From positions 14,123,385-14,187,384 of the forward strand of contig NC_088295.1 of assembly GCF_032854445.1 (NCBI RefSeq): a stretch of 64,000 nt of DNA, given 5' to 3'. The notes beneath the pieces are model-generated. The model searched no databases, was not told the DNA's origin, and saw nothing but the letters and a program-made list of their open reading frames with translations. Shown here piece after piece: positions 1 to 64,000 of this stretch. Position numbers and translations under genes: made by a program. The stretch's first letter is position 1, and every line of letters begins with the position of its first letter. Source of the stretch: Liolophura sinensis. Its lineage: Eukaryota; Mollusca; Polyplacophora; Chitonida; Chitonidae.

Positions 1-947
1 TCTTTAGGTTTGCTCAATCTTCGCTACGCCCGTAAAGTGAAAGACAAGTAGATACCAGCACGTGCTGGCTTCTAATGAAGGTCGCTCTGTTACACACTAT
101 CCCATTGGCTGTATCTCTCCTGTGGTCCAATGAGTAAAGTGTGTACCAACAACACAATGGCCGTTTGACAACTATGGCAATGTTTGTGGTTTCTGACCTG
201 CTACGGAGGATGACTAAAACTGGAAACAATGCAAAACTTACCGTGTTGCTTGATAAAGAATAAGTGATCGGCGCCGATATGGTGAATTCATATGTTTTGC
301 CTTGAACTGCTCAAAAGGTGACAGGTCACTTGGCGAGGTTTTTAAAAGTACTCATGAACGAATTAAAAAGAAGTGAGACCTGTTTGGGTACTGCTCACGA
401 CAGGTGCGACAGTAATCTTCTTACGTAGTGATAATCCATCCCTTATGGTTTTAATCTCTGATCCAGATCACCGAATAGTGGCACCGCAGGAAGCAAAGGT
501 GGGTTAAAGCCAGCCATGATGATACCTGTTTGACGTGCCTAATAATTTCGTCCATATTATATCTTGGAAGATTTTAAGATTTGTTTTTCACCATTCTCTT
601 AAATACACGAAAATTAATTCTCGCCAACATATTTTTGGAAAAAATCCACAAGAAAAAATTCCAGCGAATAGTAAGTACTTTACAGTATATGACGCCATGA
701 AATTGGCCCATCCAACCAATGTAGTTGTCCCCAAAATCAAATAAAAAATGTGCATAAATTGCATTGAAAGTTGGTCTTTCGAATACAAAAATTAACAATG
801 GATATATTATAGTTCAACTGAAACATTATTTCCATCTCAAGATCTGATAGACAACAGATATCAGAATAAGGAGGCAGCTAGGTCTTGAGAAAAGTGATTA
901 AGTAGGTATATGTATTACAACTGCTTCGTTAACTCTCTTAATCTCAC
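1..947. other. ABAT intron 8 sequence, no supported gene
   Basis: This stretch follows the donor of ABAT exon 8 on the minus strand. Several short ORFs exist on both strands, none with recognisable similarity, and the next expected ABAT exon, beginning after the LEE/V junction, is not found here. It is therefore read as intron. Confidence 0.5.
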
Positions 948-3900
948 CTCTTCCAGGCACCTGTCCTCCTCTGCCCTGTTCTCAGTGGTGAAATCTTCCA
1001 GAGGATACTTCAGCTGGGGGAAGGTTGCGATTGGCCAATTAGGGCCAGGAAAGTCCAGTTTATGTAAGGGCTTTGTATGAGTGACAGCCAGGGCACCTAA
1101 ACGAACAACAACACATGTACAGCCAGATAGTTAGTCCTATCTTAAGAGGAATGCTTTGTAAGACACAAATCTTGGATCAAAATAAATGTCTTATGTGGGA
1201 GGGTCTGCCAACAACTTTCAGATGGCCATGGGTTTTCCCCTGGCTATGCCCTTTTCCCTCCCACCATAATGCTGGCCATCATCGTATAAGTGAGACATTC
1301 TGTAGTACGATGTAAAACACCAAACAGAAACTACATTATTCGGAACTATAAATTTGCCAATGGAAATCACCCAAATGACTTTACCTTAATTGGCTAATTA
1401 CAAAGGGCAGTACCTACCCTTAGTCACCAACCCAATGTTTCATTTCAAACGAACTGGTTGTTTATCATCTCTACAGCTTTCTACTTCCAACTGTGTGTCC
1501 ATGCATTGTATCTCATCTTACCAGGGTATGTATCTTACTCATTGTTCATCCATGAAATGTGCCTTATTTTACCCATTGTGTCCATGAAATGCCTTATCTC
1601 ACCCATTGTGCATAAATGAAATGTGCCTTATCTTACTCATTGTTCATCCATAAAATGTGCCTTATCTTACCCATTGTTCATACATGAATACTAGTATGCC
1701 TTATCTCACCCATTGTGCATCCATGAAATGTGCCTTATCTCATCCATTGTGCATCCATGAAATGTGCCTTACCGTATCCATATTAGGTCCATGAAAAGTG
1801 CCTTATCTTACCTATTGTGTATCAATGAAATGTGCCTTATCTTACCCACTGTACATGAAATGTGTCTTTTTTTTACCCATTGTTCATCCATGAAACGTGC
1901 CTTTTTTCACCCATCATACATCCATGAAATGTGCCTTATCTTACCCATAATAGGTCCATGAAAGATGCCTTATCTAACCTATTGCGTGTCAATGAAATGT
2001 GTCCTAACATACCCATTATACATGAAATGTGCCTAATCTCAGCCATGAAATGTGTCCAAACTTACCCATTGTGCGTCCATGAAATCCATTAGAAAAGGAG
2101 AGGATGGAAAGGTCTGGAGTGCCAGGTGGCTGGTTAACAATACAAGACCTCATGTCCTCCTCTGTAGGGTCAGCTCCACCCCTCAACCTCCTCTACACCA
2201 ATCAGAAAGTAAAGTCACACTCACATGTATTACGTTAAATAACCTAAAATTTCGCCAAGGATTAAGGTGCACATTCCACCTGATTCTGAGATGATCCATT
2301 GATGTTAGAAATATCTTATCTGGTTTGTTTGGAATGGAGATTCATATCCTGCAAGAAAAATGTTAAGATTCAGCACCCAAAGTAAGTTTTTATGACATCT
2401 ATTTGCCTCTAAAAATGCACTTTTTGAAGGCAAAATTTTAGGTCTTTTGTCGCACATGCCACAAAAAATACTGCATTAGTTCACAGAACATTTGAAAATC
2501 ATTTAGTACAATCTGGATAGTTAATGTTTCAGTCTAGGCAATTCTGGTGAAATACTGCTGCTGCTGTGTTATTTTTTTTTCTAGACATAGTTCGAGGTGA
2601 TTGCGCTGTTTTCTTAATGATGTAGTGTTTTAATGGCTTTACATGTGCATGGCCCTTTTATATGCAAACTGGCTAGGCTGTGAATCTACCTCCACAACTA
2701 CGCCTGATAAGAACAAAATAATTACCAAATAAAGACCTGTAAGCCCATAGAATTATTTAAATAAATAAATGAATAGCACAGAAATTTTATGAACAGGGAA
2801 CTCAACTCACTTGATGGTGCCAATTGACACAGCTAGTAATTGTTTCTTTCTGGGATTTTCTGACTTCTTATGTTTGATTTAAATTTAGTTAAATGAAAAA
2901 ACACAAGTACACAGGTATTTCATTCTGATATTTCCCACGTTCCCAGAATGAGGCTATTCTTACAAGCAAGTTATGTTCTACATTAGAATGAGGTATTTGA
3001 TCAGCAAACTTACCATGTAAGTAAGAAACATAGCCTTCTGGCCATGTTCTATAGAGCAGGCCCCACATGCCATGGTCTGCACCTGGTTTAGTCCTGGTGG
3101 TGCAACCTGACGGGGTAAAAAACAATGTCAGCTATTTTGTTTTAACAATGTGATGTATTCTCAGAGTACTTAAGTCACACAAAAGGGTAACATCACAGAT
3201 TAGACAATCCCATCAAAATTCAGTTATATAAATTGTTTGTTTATTCAATGTGTGTTTTATGCTGGACACAAGAATTTTAAACTTATATGACTGTGATCAG
3301 CTTTATGGTTGGAGGAAGTGAGAGTAAACTTCCTTCCTTTGCTCGGTACCTGACAAACCTCTCGCTGTTCAAGCGCCTGATAGATGAAGTGAGGCATATG
3401 CAGCGCTGTAACCATCAATCTTGGATGAAAAACACATACTACTGATTCTGCGCAAGCAAATCAATAAGAGGATTTGGTCATTGATTAATGATTTAAAGAT
3501 TTGAAGAGAGACACTATCAGAAACCAAATTCAAATTTAGTCTAAATCATGGATAGTAGAACACACATCAACTAGAGTTAAGACACCAACGGTAATTCTAA
3601 TATTATTCCTGAATATTTCTGCCTCAGACTTGGGTAGACTAGTCTGCTACTACATTATCAGAATTAAAGAATGGAAGAGCATGGTATTAGTGATGAAATA
3701 TCTTAGCACAGAATTTCTAAGATTTCTACAATACTTTATAAGCAAAATTACTTTGTTATTACTAAAAACTCAATAAAATCAATGCCAAGATACAGCCAGC
3801 CTTCCCAGAGTCGGTTACATGCATGTAGCAATACTACAAACATCATTAGTAAACTGAATTTATATTTTGAGAGTGATAAGACTGGGGTTAAATCTTGTGG

Positions 3901-6900
3901 GTTAAGACTGTCTTTGAGGCAGGTTCCATCAGCTGGGCACCCATTACGGCCATTAGCAGAGGCCTGTCAGGAGAAATCAATACTAGTAACAGCTGTGCAA
4001 CAAATTCCTGGCCAAGCTGTCTTGTGTAAAGACTGTTCTAAAATGGATAGATTTAAAGCTATAAGATATAACGTTGACAGAAATGTGCAGACAGCTCAAG
4101 TGAAATTGGTATTTGTAACGCTGGAACAACATTGTATAAAGTAGGGACAGATTTTGGGCAATCTTGAGGGCTGGGAATATTAATCACAGGTCCAAGTCTT
4201 TGGAATATTCTATCAACAAATGATGGATCACCTCTTTGATATCAGCCCTGGCCCAGCTGAGCAAACCCCAAACTCCACACTATGCATATTCAACCTGGAT
4301 ATGGGTATAACGACGACAGGTGGAGAGTCAAGAAGAATTTCGTTGATTTCCTTCCAGGGCATGCTACATCTTTAACTGATTTTACACCCATCAAAAAATT
4401 CAACTGTTATTTCCAATTGCTGCGAGAAGCAATAATGAAATGTAATGGAAGTGTTCCTTCTAACATTAAATGGTTTTAGTTTCATTTACAAAAATGAATA
4501 CAAATATGGAGTTAACATTATTTTCATTTCCACTGATAAGCTTGACAGAAGCACCTCCAATAACTGATGTAAGGCCACACATGATTCAATATTCTTGAAA
4601 ATGGTTGACATAAAAAGTGAAATATTAAATGATGCATTACCTTGCTTCATTTGTTGTTGTCAAAGTACTCTACTTAATGGAACTAACAGGTGATTTATAA
4701 TGATAATTGCTTTATCCACATTCACAAGTGTCTAAGCTGAATGAAGTTTGATACATTTTAAACTTTTAACTGGCTGGCGTACATTCAAGTCTGCATGTTT
4801 ACAGGAAAACTGGCTACAACAGCTTTATAAGCCACATTTGGTTTCACATGGTTTACACAATGAAACTGCTTCAGGTCAGTATGTCACTAAAAAAAAAGAA
4901 GCAGCTGAGCCATCATATGTCTCAAACTGCATGTTTGCAAAATGCTACGGGCTCCAGGACATTTTACCACTCATAACTGGTTTCCCTTCGCCTGCCAGAA
5001 CTGGATCTTCGTGAGAACTAATCTCAAGCCTACTTTCATAATGAACAGCTGGAATAATATTATCACAGTTAAGAACCAGAGCAGAATTGTCAAGTCCAGA
5101 CAAGTTACACCAGTTTGTTATCTAGTTCTACACAAAACCTAACAGTTATCGTGAAACAGTCAGCCTCAAATAAAGTTATCAACATACGGTCAACAAGTGT
5201 GAATCGATGGATACCACACAGTCTCTTGTTAACAGAGGACCATGTTCAACAGCCTTTCAGGTCATACATCTGTCCGGAGTTTGTGAAGATCAAGTGTATG
5301 AAGTTTTGAATGTCAGTACTATTCATACCTCAGTACAAGATGTGGATGACATCTTTTTTGTGTCAGATTTGGCACCATGAACGTACATACATGTACATGT
5401 AGAGATGTTACTGAAAACTATGCTTCTTTACATGCTCACACATATCTACTACTTCCCGCTGTCTGAAAAAAAAAACCTATAAAACTCACAGATGTTGCTC
5501 TGGGCTTGAAATAAACTTTTTAACCACTTGTCCCAGGGGCAACCATTAACAAATTTCAAATGTCCTTCGGCAACAACGAGAATTAAAACTACTTGCCTAG
5601 ATCTGATTGAACATGGGTAGTGTGAACGCCCTTGCGCTCATTTTCACTCCTACTGCTGGACTACTCACATCTAACAGAGCTCCTCGAAGCCGAGACAGTA
5701 GGTCCTTGGGAGGAAAGCATCCTAATGCTGGCCGATTCACAAAAGTAGACTGTCAAAAGGATATTATGTTATCAAACTTACCAGTATCAATGTTGTCAAT
5801 GTTTTGTGCAGAATCAAGACGCTGATATATCAATACAATTTATTAATCACTTAATGAATGGATAGGCCTTTATTAAAGTAATTACTAAGTTATGTTTACA
5901 TACATGTACTCGCACACAAGTTGTTCTGAGTACAGCTCAATTTACAAACAAATAGGCCTGTTCAATTGAATTTCCACAATGCCTTATATACCCTACTCTA
6001 CTGTATAGTCATTTATTTGACTGGTGTTTTACGCTATACTCAAGAGTACTTCACATATACTGCGGCGGCCAGCATTACTGTGGGAGGAAACAGGGCAGAG
6101 TCCAGGGGAACCCACGACCATCCGCAGGTTGCTGGCAGATGTCACAGTATAATGACTGACTCAAGTGCTTGTTTGTTTGATATATTCTTTGATGTTCTTT
6201 GTACATGTACCATATGTTTATTCACATCATGATAGTATCTCGTTGCAGCAGGCAGGTCTCAGCGCTAACCTTTTTATAGTACTGCCTCACTGGAATTCAA
6301 ATTTAAGCATACCAGGTGTATTTCATTTATTTTATTTGATTGGTGTTTTACACCATACTTAGGAATATTTCACTTATACAACGGTGGCCAGCATTATGGT
6401 GGGGGGAAACCAGGCAGAGCCTAGGAAACACAAAACCGTCTACAGGTTGCTGATGGCCTTCCCATGTATGACTAGAGAGGATACCAGGTGTATGATCTGA
6501 CGCCCTACCCAGACAGAGCACACTGACACCTGGATGATGAATGCTTTAAGTCACAGAGCTGACAGTGTCAGGGTTGAGCCACACCTCCACAAACACCTTT
6601 AAGTAATTTTATATTTGTACACAATGAGTAGTATATGTGGGTTTCTGCATTTTATATAAACAATGTTAGGAGTTTAACGTAGAACTCACCAGATTGGCTT
6701 TATCCTGAACTGCAGCCAGTAATCTCGGGTGATTATAACCTGTGACATTTGATAACAGCTGTGAAAAGGTTTGCTAGCAAGAGAAACTTATCACTAAACA
6801 GGTCAGTCATACTGAGGTAAAATGCTGGTAGTGTACACTACACACTAACAGTGTAAACCAGTCTATGTTAACACTCAAATATCAGGCTTAAAGAAGCATA

Positions 6901-9063
6901 CAGCACTAAACCTCATGGTCCAGTGCAAGCTTTTGGAAAACATATCATTTATAGTGATAATGTGCTTTCCAGATCTGGAGAAAAAAAAAGCTGATGAGAA
7001 GATTTATTTACAGTTTGTAAAGCATTGCTGTGTTTGCAGCACAGGACAAACTGGCCTGCTGGGTGACCCTTAACATACATTTACCTACTTAACAAAGGCC
7101 AGCTCATCTGATTAAGGATTTTTCACATGAGGTACTAATGCTGAAATATAATAATATAATCGAGAACCATTACATAACTGGAGGAATCATTTTAGAAAAT
7201 ACTCAATAAACCCTTCTCTTAATTTGTACAAACACAACTTACGCATACATACAGGAATGCCCATGTATACCATTTATAAAGCAGTATCATTCCTTATTAT
7301 CTTCTAGCCAATGATATCATGTCTCTTTCCACAGTCATTCATAAAATACTGGTTTTTAACTTTAAAATTGCTCTATGTAACAGGAAGCACTCCCTCCATA
7401 TCACCACTCTGATGGAATACATACCAATTGGGATTGAAGCAATCTGAGTATATAGGTCCAACATAACATTGCCGTCAGCATCTGCTAAATAGTTCCCTGC
7501 ACTTTTCTCATAATCAGCAAAAAACTGCACAGCTCCTGTATTCTGAAGGTAAAGAGGAGTTTAAATTCACCACATCAGATTGTAACTGTAGACACATGTG
7601 TTGACTATAATTAAGTATACAGAGTGCCATTATCCAATGAATGAATGAATGAACAATTCTGTGAACAGGAGAACAGAAATTTCTCAACATTTATGAAAAT
7701 CCGGAATTCACTCCTAGGTATGTTTTGTGACATTTCACGCACCTGTATAGCATCAAGTTCTTGTAGCAGCTTCCTAGAGTTTGGTCCCGGGATTTCAGTG
7801 TGCACTTTGGGAGCACTGGGTTCTCCGGGGAACAGATCAGACACATTGCTCACACTTCTCTCCAATACACCTGAAGCATGCACAATACATACAAGCTAGC
7901 ACTCAAGCAGCATTCAAATAAGCAAACTTCCTTTCTGAATGAAACAAACTCAGTGAAGAAAAGAACAAAAATTAAAATACAACAAAAAAAAGAGAAAACA
8001 ATCTGAATCTACATGTATGTTACACTCACAAACCCCAAAACTTAAAGAAAAGACTCACTGCATAAAAATGAAGTGAGCATCGGGAGAAAGGTCATTGAAA
8101 CATACTCTAAAATTACATGTAGTTTGCTTTTTTTTTGTCTTCTTTTTTTTATTGCATTAAATGCAGTCAAATGTTGAATTGCAAGGTGGCTTTATGATCT
8201 AGACAACTGGCTGCATAGTACTCTAATGTCACATCACCTTTTTTTCTCCCTATTCCCTCACACATGAATTTACTGAGAAAATCTGTTACTCTTTGTTAAT
8301 AAGATCTATTCTAACATTAAAAGTCGTGGCAATATTAATAACATCTTGTGAGGTCAGATTACCTTGACACCAGCTATAGGGCTCATAAAGTCCACCTTAG
8401 AGTTGGAACATTTGATTGTATTTAACTACATATCTAAAAAAAAAAAAAATCGAAAACGAAACAAAAGTATTTTTAGGCATAGTATTTCCAATACATGGTA
8501 TGCAATGTATGTGGTATGAGCCATTTTAACTTTCTTTCATTTTAGGCCTATTAATTGATTTTTTTTTCTTGTTTTATTTCCTGATGTTTCCATTTTATTT
8601 CATAAAGAGTTTGCAGATTAAAGATCAATTGGTTATAGTTCAAATAAACTATTGGTTAACAAGCTAAATGCATGCACCCTGAACATCACAAAGTGAATAT
8701 AAAAGGAAAAATGATACTGGTGATACTGGTAATACATGTATCACATACATTTTCTGCACTAGGATTCTAAATGTTTCTTTTCATCATCCAAATTAAATAT
8801 CTGCCAAATAATTTTTAAGCCACAGCACTGTGAGGTTTTCAGATAGTAGTGCCAGTTTGTTTCATGTATCGATATCAGTAACACATGCAAAGGCTAAACC
8901 CACATTTCCACTGGGGGAAGACGATAACTAGGTTAAGAAGGAGCATCCTACTGATTTCTAAAGCACTATATCCATGTACTGAACACCCACCTGCTCTTGG
9001 CCAAAATCTTTTCAGCTGCTGAAATATACTAGCGTGGAAGGCAGACCTGTATATGCTTCCCAT
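948..9063 (-). CDS. ABAT: 4-aminobutyrate aminotransferase, mitochondrial (GABA transaminase), exons 1-8, 3' part beyond the window
   Basis: This PLP enzyme of the mitochondrial matrix transfers the amino group of GABA to 2-oxoglutarate. Eight coding exons with GT-AG borders and matching phases are visible: 8991-9063, 7743-7870, 7425-7542, 6690-6739, 5669-5749, 3014-3106, 2066-2192 and 948-1096, about 273 codons, against about 500 residues in vertebrate ABAT. Exon 1 starts at ATG 9063 and encodes a basic, Ser/Phe-rich leader that fits a mitochondrial presequence. Family landmarks in order are [60 protein letters not shown] and the [17 protein letters not shown] block. The two Cys of MACGACS match the pair linked to the Fe-S cluster in mammalian GABA-AT. 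The PLP lysine lies in exons to the left of the window. Odd points: the phosphate-binding loop reads CGACSIEH where mammals have CGSCSNEN, and a minisatellite grows out of the exon 7 donor. Confidence 0.93.
1195..1320 (+). mobile_element. SINE, family 1, 3' half
   Basis: This copy carries the conserved body and the tail of family 1: GGGAGGGTCTGCCAACAACT, then CCCACCATAATGCTGGCC, then GTAAAACACCAA. The tRNA-related head is absent. It lies in ABAT intron 7. Confidence 0.75.
1490..2066 (-). repeat. Minisatellite derived from the ABAT exon 7 end plus splice donor
   Basis: About 16 imperfect units of roughly 34 bp lie directly downstream (minus-strand sense) of ABAT exon 7. Each unit reads on the plus strand like CCATGAAATGTGCCTTATCT followed by TACCCATTGTG. 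The exon 7 end on the minus strand is TTTCATGGACGCACAATGG, followed by the donor GTAAG, and the units repeat precisely this junction with changes. The array abuts the exon border at 2066. Confidence 0.85.
3107..5668. other. ABAT intron 5, no supported gene
   Basis: This intron holds scattered single-exon ORFs, the longest being 120 codons at 3782-4144 on the plus strand. None has splice context or recognisable family motifs. A short plus-strand segment near 3325-3450 looks repeat-like but I cannot name it. Confidence 0.5.
6009..6145 (-). mobile_element. SINE, family 1, 3' part
   Basis: The reverse-complement family 1 body is visible: TTTGACTGGTGTTTTACGC, GGCCAGCATTACTGTGGGAG and CGCAGGTTGCTGGCAGA. 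It is truncated before the head and lies in ABAT intron 4. Confidence 0.8.
6325..6480 (-). mobile_element. SINE, family 1, 3' part
   Basis: A second copy, about 180 bp from the previous one and in the same orientation, carries TTTGATTGGTGTTTTACACC and GGCCAGCATTATGGTGGGG. The remaining stretch to about 6590 is degraded. Confidence 0.8.
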
Positions 9064-9690
9064 GATCCGAGAACTTGCTACTGCTGCTGACGATATTGCT
9101 ATCGCTGTTTCCCTGCCTTCTCGCCTGTCATTTGCTGTAACCGACCGCAGCCGGCTGGGCTTTTCGCACGGCTGAGTCGTTTCACGCTTGTTGAGCCTTA
9201 CAGATCGAGTACTCTTTAACCCAATTTCTTACTTAAGTTTCCTAAGTTTCATTCCTTCATATTTCCCCAGCATGAATTATTTGAATTTGCCAACGTTTAA
9301 TCACTTGAATTTCTTACAGGAATGAGAAAATAATGCTAAATATAACAAAGTGTTGATTGAAAACGAAAAAGTAGCTAAGAGAGTATTACTTGAAAATGAT
9401 GGCGGACAGTTTAACTTGAAAAATGTTCTTCACGCCAAGAGCGTCCTATATTTCAACGTAACATCGCGATGACCTTATTAGCTTTGAACTGGTGACGGTA
9501 AGGAATCTTAAGGTAATGCATATTAACGAACAGAATTAACCTGGATTAAGATTTGTCTGAAGTATATCAGTCTGACCCAGAGTCAAAGAGTGAAAAGCAT
9601 TGCGAGGAGTCCAATAGTCGTCACCTAAACAAACGGAGACAGACGTCGTGCTGGGTGTAAATTAGCTTAGTCTTTCCTCGGACTTGTACA

Positions 9691-11192
9691 GTTAATGGTA
9701 CTGCCTTTGCTTATCATTGGTCTGCATCTGTGTATCTGCTTGTTGTGAAAAATCAGTTTTTAGTGAAACTGATGACCAAGACAAACAGCTAGCGCTAGCC
9801 AAAGGTGGCTCTCTTTACCTGCGTAGCATCATAGCTATAGCAGCAGCCAATGGTAAACAGCACACCGTTTCTTGCCGAGTCAGATAAATCTTTTCTAAAT
9901 GATTTCAGCGATCCAAAAGGTGTGCTACCTCTTAGCTCGCCCACACTCGCAAAATTAGTACGTGCCTCAATGCAAGGCATTTTGCAGAACAGAGTGGGCT
10001 GTTAAATCCATTGCAAAATGGCTGCACCCACCAATCTAAAGTGTGCATGAAAGAGACCACTCTGCGAGTGTGAAGTAAAAATGTTGTTGAAATCAGCAGA
10101 AATATTTCCTTCTCGCTCATCAAAATAACTTTGTGCTGTCATGGAAAGTCGGGTGTATTTAAATCCCAGAACTGAGACGCCAAAAGATAAGGAAATCAAC
10201 CTAGCAAGACAAGACCACGCAACCAGTCTTAAATGAATTTAACAATGATTTCGGCAGTCATCATGGATGTAGAATAGAAAGAACAATTTGTCCATTCATT
10301 CGAGGGAGAAAAATTAGTTTTAAAGGCTCCAGTCAAGGCTGGCGGGCACTCATCTGCTTTATTATCCATGTTTTCTGCCCCTGGCCACAGATGCAATCCG
10401 GATTTTGGATGCACCCGATACGTCACACATGCACAGCACAATTTTGGTGAGACAGGTTTTCTTCATATAGCTACTCTGAAATTGATTGAAACTTGCCAGA
10501 GTCCTTGAAAAGACCCATCTCTTCTCGGTTCACTCCAGAAATTACGCCGTTTTAGAGTGTTTTTCACGGCCAACTTCATTCTACAAAGTGTCTTACAGAA
10601 GGGACCTACAGTGTTTTCGAATTCAACGCTGAAACATTTAGACAGGTAAATATCAAAAGTTGTTGAAAGTAGACCTCAAAGTTTGATTTAATTTAACTAG
10701 TGCAACATCCCACATACATTCCACTTGGTAAATTCACCTCACGGTCATTGCTAAAGCAGCAGCCATTTTGCCTTCACCACAGTTATAGATCTTGAAAAAG
10801 TTATGGTTCCTGCATGGCACATGTACATTAAACCTGAAAAGAAGAGCCTAATGACTGCCATGTTTAGAAATGGTTTGCCATGTCGTGAATGGTGTACTAT
10901 TACTGAATGGAATATGCCTTGGATGTTGCTTGAGTCCGCGAGCCGAAAGGTAAGAGCCAAAGTTGACACCGGTTTTTGACTGCAGCCCAAAGAAAGGGCC
11001 AAATAAAAGACTTATCAGACAGCACGTGAAACAGCGTATGGTTTACCATTGGCTTCTGCTGTGGCTATGATACTACGCCAGCCAAGAAGCCACCTTTGGC
11101 TAGTGCAAACTGGTCATCCGTATAAACTACTTTTTCATAACAAGCAGATACACAGATGCAGACCAATGACAAGCAAAGGCAGTACCATTAAC
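9691..11192. repeat. Large imperfect inverted repeat between ABAT and MAD1L1
   Basis: The outer arms 9691-9861 and 11039-11192 are reverse complements with moderate divergence. Shared blocks include GGTCTGCATCTGTGTATCTG, CTAGCCAAAGGTGGCT and GCCAATGGTAAAC. Similarity continues inward with more gaps to an AAAATGGCTGC block (about 10016 on the left arm, about 10765 on the right). About 700 bp of unrelated sequence separates the arms. It may be a foldback-type or MITE-like insertion, or an inverted duplication in the divergent promoter region. No transposase is recognised. Confidence 0.75.
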
Positions 11193-11245
11193 CTTTATGA
11201 ATATGACATGAGTATACTTATGTCTCACAGGGTAAAACACAACAT

Positions 11246-11507
11246 CACTTATTTATTTGATTGGTGTTTTACATCGTACTCAAGAATATTTCACTTATAC
11301 GACGGGCCAGCATTATGGTGAGAGGAAACCAGGTAGAACCCTGGGGAAAACCCTCGATCGACTGCAGGTTGCTGGCAGACCTCCCAAATAACGGCTAGAA
11401 AAGAAGCCAGCATGAGCTGGACTTGAACTCACAGCGACCGCATTGGTGAGAGGCTCGGGGGTCATTACGTTTTGCTAGCGTGCTAACCAACTGAGCCACA
11501 GGGGCCC
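11246..11507 (-). mobile_element. SINE, family 1, near full length
   Basis: This is one of the most complete copies. On the minus strand it runs from a tRNA-like head (TGTGGCTCAGTTGGTTAGCA, an A-box type sequence, then GTGAGTTCAAGTCCAGCTC, a B-box type sequence) through the body with CACCATAATGCTGG to a tail ending CACCAATCAAATAAATAA. The body resembles the Meta domain of MetaSINEs as I remember it; a repeat-library search would settle the family. Confidence 0.85.
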
Positions 11508-11716
11508 CTGAGACCGAATGTAATATGTATATCTATAATTTATGTTTCAGGCAAATAAAGTGACCCATTATCTGCAATGAGACCCTATATATAGTAGCTG
11601 AAACAGTAAGAAATGAATTTGTTTGCCCGTGTTTTTGCCTGTGGTATATATTTCTCCATTCTTTATTTGTACCATGCTTTGAACAGTGTCCGACAAGGAA
11701 GTCCTACATGCATGCT

Positions 11717-11790
11717 AGGGGGCCTCTGTGGCTGAGGAGGTTAGCATGTAAGCGTGGTGCAATGACCTAGGAGCCTCTCTCGTGGTCGAG
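11717..11790 (+). mobile_element. SINE, family 1, head fragment
   Basis: Only the tRNA-related head is kept: GGCCTCTGTGGCTGAGGAGG, then TTAGCATG and CCTAGGAGCCTCTC. No body or tail follows. Confidence 0.6.
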
Positions 11791-12273
11791 AAAACCTTGC
11801 CTATCTGTGTTAGTTTGCGAGAGCCCTCACCCTGTCATGTGCGTGTGTGCGTGAACTCGCAGGTGTCATGAAATGTCAACTCAGCTTATAATATTGTGAT
11901 AAGTCTGACGGCATGCCAAGCTCTAGTCAGAAGTCGCTCCTTTTTCCAAACACCCTTGCTAACGCTAAGTTACCCACCTTATCTTCTTGTTTCACTTACA
12001 TCCAGGCATTAATACTCCTTTCCTCATCCACACTTAGTTACTTACCTGGTAAGTTCAATTTGAACAATATTTTGAGGAACAAAGTCTTTAACACCTCTTC
12101 TTGGTTCATGCTTTCACCTGTACCTGCCATTGTGTACACACAGACTGCTTATGTCACATGTGTCATACACACTGAATGTCTTAATTATTTTAAATTGTGC
12201 AACTTTTGACTAGAGCTGCAGCTTGTGAGTGGTAAGATGTATTCCAAAATTCCATGATGTTCTGTCATTGCAG

Positions 12274-15200
12274 ATGGCAGGCTTCCCGAGTGATGATACA
12301 ACCTCCTTGAACCTGAAGAGAGACTTTGACACATTTCTGTCAGGCAGGGCAAGGAAGCCATCAAACCTGAGTAATCGTGGTCTACACTTCAGCTTGAATG
12401 AGCTGGATGCAAGTAGTTTGCCCAAGGAGCAGTATTCCTCCATGTCCATGCAGTCATTACTAGGTTAGTAACACGCAGATACATGTGTTTATTTCTGATT
12501 GCTGTTCATATCTTCTTGTAGGAGGTGACCATGCATAGTGGATTATAAATGAGTGCTATTTCATGTGATACATCTAACTCTAAACATTATTTTAAGCTTT
12601 GAGAAAAATTATAGAAAATCTGTTGTTTTTTTTAAAGCAAGTTCTCAAGGTTCCACATGAAGGTTGATTTGTTTACAGCTATATGAATGACATATTGGGT
12701 GGCTTAGTATTATTTGGAATAAAATTGTTGCATCTGCCAGATAAACGCTTCTTTCATATTTAAGAGTGTAATGCAAAGGTGCTGAACCTTTTCATACATA
12801 TAACCAATTTGACCATTGACTCGGAAGACACAAAAAGAAAAAGTTTCATTACATGTACACTGTATGTCATAGCTAATGAATTCATGTCATTAAAAATGTA
12901 AGTTGAGTTTGTTTGATTTTCCTGGGTACCAGATGAATGAACCAGCACTGCTGTCAAGTCATTGTTTTACAAGCAACAGGTTGAAAGCAGCAACACCATT
13001 TAGACATATGGTGGATTTAAATTTTCACATTTACTTCATTTATCAACCCATCAGCTTGTTTCTTCAACCTTTTTTTCACATGTTTTAAAGTGTTTATTTG
13101 AGCATATTCTGAAGGTATGTACTTCGCTGTAGACTGTTAAAATTATACTTTTTGTGAAGCCCTGAAACTGGCTAATCTAGATGACTGAATGTCTCCAAAA
13201 TCATATTTCAGATTTGCATTACGGATGTGCTCTTTCACATGCAAAATGATTGAGGAATTCCGGTAGTATTGAACATGTTCATTTGCATTTTCTACTGATC
13301 TCTTTTTTCATCTCTCTGTGGTGTGCTTCTCTATTTTGCCACATTGTTTTGTGATTTCAGAACACGACAGAAAGGAGAAAATGAGAGAATCAGAAATTAT
13401 TTCATCAAAGACTCACATTGCTGAGCTCGAATCTAAAATCGCCAAACTGGAGACATCAAATAAAAAAGCCAGGATTGAATTTGAAAGAGATATAGGAACG
13501 ATCAAACACAAGTCTCAGGTATCTGGCCAGATTTAGGAGTTGCCATATATCTGTAACAAGTACTAGTAGGGTAATAATTTGATCAGTGGATATGAGTTAT
13601 TGTTGAATACATTTTTGATTCATTTGTCTTTAATAACCAGTTGTGTATTGTTAAGCTCTGAAGCATACAACATCTACTGAAGAGGATTGCTCTTTGCTTT
13701 AACACATAGATTTCCTCTGAAAGTCCTGGTCATTTGTTTTTAGTTATAGAATTCATGGCTACTTCATTTTGACCATGTGTACATAAAGTGTACTCTACTT
13801 GTTGATTTAATTGTTTTCAGGTAGAGATTGCCAAGTTGAGAGAATACAAAGAGAAGTGGCAGTATTTGATGGATCGGGAGGAGGAGGCACGCGGACAGCT
13901 GGCTGAAGCTAGGAAGGAGGTGGAGGCTTGTAAGACTAGCTATGAACAAAAGATATCTACACTACAACGAGACAAGCTTCAGCTTGAGGAAGATTTACAT
14001 CAGGTGCCTCTTTTTAACGTGAATATTTCCATTTTTAAGCATTTACATGAAGTTTTTTGAAGCTTGTCATTTTATTACCACATGTCTTCAAGATGCAGTT
14101 TTATAAGTTTGCAAATACTGATATACATTCATATACACGTGTGCAGAGAGCCTTTAGATTTTTGGACTAACAACAGTGATAATAAATTTGCTTTGTTTGC
14201 AGAGAGGGTAACTGATACAATATGGCTAGTCTTGTCACGCATTTGACACAAGGAGATATTTTTAAGATTGTATTTTTCATTTTTTCATCTCTTTAATAAT
14301 CATTTCAGAGTCACGAGGCTATGCGGGTGAAGGTGATGGAGATGAAAAATGAACTGTGGAGACAGAAGACAGAGCTAGAGATCTGTAAGAATGAACTGGA
14401 GGAGACCAATGCCCAACTTAAACTGCAGCTTAAGTAGGTGACCATTCTGACATTTATCACGCTCTTTAAATGCTATTTCAGGCATTCTCACCCTTTGGTC
14501 CAAATTTTAATATTGCCATTATATTGGCAGTCATATTGCTTATGCAGGACACAAAATTATCTCTAGTTCGATCGTTTGAGGCCAATGAAATTTTGGTTGG
14601 GCCGGTTACTGGTCTGTGATGTACCTGTTAACTCAGTGAATAGTGATTGTACCTACGTCAGTGAACAAACAAACATCTAAGAAAAGGCCTACACTATGTT
14701 CTATACATTTATATTAAAACAAATATTGGAAAAGTATGATCATGTTTTCCTTTATTAAGCTAACAGACCAACTAATATCGAGGAAGAACAGTAGATCTCA
14801 AAGGGCACTGGTTCTTTGTGACAGTGACATTTTGTAGTTAATTTCTGCCCCAGTCATATATTGTACTCAGTATAGTTGTGCTGTGTAATGTTCCAGGCGT
14901 TCCACAGAAATAACCACACAGATGAAGGAGCTAGAAGAATACAAGTTGAGGACTCTTGATGCGGAATCCAAGAAAAGGGTAAAGTTGACATTGATTGAGT
15001 GATAAGTTACACTTCATGCTGCTGCAATTAAAATTCATATAATATTAATGCACTAGCTCATTCTTGCTTCATGTCATCAGATCATGGCTTGTTCAGCCCT
15101 TGTGCTAGGTACCAACTGTCCCTTGCCAGTGGAGTTGTGTGTTTCAACTTAGCTGTGAATAAAAACAGATACATGCAGGTAGAAAAAATGAACATACAAA

Positions 15201-18200
15201 AATGAACGTGGCCATTGTCATATGATATGAAGGAAATATTCATAAGTGTGGTGTTAACACCAGAACTAAAGTTGTTTTTTTTTTATTTACAGGAACTTGA
15301 ACAAAAACTTCAAAAGTTTGAAGATGATTCTGTCTTAGTGAAAAGTATGAAAAGCCAGTTGTCAAGAGTACCTGAATTGGAGAAGGAAGTTCACTCCCTT
15401 ACTGAGAAGTGTGAGTTCTTAAAGTGAGTATTCTTAGTCTATCATTGCCATTTGCCACACACCACAGGAAGTCTGTGGCTTTCTCACGTGTCACTAGTTA
15501 GTCAAAACCAAGCAAATTCTACAACTGCCCTAGCTCCTTGCTGTTGGCAGTTGCCACATGTGAGACAATTTAACTTTTTTTTCCCCACACAAATTGGCTA
15601 TAAAAATCGCCTGTTGTGTGCTGAGCTTAATGTTTCTGTACCTTTTCCACAAAGGTGATTTTTGGGTAAACGAAGTGATCATGTTTACACTGGGGACACC
15701 TATTAAAGACAATTTTCTTTTGTTTTCATAAAAGAGTTGATGTTGTGGGGGAAAGAATGTGTTGTGTGAACATGTGCTGATGTAATTATGCCATCAGGGA
15801 AACAGAGGAGAATGTAACCTTGCTGAAGGAGCAGATGGAGGGGCTGCAGTCCCGTCTACATAGGGCTGACCAGAGATGTGCAGAACTGGACAGGCTACAG
15901 GTGGAGAATGAGGTCAGTGTTCAAGGCACTGAGTTAAAGCAAGCAAGGAGGTCACTCCAACTTTTGTTTCTTACAAGAGCTGCTGTTAATTATAAATTCA
16001 TAAAGGTAATTAATTGATCTGTTGAGTTTGTGAACTCAGCAAACTGTTTGGTGAAATTTAGGGACCCATTTTATGAAGGAATTATAACCGGCACATGACA
16101 TAATGTACATGACAAGGCATACATGTAGCAAAGACATACGTCAGCATGGTAAATACACTTGACTCAACTTTATGGCAGCTTTGTAATAAGAAGTATTAAC
16201 TTTCCAAATTTAGACACGTTATTCGTAAAATATATGACCATGTTATGTGAGACTTGTACATGCAGGTTGTCAAAGATGCTTATTTTGTTCATCAATGTAT
16301 CATTTCAGATGTTGAAGAAGAAAATTAAGAAATGGGAACTGAGCGATTCTGAGCAAATGTAAGGATTTGCTCAAATACTTGTGATGTTATATAATCAAGG
16401 TTCAGAGAAGACATTTATTCAGTGATGACTTGATTATAAGAGGAACTCTTCTTAGACACAAACTTTCTAGAGAACTGCATGCCCTTATTTTATTGATTTC
16501 TTTTATACGTGTTTTGCACTGTACTCAAGAATATTTCACTTACATGTATATGGCATCGGCCTGTGTTATGGCCATCAGCAGGCTGCTGGAAGACCTTCCC
16601 ATGTACAGCTGGAGAGGAAGCCAGCATGAGTTGGACTTGAATTCACAGCATTGGTGAGAAGCTCCTGGGTCGTTGTGCTGCTCTAGCACACTAACCACTA
16701 GGCGAGTCCCCACACATCCTTATTCCAATATGTGACATAGGCTTATGCAAAAAAGAAAAAAAAAATTAAGTACAGTATTTACATTTGTTAACCATTTGCT
16801 TAGCCTTTAATCTATCAAAATATACTGATAATTTTCAGGTCACCAGTGGAGATGAAGAGGAGGCTAGCAGAGTCACAAAAGAGCCATTTACTCTTACTGG
16901 AGACTCGGGGACAGCTTCAGTCCAAGTCAGTACCCTTTGCGCAGTACAGTGTACATTTTATAAGAGGCATAAATGATTATTAAGATTGTCTCAGTTTAAC
17001 ATTGTCAGTGCCAACTGATGTACAAAGTAAATACTCACATATCGTTTTCCCAGTTAAAAGTGACGGTATTGATATGTAAAAATTGATAGGAAACATATAA
17101 GAAACAGAAAATCGGTGCCAAACACAAGCAATTTTGGAAATAAGCAGTAAGTATCTATTCCTTGAAAGGAATCATCTGAAAGAGGAATAGATGATGCACA
17201 TATTTTTGTTGTTTGTGGTTTTTTATTGTTTCATTTTACTGGGTTTTTGTGGGGTGTTTTTTTCTTTGTAACATCCTACCACATCTTTTTTTATGTTTCC
17301 TTTTTTGGCAGGATATGTTCATTGGAAGATGAGCTGAGGACAAAAGAGGAACAGCATCGCTCAGACAACAGCTCCCTCTTTCAGAAAACTTGTCGCTCAC
17401 AACAACAGGATGATCTCATCAGGAGATTACAGAAGAAACTTCTCCTTATTTCCAAGGTATTATACTTTGTTGAGGTGCAAACATTTTTCTAATTTTACTG
17501 TCTGAAAAGCTCAAATAATGATGGCTTGAAACTTCAAACGATCAAGAGATGGTTGGAAATGTTGATATAAATGTAAAGTGTATTGTTGTATGTGTAGGAA
17601 AGAGATGCATTAAAGCGGATCCTGGACTCTTATGAAAGTGAGATGACTGTGAATTTAGATTCTCACACTGGCAGTCGACAGCAGCAGATGGACGAGGTGA
17701 TACTTGGGTATCAAAGACAGATAGAGCAATATGAGGGGGATCTACAGAGAACAGGGGAACAGTTAACACAGGAAAAAACCAGAGCTCAGCAGGTAAATGG
17801 TATAGGTGTCACAGTCAGATAGAAGACTTTAGGAAGGGGAATCAAGGGAGTAACTAACTTAGAAGAAAACCAGAGCTCAGCAGGTAAATGGTATAGATGT
17901 ACCAGTCAGGTAGGACACTTAAAGGGAGGGGAATCAAGGGAGTAACTAACTCAGAAGAAAACAGAGCTCAGCAGGTAATTGGCACAGGTGTGTCATTGAC
18001 ACGTAGAACCTTAGTTTGCAAGAAAATTGACCTCAACAGGTAACCAAGTGATTGAAGTATATCAGAGACAGAAAGGGGCTGTCTGGCAAGGCCTACAGTG
18101 AGATTTAGGAGGATTTGTTACAAAATGATACAAAGATATTGTACAACCCACTAAACAATATGTGAGTAAATACATATTACACGTTTTGTATGCTTAGGTA

Positions 18201-21200
18201 AAGGTGATGTATGAAATATTATACAATTAACGGGGTGAATATACCAAGTAGAAAGGTCAGAGATACATCCATACAACCTGGTAAGATGAATAACGGTTTC
18301 AGAAAACAGTAGAGTGATTGAAGACAGTTCATGACATTCATACATGAAGACTGCATTAAAGCACATTTTCTCAAATGTTGTTCCACTTTTGTAACATTAT
18401 AAATACAGTACTTATTTAGTATAGTATAAAGTATTCTATGTATGATATGCTTTCAGCTGGAGCAAAGACTAAAGAGCTGACATGTAGTTCATCACATAGT
18501 CAAGCAGATGAGGCCACAGTAAAGACCATCAGAGAACTGAGGTCAGTGTGAATATTGTATCTCAAAACTAGACCCAAGATTGGTTTCATTTTTTCCAGCT
18601 AAGCTTTTAGAATTATAGATCTGTACTCTTAAAAAAATAGATGTTAATTTTTGGAATAGCAGTCCAGTCCAGCCTAACAATCCCGACATGTAGTTTCAAA
18701 TGATGTTTGTATGTTGGCCGATCCAGAGTACCCTTTACCTCGTTAAAAGTTGTGGTCTTAACATCTTCCTTATTTATGGAAAAGATAACATGAGGTCAGA
18801 AATACTTGAGCCATATTAAAGAAAGCCCTAATATGGAGATTTTCAGCTTTGGCATGCTTAGGACAGCACAGCCAAAACAACTAATCAGCCTATCGTAGAG
18901 CTACTCTATCACCCAAAAAACTTTTTGGATGATAATATAAGGATAAATGACAGAATTTCTGATGTTAGAAAGGTAACAAATTGTCAAGTATATTGACAGT
19001 CATACAATCACTTTTCTGTAGTATTTTCATCTTAAACACGTCTAAATGCTAATGATAAACAAGTATCAAGTTTGATGGAAATTGATCAATTTTGTTGCGT
19101 TTAGAGTGACAATAGCTGAACTGGAGAGCAAATTGGAGACGGTGGAGGAACAGAAATTTGTCTTGGAGTCACGAATTGAACAGCGCCATTTACAGGTAAC
19201 TGGCAGACTTAGGTTAATCCAGTAATATGCTGCATTTGCAAAACTGACCACTACATTATAAGTGAAAACTTGTTTAGCATCGCGTTTAGAAACCATCAGC
19301 GAAATAAATTAATTGAATGGTTTTTCGTGTCATACTGAAAAATGTTTCTCTTTTTATGGCAGTGAAGTTTATCGAAAGAGACATCTGGAAGAATGCCCTC
19401 CTCTTGGACATGTGCTTGCAATTATGTCAAATCCAGTGACTCAGGGTTCCAACACGGTTTGGAAGTCAGGAAATGGTTGTGAATTTTATTTATGACTGTT
19501 AAGGCCTTGAGTTAGCATTGGTTAGCATGCTAGCGCAGCGTATTGACCCAGGAGTCTCTCACCAGTGTGGTCGCTGTGAGTTCAAGTCCAGCTCATGCTG
19601 GCTTCCTCTCCGGCTGCAAGTGGGAAGGTCTTGAGTTCACCGTAAAACACCAATCAAATAAATAAATAAATAAATCAAGGCCTTGAACTGGTTTGGAATT
19701 TTGGTTCACGGTTTGGAAAAATCAAATATGGGTCTTGAATATTATTTACAGTCCCTTTCGTAAATATTTCATGGATACATATCTGCAAAGGGATAATTTT
19801 AAACAAAAGTGACTTACGCGTTATAAGTTAAAACAACAACATCGGTTGACAACAAAACTGTCCACACTGTCGTGAATGAAATGCATGGTCAGGGCCTAAT
19901 CCAGCCCTTCTCAGAGTCCCATTACCAGACGCTGCCGTTCCCCTGAAGTGCCCTTTGCGTCAAAAAAATAAATAAATAAATAAAATCTACTAAGACTATC
20001 TACTTAGTCGCTGGGCTTGGGCTAGTCATTCGTCACATTAGTTTTGGCGAATATAATTTCTGTGCAGCGAAAGCAAATTGGAGTTCCTTCACCAGAGTGG
20101 CGAAAGCAATGAATGCCTTTCAACTTGTTTAGGTTTAAAGTTCGTAAATTTACTCAAATTTAATGTTGGATCCAGAATCAAGAAGGAATATTGACTTCAG
20201 TGTGCAAGAACTTGGTTATGAAAACAACGAAATTTTTAAAAGGCATTTAAAATCGGAAATATATGCCCTGAAGCAGCTGACGAAGATTGGACTGGCGATA
20301 ATTCAATTAGCGTTCAGATTATGCGGGCCGAGAATTACTTTTAATTTACTTTCAAAAAAAGAAAAAAATGCCGACCGACTTCAAAAAACAGGGTTTGTTA
20401 CCAACAACAAGCAACTTTTTAATGATGGTCTAGGGTAGCTATGATACAATGTGATGTCAGATGCAAATGTCAGATGCACATGTCATCCAGGATGGCAGAG
20501 TTCTCCACATATCAGTAAATACAAGCCATCCAAAGACTGAATTTTCAGGCTAGGTACGTGTTGTGGTGTGCACGTGGGGTGGAGGTCAACCGTAGGAACC
20601 GAGGCCCTGAAAAATTTATGAGAATCGAAATATTCAACAATGAGGTGCCCTTCACCCCCTGCCCTTCTGAGGCCAGATTATGCCCTGGGGGAGCATTTTC
20701 ATGTGCAGTTTTAATTTAGTCAGAAATAATTTAGAAGAACCATGGATGATTATTCACCAAAGTTTGTGTAGAAAATTAGTTGATAAAGACATAAATGTGA
20801 ATGTGTCTTTAACTGTTTTATTGTTTGGTTTCTTGACTAAAGCAAATTGTGTGAGAGTTGCAGCAGAATTGAAACGTAAAAAGCTTAAAACTATGAACAA
20901 AACTGTTCAGTAAAATAAAACAAAACTTTGCAACTTGTAACTGACACATGCCCTGTAAATTTTTAATGTTACTTCTGAGAAATAGTATGTTTTTTTTCTA
21001 GGCATTTTCTCTAGTCATGTCAAAGTTGGTGGCAAATTATTTCTTTGTATCTGATCCGATTTCATTCCATTAAAAATGACTTGAGAGAAAACAAATGTGG
21101 ACTCTGTGATTTTTATAAGTGCTTTTAATTGTAATTATAAGTATGCTCTAAACAGCAGACAGGAGACTTCAACATAGGGGTTTTGGATCCTTTTATTTTC

Positions 21201-24200
21201 AGACCATAGGTGGACAGAAACTTACCACTGGTTGACGTTTTCTTAGATTTCTGTCTTCTTCCACCCATACGACTGCAATAATTTTGAATGTAGCATAAAC
21301 AATCAGTCAGTCATGCTTTATACCTGGCCCCAAATTTGTGACAAACTTAAATTTTAGTCCCAAGAAAAAAGAAAGTGCATACTAGATATGGTCAAAATGT
21401 AATGACCATATGGGTTTGTCAACCATATTTATTTTCACAGACTCTGTGGTTGATGGTAACATTCATTCAGTTCCCCCTTATACATCATGTTACTGTTGCA
21501 GGTTTACAATGCTAAAGAGATAGCAATTAAACAATCTTTCAGTGTTAATTATGGGTTTGGAATTCTGAACTTTAGGTTTGGAAAGGGTTTGGAAATGGTT
21601 TTGAATTTTATTATCTTTTTTGGGTGGGAACCCTGGTGACTTTTTACAACAGAAGGCATTTTCTAAGCAATTGTACATGTAATTTTATATCACTTTGATA
21701 TCATAGTTGCATTTGTGTTACAAGTTGCAATAGTACACTGTATACCCTAATTCCTCAACCTTTTAACGTATAAAAAACCAACTTTCAGTGGAATTTGTGG
21801 ACATTTTTTGGAGATTTAATTTTGGAGACAAAACTACATTGGTTGGATAGGCCAATTCCAGGGCTTCACAAAAGGTATAACCTTAACAGTCTACAAAGTA
21901 CAATGCCTTGAGAATGAGCTTGAAAAAAACACTTTGCACACATATGAAAAGGTTGAAGAGTTCCAGAAAATAGACTTTGTTTTTTTTTTTTGTTGTTTTT
22001 GTACCTTGTACTGTCTGTCTTGTGCTTTTTAGGGTGATTTTGATCCAATGAACACAAAGGTGGTTCATTTCCGCATGAACCCAGCAGCTGTGGCTCAGAA
22101 ACAGCGGGCAGAGGAGCTGAAAACAGTGAAGGAGGAGAACATCAAATTAAAAGAGAGGGTGAAGATACTGGAGGAGACAGGGGGCCAAGTACAGGATCTG
22201 ACCATGGTGGTGGACAAGAATGTCCAGGACAAACAGGGCCTTAGTGTGGAGGGTGAGTAATAGGGGTCAGTAACTAGGGTGTGTGAGGTGGAGTAAGGCT
22301 GTGGGAGAGGGTGAAGCTACTGGAGGAGTTAGGGGGCCAAGTACAGGATTTGACTATGGTGGTGGACAAGAATGTCCAGGACAAACAGGGCCGTAGTGTG
22401 GAGGGTGAGTAACAGAGGGCAGTAACTAGGGTAATTGTGTGAGGTGGAGTTAGGCTATGGGAGAGTCTGAAGCTACTGGAGGAGTCAGGGGGGCAAGGAC
22501 AGGATCAGACCATGGTGGTGGACAAGAACTTCAAGGACAAACAGGGCCTTAGTGTGGAGGGTGACAAAGTAACAGAGGGTGAGTAACAGAGGCTAGGGTG
22601 TGGAGGTTGAATAACAAGGATGTTTTGAATGGGACATACTCTCCTCATGCAGAGGGCCCTAGTCTTCCTTCAACTACCTCTGCTAAAAGAGCTCACAAAT
22701 CTGAGCCAGATGGCTAATTAACATAATCCAGAATGACCAGTGGAAATGACCATTACATCTCAAGCTGTAATATATTGTAGTAAAGTTACTGTGACTGAAC
22801 AAAGTGCGAAGGCTTTTGCCAAATCTGTTCATGGTGATCAGATTTTAAGCATGAAGACTATTTATGGTTCAGTTGTGAGTGAACAGTGACGCGAAGTATT
22901 GCTGAAGTACATGTAGTTTGTATTTCATTATAAATGCAAGATTCTTAGATCTCAAATAGTGATGTAAATATTAAAAAAGACTCACCTTTACACCGACGAA
23001 TGAAAATTTGTACTCGTTTGCCATGGTATTTTCCTTGTTCATTGTTCACACCGATTACTTCACTTTGCACTTATGTCAGGAAAACAGGTGTCTTTCAACA
23101 GAGCATGAAATCGATGGGTTTGAATGGTCTGTAATGGAGAGTAAGTGGGACAGTAAGTGAGATGTTAATGTAATGTTAGAATAGTGGAGATATCGTACGT
23201 TAAAAGTCACTGATGTTAGAGAGGGATATTTCTTTTTCTCTGTTTTGGGGACATCAACCACATAATCACAGAGCTAAGGTATAACAGGTATAAAAAAAAA
23301 ATTCTACATTCCAGATCTGTTCCAGTCTTGATGGTTCATTTTTTGTGTTCCAGAATTGAAAGCCCAGTTGTCGTCAGCAGAGTTGAAGACAAAACGTCTG
23401 ATGGAAGCTTTCAAGGAGAAAAGTCAACAACTAAGGGAGATAATTTATGAAGTTGTGGGGTACAAAATTGACATGTGCAACACAAATCAGTACAGGCTAA
23501 CAAACCGATATGCTGAGTCACCCAATGACTGGTTGCTCTTCATGGTGAGTCAGAAGCAAGTGTTTAAACGGTTAGTGAGTGGGACAGTGTCAGAGGGACC
23601 TGTCGCTCTGCCTGACAGAATTACTACATGTACAGTAAATGACATAAAATTTCACCCATGACTGGTTCTGAAAGTTTTTTTGAGATATTCTCAGGTTTGT
23701 TTGAAAGGTAGGATGATATCCTACTGGAAGTAGTCAGAAGTAATATTTTATAAGATTTCTTCACTGCTAAAAAAACAACTTTCTTAGGCAAAATTTTAGG
23801 TCATTTACCACATATGCATAAAAATGCATATAGGATATTTACTGAAAAGTACATTTAAAAAAAAATAACAAAGATTTCATCGGTTCTTATAGATTCTGGA
23901 TTTATCTCACTTTAGGAGCACTTGTAGTGAATTGGTCATCTATACATCCATTGGGTTAATATTTTTACTAAGGTAGTAACTGATTAGATTATTCTCTCAT
24001 GATGATGTTCTTCGATAAAAAGCTACTTCACAGATGCTTCTTTTCAGCTGTGCTAGATTCCTCTTTCCGTGTTGTCTACAATGTTGACCCCAAACCTGGC
24101 GTGCAAAATATTCTGACTTGGTCAGTCAAAGTTTATGCCTAAATCCTGTGCATAAGAAAAGCTGTAATAATTGGTTTAATGTTTGCTGTTCTCTTTCAGC

Positions 24201-24355
24201 AAAGTAGCTCTGGAGAAGTGCAGATGTTAGAGACAGAATACTCCTGCACATTAAAGAGCCTGATGGAAGTATACTTGGAGAAGCAGGATAGCATACCTGG
24301 GTTACTTAGTGCTATAACATTGGAACTGCTTTCACAACAGACCATGAAACAGTAA
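12274..24355 (+). CDS. MAD1L1: Mitotic spindle assembly checkpoint protein MAD1
   Basis: MAD1 is the coiled-coil partner that recruits MAD2 to unattached kinetochores and nuclear pores. Sixteen coding exons are supported: 12274-12463, 13361-13518, 13821-14003, 14309-14433, 14897-14978, 15293-15423, 15798-15912, 16309-16358, 16839-16925, 17312-17456, 17598-17792, 18457-18541, 19105-19195, 22033-22252, 23354-23544 and 24200-24355. They give about 734 codons, against 718 residues in human. The ATG at 12274 directly follows an acceptor, so a noncoding first exon is expected upstream. Most of the protein is charged coiled coil. MAD1 hallmarks are ERDALKRILDSYESE, TKVVHFRMNPAAVA (human KVLHMSLNPTSVA, downstream of the MAD2-binding region), and the C-terminal RWD-like domain with NTNQYRLTNRYAESPNDWL and KQDSIPGLLSAITLELLSQQ. 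Odd: exons 12 and 13 do not join in frame, and the ends of exons 12 and 15 are tandemly duplicated in their introns. Confidence 0.93.
16481..16712 (-). mobile_element. SINE, family 1, internally deleted
   Basis: Tail and head regions are both present (GAATATTTCACTTACATGTA at the tail side; GCCAGCATGAGTTGGACTTG and CTAACCACTAGGCGAG at the head side). Part of the middle body is missing. It lies in MAD1L1 intron 9. Confidence 0.75.
17773..18045 (+). repeat. Tandem duplication of the MAD1L1 exon 12 end plus donor
   Basis: The exon 12 end, CCAGAGCTCAGCAG followed by GTAAATGGTATAG, is repeated downstream in the intron with a period of about 91 bp. Donor copies begin at 17793 (real), 17884 and 17975, with a weaker fourth at 18040. 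The inter-copy sequence GGGGAATCAAGGGAGTAACT is also repeated, so the unit spans exon end, donor and early intron. Confidence 0.9.
19503..19676 (+). mobile_element. SINE, family 1, with central deletion
   Basis: The head (GGTTAGCATGCTAGCGCAGC and GTCGCTGTGAGTTCAAGTCC) and the tail (CCGTAAAACACCAATCAAAT plus AAAT repeats) are well kept, but the middle body with the CCATAATGCTGG block is gone. It lies in MAD1L1 intron 14. Confidence 0.85.
19677..22032. other. MAD1L1 intron 14 remainder, no supported gene
   Basis: A 91-codon plus-strand ORF at 20163-20438 and smaller ORFs are present without recognisable motifs or splice context. The segment near 19860-20700 reads like a decayed insertion, but I cannot assign it to a family. 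Confidence 0.4.
22153..22600 (+). repeat. Tandem duplication of the MAD1L1 exon 15 end plus donor
   Basis: The last 100 bp of exon 15 plus the first 50 or so of the intron are present three times, starting near 22153 (in the exon), 22305 and 22461, a period of about 152-156 bp. Shared blocks include GGTGGTGGACAAGAA and GTGTGGAGGGTGAGTAA. Both intronic copies stay open in the exon frame for over 30 codons and keep a GTGAGT donor. The third copy has an extra short insertion before its donor. Confidence 0.93.
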
Positions 24356-25660
24356 CGCAACTCCCATGATTATCTCCTCAGATCACCAATACATGCAGAC
24401 CGTGTATATCCAGTGTTGGATGGCTGTATTTTTGAAGTTGCTTATAGGACTGGTAAATTTGTGTGAGGTTTGCTCTGAAATAATTCAAATGAAAAACTTA
24501 CATTTTTTATGCCTTTTTTGATATTTTGGATAGATCTGCTCTTTTGAAGATACATTTACCACATCTGGTAAAAATGGACAACACTTAGTTTACGAACTTT
24601 GGCACTTTTGCGGCATAATTACCTGACAGGATGGAAAGATAGAAAATTTGATATTTCCATAGCATTGGTGTAATCTGTTCATCTCTAGTCAGCACTTCTC
24701 AAGGTTTTAGTTCCATAAATTTGCTTGACATTGAATTAACCTTGCAGAAGCAACATGTACATTCTTAAATATTAACATTATCAAGCAGCATTTGAACCTT
24801 GGAGTGGTATACTAGAGGTATAAAGCAATCATTGATCAATAGGGCAAAGGACTACTGGAAATCTAAAGATAACTTATTCAGCTTAACCTTCTAAATTCTT
24901 CACTCTAAAACCAGAGATGCAAATGTAAACTGATAAAGAAAAGCATGATATCTGTAAATTGGCCGTTTGATCTTCTGAGTTCTCATATCAGTGAAAGCCG
25001 TTTGATTCCATCTGGCAGTATACACATGTACTATATTTTCTTTTCACTTGGAATTATAAATAGAGGTATTATATAATGTTGTGCATCATACATTCTGTAT
25101 CTTCTAATCCACTTCTAGCTTTAATACATATGCACAAGCTTTGAATTTCATTTAGTCATTTAATTTGAGAGATTATATATGTGTAGCAGTGTGCATGTAC
25201 AGTGCAATCAGCATTGAGGCAAGTCAAGCTCAGTTCCACATTTATTTACTTTCATCTTGGGCATAAAAATCAAGACCTTGTATCAAAAGTATTCCTATTT
25301 AATATTTGATTTGCATTTAATAATGATTGCATTTATCCTATGTAACACCACATTGAATTCAAGGCCATACATGTACATGGATGTAATGCATGTCATTATG
25401 TGTAGTCTCTGAAATGCTGGGTGTTGGCACGCCTCTCCACAGTTCTTGCAAAGCTTAATGCCTGTCAGTTTGTCCTAATGCATGGAATAGGTTTTTTCCA
25501 GCTTGTTTTACTGCTTGTTTATATCATGCAGTGATGTAAATATTTACTATACAATGTCTCTTATATCTGGATATACATTGTATCAGTATGTCCACAGCAG
25601 ACCATGGTATTAATTTAGCCTGTGATAAAGGGCATCAGTTTACTTTGTCAAATAAACAAA
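24356..25660 (+). other. Probable MAD1L1 3' untranslated region
   Basis: Sequence after the MAD1L1 stop at 24353-24355 has no ORF of note and is AT-rich. The first convincing polyadenylation signal is at 25651, followed by an A-run, so this segment is read as 3' UTR. Confidence 0.5.
25651..25656 (+). terminator. Candidate MAD1L1 polyadenylation signal
   Basis: AATAAA is followed within about 10 bases by an A-rich run (TGTAAAAAAAAAA), about 1.3 kb after the stop codon. Confidence 0.4.
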
Positions 25661-28647
25661 TGTAAAAAAAAAATCCCTTAATCAAGTGGTGTTTTTGTGA
25701 TATTGTGGTGCCATATCTTGGTTATGCAACATCCCATGCTTATTTGTAAGCTTTTCAAAGGTAATATGGGATACTTTGTATATATACATTTGGTCAAGTG
25801 TCAGCTTTTAAACATAAATCAATTACATTAATAAAATCCCAACACGACAAGTCTAGAGACATTAGCAAACCACCCCAGACATCAGTCCATGGGAGTTCAA
25901 AAAGTAGTGAGTTTGTTGGAGGACCTGATTCTAATAAAACTGATTGTATGTATATTTATCACACTGTAGTCATCATGGAGTGTAAATATACAAACACAAA
26001 TCTGAGAAAAGATCTCTTTTTTTTTATTCAGACAAGACAACAAAATACATCACAGACAAACTCATTTGGTGGGTTTCTACAAATTTCATCAATAAATTTA
26101 AGATGTTAGTCAACTTGGCAGTAATGTTTGTGTGAATTGAAGTTTTACACTTGAACATCAGGACATTAACAACTCCTTGTCAGCCTTCTCTGTGAGGTGA
26201 ATGAAGTTTAAGTACTTTTTGGTGCAGCCTTACTTCCTTTAAAAATAGACACTTTCCATTCTGCCATACATAAACTAGCATGACAAAAATCAAATGACTT
26301 CGTTACTTAAAACCTTGTCATATCTATAAAATGTACCTTAGTATTTACAGATCACACAAAGTTTGAAATTTGAAGACTTAGATGTGTTGGTTTCGCTGGT
26401 ACAAACACAGGCTGTTCCAATAAAGGTCTGTATCTACAAATACTGTACAGAATACATGCACTATACAGAAAAAATCTCATTAGGCTGTAAATACAGTTTT
26501 CCAGTAAATTTTGAAATTTTTAATGACCCATGTTCTTAGTGACTTTGTGAGGTAACACTAACAAAAATACTTCCTGTTGTAATGTGATGTTCAATACAAC
26601 ACTACATCACATCATCAGATCTGAATACCCCTAGTCTCAGGAATCAGATCATCTGTATAAGAGATCAGGGATTAGATTCATCACGTTCATGTAACTACCA
26701 CGGCAACCAGCACTGTAGGCATTATGTTGCCAGGGCTGTTACATGTTCATAATGCTAAGAGGGTTTGATGAATACCGCCCTAGACTAGCACATCCTTGGG
26801 AACAAGAAATCTGAGGTAAGGCATGCATATGTTGATACATTTCAATGCAAACACAGAATGGAGCACAACAACCTGCTATAAATTTATCACCAGTAAAACA
26901 TTTAATTTTAAAGCTCTGTTCTGCTACTTTTAAAATATTTCTCAATTATATATGTACTACCCATTTATTTATTTGATTGGTGTTTTATGCCGTACTCAAG
27001 AATATTTCACTTATACAATGGCGGCCAGCATTATGGTGGGAGGAATCCGGGCAGAGCCCAGGGGAAACCCACGACCATCTGCAGGTTGCTGGAAGACCTT
27101 CCCACGTACGGCCGAAGACTACCCATTTACATAAATATACAAATGATATATTCTCGATTTCTACACTTGAACATTGTGAACTTCAATATATGCCTTGAAA
27201 TGACACTTGGGGGTGGGTGATGCATGCCTTAAGATGCCAGCTTAAAGGACTAGAATACTTGGTACATATTTTATAACATTCAGTATGAACCCAATTATAT
27301 AAGACAAGTAAAAGTACTGTAGTCACAACTTTACATGTATGATAACATGGCAAGGCTTTCAATACTGCCTTTTCATCCCAATTTTTGTTTTTAAGATGTA
27401 TCCAAACTTGGCTTGGCTTAATATGACTTAATTGTAATTTGTAATACAGCTTACAATATTTTTTGTAAATCATTTTTTTTTTGTAAATCACTATTAAACA
27501 CTGGCCACAAAAATAACATGTATTTTCAAAAGGAAGGAATCATAAATAGTGTTTCGTTTGTAACAAGTAACAGAATATATACATATGCAACAAAAATACT
27601 ATGGATAAATGTATCCCTGGGACTTTAACAATGACTGAGAATCCTCCACAAATACTTGTTGGGAAAAGCAGGAAAAACAGGTTTGTACTATTCACTTTTT
27701 CTTAAAAAGACAAAACCTTAACTTTCTACATGCAATAGGTTAGCTACCCTTTTTGTTTGTTTAGAAATACCTATCTTAAATTAGAGTCAAACTTCAAAGA
27801 AAAAATGTACACAAAAAAAAATTTGTACAAACATAACATTGGATATTGCACTCTTGCAGAGAATATGTTCCCATATGTGACTCTGAGACAGTCGGTACTC
27901 AATACATAACATGTACCCGTACAGTATACAGACTTTGCCATATGCAGTTCTGTGTGTCTGTGACCTCAAACTTTTCCACCATATGCATAAAAAAGTATTT
28001 ACGCCTCTGTGGATAAAAAAAAACTGTCAAAAAGTAAAGAAATATATCTGTAGTAAATTGCAAGTTCAAGTGTGGACTTTCAAACTACACATTAATAATG
28101 TACTTGCCATGACCATTGCACTTTTACAGATCCTGCTGATTGGAACTCCTCTCACACAGACGCATTTTACTGACTATCTGTCTAGATTTGAAATAAGCAA
28201 ATAAAAACAAATATAATGTAAAAAAAGAATTGAGACAAAAATGTCAACATGGGACTACACATATCAAGATAAAACTTGTGTCAATATCACTTGTGCTAAA
28301 ACACCTGTGAAAGAAAGTTTTTGAAAGCTTGTTGGTCATCAAATTGAATGATATAATGCAGGCAATGTAAACAAGTCATTTATGTAATGTAAAAGATAAT
28401 TATCTCAACATGAACCACCAGCTTTGTTCTCAAGTTGCTGAAAAACACTTGTTAAGTGATCATCCTATGGAATGCAAAATATGTTGATTCTAGGGCATCT
28501 GATAACAGGGTTCAGATTTGAAACAAATTAATGGAGAAAGTAAACTTTGTGTTTGCCAGATAAAGTGGTCATGGCATGATTCTGCAGCTGAGGACACATC
28601 CTGATAACCAGCGGGCCCTTTCTCCTCCCAGCCCAATTCCGCGAACT
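25661..28647. other. Convergent intergenic region MAD1L1 / CPE
   Basis: This AT-rich sequence lies between two convergent genes, with only short chance ORFs and the SINE at 26963-27120. The right part must include the 3' UTR of CPE on the minus strand; I could not fix its polyadenylation site. Confidence 0.5.
26963..27120 (-). mobile_element. SINE, family 1, 3' part
   Basis: This is a very clean copy of the 3' body: TTTGATTGGTGTTTTATGCC, GGCGGCCAGCATTATGGTGG and ACCTTCCCACGTACGGCC. It shows little divergence from the consensus seen across this window and is probably young. Confidence 0.88.
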
Positions 28648-31600
28648 TTAGTCCTGGTATTCCGTGCTGAAGTACTCGCGCAGACGCCCCAGCAAATCCT
28701 TCAGCAGAGACTCATATTCTTCATCATCACCCTCAATCTATAACAACAACAACATGACACTGATGACTGGACCGCTAACCATGAAAAATGCAAGCTTGTT
28801 TATAAGTTTACAGATAATACTATAATTTGTCCTTAAGAAGGTTACACATATGGACACTACAGCAAATTAAGCCTCAGTTCAAAACATGGAAACTGTAAGC
28901 ACACACTTACAAGATTTCACTCTTTGTTGACAATAAAATATACTGTCTTTGTGTAAACTTCAACATGGTTTAAGGAGGTAACTCACTGCTGACAGCAAGT
29001 GGACTGGATTTTTAGACCTGTATACAGGTTTACCTTATGAAACAGACACCATACTTCAAAGAGGCTTACAATGTGTGAAACCACGGAACAGGTGTAACTG
29101 AAGTGTCAACAAAATTACCAATAGTTTCCATGTCATATGAAAATATTTCTGACTTTAATCAGGCAGATAAACATGTAAGGTGATTTTGCTGATATGCCTT
29201 CATAGAGTAAAGCACCATTTGAGGATATGCATCAGTGATGGTTGACATCACCTAAAAGTTGTAAGCAACAACAACTTGCAAAATAGATAAAGTCCTGACA
29301 TGTTTACTTAATACAGTTTAACAAAACATTGCAGATTATCATCATCCCTATCATTTAACCTATGTTTTAAACACAGGCCTTAACTTTCTCACCAAACAGA
29401 GAATCTACTAGTATCACTGCCCAATGCTTAAACTGTACTCATTATTACACTGAGACATCAATAACCTTTTATAATGACTACACTACTCATTACTATACCT
29501 CTTCAATCCCATTCACATGATCTGGGCAGCCACTGTCTTCAATGCCCTCTACTTTCTCACCCAGGGGAGACAATTCAAAGTGCACAACCTGGGCGCCATT
29601 CATCACATCATTTTCCACGACCAGACATTTGGTGGCGGTGCGATAGCCCGGAGCCTGGACATCCACACGGTACTGGCCATCAATCAACAGACGGTAGTAG
29701 TCGCCACCTTTGGCTGCCAAACAACATACTCATACTTCAACAACGTATAACAATGGAATTGCTGCAAAGTGTTTGTAATCCATAAATACTGGTCCTTACA
29801 AGACCACAAAAGGAGTGGTATTTTTGGAAAGCATGTGGTAGCCTTGTCCACAAAACTCATTTTTTTACATCTTGAATATGAATTTATGAATCTTTTCTGG
29901 CAAAACCCCATGAGATTTAAATCTCTGAATGTTAATCTCTGATTTCCAATTTGCATAAATAGTACACAGACTTGCACACACGAATACATGTACTGTTTCT
30001 TTGCCAAAGTTAGTGAAAGAGAAACTGAGGAACACAGCTGTCAATACTTGTAAAATCCTACGCAGAAAGGTGTCCCCTGTCTACAGGTACTCGCACACTG
30101 TATTTATTTACAGCTGGCTAAAAACAACTATACTTATCCCAACTCTACTTCCAGGAGAACTAAACTGCACATTTTGACAACGCCCCCTTTATGCTACAGT
30201 TTCATTAACCATTAAATACTTTTAATCTAAATTTGTAATCTAAAAAACAAGTAAATGTATGAAAAGATTTGCGCAAAGAATTAACAACACAAAGAAAAGC
30301 AGAATGAGTCATACCTGAGGTGATGTCATGGTTGATGTACTGGTACTTCCCATCTGTCATGTTATACACCTTGACTGTGGCACCTGAGATCGGGGTGTCA
30401 GACACTCTGTCAACCACCATGCCCTTAATTCCAACATGACTCTGTAAACAGAGAGACAAGCCTTGAGTCAACACTCTCCTTATTCCCATGTGTACTATGC
30501 ATATGACCGTATGGACACTGATATACAATCCTGAAACTTCAACAACCTACTTCAGTTTAAACATATTACTTCAACTACATCACTGAATGTTAGTTAAATT
30601 TTACACTGTAATTTTGTGTGCAAAATGTCTGTGAAAACAAGCCAACAAACTGAACCAAGTTTACTCTTCATATCCAGCCTTGGATGATTATGCTTCTAAA
30701 CCACAAGAAGTAACCAAGAAGCCGAGGATAGCGACCAGCATTATTCGTCAGTTTTTGTTAATCTTTTATGATGAAAAACCATGACTATACCATGACTATA
30801 CTGACAAGTTGTCTGAATCAACCACATTATGCAGTCCCGAAGCTTGACCAGATTTACAGGTTACCCAAGGGATGAAGTTTTACACTTTCTCTAAATTTTT
30901 TCTTCTTGCATTTGCTCTTAATAAAAAAAATAAGAGTCAATCTCATGATATTTTTCAAAAAGTAAACTTTAATGTAGCATATCTGAATAAACTTCCTCAA
31001 CTGGTCCATCAGCTGTGTATAGCTGTACATATCCAAACTAAAATTGCATCAGCTTCACACACCACATAAAATGTGATAGCACAGGGTTTTAGACTTTGTA
31101 CAGCTGTGATGAAGACTAATTAGTTATAATATTTACACTGGAGATCATGTCTAATCATCGTAATGAGCTTAAGGTAACATGATACCTGATGATGCGTGGG
31201 CAAACAGAATATTAACAGCAAGGTAAATACCTGCTAAGGTTTTAATAATTAATTGGTAAACATCCAGAGAATCAATGCCATGCAACATTTTAGTCATGTA
31301 AATAGACTACTGATTCGAATAATCACACTGATTACACAACATAATGCAATTTGAGTGGTGTCTTCTTTCCAACGAATGCTACCTAACTATGTCCTTTAGA
31401 AAAATAAATAAAAGAAATTTGTGATAATTACACAAACTAAACCACTCCATCAGGAAGCTAATGTGTTTAATCCAAATGATACTGGACACCCAAAGGTCAG
31501 ATGTACATACATTACCATCTATTACCACTGATCAGAGTACCAGGTGTTCAGCCATGTGTTACCTGCAGGATTTAGCTGACTAGGATGTCAGCTTTCAGAT

Positions 31601-34600
31601 ATCACTCCACCCTCCCTACTCACCCAGAGTACCAGGTGTCAAATGTAGTTGACTTGGATGTCGCACCACCCTCTCAACCCTCCTCACCCACCCAAAGCAG
31701 GTGTTCAGCCATGTCTTACCTGTAGGATGTAGTTGACGAGGGCATCCTTGTTCTGCTCCCAGTACATAGGCAGATCAGCTGCTGGTGGGAATTTGTCACA
31801 GCCTAACTCCAGGGTTATTTCAAAACAGTTTGTGGCCAGATAGTTGAAGTCTTGCATACCTACAACATCAAAAACATATGTTGACATTCACTAGTACATT
31901 AAACCAACAATACGCATAACTAATTTTTGTATTTTATTTCATGACCGAGTGTCTGGTGACACAGATAAGAGGATAATTCCAGACAAGAATTATTGAGCAT
32001 CTACTGAACCACGCTTTCACAGCCATGAGTAGGTCTATACCAACCTTTGGTGACAGAGTACCATCCTCCACCATTGGTTATCCCCCCTTGTTTGTAGAAC
32101 TTGTCATCTCCACTCATATCACAGGGTTTATGTTTCTTGGCCATGAGTCCATGAGGGAGAGCATACATCTCAGCTAAGTATCTATGTATACATAAAAAAA
32201 ACACACACAAATTTCAGGGATAGCCTTAATATATAACAATTACAGAAGAAAACCTATAGTTTAGAATTTTCCAAGTGACACATTTTGCTTGATTCTTGAT
32301 TCATCCATCGTACAGGGTCACCTAAATTTATTCGATTGGTGTTTTATGTTATACGGCCACGAAGGAAGCAGGCCACGTCAAAGTTTTTTGTGAAGTTTGA
32401 TTAATTTCATTAAAAATGTTTGCATAAAGGTGCTTCTGAAGTAGATTTTTACATACCAAACTTCAGGTGACATACAGAACTCATCGTATAAGATTTGAAG
32501 TCATCTACATATGCCATATTCTTCACTAGTTGCCCTAACATTTCTTGTACAAGATAAAATACCCCTTCCAAAGATATCATAGCAAACCAAATAAAATCAA
32601 CTTTTTGCTCTTAAAATCAGTGAAAGCAACAGTTTATCTGTCATTACATGTATTGCACTGTCACTGAACGGACAACTGGCACTGCCATGTTTGCCCTGTG
32701 ATGTCAATTTAATGACGTCAGATGTTCCTTTTTCCAGCTCATCATGATGACACTGCACTAAAAACAGTATGACGTTACTATAAACACTGATACATTGTAA
32801 CATTGTAGACGCTGCACTACAATCCTTTCTTGATGTAACAATGGCTCAAGGTCCTGCTTCACACTTGCGCCAACACGTGGGATCAAAAAATATGCCGCTT
32901 TCCATTTATTCTTTAAGCAATTCCACCCAATTTATACCAAGTGTTCACTGATGTCACATTTGGCTTCTTTTTGTGCTTAATAAACAAGAAGTTGTTATCC
33001 ATAAGAAATCTACCTTGTCTTAGCTCAACGCTCAACTTCTACACGCCATCGAAAGAAGTTCTTTTTTCTTAGCTAATGATCAGTATTACTTAAAAATTTC
33101 CATCTGTTTGTCAATACCATGCAGTTATCAATTTCACAAAAACATACATAATGCTGTGAGAATGTATTTAGAAACCTGTTCATGGCAAAGGCTCATTAAG
33201 CTCACCCCGGGCTTATTTACCTGAAAGTGGCATCATCTGGGGATGCTGTATACTCTCTCTGCTTCCCGGAGCGGGTGGAGTCAAATGGGTAGTTAGCCAC
33301 AAGGTCACCCCCATGGAGGTTGGCAGAGAGAACAAACGGGTACTGGAACAGCCACTGGATCACCATCTGGGCCTCGGGTGCTTCCTGCAACAGCCAAGTG
33401 GAATCTTAATCATAACATTGGATCATTACAAACACTGGCACAGTCAAGCTAACATAAACTTGGCCACAGTTACATATACACTGTTATTTGTCAATTTTTG
33501 GCATATCTGATACGTACAGTTCTGCTACTTGATCTATAAAATACTGTAATGGTAATACAGGCCACATTTTGACAGAAGTGTGACTGTTATATTTGTTCTG
33601 ATGCCATCTTTCATCAGCACAGGTATACTACTTCTCTATGTAATCATGGATGATGCAGTACTGGCAAACAACTCCTAGACACAATGGGGAGATGGCATAT
33701 GAACAGGTGGTGCTGGTGTGAAGCAGGGCCCTGGATCACTGTTACTTCACAATCATCATACAGCATTCTTCCCAATGTAATTTACAGTAGTTTGTACAGT
33801 AATGTTGTACTGTCATTAATATAATATTGTGATAATGAACTGAAAAAGGAATATCTGACATCAATAGAAAGACATCACAAGTCTTACTGCCTGGCATTTG
33901 CCTGATCCCTGTCCGGATCGTACTATGCCATGAAGCAATGTTTCACATCCAGGTCTTACTTTCCTCAAAACTCCACCAGAGAACACAATCCATTCAATAA
34001 AAGGTAACAATGGCTGATCAGTATGGCTGGTTAACTTACAGTGGGTGTGTCCTGCACAGCCAGGGCCAGCTTCTCCAGGTGGTTGTTGTGCTGTGTCTCC
34101 CCGTCAACTTCATCTCGGTACAGGATTGCGTCCAGATCAGGGAACACGCGGTTCAAGTCCACACCACGCGCATTACTTCTACCTCTCAGCCAGTTCTTCT
34201 TCCCATCCTGAGAAAGACAGAGAAAGCGACATTGTGTAGATAAAAATGTATACAAACCACTGTAGTAAATACATGCAGAATCTTGTACATGTACAAGCCG
34301 AGTGTACCATGTGTAGCTGCTTTCTCTCCCCTGCACACAATTGCAGCGAATCATGTGTGTGGTTTGGTATATTGTATATTCTATCTTGTATGCACGCAGT
34401 GCATCCTGTAAGGTTTGCTATATTCTATCATGTATGCATGCTGTGTCAAGTGTATGGTTTGCTACATTCTCTCATGAATGCATGCAGTGTATCGTGTGTG
34501 GTTTGCTACATTTTATCATAAATGCATGTGTCATGTGTGGTCTGCTATGTTCCATCACGATTGCATGCAGTGTATCATGTGTGGTTTGCTACATTCTATC

Positions 34601-37600
34601 ATGAATGCATGCAAGGTATTGTGTGTGGTTTGCTACATTCTATCACGTATGCAAGGAGTGTCGTGTGGTTTGCCACATTCTATCATGTATGCATGTGTCA
34701 TGTGTGGTTTGCTACATTCTCTCATGAATGCATGCAGTGTATCGTGTGTGGTTTGCTACATTTTATCATGAATGCATGCAGTGTATTGTGTGTGGTTTGC
34801 TACATTCTATCACGTATGTAAGGAGTGTCGTGTGGTTTGCTACATTCTCTCATGTATGCATGCAGTGTCGTGTGGTTTGCCACATTCTATCATGTATGCA
34901 TGTGTCATGTGTGGTTTGCTACATTCTCTCATGAATGCACGCAGTGTATCGTGTGTGGTTTGCTACATTTTATCATGAATGCATGTCATGTGTGGTCTGC
35001 TATGTTCCATCACGATTGCATGCAGTGTATCATGTGTGGTTTGCTACATTCTCTCATGAACGCATGCAGTGTATTGTGTGTGGTTTGCTACATTCTATCA
35101 CGTATGCAAGGAGTGTCGTGTGGTTTGCCACATTCTATCATGTATGCATGTGTCATGTGTGGTTTGCTACATTCTATCATGAATGCATGCAGTGTATCAT
35201 GTGTGTGGTTTGCTACATTCTATCACGTATGCAAGGAGTGTCGTGTGGTTTGCCACATTCTATCATGTATGCATGTGTCATGTGTGGTTTGCTACATTCT
35301 ATCATGAATGCATGCAGTGTATCATGTGTGTGGTTTGCTACATTCTATCTTGAATACATGCAATGTATCATCTGTGTGGTTTTCTACATTCTATCATGTA
35401 TACGTGCAGTGTTATGTGTGGTTTGCTACATTCTATCATGAATGCATGCAAGGTATCATGTGTGTTGTTTACTACATTCTATCCTGAGTGCATGCAGTGT
35501 ATCATGTGTGTGGTTTGCTACATTCTATCAAATACATATGCTGTGTGTTAGATGTGTGTGGATTGCTACATTCTATCAAATCCACATGCTCTGTGTAAGA
35601 CGTGTTGTGGCTGATATGTTCCTTCCTCCAGTTTATCACATGTGTGAGCGTACCGTTTCTCTGGGGCTGTTGTTGGCTGCCTCCCACCCATCTGGGTTCA
35701 TGGAGGGCATGATGTGTATGCGTGTGTTGTTGATGATCCATTGCACGGTGTGGTTCCCCTGGTTGTACTGATCACACAGATAATCAGCCAGCTTCAGCAG
35801 CACCTCTCGGCTCACCACCTCATTACCATGCATGTTCCCCACATACTTAAACTCTGGTTTACCTGTAAACATACAAACATCTTCAATCAATAACACACCA
35901 TGATACGGCTGAAATATTGCTGATCTGCCCTTAATCCATAATCATTCCTTCATTCATTCAACTGTGAGAATACAGTAAGTCCTCTTAATATACAACCAAA
36001 AAAACAAGAGCATTTGTGAGAGACAATGATAATATGGTTAATACCATGGCATTAATTAGATACGTGTAGATCTATTCACCAAAAATCATAACTGTTACCA
36101 AAAGGAGCATGTAATGGCAATGTAGTTACCAAATCTCTGAATGGGACAGTCTCACACACAACACAAGGCCTTACCTATGAATCTCTCCACTAAATATTAC
36201 CCATTTTGCTCACTGTGGGGAAACGGGGTCTATCTTAAATCCAAATTTCAAATACGATTTTAGAGGCCATCTATGGGCCCAAGAACTTAAAATTATAATC
36301 TCCTTATAAATGTTGTCTTAAGACAAGTTTCTACTTCCAGTTCCAAAACTTAAGCATTCTGACAAATTTTAGGTGCAAGATTCAAAAACAGGTTCATTTG
36401 CTGTGTAATAATTCCACCCCACCCCAAACCTTTTATATATCCACATGAAACTTTATAGATACCGTTTTTCCCTTTTTTCACATTTTGTACATTAAATGGC
36501 AACTCTAAATGGAGTTAATCTTAATACAGGAATTTTGAGTTTCGAGACTGTGACAAAGCAATGACATCAAGGCAGAAAGGGATGTTACCATGATGTTGTA
36601 ACATTGGAACTCTTGTGTTACTTGATAATGTTTCCTCTAGTATTACAAAGATCATGATGAGTGTGTAAAGAAGAAATGCTTTTGCATACTAAATGTAAAA
36701 ATACTTCTGTTAAATATCTGATATTTACTGACTGTGTATCATAGGAACGGTACCAGATGTTACTTATTGATGGTACCTACAAAAACAAAATTAACCAAAG
36801 GAGAGTATTCCTTGAATAACATCTACTGGCAGTGCATGTCAGGTAACGATAATGTGAGGTGTGATGCCTGAAACAACAGCACCTGCCATGTTACTAATTG
36901 GCTACGCAGGTGGTTATCCACCTGCCTGTCACAATCCCTAAATACAATTAAGAAGTGAATCATCACTTCTGAGCACTGTATCACTATGGCAACCATTCCT
37001 ACGTCAATGCCAGATTCAACCCATGTGCATGGTCAACTGTCAGCAACATGATCAATAGTCCATGTTCCATCATGGTACATCAGGTTAAACCTGAACCAGT
37101 GGCCTAAGTGGCCGTCTAATTGTGAGCTTAAAATAGCAATCATATGCTGGAAACTTTTGTCCACCTTTAGAAAAATCGGCAACCACTTAAAATTTATCTG
37201 ACATGAACAAATGTCTAGTGTCTAGTGCCAAAAATAATATTTATCCACAAAAGGGAAAGGACACTGATGATTGGTCAAGATGCAAATATCTGTGAATCTC
37301 TGCTTAACCCAGGCACTACCATTTCCTCCACCCAACGAAGCAAACACAAAAATTTAATAAAGAAGATCTGATTTTACAGCTGTGGCAAAAATTTCTTGAC
37401 ACATAAAAATGCTCTGGGCACAGTTATTTTCCAGGCTTTGTTACAAAATATAATACAGATTGATCATCAGACATGTGCACTAACTTAAATTATGTAATTT
37501 GTGCCTTTTGTCATTTACATGAGAATAAATTTCTTACAAAGTGTTGTTCGATTTTCTGCCATGAATTCCTTGGTTTAGAAATGGGCAGATATTTTTTGCA

Positions 37601-40600
37601 CTTGTCATGTCTTTTAATGCAGTTTTACAGCTGTGGGTGATCAGAGAAGCAGATCCATACTCTCATTTACAATAAGGAATTTAAGAGATATACAATGAGA
37701 TCAATGATTTGAAAAGATCTACAGTGTGTTTAACGTAGCCATGCACACAGTATGATTTTCTGACCATTGTATATTTAGGTGATTTTTTATGTAAACTGAT
37801 GATTGAGTATTAAAACTAATCGAGTTCAAGTCTAGCTCATGCTGGCTTCCTCTCCGTCCATACGTGGGAAGGTCTGCAGCAACCTACACCATAATGCTGG
37901 CTGCCGTCGTAACAATTAAATATTCTTGAGTATGGCTTATAACACCACTGATATAAATAAATAAATAATTAAAACTACATCTAAATGTTTTATGGTTTCT
38001 AGTCTTGTTAAGTATTTTGACCATTTCATTAATAATCCTGTCGACTTTCTCTATGAAATACATGTACATGAAACAACATTTGCTTGTATTCAATTCCCAC
38101 TGCCAAGTATTACCCCGTTCAGAAACTTCAGATACTGGAAGGCAGGTCACTTTGTAGTAGTACACCTTCTTGCTATTATCCTGCAGAGATTTACTATCAT
38201 CCACACATTTTGATTATGAAAATATTATAAATGAACAATGTCACATAATTCATAAACAGATAAACAATGAATCCCTGGGGGACACCAGGGATACTCGGTT
38301 TCCGTGACAATTATGTCTTGATTGAATGACTCAGGCTTTAGTCTGTATGTAATGCATAGGAGGTACATGTATGAAGCCAACTCAAAGTGCATTCAGAGAA
38401 AGCAAAGAATTTTACTTTGAGCACAAGTAATGCATAATGCACTAAACCAAATTCTTTGCTAAAGTATTTTTGTTTATTTCATTTGATTGGGGTTTATCAC
38501 CATGCAAGTATTCCACAGGTTTATGGGTGGAGAAAATAAAAGAAAACTATCACCTGAAGACCTGAAAATTTACATGACAAACTTCTTAGCATGTCACCTT
38601 GTGTCACGTGGGATATTATATTTATCTGATGGGTGCCTAATGCTGTATTGAAAAATGTTTTTTTATCAAGGCAGTGGGCCTGGAACTGCTCTTGACTAGG
38701 TACCTGAAAATCATGCAGACGTAAAGCTACATGCAGCTTATTGAGATCTGAATTTGGAGAGCTGTAGGAAACTAGGAATTTCACATGAATGGCCTTATAT
38801 CAACATCTGCTGGGTACAAGCAATCATTTCATCTTTTATCCATAGCTACTGAGTATATAAGACACTTCATTCCTTACTTCCCGTCAGAATATTTTGGAAG
38901 ACTGGTGCAGGCAGAACAATTCGGGCTATCTTTTATAACATATCCACATTTATGACAACTTCTGGGTACACAGGAAATGATGAGTTCCGATACACAGGGT
39001 AAAATGGCATGCTGGCAGTGACGGGAGACTAGGAATCTAGTACATTATTGGCCTTATAAAACATGGATGCCAGTTATATCCAGAGCCAGTGCTGCCTTCT
39101 TTTTGTTGGCCCCAGGTCCATCAAACAGTGGACAATAATAGTTTATGTGTTCGTATTAATTAATACATGGAGGTAGAATAGAAGGAGGCACAACTATGAG
39201 GCTTCAAAGTGTTCAATGTACATAACTGATGCCACATGGCCCACTCTCTGTTATGACAGGAGATTAGAGCTGTCTAGCTTGGTCAGGCCTAGGCGCAAGC
39301 GCTCTCGCGAGGCTGTCACAGGCGAACAGCCAAGACACGTGATTTGATAAAGACTTAGGTCAAGCTCGCACACATTTGCCGACAACCCCTGTAATTTTGT
39401 GTACTTCTGCTGGTGCTTTTTGGTTGAAATTAAAATAAATAAATGTTTTGAACACTCACGCCTTTGTATTTTAGCGTATTACCAAATTTAATGGATTTAT
39501 AAGCTTATTGTATAAGATTCGGTAAATCTTATAATTTACATGTTTTTGGTTGATGCATTCCCACCGGTTTATCTACTTCGGTTTGGAACAAACTCGGGGT
39601 ACTGGTCATTATTTTGTTTACTATGATCCATTAGGAAGTTTTGTATTCAACACGGAGATAAATGGACATCGATTGTAGATGTAAGCTGGATGGGCCCCGA
39701 TGACATCATTGCGAATGTCAAGTTGTAACAAATTCAGTAAGTCATGCTGATATTTAGTTTTTCGTACAGCATCCCTTTCACCACAAATACGACAGTATTC
39801 AGACAGCTTTTCTGCGTGAATATCCATTCTCGAGGGTCTTGATTAGCCATGCTCTTAGTATATAAAATTGAGACTCTGTGCTTCGCGTTTTTCATTTGTA
39901 CTTATATAAGGAGGTCATAGTGTCATTTGTTCACAAGGAATTGAAAGCAAATAATTTGCTATTGTATATAAATCTATGGGAAATTAGCTTAGTGTAGAGG
40001 GGTTAAGCTGTTGGATTATATGTATAAATACCTATATGTAGGTCTTAATTAATCCTTCCTGTTTTTAGTAGGTCTAGGGGAGATCAGCCCAGGCAATGCC
40101 GGAAGCGCGGTAAGTCCGGATAGTCGCAAATAATTTTAATTCTGTCTATTAGGTAAATATTTATGAAAGTCACCCAGCCGCCCCAGCCATGCAGCCGCTA
40201 AGCAACAGGTCTGAAAGTGTATGTGTGTATACCACTCCACCCAAGTATGTAACAAATGCATTTCCTCAATCATCAACATGTAAATTTAAACCTCGGAAAT
40301 AACAAGGGTAGAGGTTTTTAAACACAACTGCGCCCCAGGAGGAGTTTCCTTAAAGCAATGTTGTGACTTCTGTTAGACTGCGTCCTTACTACATATGAAC
40401 GGCATCACACAATGTGTAGGCGTATAGGCTTAAATGCTCTGTGTATTCATGCCGGATAGCCCTGAGCACTTGTGCGAAAGTATTACAGAAGTAGCTCTTG
40501 CATTACTTCCAAAACTCGGAATTTGCGCCCCGACTCCCAAATAACGTGGTATGTATACATTTTTTACTTTGCTCTTTTGGTTGGCATAATCTTTTTTTAT

Positions 40601-41301
40601 GAAAGCTCATTCGAAAGTTTATCAGTAATCTGTAAAAGACAGGCAATATTGTGATTTTCTCAGTTTTCTTAATGTTAATCGATGGGCCTTTCTTGGATTT
40701 TTTAACACTGACACAAATCTATTAACTAATTAAATACATAAGTGTAAAGCCCACCAGTAAAGCTGTACCTAATGCTACGCACTTGACAGAAGCAGCAAGA
40801 GCTGCGGTAGATCAACAACATCATGGTTTCTGGACTGAACCATGATATCAATTTAACAGGACAATAAGAGGGTAGTATGATTATCTACAGATTCCATCAC
40901 TTATTATTATACTAGTAATCGAACAGTAATGTAGGCCGACATGTATTTTTGTAACTGAAAGAGATACAGAGCCTTTCACACACGTTTACATAGCCTATTG
41001 TAAATAGGGAATAACAATCAGTAACAGCAGCAAAAAAAATACGAAACAAAAAAAAAACCTATATACCTGGTTCGTGTTTCCCTGGGTTGTCCGACAACTC
41101 GATCACCCACAGTTTTCGCTTTTCTACCGTTTCCCCTGGTAAAGAGTAGACCCGAGAAATGTCTTCACATTTGGCACTGACGTCTTTCAGTGTTCGTTTC
41201 AAGTCATCGTAGTCGTGGTGCTTGGCCAGCTCGTACGAGAAGCATGTTTGTGTTATCGCTGAAATCAGGCACAGGCAAAAAAGGTGACAGGAATTCCACA
41301 T
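28648..41301 (-). CDS. CPE: Carboxypeptidase E-type prohormone-processing metallocarboxypeptidase (M14B)
   Basis: The enzyme removes C-terminal Lys/Arg from peptides in the secretory pathway. Nine in-phase exons are visible: 41067-41301, 35654-35862, 34040-34207, 33221-33384, 32045-32181, 31720-31859, 30315-30441, 29499-29707 and 28648-28737, giving 492 residues, against 476 in human CPE. ATG 41301 begins a hydrophobic signal peptide of roughly 24 residues. The zinc ligands are visible as the His and Glu of NMHGNE and the His of SANLHGGD. The substrate motif VDLNRVFPD and the catalytic Glu in [13 protein letters not shown] are present, as is the Tyr in [10 protein letters not shown] transthyretin-like domain starts near [20 protein letters not shown]. 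The C-terminus is a short acidic and amphipathic segment ([18 protein letters not shown]), in the style of the CPE membrane-binding tail. An intact CPN- or CPM-like role cannot be excluded, but length and tail favour CPE. Confidence 0.9.
31536..31747 (-). repeat. Duplication of the CPE exon 6 end plus donor
   Basis: On the minus strand exon 6 ends CAACTACATCCTACAG, then donor GTAAGACATGGCTGAACACC. Downstream in the intron the junction recurs as AATCCTGCAG, then GTAACACATGGCTGAACACC (donor copy at 31562), with a third, more decayed copy near 31625-31660 (ATGTAGTTGACTTGGATGTC on the plus strand). Pyrimidine-rich CACCCTCC spacers are shared between copies. Confidence 0.8.
32325..32362 (-). mobile_element. 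SINE, family 1, tail fragment
   Basis: Only the tail end remains (ATTCGATTGGTGTTTTATG). The adjoining sequence is unrelated to the SINE body. It lies in CPE intron 4. Confidence 0.5.
34340..35600 (+). repeat. Long minisatellite in CPE intron 2
   Basis: More than 25 imperfect units of about 40-50 bp are built around GTGTGGTTTGCTACATTCTA followed by TCATGAATGCATGCAGTG. Higher-order copies of several units are visible; for example, blocks around 34680-34800 and 34880-35000 are close copies. Units lacking stops create overlapping plus-strand ORFs of up to 168 codons, which are not genes. The array starts close to the exon 2 donor of CPE (35653). Confidence 0.93.
37823..37970 (+). mobile_element. 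SINE, family 1, partial
   Basis: The copy begins in the B-box type region (GAGTTCAAGTCTAGCTCATG) and continues with CATACGTGGGAAGGTCTGC, then a shortened body with CACCATAATGCTGGC and a tail of AAATAAATAAATAA. The GTTTCC-rich part of the body is deleted. Confidence 0.8.
38470..38522 (-). mobile_element. SINE, family 1, tail fragment
   Basis: TTTATTTCATTTGATTGGGG and a degraded CACCATGCAAGTATTCCAC remain of the tail and 3' body. Confidence 0.45.
39621..39827 (-). pseudogene. RAG1 N-terminal domain-like zinc-binding fragment (N-RAG-type mobile element remnant)
   Basis: A 68-codon frame opens with an ATG at 39827. It reads [13 protein letters not shown], then [20 protein letters not shown], then IYNRC. 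Vertebrate RAG1 has the same order near its N-terminus: CRICG, a spacer, FRIDVKADVDSIHP, then FCHNC. Similar modules outside vertebrates are known from N-RAG-TP elements of molluscs and related RAG1-like genes. The first Cys of the final knuckle is Tyr here, and the usual downstream continuation is missing, so I read it as a fragment of a mobile element rather than a working gene. It lies in CPE intron 1, on the same strand as CPE. Confidence 0.6.
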
Positions 41302-42695
41302 AGCTCCAGCCACTCTGTGAAGTTAAATAACAGAAAAACAAAAATATTGCGAGAGGAAGCTATCGCGGATGGTAATGACAAGCGACCAGATGTGTTCGTG
41401 TGACAGCGACAATCGCTTTTAAGCTGGGTCAACCAACTCCTGCATAATGTGGATCATTGATGTCAGAATTGGTCCGGTGACGTCACTGGCAAGGGACCTT
41501 TCATTTTTTTTTTTTTTTTTTAGCTAAAACACTTCTAACGTCTTGACTTTTTTTTATATACCTGTACTTCAGTTGCTGCTTTTCATATCTGAAATTGTTA
41601 CCAAAACGTACAGATGTTCTGTATATCAACAAACATCGAAGAGCTTATGCAAAGCTCATGGACGCTCTTATTACTTAGTGAAGTGCCCCTGTGGAAAAAT
41701 CCTCTAGGTATTTTCATGTCCCTCACAGTTAGCACAAATAATTTACGTCATCAAAAGGCTGTAATAAATTTATCCATTCTCACTAGATAACCCGAAGATC
41801 AACAAAATCCTAAGATATAAGAGAAAAAGGAAAGGAGACATGTTAAGAATCATACACACAAAGGCACGTATGAGTACTCACGTTATAAAATAAAAACTTG
41901 TAAATACTATATGAATTAATATAAAATGGATGCATGGACGAAACAGCTTTTTTATTAAATTATTCTGCTCACAAATAACATTCCCGTTATGTCAATGTTG
42001 TCTTAGACTAGATGCATTTAAATTCGTCACTGAACGTGGGAAATGTTGCCAATGATGCGATGTCTATGAATATTTGCATGTGTATACATGAGTGCGACTA
42101 CGTACGTTGCCCTTCCGATATAGGCTTTACGTTGACAAAAGCTAATAAAGAACTCCAACAAATATATAGTATGAAATAACTTTATTGAAATGTAAGTAAT
42201 AATTAATAAATAAAAGTAACAGTTCCGTACAGGGTTAAATAAACACTTTGTTTTTGTACGTTGTTAGACGTTGTAAGCACGTCGTTATGACGTCTCATTT
42301 TATGGACATTTCTATTTTTTAATTTTATCGCGGCCAGGCACTTTCATCGCGCGTGTCTTTTGTGATACGGATCGGAAGTTGGGGGGCACATGACCACTCC
42401 TTCACGTCTACAACAAAATGGCCGCCCAATGTTGAAACATTGGAGAAATTGTCACTTTTTGCCACTTCGCTAGCGACCAGTAAGGCCTAATTGTACAAAA
42501 ATAACGTCACGAAAGCTCTGCAGAAATACTCATCGTATTATACAAATACAACGAATACAAGATCACTGACAAGGATTAAAAAAATAGGCATTTTCCTATG
42601 CCATAACGTTGGGAGGACCGTTTTCTTCACCCACGCCGTTTGTTACTAAGAAGATCACGTGGTCTCTGGCTCCCGATCCGTCTTATAGAATCGCC
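41302..42695. promoter_or_regulatory. Divergent intergenic region CPE / TFAM
   Basis: This 1.4-kb region separates the CPE ATG (leftward) from the TFAM ATG (rightward). Near TFAM there is an ETS-type CGGAAGT at 42373-42379 and AAAATGGCCGCC at 42415-42426, close to a YY1-type motif. GABP/ETS sites are typical of vertebrate TFAM promoters; the assignment here is only by motif. Confidence 0.35.
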
Positions 42696-45600
42696 ATGGC
42701 GGTCAAACTTGGAAGTGTACAGAGTGGGCTTTCACTTATCAATGCTCTGTTCAGGATAGGCTCATCGAAATGTATCAGGTCGGTTTAGCGGTAAAGATAT
42801 AAATAAAAAAATAGTGCAACCTGAAGAGTGGGTCTGCATAGCCTTCCCAAGCTCCTAATGTAGTTAAAAATATCCATGTATGCCTGGCTTGAGCAGTTGA
42901 CTATTGGGTGTTGTTGTTGTTGCTTTTGCATAACCGCCAACTTACCAACGGTCTTTCTCAAAACATATTCCCTTGTAGGGACGGGGAAGGGCTTGGTTTC
43001 CTTTGCAGGGCATTGCCATTCCCATTGATTAATGTCAGTAATGGCTGAACTTTTCATGACAAGTCCGAGTATACTAGTTAGTTCAGAAATATTTGGGACA
43101 CACCATAAGGTAACACCGAAAAACTCCAACTCCTTTTCTTATGTTGGCCTAGCGTCGTAGGAGTCTCGAAGCTAACAGTATTAATTTCGTATGCAACGAA
43201 GGCGAATTCTCTTTGCTATTGAACAAGCCTTGTGCAAATAAAAGATGCCGACTTAAATACCTGCTTTTTGCACCCGTGTCACCACAACCATATGTCCTAG
43301 TCGCTTTAGAATAGATTTATTATTGCCATGAAGGCTTCCACAGTGCATGCTTCTCTGCCATGGCTGCCATGTTGAGCAGCTACATGTAGGCCTACACCGA
43401 GGTCGTGCATCATAGTGGAGCAGTTGGAAGATGGCAGCCAGGACCAAGGAATGTGTGCCATGGAAGCCGTCATGGCTATAATAAATATATTTTAAAGCGA
43501 GGAGGGGCATATGGTGGCGGTGCGATGGGTGCAGAAAGCAGGTCTTTATCTTGGTGTCTTTTATTTGCATCAGACTTGTTCAATAACAAAGGGAATCGGC
43601 CTGGACCTCCGTTGAGTATGAAATCAATACTGTTAACATCGAGACTCCAATGACACTAGGCCAATATAAGAAAAGGAGTTGGAGTTTTTTGGGGCTAGCC
43701 ATAAGCATGGCTGCTCTTCCTCTAGTCATAGACCGCGTCTATCACTGTTGTCGTGAAGAACATATTGCAATGCAAATAAGCACTCCACATACTGGTTAAA
43801 TCCACACTATAAGTTAACGTGTCCTCCCCCCATTGCCACACACAATTTTGCAATGGTAATCCAATAAAGTATTGTTTCTCAGGAGAAAAGAGTCCAGACC
43901 ATGCTGTCACTTGGGATTTAAGACAACTGCCATTTGCCTCGTTCTTTGACAGTCTCTCGCAAACCCTTGAATCGTTGCCAACAGTTGATTGTGGTTCAAA
44001 ACTATGATACTGTAGGCCAGGTCGTACTATATGCATATGTTATCCCATAATATTACCTTATGTAATAAAATAAACAGAAAAAAATGGCGGTGTGTTCAAA
44101 TAAATCACTAATCTGAGTGCTGACATTTTGAAGAATTCTATCCACATTGTGGATAGTTTTAACAAACTATTGGCAGTGTGAGACTCCAAGGACACCACAA
44201 AGAACAAATGATTGTAAAACTAATAGAGTAATGCGTTATTTCTAACATCGATGAAACCTTGTTTCTGTCCTTGTCCTTTAAAATAATGACATTGTTGGAA
44301 AAGAAAAACTACAAAATCCGCTTAGGCATTTTTGATAAGACACCTGTGTCAAATGCAGTCTCATCATGGTTTCATCCAGTAGGCGCTCCCTTAGTTCTCA
44401 CAGTCAAACATTCTGCTCTGCACTGCTTATTTATCATTGGCCAGTGTTTGATAAATCAAACTATTTGACTATCAGATATCACAATCAGAGTTTTGCTGCA
44501 TTTAATACTTGAACCATCGGAAAAACCATAACCCAAACTGCATAAACCTTCACATATGAATAACCGTAAGCGATAAACACAGATACTGGTATAGAAAATA
44601 TAGCATTATTGTGAAGCATTCAGTATGGTCAGTTGTACTTGATGACATGAAGACTTTGGGTTGTTCTTTAAATAATCCTGAAGTCAAGTACAGTATTTCT
44701 ATTAAATGGAAGTGAAATCCCAGAACACAGTATTAGGGGATTCTGCCACAGTAAAAGTTGATTCAAAGATGTAACTAGTTGCTTGTCATATCTGTTGCTA
44801 AGTAGTTTGTGAGTATAGGGAGCATCTATAAGGTAAACATTGAAAGGTTTTTGGAGACAAAGTTGATCTGTTAATTTCTCGTAGGTTGATTGGCTTACAT
44901 TGTATTTCATTTAATTTTGTGAAAAATGTATTATGGATTTATTTCACAGGTATGGCATGTGTCAGTTACTCTGGATGTTATTTATTGAAAAAAAATCAGG
45001 TCCTCTGAAGACCTGATTTAGTCTTCAAATTGATTTAAAATTAATACAAATTAATGAAAAAACATATGAAGAAAAAAAACGGTCAGATATTACAGTGTGC
45101 ATTTCCATTTCAGGCCAGCATGCGAGACAACAAATTTGTGTCGATACTTTGGCAGTAATAAGCTACAGCCACCAAAAAGGCCTCTTACAGCTTTTTTCGA
45201 TTTTCTTGGACAAAAAAGGGATGAAATCAAACTTAACAATCCAGGTAAGGACTACAGTGTTCTGCCATTTTGATCTTTTGTTGGTGTGTTTTTGGTTTCC
45301 AGGTTTATTGCTAAGCCATGCAGAAGGATGACTTGACTTGTACTGGTGATGTACCTTTGTTATTAATTCTTCTACCTCTAGCAGGGTGGCTAGAAATGGA
45401 CTGCATAACTTTTGCCATAATTTGAAGCCTAATAATTTATCAAACCACTTTATATTTTCTACTTTTACAATTATTATTTACAGTCAAAAAACGTAAGGAA
45501 GCCTCAAGCATTTTAGACTATTGCCATTCTTCTGTCTCTGTCGGGACAGATTAGAGAAGCCCATAGTTTGTTCACTGAATTAGTAGGTCTCATCAAGGTA

Positions 45601-48600
45601 CCCTGACATTTCAGCTCTACCCCATTCTACTGTTACAGGTGCCAAAGTTCAAGAGGTGGCAGCCATTGCTGGGCAGATGTGGAAGACAATCAGTGAAGAA
45701 GAGAAGAAGGTAAATGTAGGGTTAGAGTGAAAGCCAGTTGTTGAGTTACATCAGCAGAGTGCTGTCCCATTTTATTGAGGTATTTTGCTTTGCAAAGGTG
45801 TAGAGGTGCTTTGTGAAGTTTAATGTCTGGAGTTATATTGAACATTAAAGAAAGAGAACTTTCACAGATGAAATTAAATCTTCTTAAAACATATCTTTTA
45901 TGTAGCTAGATGTTTTAAACAGCAGAATTACATTTTGACAGTAATGCTATTACCAGTGTTAAAGAATAGATAAGAGTATAAATTAACTCTGTTGTACAGG
46001 TGTGATGTCAGCATACAAAGGTATGTCGCCCCATTGTCAGTACATCTGACATGAAGATTCCAACTTTATTTTCCTAATGCTGTGTAATACTCTTGATTAC
46101 AACATAAACCAATGAAATAAGTAAGAGGGTCTTATGGGTGTTCTGATTTTTTCTGAATTTAATTCTATTTACATCAGCTACAAAGCCAAATACCATAACT
46201 AAATAATTGTCACAGTGACGAAAAACATCAAAATGAATAGAATTTAATAAATGTCTATGTGCGATACCACAGGCTCTGCAGGATCGAGCCCATCGGCGGA
46301 TGGAAGCGTACAAAGTTCAGCGTCTACAGTTTCTGGATCAGTTGACACCAGCAGAGAGAGAAGAATTGGTTGTCTCGCAACGGGAACACAGGCGAAAGAG
46401 GAAACACAGGAGGCATGTATTGGTGCGTACACAAATAGTCCATGTGGTAGCTAAATACATGTACATTGTTATTTGTTTGTATCCCTGGCATAAGAAAAAT
46501 TAATCCAGCTAATCCCGCATTTCAAATGCATTCATTTTTCCTCCATTTATATCCCTGTTTATCAGTCTTGGAATTAGCAGGGATGGGAGTTTTTGTTTTG
46601 CCAAGGGTTGATTTTGTAATTCGTGTAAACTTGATTCAAAGATATTGGGTGGGAGAGGGTATGCGGAAGAGCGACAACGTTTTCTCGGTGGCATCACAGT
46701 TTTGTGATTGTACCGTATCAACAACAATGTTCTTCATTCGTAATGTAGCTTTGTCACATTGTGATTGGTTGAGAAGTGCTTGTTATCCAATCAGAATTTG
46801 CGTTACTAATTTCCGCGTCAGTACAAAACTGTGTTTAGTGTTATCTGCATGAAAAAATTCGCGTAAAAATGGTCAAATTTCTGAGTTAAGAAAATGAGGT
46901 AAAATAGTTTGACAGCATTGTGAAAAAGAAATTCTGATGGGCTTGGCTGGAAAGATCTGTGACTGTTAAGTTGAAAGTAGGAAAAAACATCAAGGGAGTA
47001 GTAGAAAAGTTGATAGGTTTCATCTCGATAAGAGTGACAAAGTTGTTGGTGCTTTTTTCAAAAATGCGTGGACTGCTTATGCCTTTGTGCAAAACATATG
47101 CTGAAGATACTTCCACTGGATAACAGGTTGTTGAGATGTCTGTCTTCTCTCGACTCTGCAGTCCGAGGACACACTGTCACAGCTTCACACTATTTCTGAA
47201 GCCTTTCCTGACAGAAGATCTGCTAGGCAAGCTTGATTTAGAAATCCACAGCTACCAGGTGGGCTCCAACATTAAGTCATTTGAAGGACAGAGGGTTGAT
47301 GCTTGGTGGGCATCAGTCATCAGCTCAAAGAGATACCCGGCTCCATACACCATGGCTGTTGTATGACTTAGTTGCTTCCATGGGCCCAGAGTTGAGCCCT
47401 CCTTTAACTTAATGGGTGATATTGAAGATATCAGATCAGTCAGAATGAAGTTCAGTACTGTCTAGACAGTAAAATACGTACTTAAGATCAGAAATTCTAC
47501 CTCCCTTCAACTCTTCAAAAAAAGTAGACGTCAGACATGATCCAGTTGATGGGAAATTGTGTTGGAACTTTAAGAATGCAGCCAGTTTTTACACGAAGGA
47601 AAAAGCTGAGAAAAAGAAGAGAAAACAAGAACAACAAATAGCCCTGTGCCAGCTACAGTGAGCAAAGGAGAGCCAGGCTGAGCAGAAGAAAACAATTGAA
47701 CAGGCAGCTAAAGCTGCTAGACAAGCACATCAGAAAGCCCAAAAGCAAAAAGCAGCTAACCAACTTCATAAATTATTGACTTTTGAATCTGAAAGTATGT
47801 TGTGACTGACTTTCAACAAGGTGCAAGATATAATTTAATTGTTTTCAATGTATGGGCCATAAATTGGAATGGACAAAGGCCAAGGCTTGTGTACATAAGT
47901 AGAAAGTAATCTCTTACCTTGCCATAAATATGAATGCAATTGGGTTGCCTGATAAATCTTGATTTCAGGCTATACATGAACATGCATAGATTTATGTTGT
48001 CTTCTTTGGATGTTTTCCTGTATATAGTGGTAACATAGGTTCATAAAAGCTTAAATGCCTAGAGCTTCAGGGAACTTTGTCGCCTTGGACCCTCCACCAG
48101 CCTCCTACCTGTACCCGGTTTGTGGCCGGTGTCCCCCAGACCCCCGACTAATTTCAGCTGATTTTTCAAAAATTCATTCTTATCCCAGAATTAGGTTGCA
48201 GTTGTGAAGAAATGTTCAGGATACACAGTTTCCACGTTTTTTTTTTGCTGAGGGTATAGAAATATTTTTGTGATTTCTGCTCTGTTAATGTTTGTGTGAT
48301 GTTTTGTTTTCTTTCTCAGGAGTTGCACAAACTGGGAAAACCTAAACGACCAGTTTCCCCATTCTTTGTGTTTGTACGGGCCAGTCAGGTGGAGAGAGGG
48401 GATGCTCCCATACAGGTAACTGTTAGTCAGACTGGGGAGACCTCCATGACCAGTATTACCATACTTTGTGTTTGTACGGGCCAGTCAGGTAAAGAGGGGA
48501 TGCTCCCATACAAGTAACTGTTAGTCAAACTGGGGAAACCTCCATGACCAGTATTACCATACTTTGTGTTTGTACGGGCCAGTCAGGTAAAGAGGGGATG

Positions 48601-51600
48601 CTCCCATACAAGTAACTGTTAGTCAAACTGGGGAAACCTCCACGACCATTATCCCCATTCTTTGTGTTTGTACGGGCCAGTCAGGTGGAGAGAGGGGATG
48701 CTCCCATACAGGTAACTGTTAGTCAAACTGGGGAGACCTCCATGACCAGTATTACCATACTTTGTGTTTGTACGGCCCAGTCAGGTAAAGAGGGGATGCT
48801 CCCATACAAGTAACTGTTAGTCAAACTGGGGAAACCTCCACGACCAGTATTGCCATACTTTGTGTTTGTACGGGCCAGTCAGGTAAAGAGGGGATGCTCC
48901 CATACAGGTAACTGTTAGTCAAACTGGGGAAACCTCCACAACCAGTATTGCCATACTTTGTGTTTGTACGGGCCAGTCAGGTAAAGAGGGGATGCTCCCA
49001 TACAAGTAACTGTTAGTCAAACTGGGGAAACCTCCACGACCAGTATTACCATACTTTGTGTTTGTACGGCCCAGTCAGGTAAAGAGGGGATGCTCCCATA
49101 CAGGTAACTGTTAGTCAAACTTGGGAAACCTCCACGACCAGTATTGCCATACTTTGTGTTTGTACGGCCCAGTCAGGTAAAGAGGGGATGCTCCCATACA
49201 AGTAACTGTTAGTCAAACTGGGGAAACCTCCACGACCAGTATTACCATACTTTGTGTTTGTACGGGCCAGTCAGGTAAAGAGGGGATGCTCCCATACAAG
49301 TAACTGTTAGTCAAACTGGGGAAACCTCCACGACCAGTATTGCCATACTTTGTGTTTGTACGGGCCAGTCAGGTAAAGAGGGGATGCTCCCATACAAGTA
49401 ACTGTTAGTCAAACTGGGGAAACCTCCACGACCAGTATTGCCATACTTTGTGTTTGTACGGGCCAGTCAGGTAAAGAGGGGATGCTCCCATACAGGTAAC
49501 TGTTAGTCAAACTGGGGAAACCTCCACGACCATTATCCCCATTCTTTGTGTTTGTGCGGGCCAATCAGGTAGAGATGGATGCTCCCATACAGGTAACTGT
49601 TAGTCATACTGTGGAAACCTGAACGACCAGTATTTTTATACTTTGTGTTTGTATGGGCCAGTCAGGTAAAGAGGGGATGCTCCCATACAGGTAACTGTTA
49701 GTCAAACTGGGAAAACCCAAACAACCATTATCCCCATTCTTTGTGTTTGTGCGGGCCAGTCAGGTGGAGAGAGGGTATGCTCCCATAACAGTTGAATGGG
49801 GAAAACCCATCTTCATTTAATCAAGCATTTAATCATTGTCTACCTTGATTTACTGAGCCACATTAACTCTTCATAGCCCTGAACTTTCCTTCATAAATAT
49901 GCATGATCCATGGTCCAATCAGATTTCACCTCATTTATTGACACTGACAGGAGTTAAAAGCAACATGGTATGTGGCTGTAGTGAGAAGTATGCAGTGTGT
50001 GGAATATTTCACAATAGACAAATAGAAGTGCTGGCAAAAAAAATAACTCCCTGCACATCGACCTGTTAAGGGTTATTGTGGGGATGATTATTTTGAAGCA
50101 AAATAGGCTTGATAAAAATTAGTGGCAAAACAACAATAGACAAATAGAAGTGCTGGCAAAAAAAATAACTTCTTGCACATCGACCTGTTAAGGGTTATTG
50201 TGGGGATGATTATTTTGAAGCAAAATAGGCTTGATAAAAATAGTGGCAAACCAACAGTCAGCTGTTCAGCCTCTTTTGCTATCACGGGTGTTGCCTACTA
50301 GTGGGGGAACTTTTCAGTGAAAGCACATCGATGTACGTTCTTATTGCTCATTGCTGTTGAATTATGTTGTGTCAAGGAATAAATCAGATCTGAACGTTCA
50401 TGTATTTACTTCAAAACAAGGAAATACACATTCACTCATGACCAACAATTGGCTGAAAATGCCCTGGTGGAAGTATGCGCACAGCCATTGGCTGTTCATA
50501 CACACTGTAAAACAAGGGTGATAACGAAGCCTATAGCAAGTATCAGCCTTGCGAACAGGAAGATGGGTAAACCTAGAGGACAAGCATCCTCATTCTTTGT
50601 GTTTATATGTGCCGCTCAGGTGGATGGAGGGGACACTCCTGTACAGGTAACGGTCTGTCAAACTGGGAAAACCTTAACAGCCAGTATCCCCAACAGGTAA
50701 AGCGTTGGTCCTGGCAGGTAGGATTTCTGATCCGTGTATTATGCTCAGATAGGCTGCATAGCTAATGTATCCAGTGAACCCCCTCATCTTATGATTAATG
50801 TATATTAACAGTTCATCCAGAAGCCTTATGTCCGTATCATTGACTTCCTGTTGATGTTTTCTGTTTTCTTAGCAGTTTGTGAAAGGGTTGGCAGAAAGAT
50901 GGAAAATGATGCCTGAAGAAGAAAAAGAGGTACACTTTATTTATTTATTTGTTGGTGTATTATGCCGTACTCAAGAATATATCTCTTAAATGGCCAGCAT
51001 TATGGTGAGATGGCATAATGGGAGGTGGATTTTGATGTAGTGTACATGTACATTTATCGACGAATTTGTGCTGAATTATTGCTATGAAGGTGAGACAGTT
51101 GATTCTCAGTGTTGGGAACAGAAAAATCTTTTCCTCATGGGAGGTTTTCTAATGATAGCTGGTTATCATCAGTGGAAGGCAGAAATCAAAGCTCCTAGTA
51201 GATGGCCACTGAAAAGCATTTTTAGATGTTCCTTTTCTTTTTGATTAACCGGCCCCGATGGCTTAGTAGAGTGTCAGCTTTGGGTCAATCCTGGATCGGG
51301 TCAGACTTTAAAAAAGAGGAAGTTGTAGAGGTTCAGCATTAAGGGGATATTGCAATGACTGGTTGACCCGTCTCAGTATAATGCCTTAGGTAAGTCGTCT
51401 CAGTGAAGCACCAATAGAAAAAGAAGAGTGGTGGAAATCCATTCTGCAACAAGGAGGCACATTACAAGTACATGCATTTTAAGGACTCGCGCTTTGTCAT
51501 ATGACTGAAAACTTGTAAAGTGCAACATTAAACCCAAAGCACTCACTCACTATTTTGTGATACAATATTCTTGGTACATTTCAAATTTTGAACACGCGAC

Positions 51601-51870
51601 CAGTGCAGTGAAGTGTGTGATTATGTGAGTGTCTGTGTGAACTGTTGTCAGATGTACAGAGAGGAGGCACAGATGGACACTGAGCGTTATTACCGGCACA
51701 TGGAAGTCTGGGAAGCTAAGATGATCAAGGCTGGTCGACCAGACCTGGTGAGAGGTTACCACAAAAAATCACGGTCGAGACGGGCTAAGAGGAGGAAGAA
51801 CCCGTCCAAGAGGAAAGCAAGACGAAAATCAGCAACCAGAAACCAACCTGATGAGATGTATGAGGAGTGA
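42696..51870 (+). CDS. TFAM: Mitochondrial transcription factor A (two HMG boxes)
   Basis: TFAM packages mitochondrial DNA and bends promoters for mitochondrial transcription. Seven in-phase exons are supported: 42696-42778, 45114-45244, 45639-45709, 46273-46422, 48320-48415, 50873 (or 50876)-50929 and 51652-51870, about 267-268 residues, against 246 in human. Exon 1 is a short leader (MAVKLGSVQSGLSLINALFR), fitting a mitochondrial presequence. HMG box A spans PPKRPLTAFFDFLGQKRDEI to MWKTISEEEKK; a basic linker RREHRRKRKHRR-like segment follows; HMG box B runs from LGKPKRPVSPFFVFV through LAERWKMMPEEEKE to the ERYYRHMEVWEAKMI helix. The C-terminus is strongly basic (KKSRSRRAKRRKNPSKRKAR), longer than in human. 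Exon 6 has a NAGNAG acceptor; the second AG gives the human spacing of box B. Exon 5 seeds a 98-bp minisatellite in the next intron. Confidence 0.93.
42779..45113. other. TFAM intron 1
   Basis: This intron is dominated by the inverted repeat 43104-43705 and flanking sequence. Two minus-strand frames of 104-114 codons (42785-43129 and 43722-44036) flank the palindrome. They read like protein (for example WQCPAKETKPFPVPTREYVL) but match no family I recognise, and could belong to one inserted element together with the inverted arms. Confidence 0.45.
43104..43705. repeat. Large near-contiguous inverted repeat in TFAM intron 1
   Basis: The left arm (about 43104-43395) and right arm (about 43410-43705) are reverse complements over almost 300 bp with roughly one mismatch in six. 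Shared blocks are ACTCCAACTCCTTTTCTTAT, ATTGAACAAG, GCAAATAAAAGA and TTTATTAT. With almost no spacer the transcript could fold into one long hairpin. It resembles a foldback element or two head-to-head copies of one short element. Confidence 0.88.
47136..47810 (+). pseudogene. Decayed transposase-like coding remnant in TFAM intron 4
   Basis: A plus-strand frame reads LLGKLDLEIHSYQVGSNIKS, then VDAWWASVISSKRYPAPYTM. After a stop, the same frame goes on with FHGPRVEPSFNLMGDIEDIR and a further stop. Another frame then gives VDGKLCWNFKNAASFY and a Lys/Gln/Ala-rich coiled-coil-like tail (QKKTIEQAAKAARQAHQKAQ). The VDxWW, SFNxMGDI order resembles the C-terminal dimerisation end of hAT-like transposases in invertebrate genomes. 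With several stops and a frame change it is not functional. The family assignment is tentative. Confidence 0.45.
48320..49800 (+). repeat. 98-bp minisatellite derived from TFAM exon 5 plus donor
   Basis: The unit is the last 84 bp or so of exon 5 plus the first 14 bp of the intron. Copies of the exon-end donor start at 48416 (real) and 48514, 48612, 48712, 48810, 48908, 49006, 49104, 49202, 49300, 49398, 49496, 49593 and 49691, with a degraded last copy near 49790. Most copies carry GCCAGTCAGGTAAAGAGGGG, where the exon has GCCAGTCAGGTGGAGAGAGG. Copies near 48690 and 49765 keep the exon-like form. Confidence 0.96.
50010..50255 (+). repeat. Two-copy tandem duplication of about 119 bp
   Basis: The block starting CAATAGACAAATAGAAGTGC and ending TTGATAAAAATTAGTGGCAA occurs twice in a row with only a few differences (CTCCCTG in one copy, CTTCTTG in the other). 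It is unrelated to the exon 5 minisatellite and lies in the same TFAM intron. Confidence 0.9.
50561..50700 (+). pseudogene. Older diverged copy of TFAM exon 5 with its donor
   Basis: The sequence still reads as an open frame, MGKPRGQASSFFVFICAAQV followed by DGGDTPVQ, against LGKPKRPVSPFFVFVRASQV in exon 5. A GTAACGGTCTGTC donor copy begins at 50647, followed by the start of another unit (CAAACTGGGAAAACC). No in-phase acceptor is visible, so use as an alternative exon is doubtful. Its divergence is greater than that of the 98-bp array, so it is probably an earlier duplication. Confidence 0.75.
50936..51011 (-). mobile_element. SINE, family 1, tail and 3' body fragment
   Basis: TTATTTATTTGTTGGTGTAT, CGTACTCAAGAATA and GGCCAGCATTATGGTGAGA are visible. 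The copy starts only a few bases after the donor of TFAM exon 6. Confidence 0.75.
51248..51548 (+). mobile_element. SINE, family 2 (tRNA-derived)
   Basis: The head GGCCCCGATGGCTTAGTAGA resembles an A box, and GGATCGGGTCAGAC follows in the B-box region. The body has GACTGGTTGACCCGTCTCAG and TATAATG, and the end reads AACATTAAACCCAAAGCACT then CACTCACT. This architecture matches a SINE type I associate with bivalve genomes. It is one copy, moderately diverged. Confidence 0.7.
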
Positions 51871-52390
51871 GGATATGAAACTGAGAGTTACCAAGGAGAA
51901 AATGGTTCATGCATGTGTGTGAAGTGACCTCCAGATTGTGACACCTGGATGCTTTTTGTATTGAAAACTTGGTTGTTGATAGGTATGAAAACGTTACGTG
52001 CTTTCAAAGAGACGTCCATTCAGTGCTATGTTTGTATGGGTACATTTTGCATGCATGACGTACAGAGTGAGAAGAGATACTACAGAAAAACAGATTGGTA
52101 CATATGTATGTGTTCTCTCTCAGATATGAGTGTTTTGACAGGTACCCTATGAATGGCAGATGTGTAGGGTATTCAGAAACAGGAAATGGGGTATCACCAC
52201 CATACGTAGTAGACACCAGAGTCAGTGTGTTGGTGCAAAGGCAGCAACTGTTTACATCCATGACCCATGTTGAGAGTTCAAAACCCTGGACAGGGTGTTT
52301 ATTTTTGTAATGTATAGTCCTCCAATTGAGGTACTTGCAATGGTATAATTTGTAAGACTCAGTGCTTCTGACAATGCTACAAATAATGGC

Positions 52391-52578
52391 AGGGCTTCCG
52401 TGCCTGAGGTGGGCACTGTGCCAGTGCGGCGCAATGATCAAGGAGCCTCTAATCAGTGCAGTCGCTGTGAGTTGATGTGCAAATTAGGCTGGCCTCCTCT
52501 CCAGCCATAAATGGGAAAGTCCGCTAGCAACCTGCAGATTATCGGGATTTTCCCCTAGCGGTCAGCTAGCTCTGTACA
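52391..52578 (+). mobile_element. SINE, family 1, 5' two thirds
   Basis: The copy begins with a diverged tRNA-like head (GGGCTTCCGTGCCTGAGGTG) and CGCTGTGAGTTGATGTGC, then runs through TAGCAACCTGCAGATTATCG and stops before the conserved tail. Confidence 0.7.
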
Positions 52579-53629
52579 GGATTTTTGCGGTTGTGTAAGG
52601 CATGCTGCAGGACTTCTTGGTCCAGCTGCATTCTCGGGTTATAGAAACAAGTCACACCGGGTTGGTTAAAATTGATAACACAACAGAGCTTTTGATTTTC
52701 TCTGTGTGCACGATTTTCTTGAAATTTGAACTGCAGTATCTTAAAAAATATCTACATCATGAAACTAAAAAGTATGCATTAAACTTTATGTGGGATACTT
52801 TATCGATGTATGTATACTTTTGGTCTAGAATTCTCTTTTCTTTTAAGATTTGGTGAGGGCAAGAGCTGAATATGAGGCAGGTAATTTAAAGTAATTATCA
52901 TATAGTAATAATATTCAAAGTAGTTGGCTACTTTGCCGTCCAATAGTAGACAGCATTACACAGCCATGTTCTTGCCCTTGCAAGATGAATGTGGGGCATC
53001 TTGATATGCACATGTGTAGTGTGTTAAATCTTTCAAAAACGAATTGACATACAGTTCAGATTTGGTACACACTATTAATTTAGATTTTTTTTAAACTAGA
53101 TTTTACAGAGTTTGGACCAGTTTTCACTGGGATTGAAAATTACACTGTGTGAGCAGATCTGAACTATCCAGTATATGTGTGCTCGTGTGTTTCTTGATAT
53201 TCCCAACAGCTAGAAACAGAACAGCTACAGAGGCCTAGAGCAGACCGTAACTGAGGTAATGAACACATTCTAAGGCAACTGGTTGACATTCCTAAGGAAG
53301 GCAATTCGGTTTGGACATAACTGTATGAAATACATTTGTGTATAATTTGGGACATCAGAGGCTGCAATACCTGTTGTCATTTTACCTTTTTTTTTAATTT
53401 ACACATAAGTCGCTTCACGACAGTATATTTTGTTACTGTCTGTGTGCAGTATCAGGAATGCAGGAAGTTTGCTGTCATGAATAGGAACACGTTAAATGAT
53501 TACTAAAATCATACACATGACTTTGTTGTTTCATTCCTTTTCATCTTCCCCCAATCAAATCAAATCATGATTATGTAATGTATGTGTATTCTAGACTGGT
53601 TATGTTTTTCTGTGTGACTTATTTGTATA

Positions 53630-53870
53630 TTTAGTGGTTGTTTATGCGGTGCTCAAAGATGCTAGTGCAGCACCAAACCTCAGAAGTCTCTCAACAGTGT
53701 CGTCTCTGTGAGTTCAGCTCATGCCAGGGAGGGTCTGCAGCAACCAGCAGATGCTTGTGGGTTTCCCTTGGGTTCTGCCCTGTTTCCTCCCACCATAATG
53801 TTGGCTGTCGTCATATAAGTGAAATATAACAAGTATGACGTAATAGTATCAGATCAATAAATAAATGAGA
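53630..53870 (+). mobile_element. SINE, family 1, near full length but shortened
   Basis: The head is diverged, then GTCTCTGTGAGTTCAGCTCA, CAGCAACCAGCAGATGC, TCCTCCCACCATAATGTTGG and a tail with AATAAATAAATGA are recognisable. Confidence 0.75.
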
Positions 53871-55635
53871 CAGTGGTCAAGCTTATGATTGATTGCTTTG
53901 AATATTATATAATGAATTATTCACAATCAGTGTTATGGTGGAGGAAAATTGAAATGAAAAGGTCAAGAAATTATGCTTGGCTTACCTTAGGATTTAGATA
54001 AAAGTTGTAAATATCATACCATTAATATGACATGACAGATAGATGCTGTTAGACCTGTATACATGTACACTCCATATAGTCCTTACACATCCAGTCTGGT
54101 CAATTAATCCAGAATACATTGTATCATTTTAAGTACAGCAAATTCCTGGGCATTGCAGACACAGCCTGTTCATTTCAGAGATTTGAACATGTCCTGATGT
54201 GCAAGAACTGTGCCATCACAGGCATTAGTATAACACAAACATAGAAACAGCCTCACTTTGAATGTAGGAAACTTAAGTCTGTAAATGTATTAATGGTAGG
54301 GTATCCTTCCTTAACCTGTGCACCACACCTCCAGCCAGCACCGACTTGACTTTTCCCGTCCGCTTTTATGATAGTCCAAAAAGTCCAGAACTGTGAAACA
54401 AACGCTGCCATAGAAATTCCTGTCAGTCAGTGAAACCTTTTGTCCTGACCACACTTTAGTGACAAGATCACTGTTTCATACAATCATACATCGGTGTACA
54501 CATACTGCACAATGTATTTATCTGTTAGATAGTTGTGTTACACAGTACACAAGAATTCCTCACTTCTACAATGGCAGTTGTACAATGTAATATGCTCAAT
54601 TGTGCACAACATCACTTCCACAGCTATGATGTGGTACTCGTATTAATGAAGATTGCATAGTTTTATTGTTCACTATAAAATATAAATTGCACCTTAAGTA
54701 CAAAAATATCCTATTCACATGGAGACATACATATCATTACTTTGAGACTGATCTAGGACAAAATCTAAACAAATTTAGGCTTGCTGGTAATCTGTGCTTC
54801 AGTATGTTACAGGCCTTGATTAGTAGTATGATCTTGTAACATTAACAACCTATAATATATTTCAGGGGAAGACATTTCCATGATTACACATTATGTATTG
54901 GGCATATAAAGTTAACTGTTATGGGCAAAAACTTTTCTGAGCCCACTCACGACTTCACTTACATGCAGTAGCAATGAGGAGAGATAAATGTCCCAAATCT
55001 ATTTTTTGTCACTTGTTGATCAAAAATACACCGCTTTGGAACTAAGAACAATGAACCAAATTTGAAAGTTAACAGTTTCTGAATCATCTGTAATTTTTGG
55101 TGAGAAAAAAAAAAAGAAACGGAGCACCTTGGAATGAAAATTGGCACTGGTACTAGAAGGTCTTTCCTGGAATGTGGTAGGTGGCATGCTTCAGTCCCCG
55201 TCATACACAATATTTCATGCTCGACTAGATTTTTCCACACAAATGACAGTGTATAAGTGTTACTTTCTGGGGAAACATTATGTACTATTATAGTCATGAA
55301 CTTGGCAGAAAGGTGAAAAATTTTATCTATTATTCCTTCTCACATGAAGTTATAGAATAGGCTGAATAATATTTCATCATCTGGTATCCTGATAACACAG
55401 AATAACACTGCAGAATATAATATTGACCACAATTTTCACAATCAGGCTGAATAAAATTCATGTTTGCCAGATCACTTGTACAGTATATCAGATCATTATA
55501 TACAGAAAGAAAGAAATAACACAGCAATATCATGACATTTCAAAGTTAAGAAACTCCCTGGGATTGATTGAGTCATTACTTATGGATAACAATTCCTGGA
55601 TTTATTTTGTACGTGACATTTCCCAGCTGCAGGAG

Positions 55636-57264
55636 AAACTAAGGTCGACCCTAAGTGATCATCACTACAAATCATTGCGACAGGCACAAACAAACAGCAA
55701 CCAACGGCTTAACCAGAAAATTAAAGGATCTCAAAAAAGAAAGTTTGAACTTCTGTCTAAGCACACTAACAGAGAGAGTACTCAACGGCCCACTGGTCAC
55801 AATAGCAAAACCGTCATCAATCTAAGCAGCCGGACCCTCGCACCCAATGAAGCGACATTACTGGCTAAGGGTTTGAACTACATTCCTACCCAGAACAAAA
55901 TCCCTAGAGATGATTTTGTGTCAGCTATAGAAAAAGGTCTTCAACAACTCACCCCTGGAGGTAATGTTGATTACATCCGACACCAAATCAGCGACATTCT
56001 CATTAAAGCACCCAAGCAAAAACCAAATATCACCCAAGAAGAAAGAACGGCCATCAAGAACCTATGCTCCGATAACACCATCACCATCGCCCCTGCAGAC
56101 AAAGGAAGAGCCGCAGTTATACTTGAAAAGAACAAATTCAACCAACTAGTCAACGACATGCTCAACAACACGACATACAGGCAAATAACCAAAGACCCCA
56201 CACCGAAACTAGAAAGAGAATTTAGGGCAAAACTCAAAGCCCTGCAGAACAGCAATGAAATCGACATCCAACTGTACCGAAAGCTCAACACAACGCACCC
56301 CAGAGCACCTTACGCCAGGGCAACCATCAAAGTTCACAAGAACCCAATCAAAGCCCGACTCCTGATCTGCTCCAGAGGCACTGTCCACTACTACACGGCA
56401 CAGTACCTCACCAAACTCCTAACACCTCTGGGCAAAACTTCCAAATCTTACGTCAAAGACTCAGCAGAATTTTGTAACAAAATTAAAGACATTCTAGGCA
56501 CAGCCCAACTGATCAGTTACGATGTCATCGACCTATTTACCAATATCCCCAGAGAAGAATCCCTAGACATCATACGACAGAAGCTGAACAGCGGACAACA
56601 CCCTCTCAACACAGCCATGAAACCTGACAGCATAATCAGCCTTCTGGACTCGTGTATGCATTCCACCTATTTCACGTGGGGGGATGACATATATAAACAA
56701 CTCCACGGTTTACCGATGGGATCCCCCCTATCACCACTTATCTCCGAAATACACATGACAGAATTTGAGAACAAAGCCTTAGCTGCAAGCCCCATCAAAC
56801 CGATGTGTTGGTTCCGTAAGGTAGATGACACATTCGTAGCACTAACCAAGACTGACAACCCCCAGTCCCTACTTGACCACCTCAACACCCAGAACAACAG
56901 GATACAGTTCACCATGGAACAAGAATGCAACAAAACCATACCGTTTCTGGATGTACTTATTAGCAAGAGGAACGACAAACTCCTCACTTCAGTATACCGC
57001 AAACCCACACACTCAGACCAATACATGAATTACCATTCCAACCAACCTAATCGGATCAAGAGAGGAATAATATCTACCCTAACAAAACGAGCCCTACAGA
57101 TATCCAGCATCAACCTCTCAGAAGAAATAAATCACCTCAAAACAGCCTTCACCACCCAAAACCAATATCCCCCACAATTAGTAGAGAGAAAGATCAGCAA
57201 AACCCTCAATCCGGTTAACAAGACCAGAGCAACGAGACCCGACCACCCCAATATATATATATAA
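55636..57264 (+). CDS. Penelope-like reverse transcriptase
   Basis: The recognisable protein starts near SQLQEKLRSTLSDHHYKSLR, with an N-terminal basic region (GSQKRKFELLSKH) typical of PLE proteins. It then runs through the palm motifs, the thumb, and the conserved LDVLISKRNDKLLTSVYRKP and THSDQYMNYHSNQP block. The first in-frame ATG is 55423, but the frame up to 55548 is outside the element, so the true start is probably one of the Met codons just inside, such as the one near 55580. PLE reverse transcriptases are related to telomerase. Confidence 0.9.
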   Translation, partial: KLRSTLSDHHYKSLRQAQTNSNQRLNQKIKGSQKRKFELLSKHTNRESTQRPTGHNSKTVINLSSRTLAPNEATLLAKGLNYIPTQNKIPRDDFVSAIEKGLQQLTPGGNVDYIRHQISDILIKAPKQKPNITQEERTAIKNLCSDNTITIAPADKGRAAVILEKNKFNQLVNDMLNNTTYRQITKDPTPKLEREFRAKLKALQNSNEIDIQLYRKLNTTHPRAPYARATIKVHKNPIKARLLICSRGTVHYYTAQYLTKLLTPLGKTSKSYVKDSAEFCNKIKDILGTAQLISYDVIDLFTNIPREESLDIIRQKLNSGQHPLNTAMKPDSIISLLDSCMHSTYFTWGDDIYKQLHGLPMGSPLSPLISEIHMTEFENKALAASPIKPMCWFRKVDDTFVALTKTDNPQSLLDHLNTQNNRIQFTMEQECNKTIPFLDVLISKRNDKLLTSVYRKPTHSDQYMNYHSNQPNRIKRGIISTLTKRALQISSINLSEEINHLKTAFTTQNQYPPQLVERKISKTLNPVNKTRATRPDHPNIYI

Positions 57265-57326
57265 CCATTCCGTATATAGGCACCCCAAGCTACCAGATAA
57301 GAAGACTCCTGCACAACAAACTGAAC

Positions 57327-57755
57327 ATGCAAACAACGTTTACCTCCGCCTCTAACCTTAAAACCGTACTCAAAGCCAATGGAAAGAAACAGCCCACCCA
57401 TAGGGAAGAACCCAAAGGATCTGTGTACTGCATTAATTGTGATTGTCAACAGCAATACATTGGAGAAACCGGTAGACCACTCAATATCAGAATTGCAGAA
57501 CACAAGGCCTCAGTAGAAAAATTAGATGGAAAATCAGCCCTCAGTGACCACATCAGAGCCCATCCAGAACCCCAACTCCAATGGAACACAGTTCATACCC
57601 TACAAAACAACCAGTCAGACTATAAAAGAAGGAAACTGCTGGAAGCCATCATGATCCGACGACATAATCCACAGCTTAACCGAGACAGCGGGTACTACCT
57701 ACCGAGCGCCTACAGTGACCTCATCAGATTAGACAGTGACCGCCTTAAACCCTGA
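57327..57755 (+). CDS. GIY-YIG endonuclease domain of the Penelope-like element
   Basis: This domain nicks the target for priming. A Cys-containing VYCINCDC stretch (the GIY position), YIGETGRPLNIRIAEH (YIG, catalytic Arg and following helix), and a late Glu in RRKLLEAIMIRRHNPQLNRD are present. It lies just downstream of the RT frame in a different reading frame. Confidence 0.88.
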   Translation: MQTTFTSASNLKTVLKANGKKQPTHREEPKGSVYCINCDCQQQYIGETGRPLNIRIAEHKASVEKLDGKSALSDHIRAHPEPQLQWNTVHTLQNNQSDYKRRKLLEAIMIRRHNPQLNRDSGYYLPSAYSDLIRLDSDRLKP

Positions 57756-57859
57756 AGCCATTAACCGTGAAGTTATTATCTATGTTACATTGCTGCCTGT
57801 TGTTGTCACCACTCACTCTCTTGCTGTATATATGTTGTCTTGTATCGCTGTATGTTCAT

Positions 57860-57900
57860 ATGGTTTGATAACGATGTAAGAACCTACATCGAAACGTCAC
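57860..57900 (+). ncRNA. Degenerate hammerhead-ribozyme-like motif of the Penelope-like element
   Basis: The sequence TTTGATAA is followed by a stem CGATGTA/TACATCG with loop AGAACC, then AAACGTC. This keeps the hammerhead layout: CUGANGA core, helix II, GAAA, short helix III, GUC. Two core positions differ (UUGAUAA instead of CUGAUGA), so activity is doubtful. Hammerhead motifs in the terminal parts of Penelope-like elements are established knowledge. Confidence 0.5.
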
Positions 57901-58005
57901 CAACACAATAAATCCAGGAATTGTTATCCATAAGTAATGCCTCTGTCAATCTATACTATCCCAATTCCTAAATGCCTCTGAAAGAAGCTCCCTGGGATTG
58001 ACTCA

Positions 58006-59034
58006 AAGTTTTGATCACCTTATCTCTGGCAGGGGCATAGTGCCCTTTTTATGGCAGTGTCTATGGCATCTCCACAAAGAACATTCCTGCGAACACCAAC
58101 AAAAGGATGGCAACTTTGAGGGCTATTCCACACAACAGCTGTTCCGGATAATCCCAATAAGACTCCCCTGATAATCCTTGTCCAAAAACTTTCCCTAACT
58201 TTAAGTGCACTGCTATCAGTCAAACTTTAACATGAGGGAAATTTATTTATACATGTCCTTGCAAATTGTAATTTAATATGCAACAAAGATATGTAAGTGT
58301 TTTTCTTTCTCACTAGCAACTGGTGCCTTCAGGTTGAACAAAATTCTTACCTGTTTGCCAAATACCGGATTTGCAAAGGTTTTATAAGCTTTCTGGTTTA
58401 TTTTTGATAAGAAGGAAAACAGTCATATTTACCTACAACTTCTACATACAGTATGTTGAGTTTGACCATGACAGCACACTTGTGTTCAAAAAATTGAATG
58501 TACTGGAATATCAGATTTGTACTCAATACATAAAGTACTGTACTTGACCTAACACTTCAAGTGCCATTTTACAGTCAAACAAAGGTCCTAAAATATTTTT
58601 TGGTGCTGAACCTTAATATTTTCCAGTAGGATATCATTCTACTCAAACAAACCTTTAAACTGCATGTACTTTCTAAGACCAAAAGAACTCTCAGACCCAA
58701 GCCAAATTAGTCATTTTATTTTTTTTTGTCATGAACAAATTTTAGGTCATATACAGTAATTAAGCAATAGGCTCCATTATACATCCAAATTTAGAACAAA
58801 CCCCTTACAAACACAACTGATCTTTCCTGTCTACAACTTGATATGGGTCCTGACAAAATAGCACCACAGAAAAGTAAAACACTGTATGAAACAACAACAC
58901 TTACAAAGTCTTTAAAAAAAGAAAGCTTTGCTATAAAGAAACCTTAAAGCCTGTATATAAAAAAAAACAATAAATATAAAGCTAAAAGAAAGCTCTAAAA
59001 CATTAACAAGAAAAAAAATAGGACGTGACGTTGA
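58006..59034. other. CAMLG 3' flank
   Basis: No gene is visible between the Penelope-like element and the CAMLG stop. A minus-strand AATAAA at 58715-58720, about 320 bp after the stop, is a candidate polyadenylation signal for CAMLG. Confidence 0.4.
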
Positions 59035-62000
59035 CTATGACGCCAGCAAATGGCAGGTGATGAAAGTGAAGAAGTAGACCATCAGGTCCTCAAACACGGT
59101 TGTAGCAATGCCCATCACCCTGTTATATGTGGTGATCAGCTCTGGTTTGATTCCACACAACAATAGGGCACCTGCCATCAGGTTGTTCTTGTGAGGCAAC
59201 ACAACAGTCTGCAAATCAGAAGTGAAAAACAAACACTGTGTGTTTCACTTTCTAACCGATTTCCAAGACTACAATACAACAAACACAAAATACCAAAATT
59301 CAATTTATATAAAGATCGTTACAGGCAGACATGTAACTTCAGCAATGGGAGACTTGAGGACGAGCTACGCAGAAGGTCCAAATGACAGTAGAATGCATTG
59401 TTTTCTTCTGACATTGCAGTGCGTGTGTATTTCATATGTTTTATGAGCACACGTACACCGATAATTGCGACGTAATAGTGGAAAGAACAAATGTGTATAC
59501 AGCTTGGAACCGTCTTGATACATGTGGGAAGGAGTTTTACGAGTATACCATTAAAATAAAATGATTTGAAATACACAGAGACACAAACAGAGCCTCAATG
59601 AGCGTTTTTAACTGGGGATCAGTATCAGTACAGAGGTACTTACCTGTAAAAGATGCCTCTGTTGTGTGAAGAGAGCGGCCTCAATTGCCAGAAACAGGAC
59701 AGTGGCAGACTACAATAGACGAACAATTCTAATAATAGGATTTAATCAAATTCATTCTGCCTTCGAATTTTTCACTTACACAATGGTAGTCATATTTTAC
59801 GTCTGTGCCCAGGGTAACCTTTGGCAAGTTACTGACCAACTTTGTGATACACAAAGAGTCTGTATTTGTACATCATAACGGTGGATTTATACACCGCCCA
59901 AACAGCCATACAAGCATAGCATGATTGCCACTCCCGGGACTGAACGTGCCCCTCCTGTGTCCTGGGAATTCATTTCTTAACCATTCTGCACAAATCTGCT
60001 CTCTTTGGTTTAAAATACTTTACCACGGGTTCATAGACTTCGACCTTAACTACTGGTTAACTGTAGTTAGATTTAAATGCTGAATACGCAGTTTAAAAAC
60101 TCAAAAGTGTAAGCTAGAAGAAAAACTGAATACATTTCAGTAAAAATCAATTTTGAAAAAGACACTCCTTGTGAAATATGTGGAGCGCAGGACGTCTGTA
60201 TCAATTCTGTGTGAAAGGTTTGTTCTGACTACATATCTGCGCCATGCATTCCCACCAACACGACAATCATCCCATCATAATCTCTGCTACTGCTTTCTTC
60301 TATGTAATCTGGGGGACATCACCCTTTAGAAACCCCCAAACCATACATTAACTTCCCTACCTGATCACAGAGAAGTATACTACCATGTCTTTTACTCTCT
60401 GTCACATATATCCACAATCCATGTACAGATACCGGGCTCTAACATTTTATAAGCTATATGTTTTCTTTGTTTTAAAAGTATCCGGTTTTATCCCATCTGA
60501 AGGAAAAATTTGTACAGAGAATTCTCATCTATATATACTGTTTTAATAGTTTTGTTTGATTGATGTTAACAAGGAAATAGTGTTCATTAAAATATTAATC
60601 ATTAAATTACATTTGATACTCTTTGTTTTTGTATTACGTCACCCATATAGATAGTTGACGGGATTGAACCCAGATCTCACTGCTCTGAAGCAGAAACTCT
60701 ACCAACTGAGTACCAAGGCATAATTCATAAGTTTAATGTGGTGGGACATAGAAAATTAATATTACTCTTCGATTACTTTACTAGGTCATGACGTTCCACT
60801 TCACTCTGTCAAAAGTATCAGCTTGACAGGATTTTGGTTATATTGTCACATGTTTGCCCCTTCTGTACAGGATCTGAAAAAATGCTAGCACAAACTGTTG
60901 ACATAAACTGTACTCATAAAAATGCTTAACTAATGCTTACTTGTTAGTTTTATTGGGTGACATAATTTAGTGCTGCATTCTGATATTCTGATCAATGTTG
61001 AGGAAGATTAATTGTGATCAATCATTTGATCAGGATTCTACAATTTGTTTTTCCCTTCTGCAACGCGCCCCCCCCCCCCTCAAACATACCTACCCTCTTT
61101 AGTTATAAAGGGCTTCTAACCTCAAGCAAACAATACTTCAATTTTGGCGTAGGGTAGTTAGATATTTAAAAAAACTCAATATGGCACCAATACAGGGCAG
61201 TTAAATCTGGAAAAAAAAAATCAAAACGACCTTGAAAAAAACTCAATGATAGAGTAGTTAACATTTTGACGTCTATGAGCCCCTGTTAACATGTTGAAAA
61301 TGGTTAAAATTATTACTGTCATGTACCTGAAGCCTGACATGATACTCCCTATTTGTTGGCCTTCATTTCTCTGTTGCAGACAAAGAACAAGTATGTCTGC
61401 AGAAACACAAGCAATGCTCTATCGCCCGCCACTCAGTGCTGAACACCGGCAGCATGGACATAACAACCCAGCTCATTGTCTGTCCTCTGGAGTATGTCTC
61501 ATGAATAGATAGCTCATCAGTTAGATAGTTGGATATATCTAAATGAAAATATTAAATTCTGTCATGGAATAGGAGAGCAAAGACACTAAGGCCTTGTCAT
61601 TTATGGAGAGTATTTGAGGTACAAGGAAACTACTGAAATCTTTGCCTAAGTTATATTGGCTAAAGACAGACTTCAGTGTATGGCATTTCACTGCTTTCTT
61701 GAATTAAAACATAAAGGACTTGCACGTCAATATCTACATGTCCATCGAGAAATTCATGGGGAAGACTTGGAATATTTTTATTTACCAATCAGTGGAGACC
61801 TTCTCCAACTTACCTGTAACACCAAATACCCAAGAAAGGTTGGAAGAAGCCACCTTGAGAGCACTGCACCCAGCACACAGCTGACTAGCCTGGTGACTTC
61901 AATCTGCCGGATGATGTCAGCGGAGTTAGTGGATTCTTCAGCAGAATGTTGACTGGACTCATCCAGGTCTGAGCTTTGCTTGACGGATGTAGGAATACGC

Positions 62001-62762
62001 CGACTTCGGACACCTGTATTACAGTCTGTACTAGATGACCTGGCATAGTTTACTGGACCAGAACCTTGTCTTCCACTTCTCTCCTCTCTGATGTTTCTAA
62101 TCGGATTAGAATCACTGAAAACATCTCCATCTCCCTGCACCTTTTCCTGCTCATTGTGTTTAACAATGTCTTCATTGTCCCGTTTCCCTCCTGACAAGTC
62201 CTTGTTGATGTCTGTCTTCTCTAAGTATTGAGACTTTTCTGGGTCTCTGTCGTTTTTTTCTTCCCTGTCCAAAGCCACTTCAGCATCTGGAAAACCAAAT
62301 CACACAGTCAGTATCAAGAAAAAAATTTCTTAAAATCTGAAACCTACAGTTATAAATATTGGAATAGGAATTAAAAACACATTATGTGATAATTTAGCAC
62401 TATAAAGCTTAGAATCAGCCTTCATAAGAATTGTGCCCATTTGATGCATGTACACGTATTGTACTTACATATCTGGAAAAAAAATGTACTGATGGTTAAT
62501 ACCAAAGTCATGGTGACAGCAAATGAGGAAACTAAAGCAATGTTTTTATATGATGAAAGGATGATAAATTCATTATGAACTCAATCAAGATATGATTCAT
62601 GCACACCAATTTGCTTCCTTTGCATACACATACCACTTTCATTCCTAAGTCCACGAGCAAAGCGTTTTAAACGGTCCTCTGAGTTTTCCAAGATTTTCCG
62701 GCGCCGTGCCTCTGCTCTCCTCTCCACTTCTGCCTGATCTCTTATCTCATCCACTACCTCAT
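59035..62762 (-). CDS. CAMLG: Calcium signal-modulating cyclophilin ligand (GET2-type subunit of the tail-anchored protein insertase), 5' end outside
   Basis: CAMLG is an ER membrane protein that pairs with GET1/WRB to receive tail-anchored proteins from GET3. Four in-phase exons are seen: 62634-62762, 61814-62286, 59644-59709 and 59035-59208, about 280 codons. The cytosolic basic helix is clear: ERRAEARRRKILENSEDRLK followed by RFARGLRNES, against human [20 protein letters not shown], the GET3-binding motif. A long polar, Ser/Asp/Glu-rich linker follows. Then come three hydrophobic segments: VSCVLGAVLSRWLLPTFLGY, ATVLFLAIEAALF and, in the last exon, NNLMAGALLLCGI with FEDLMVYFFTFITCHLL, which closely matches the human C-terminus ([20 protein letters not shown]). 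The first coding exon is not found to the right within the window. The acceptor tract of the 62762 exon is weak. Confidence 0.92.
59710..61813. other. CAMLG intron between the linker exon and the second transmembrane exon
   Basis: This AT-rich intron holds a tRNA-like SINE head at 60655-60722 and a C-run at about 61068-61080. Short plus-strand ORFs, such as 61291-61512, have no recognisable motif. Confidence 0.5.
60655..60722 (-). mobile_element. tRNA-derived SINE head or tRNA pseudogene
   Basis: On the minus strand ACTCAGTTGGTAGAGTTTC fits an A box, and CTGGGTTCAATCCC fits a B box at tRNA spacing. The acceptor ends do not pair and no CCA-adjacent stem is visible, so a working tRNA is unlikely. 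The sequence continues into a SINE-like stretch without a known body. Confidence 0.55.
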
Positions 62763-64000
62763 CTACATGAGCAACAATTTTGAGTATTTAAGTAAATGAA
62801 ATGATCAAACAAGAACAGAATGACACTACATGAAAATAATGTTGCTAAAACTAGTATTTTTTTTCTCAATGAGAATGGTGCTACTAATTTTAACCTTAAA
62901 CAATATCAAGTCTTTGATTCACAAAGTTGGGCACAAAGCAAAAAATGTCAGTAAAACTTTTCATCAAATAGACAACAGCTCCTCATTTATATGTCCTGAC
63001 AAATGATCGTTCCCATGCAATAGCATGCATAAACTTTGCCACGTATGAATTAAGAATTAATTTATTTGATTCAAAATTGACCAGAGTGCTATACTCAAGA
63101 ACATATCACTTATATGATGGCAACCAACATTATGGAGGAAGGAAATCAGCAGCGCCTGAGAGGAAACCCACATCTATCTGCTGACAGGTGCTGTCACAGA
63201 TTCCCACGTACAGCCCAAGTTGAAGACAGCATGATCTTAACTTGAACTCACAGCGACTGCACTGATGAAAGGCTGATGAGTCACTGAGCGCCAGGACACC
63301 AACCACCAGCCCCATCCATGTATGGCAATAAATCATGCGTAATCATTTCTGAATAAGCAACCACCTTTTGTGACATTTAGTGTTCAGTGCCTGAAATCTG
63401 AACAATTAGTAGAGAAACACTGGCTGATGCAGAAAATTCAGAATGCAGCATCCAAATAAGACAAGCTCAATCAACTTATCCAGAGCAGAGTGTCAGCAAC
63501 ATCTACACTCTCCTATAGTAAGAGCACAGGCCCAATTTTTTTGGACAGAACCAATGCTCTCTGACTATACAGCAAAGCAAAGAAGAATGGAAAGAAAATA
63601 TTACAATCCACTGTTCAGTGTCACTCCTCATTGCACAGCAGGAATTAACTATCCTACACAAATTGAATGACACACAGGTCTACACACAAATCAACTGTCA
63701 GCATCACAGTTATCCTGACATGTATCTAAGGACAACAACTGACCCTGGTATTACCAGTTATGAACTACCTTTCTCACAGCTTCATTATTATTTAATAGAG
63801 TTGAACAATGTTGGGGAAAAGAAACACAGTGAATTCACATAGAAGTTGAAGATGACAGTTAATATCAATAACAATGCACCTGGAATATCATTTCTGCTAC
63901 CTCACATTTGGTATATCCTTGGGAATCAAAAAATAATGAACCAAATGGCATGAAGTATTCACCACAAATTCTCTAGATCAGGAGCAAGTGGACTTTAAAG
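62763..64000. other. CAMLG 5' region or first intron, no supported gene
   Basis: No CAMLG first exon was recognised here. The stretch contains a diverged SINE at 63057-63310 and otherwise AT-rich sequence with short chance ORFs (for example 63443-63670 on the plus strand). Confidence 0.45.
63057..63310 (-). mobile_element. SINE, family 1, near full length, old
   Basis: Tail (ATTTATTTGATT), body (ACTCAAGAACATATCACTTA; ACCAACATTATGGAGG) and head (CTTGAACTCACAGCGACTGC, then CCAGGACACCAACC) can all be traced, with more substitutions than other copies and an insertion in the tail. Confidence 0.75.

Follow-up and report, generated by a model that had tools for sequence, protein, structure and literature searches.

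Arrays across exon boundaries of the chiton Liolophura sinensis as probable 'mirage'-type minisatellites

Introduction

New introns and alternative splice sites have been proposed to arise from tandemly duplicated splice junctions, for which the examples in the literature considered here are few and mostly from amphioxus. The closest described systems are the amphioxus 'mirage' minisatellites of Adh3 and of the globins BflGb6 and BflGb9, for which units of 10-160 bp, allelic length differences and regular splicing that is undisturbed according to RT-PCR are reported (PMC3087553). Further studies describe repeats of 60 bp and 108 bp at splice sites of lancelet PGBD5 (PMC3902484) and human internal tandem repeats that modify exon-intron structure by minisatellite expansion at boundaries, a process proposed to form introns (PMC2812944). 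The model in which introns are gained when segments containing AGGT are tandemly duplicated is credited to Rogers 1989, as cited in PMC3087553, and potato RdRp is presented as one such case (PMC4974935).

Here, we describe arrays of this kind in Liolophura sinensis, based on a window of 64,000 nucleotides (NC_088295.1, positions 14,123,385 to 14,187,384) and on 300 kb sampled from the same genome. Like amphioxus mirages, they consist of minisatellite-like tandem units lying across an exon-intron boundary, they carry the splice signal within the unit and keep it in many copies, their inner copies are homogenised while edge copies stand apart, and both 5' and 3' boundaries are hit, although the window itself holds donor cases only and the acceptor cases come from the sampled stretches L010, L014 and L024. 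They differ in belonging to Mollusca and in their number (11 accepted cases in 364 kb); the observation that bears on regular splicing here is protein continuity over the exon-adjacent junction. PGBD5 is one gene in another phylum, and the human repeats, which share the minisatellite expansion at exon-intron boundaries, reside in segmentally duplicated primate genes.

Results

An earlier note on the window had reported five tandem repeats in four genes that cross a splice donor, and all of them are present in the sequence. The arrays and the exons that putatively seeded them are as follows:

1531..2091, minus strand: ABAT donor-spanning minisatellite, unit of about 34 bp (alignments; SW score 54)
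2066..2192, minus strand: ABAT exon seeding the array via its 3' end (gene model and homology)
17752..18008, plus strand: MAD1L1 donor-spanning array, 91-bp unit (TRF and alignments; SW score 78)
17598..17792, plus strand: MAD1L1 coding exon seeding the 91-bp array (gene model; reading phase at odds with the candidate exon that follows)
22153..22614, plus strand: MAD1L1 donor-spanning array, 152-bp unit (TRF and alignments; SW score 116)
22033..22252, plus strand: MAD1L1 coding exon seeding the 152-bp array (Pfam MAD match)
31541..31756, minus strand: donor-spanning degenerate triplication of CPE exon 6, unit of about 78 bp (self-BLAST; SW score 63)
31720..31859, minus strand: CPE exon 6 (gene model and domain matches)
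48328..49792, plus strand: TFAM donor-spanning minisatellite, 98-bp unit (TRF and alignments; SW score 135)
48320..48415, plus strand: TFAM exon seeding the array, second HMG box (TFAM homology)

The ABAT array comprises 17 units including the exon copy, whose donor follows base 2066, and about 24 exonic bp together with the donor recur from unit to unit. The 91-bp MAD1L1 array repeats about 41 exonic bp in three copies and a possible fourth remnant, while the 152-bp array holds three copies with 100 exonic bp each. We number the two MAD1L1 coding exons 11 and 14; the numbers 12 and 15 given previously may count an untranslated exon. The three degenerate CPE copies, reaching 31541, were picked up by self-BLAST and missed by TRF with both standard and looser settings. 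In TFAM, about 15 copies extend to 49792, and according to TRF the unit starts 8 bp into the exon.

Homology to 4-aminobutyrate aminotransferase is unbroken across the ABAT junction, a single Pfam MAD match runs through the junction of the 152-bp MAD1L1 array, and TFAM homology runs over its junction, with a gap of a single residue roughly a dozen positions upstream. The exon-adjacent donor is thus ancestral in these three cases. The CPE junction is in frame and lies between two matched domains. For the junction of the 91-bp MAD1L1 array no confirmation by homology was obtained, and the phase of the model conflicts with that of the next candidate exon. At the level of sequence, then, homology in three cases and frame in a fourth establish the exon copy as the ancestral one.

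For a comparison of boundaries within the window, 70-mers were locally aligned, those at donors with the following intron and those at acceptors with the preceding intron, and a score of at least 40 was counted as a match. A tandem copy was found in the following intron for five of 35 donors (scores 54-135; maxima of 60 shuffles 23-28), two of these 35 belonging to a gene that we take to be CAMLG. By the same test, none of the 33 acceptors had a copy in the preceding intron. Exon centres yielded 2/36, again in TFAM and MAD1L1, and intron 70-mers 47/396, concentrated in a few arrays. Looser TRF settings gave 25 arrays in the window, and four of the added ones, all weak (scores 52-79), touch modelled exon ends, two of them CAMLG acceptors. 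The 70-mer test lends these four no support. Two further intronic arrays and an outlying copy of the TFAM exon lie away from the boundary-spanning units or lack exon sequence:

34372..35578, minus strand: 44-bp minisatellite in CPE intron 2, a short distance past the donor at 35654
50011..50256, plus strand: 122-bp tandem duplication in the TFAM intron, away from the boundary (TRF)
50560..50646, plus strand: outlying TFAM exon copy, diverged, with a donor and an open frame (pS 0.26, pN 0.22)

In the 44-bp array exon-derived sequence is not detectable (SW score 21). Among the five donor-spanning arrays and two further intronic arrays there was no mutual match at E<=0.01, in agreement with the proposal that the five units arose independently.

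The second data set consisted of 30 stretches, not randomly drawn: 22 from contig C1 (20 of these at even intervals along its first 18 Mb), six from C2 and two from small contigs. Four are contig starts, and L001 includes 2,500 N. Exons were predicted after training on the window only (1605 codons), with exact recovery of 19/38 exons in a leave-one-gene-out test, and about 40 exons were accepted in a hand count from the predicted list. Minisatellites make up 14.9% of this sample (93 arrays with a period of at least 20, 44,810 bp, in 26 of the 30 stretches). Raw counts at a score of at least 40 were 12/88 for donors and 8/89 for acceptors before exclusion by hand. Predicted exons inside arrays (L006 3384; L007 331, 493, 655, 5934 and 6390; L025 1384) and dispersed repeats (L030 7917 and 8577) were removed. 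Array-centred donor candidates at L007 6390, L020 2430, L024 8032 and L027 1973 (scores 16.7-18.5) were not accepted. The L007 array, which encodes an antistasin-like repeat, could be a further boundary case. Six boundary arrays were accepted:

L013 7392, L013 8787 (both on one strand) and L024 5393: donor-spanning
L010 5177, L014 7618 and L024 8168: acceptor-spanning

A C2 match (E=7e-16) encloses L014 7618, and L013 matches the FYVE family with E=0.00095, below Pfam's cut-off. No convincing family match was found for the L010 and L024 exons.

These counts bear on the question whether duplication is favoured at transcribed exon-intron boundaries, above all at donors, for example because of transcription-linked nicks, R-loops or microhomology-primed repair, so that the excess would be a true one. 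An event-based chance model predicts 0.34 donor-spanning arrays for the window, where five are observed, and the corresponding null for the sample predicts 1.6 arrays over both ends, for about 40 hand-accepted exons, compared with six (P 0.006). When the arrays were shifted at random, donor-type overlaps, seen for 7 of 93 arrays, averaged 2.97 +/- 1.73 and 11 of 300 shifts reached 7, while acceptor-type overlaps (3/93) matched the shifted value of 2.71 (167/300). Donor-like motifs are enriched in the units of the first 77 arrays compared with random fragments (27 versus 14.8 at a score of at least 6.9, 0/100; 14 versus 4.7 at a score of at least 8.7, 1/100), and acceptor-like motifs are not. 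Note, however, that a control motif, the donor read backwards, which on two strands is equivalent to its complement, is also raised (22 versus 17.2 or 16.0; 9 versus 5.0 or 4.8), and at the lowest threshold it reaches 46 versus 34.7 next to 45 versus 31.2 for donors. Part of the donor-motif excess can therefore be explained by base composition, and arrays may have some real preference for donors.

Against a mutational focus stands that the window was chosen because of the pattern and that acceptor-spanning arrays equal donor-spanning ones in the sample, three each. The statement that none sits at an acceptor thus holds for the window but not beyond it, and amphioxus mirages likewise hit both boundaries. 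Pooling window and sample gives 8 of about 75 donors versus 3 of about 73 acceptors (two-sided P 0.21), a difference that is not significant, though a moderate bias towards donors would be compatible with it. Nor is there a shared breakpoint motif. Priming at AGGT had been suggested, but in all eight accepted donor cases AG/GT is located 24-100 bp into the first unit, and no unit on the coding strand starts at AGGT, these positions being approximate because the copies have diverged. Expansion on the intron side, also put forward as a sign of focus, would result from coding constraint alone. The expectation that ordinary minisatellites should not sit on donors so often is not supported either: given the share of the sampled sequence that minisatellites fill, they are to be expected in this genome. 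Likewise, the earlier note would have given up its donor focus had random intron positions scored equally, and counted by bases they come close to doing so (47/396 versus 5/35), whereas event count, array shifts and motifs leave some donor excess. On this evidence we regard junction-focused mutation as unlikely.

The TFAM array reveals how copies behave once an array exists. In their exonic part, inner copies are on average more similar to each other (0.926) than to the exon (0.844). The last array copy, in contrast, is closer to the exon (0.907) than to the inner copies (0.783). Read from the copies, this pattern is one of turnover as in minisatellites. Two copies are exon-like in the same part, 48661, an inner copy (0.94), and 49740 (0.91). 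They fit the idea that boundary arrays are born at the background rate but stay recognisable for longer, since an exon copy held by selection can re-seed its neighbours whereas purely intronic arrays decay; the excess would then be a matter of detection. That the exon copy is constrained by the protein and the other copies diverge agrees with this, while many sampled arrays without an accepted exon at their edge are nevertheless long and well preserved. Such selective retention, which would add to ordinary minisatellite turnover and is compatible with it, is quite conceivable, though on balance we do not expect it to account for the excess. Spread of the TFAM unit through the genome was rejected: in a search limited to the best candidates, all 15 matches fall at C1:14171705-14174071.

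Tandem repeats are prone to assembly errors. The published assembly (as L. japonica) was, however, built from PacBio HiFi reads with a mean length of 8,347 bp at 14x, the longest of the five arrays measures about 1.5 kb, and array copies differ at many sites, so that an artefact is extremely improbable.

Discussion

The repeated donors could in principle be alternative donors or future introns, i.e., intron gain under way or a means of regulation. Some intronic copies have donor scores equal to that of the used site (10.5/10.5 and 9.3/9.3 in MAD1L1, 10.7/10.7 in TFAM), which upholds the view that the copies are raw material for alternative donors, and a route of this kind has been put forward for amphioxus globins (PMC3087553). 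As in the AGGT model, exon sequence with AG/GT is tandemly duplicated. Unlike in that model, the chiton copies lie inside one intron and the breakpoints lie off AGGT. All five window units begin inside the exon and thus come without its acceptor, the array copies of each case all fall in a single modelled intron, downstream of the donor next to the exon, and the gene models of these five cases contain no new intron bounded by two AGGT copies. Translation past the used donor reaches a stop in five of five cases. We rejected the idea that the outlying TFAM copy serves as coding sequence despite its open frame, as pN (0.22) close to pS (0.26) gives no sign of coding constraint. We therefore consider ongoing intron gain or regulation very unlikely.

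Overall, the chiton exon-boundary arrays are probably 'mirage'-type minisatellites: in a genome rich in minisatellites, such arrays would be born and turn over in the ordinary way, with selection on exons acting as a filter. By chance, a segment of 34-152 bp, the range of unit lengths among accepted cases, would include an exon end, the donor and the first intron bases and be tandemly duplicated, presumably by slippage, unequal exchange or break repair as for minisatellites genome-wide. Ordinary turnover would then enlarge the array. Purifying selection would keep the exon end in use at the copy adjoining the exon, leaving the extra copies intronic. At acceptors, the mirror image of the same events would apply. 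The intronic copies would be neutral, and splicing would occur at the exon-adjacent site.

Judged by sequence, what appears to be new is the phylum, the abundance and the fact that intronic copies keep full-strength donors. It is conceivable, if rather doubtful, that chitons carry thousands of exon-boundary minisatellites in real, several-fold excess over chance and most of all at donors, in which case strings of intact decoy donors would trail a considerable share of exons. For the annotation of chiton genes, exon copies risk being taken for extra exons. The 11 accepted cases in 364 kb, five from the chosen window and six from the sample, would permit statistics on where arrays originate, on donors versus acceptors and on how splicing ignores equal decoy donors. 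Chiton boundary arrays thereby lend themselves to tests of how splice sites are chosen and introns gained. If the more far-reaching estimate were true, chitons would be a natural experiment on intron gain and on how the spliceosome settles on the first among many equal donors.

Tandem arrays at splice donors in the window

Gene models were built from open frames and splice consensus; those of ABAT, MAD1L1, CPE and TFAM are backed by Pfam or PDB matches, and the rightmost model, a candidate fifth gene without any Pfam match, is presumably CAMLG. When 40 exonic plus 30 intronic bp at each boundary were compared with the adjoining intron, a score of at least 40 being taken as a tandem copy, 5 of the 35 donors but none of the 33 acceptors were found to be copied. 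These five are identical with the donors at which the earlier note had reported boundary-spanning repeats, and the repeats are real:

ABAT: unit of about 34 bp, about 24 bp of it exonic; 17 units including the exon copy
MAD1L1, first junction (17792): 91-bp unit, about 41 bp exonic
MAD1L1, second junction (exon 22033-22252): 152-bp unit, 100 bp exonic
CPE, exon 6: unit of about 78 bp; three degenerate copies
TFAM: 98-bp unit, about 15 copies; exonic share 88 bp by Tandem Repeats Finder (TRF), 76 bp by local alignment
TFAM, 50560: distant extra copy

At standard settings TRF returned 15 rows, which collapse into six arrays with a period of at least 20 (3,991 bp, 6.2% of the window): those of ABAT, MAD1L1 (two), CPE intron 2 and TFAM, and a 122-bp duplication in a TFAM intron. 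Self-BLAST additionally revealed the triplication at CPE exon 6 and extended the ABAT array into the exon. Looser settings gave 25 arrays, including four weak additions (scores 52-79) that reach modelled exon ends, two of them at CAMLG acceptors. The 44-bp array in CPE intron 2 (34372-35578) begins shortly behind the exon 2 donor and contains no detectable exon-derived sequence. Comparison of array against array detected no common sequence, in agreement with the claim that the units are unrelated.

The exon-adjacent copy is ancestral wherever this can be checked (ABAT, TFAM, second MAD1L1 junction, CPE). Conserved protein sequence runs unbroken across the junctions of ABAT, TFAM (with a single-residue gap farther upstream) and second MAD1L1, and the CPE junction is in frame with two flanking domains. 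The putative MAD1L1 junction at 17792 clashes in phase with the next candidate exon. In the arrays of MAD1L1 and TFAM, some copies have a donor as strong as the one used. In the exonic part of TFAM, similarity among the inner copies (mean 0.926) is higher than their similarity to the exon (0.844), while the last array copy is closer to the exon (0.907) than to the inner copies (0.783); the inner copy at 48661 is likewise close to the exon (0.94). When the complete unit is compared, similarity of this last copy to the exon falls to 0.79, because its intronic tail has diverged. The copy at 50560 has an open frame, and pN of 0.22 and pS of 0.26 give no sign of coding use.

Other elements include a retroelement with a reverse transcriptase frame (55396-57755; RVT_1, E=1.2e-6, slightly short of the Pfam cut-off), which may be Penelope-like. 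Self-BLAST also revealed an imperfect palindrome of about 587 self-complementary bp (43111-43697, 76%) and dispersed repeats in inverted pairs (9691-9894/11005-11192 and 16590-16697/19519-19632), which we assume may be of a SINE kind widespread in molluscs.

The assembly to which the window (C1:14123385-14187384) belongs comprises 632 contigs and totals 609,464,459 bp; the published description states 632 scaffolds and 609,495,693 bp for GCA_032854445.1, 31 kb more (PMC11068029). The assembly was published under the name Liolophura japonica, later corrected to L. sinensis (PMC11068029; PMC12441733). The mean HiFi read of 8,347 bp (PMC11068029) exceeds each of the five arrays, so that an assembly artefact is unlikely.

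Exon boundaries elsewhere in the genome

Thirty 10-kb stretches (L001-L030), picked blind yet non-random, were searched for exons by a simple predictor whose training set was the window, yielding 90 exons. Raw counts at a score of at least 40 were 12/88 donors and 8/89 acceptors. Removal of predictions within arrays or dispersed repeats left three donor and three acceptor cases, all read directly in the sequence:

Donor, L013 7392: on the strand with the start of a FYVE domain
Donor, L013 8787: on the strand with the start of a FYVE domain
Donor, L024 5393
Acceptor, L010 5177
Acceptor, L014 7618: inside a C2 domain match
Acceptor, L024 8168

Acceptors are therefore also affected; their sparing, as previously noted, holds in the window but not in the sample. 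With about 40 exons accepted by hand, 0.8 donor and 0.8 acceptor cases are expected under an event-based null, 1.6 altogether against the 6 seen (P 0.006). A separate 81-bp array at L007:1-999, cut by the stretch end, has a frame matching an antistasin-like repeat (E=1.4e-7) and a strong donor motif; it may be either an exon or a mirage.

The proposal of a higher duplication rate at donors fared unevenly. The window by itself gives a two-sided P of 0.054 for donors versus acceptors; pooled with the sample, 8 of about 75 donors compare with 3 of about 73 acceptors (two-sided Fisher P 0.21), and the window was picked for its pattern, its 5 to 0 split being unmatched in the sample. Centred on arrays, 7/93 were donor-type versus 2.97 expected from shifting (11/300 shifts reach 7) and 3/93 acceptor-type versus 2.71. 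Donor-like motifs were enriched in units of the first 77 arrays, as was a reversed control motif; acceptor-like motifs were not. Per base, the excess at donors in the window is small (5/35 versus 47/396 intron 70-mers). Priming at AGGT is not supported, since in all eight accepted donor cases AG|GT lies 24-100 bp into the first unit, never at its start (ABAT and CPE read from sequence; the other six, three from the sample, aligned automatically).

A minisatellite-rich genome and its mirage-like arrays

The sample contains 93 arrays with a period of at least 20, covering 44,810 bp (14.9% of 300 kb) in 26 of 30 stretches, and 28 of the arrays are 500 bp or longer; the window lies below this (6 arrays, 6.2%). 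The L. sinensis genome is minisatellite-rich and has such arrays in nearly all sampled stretches. In the published repeat table, simple repeats, microsatellites and RNA jointly account for 0.08% and unclassified repeats for 14.04% (PMC11068029).

The data do not establish a mechanism specific to donors, and the strict version of this idea is contradicted by the acceptor cases. A moderate boundary excess, perhaps greater at donors, is possible. Some of the minisatellites present in nearly all sampled stretches begin at an exon edge, and selection would then permit growth on the intron side alone; this would yield intron-side expansion at donors and also the acceptor cases. Retention of exon-seeded arrays would explain such an excess as well as a focused mutational process would.

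In amphioxus Adh3 and globin genes, minisatellite-like duplications termed mirages, whose units measure 10-160 bp, occur at one or the other exon boundary; they are unstable in length and, according to that study, splicing is regular (PMC3087553). Lancelets provide two more examples, in PGBD5 and TnC (PMC3902484). The chiton arrays share the structural features; regular splicing and allele instability are reported from amphioxus. Among the matches listed, by title and start of abstract in a partly covered literature, there was no molluscan report of mirages, exon-boundary minisatellites or intron gain, and the terms 'tandem repeat' and 'minisatellite' do not occur in the main text of a study comparing chiton genomes (PMC12005716). 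What is new here is the phylum and the abundance.
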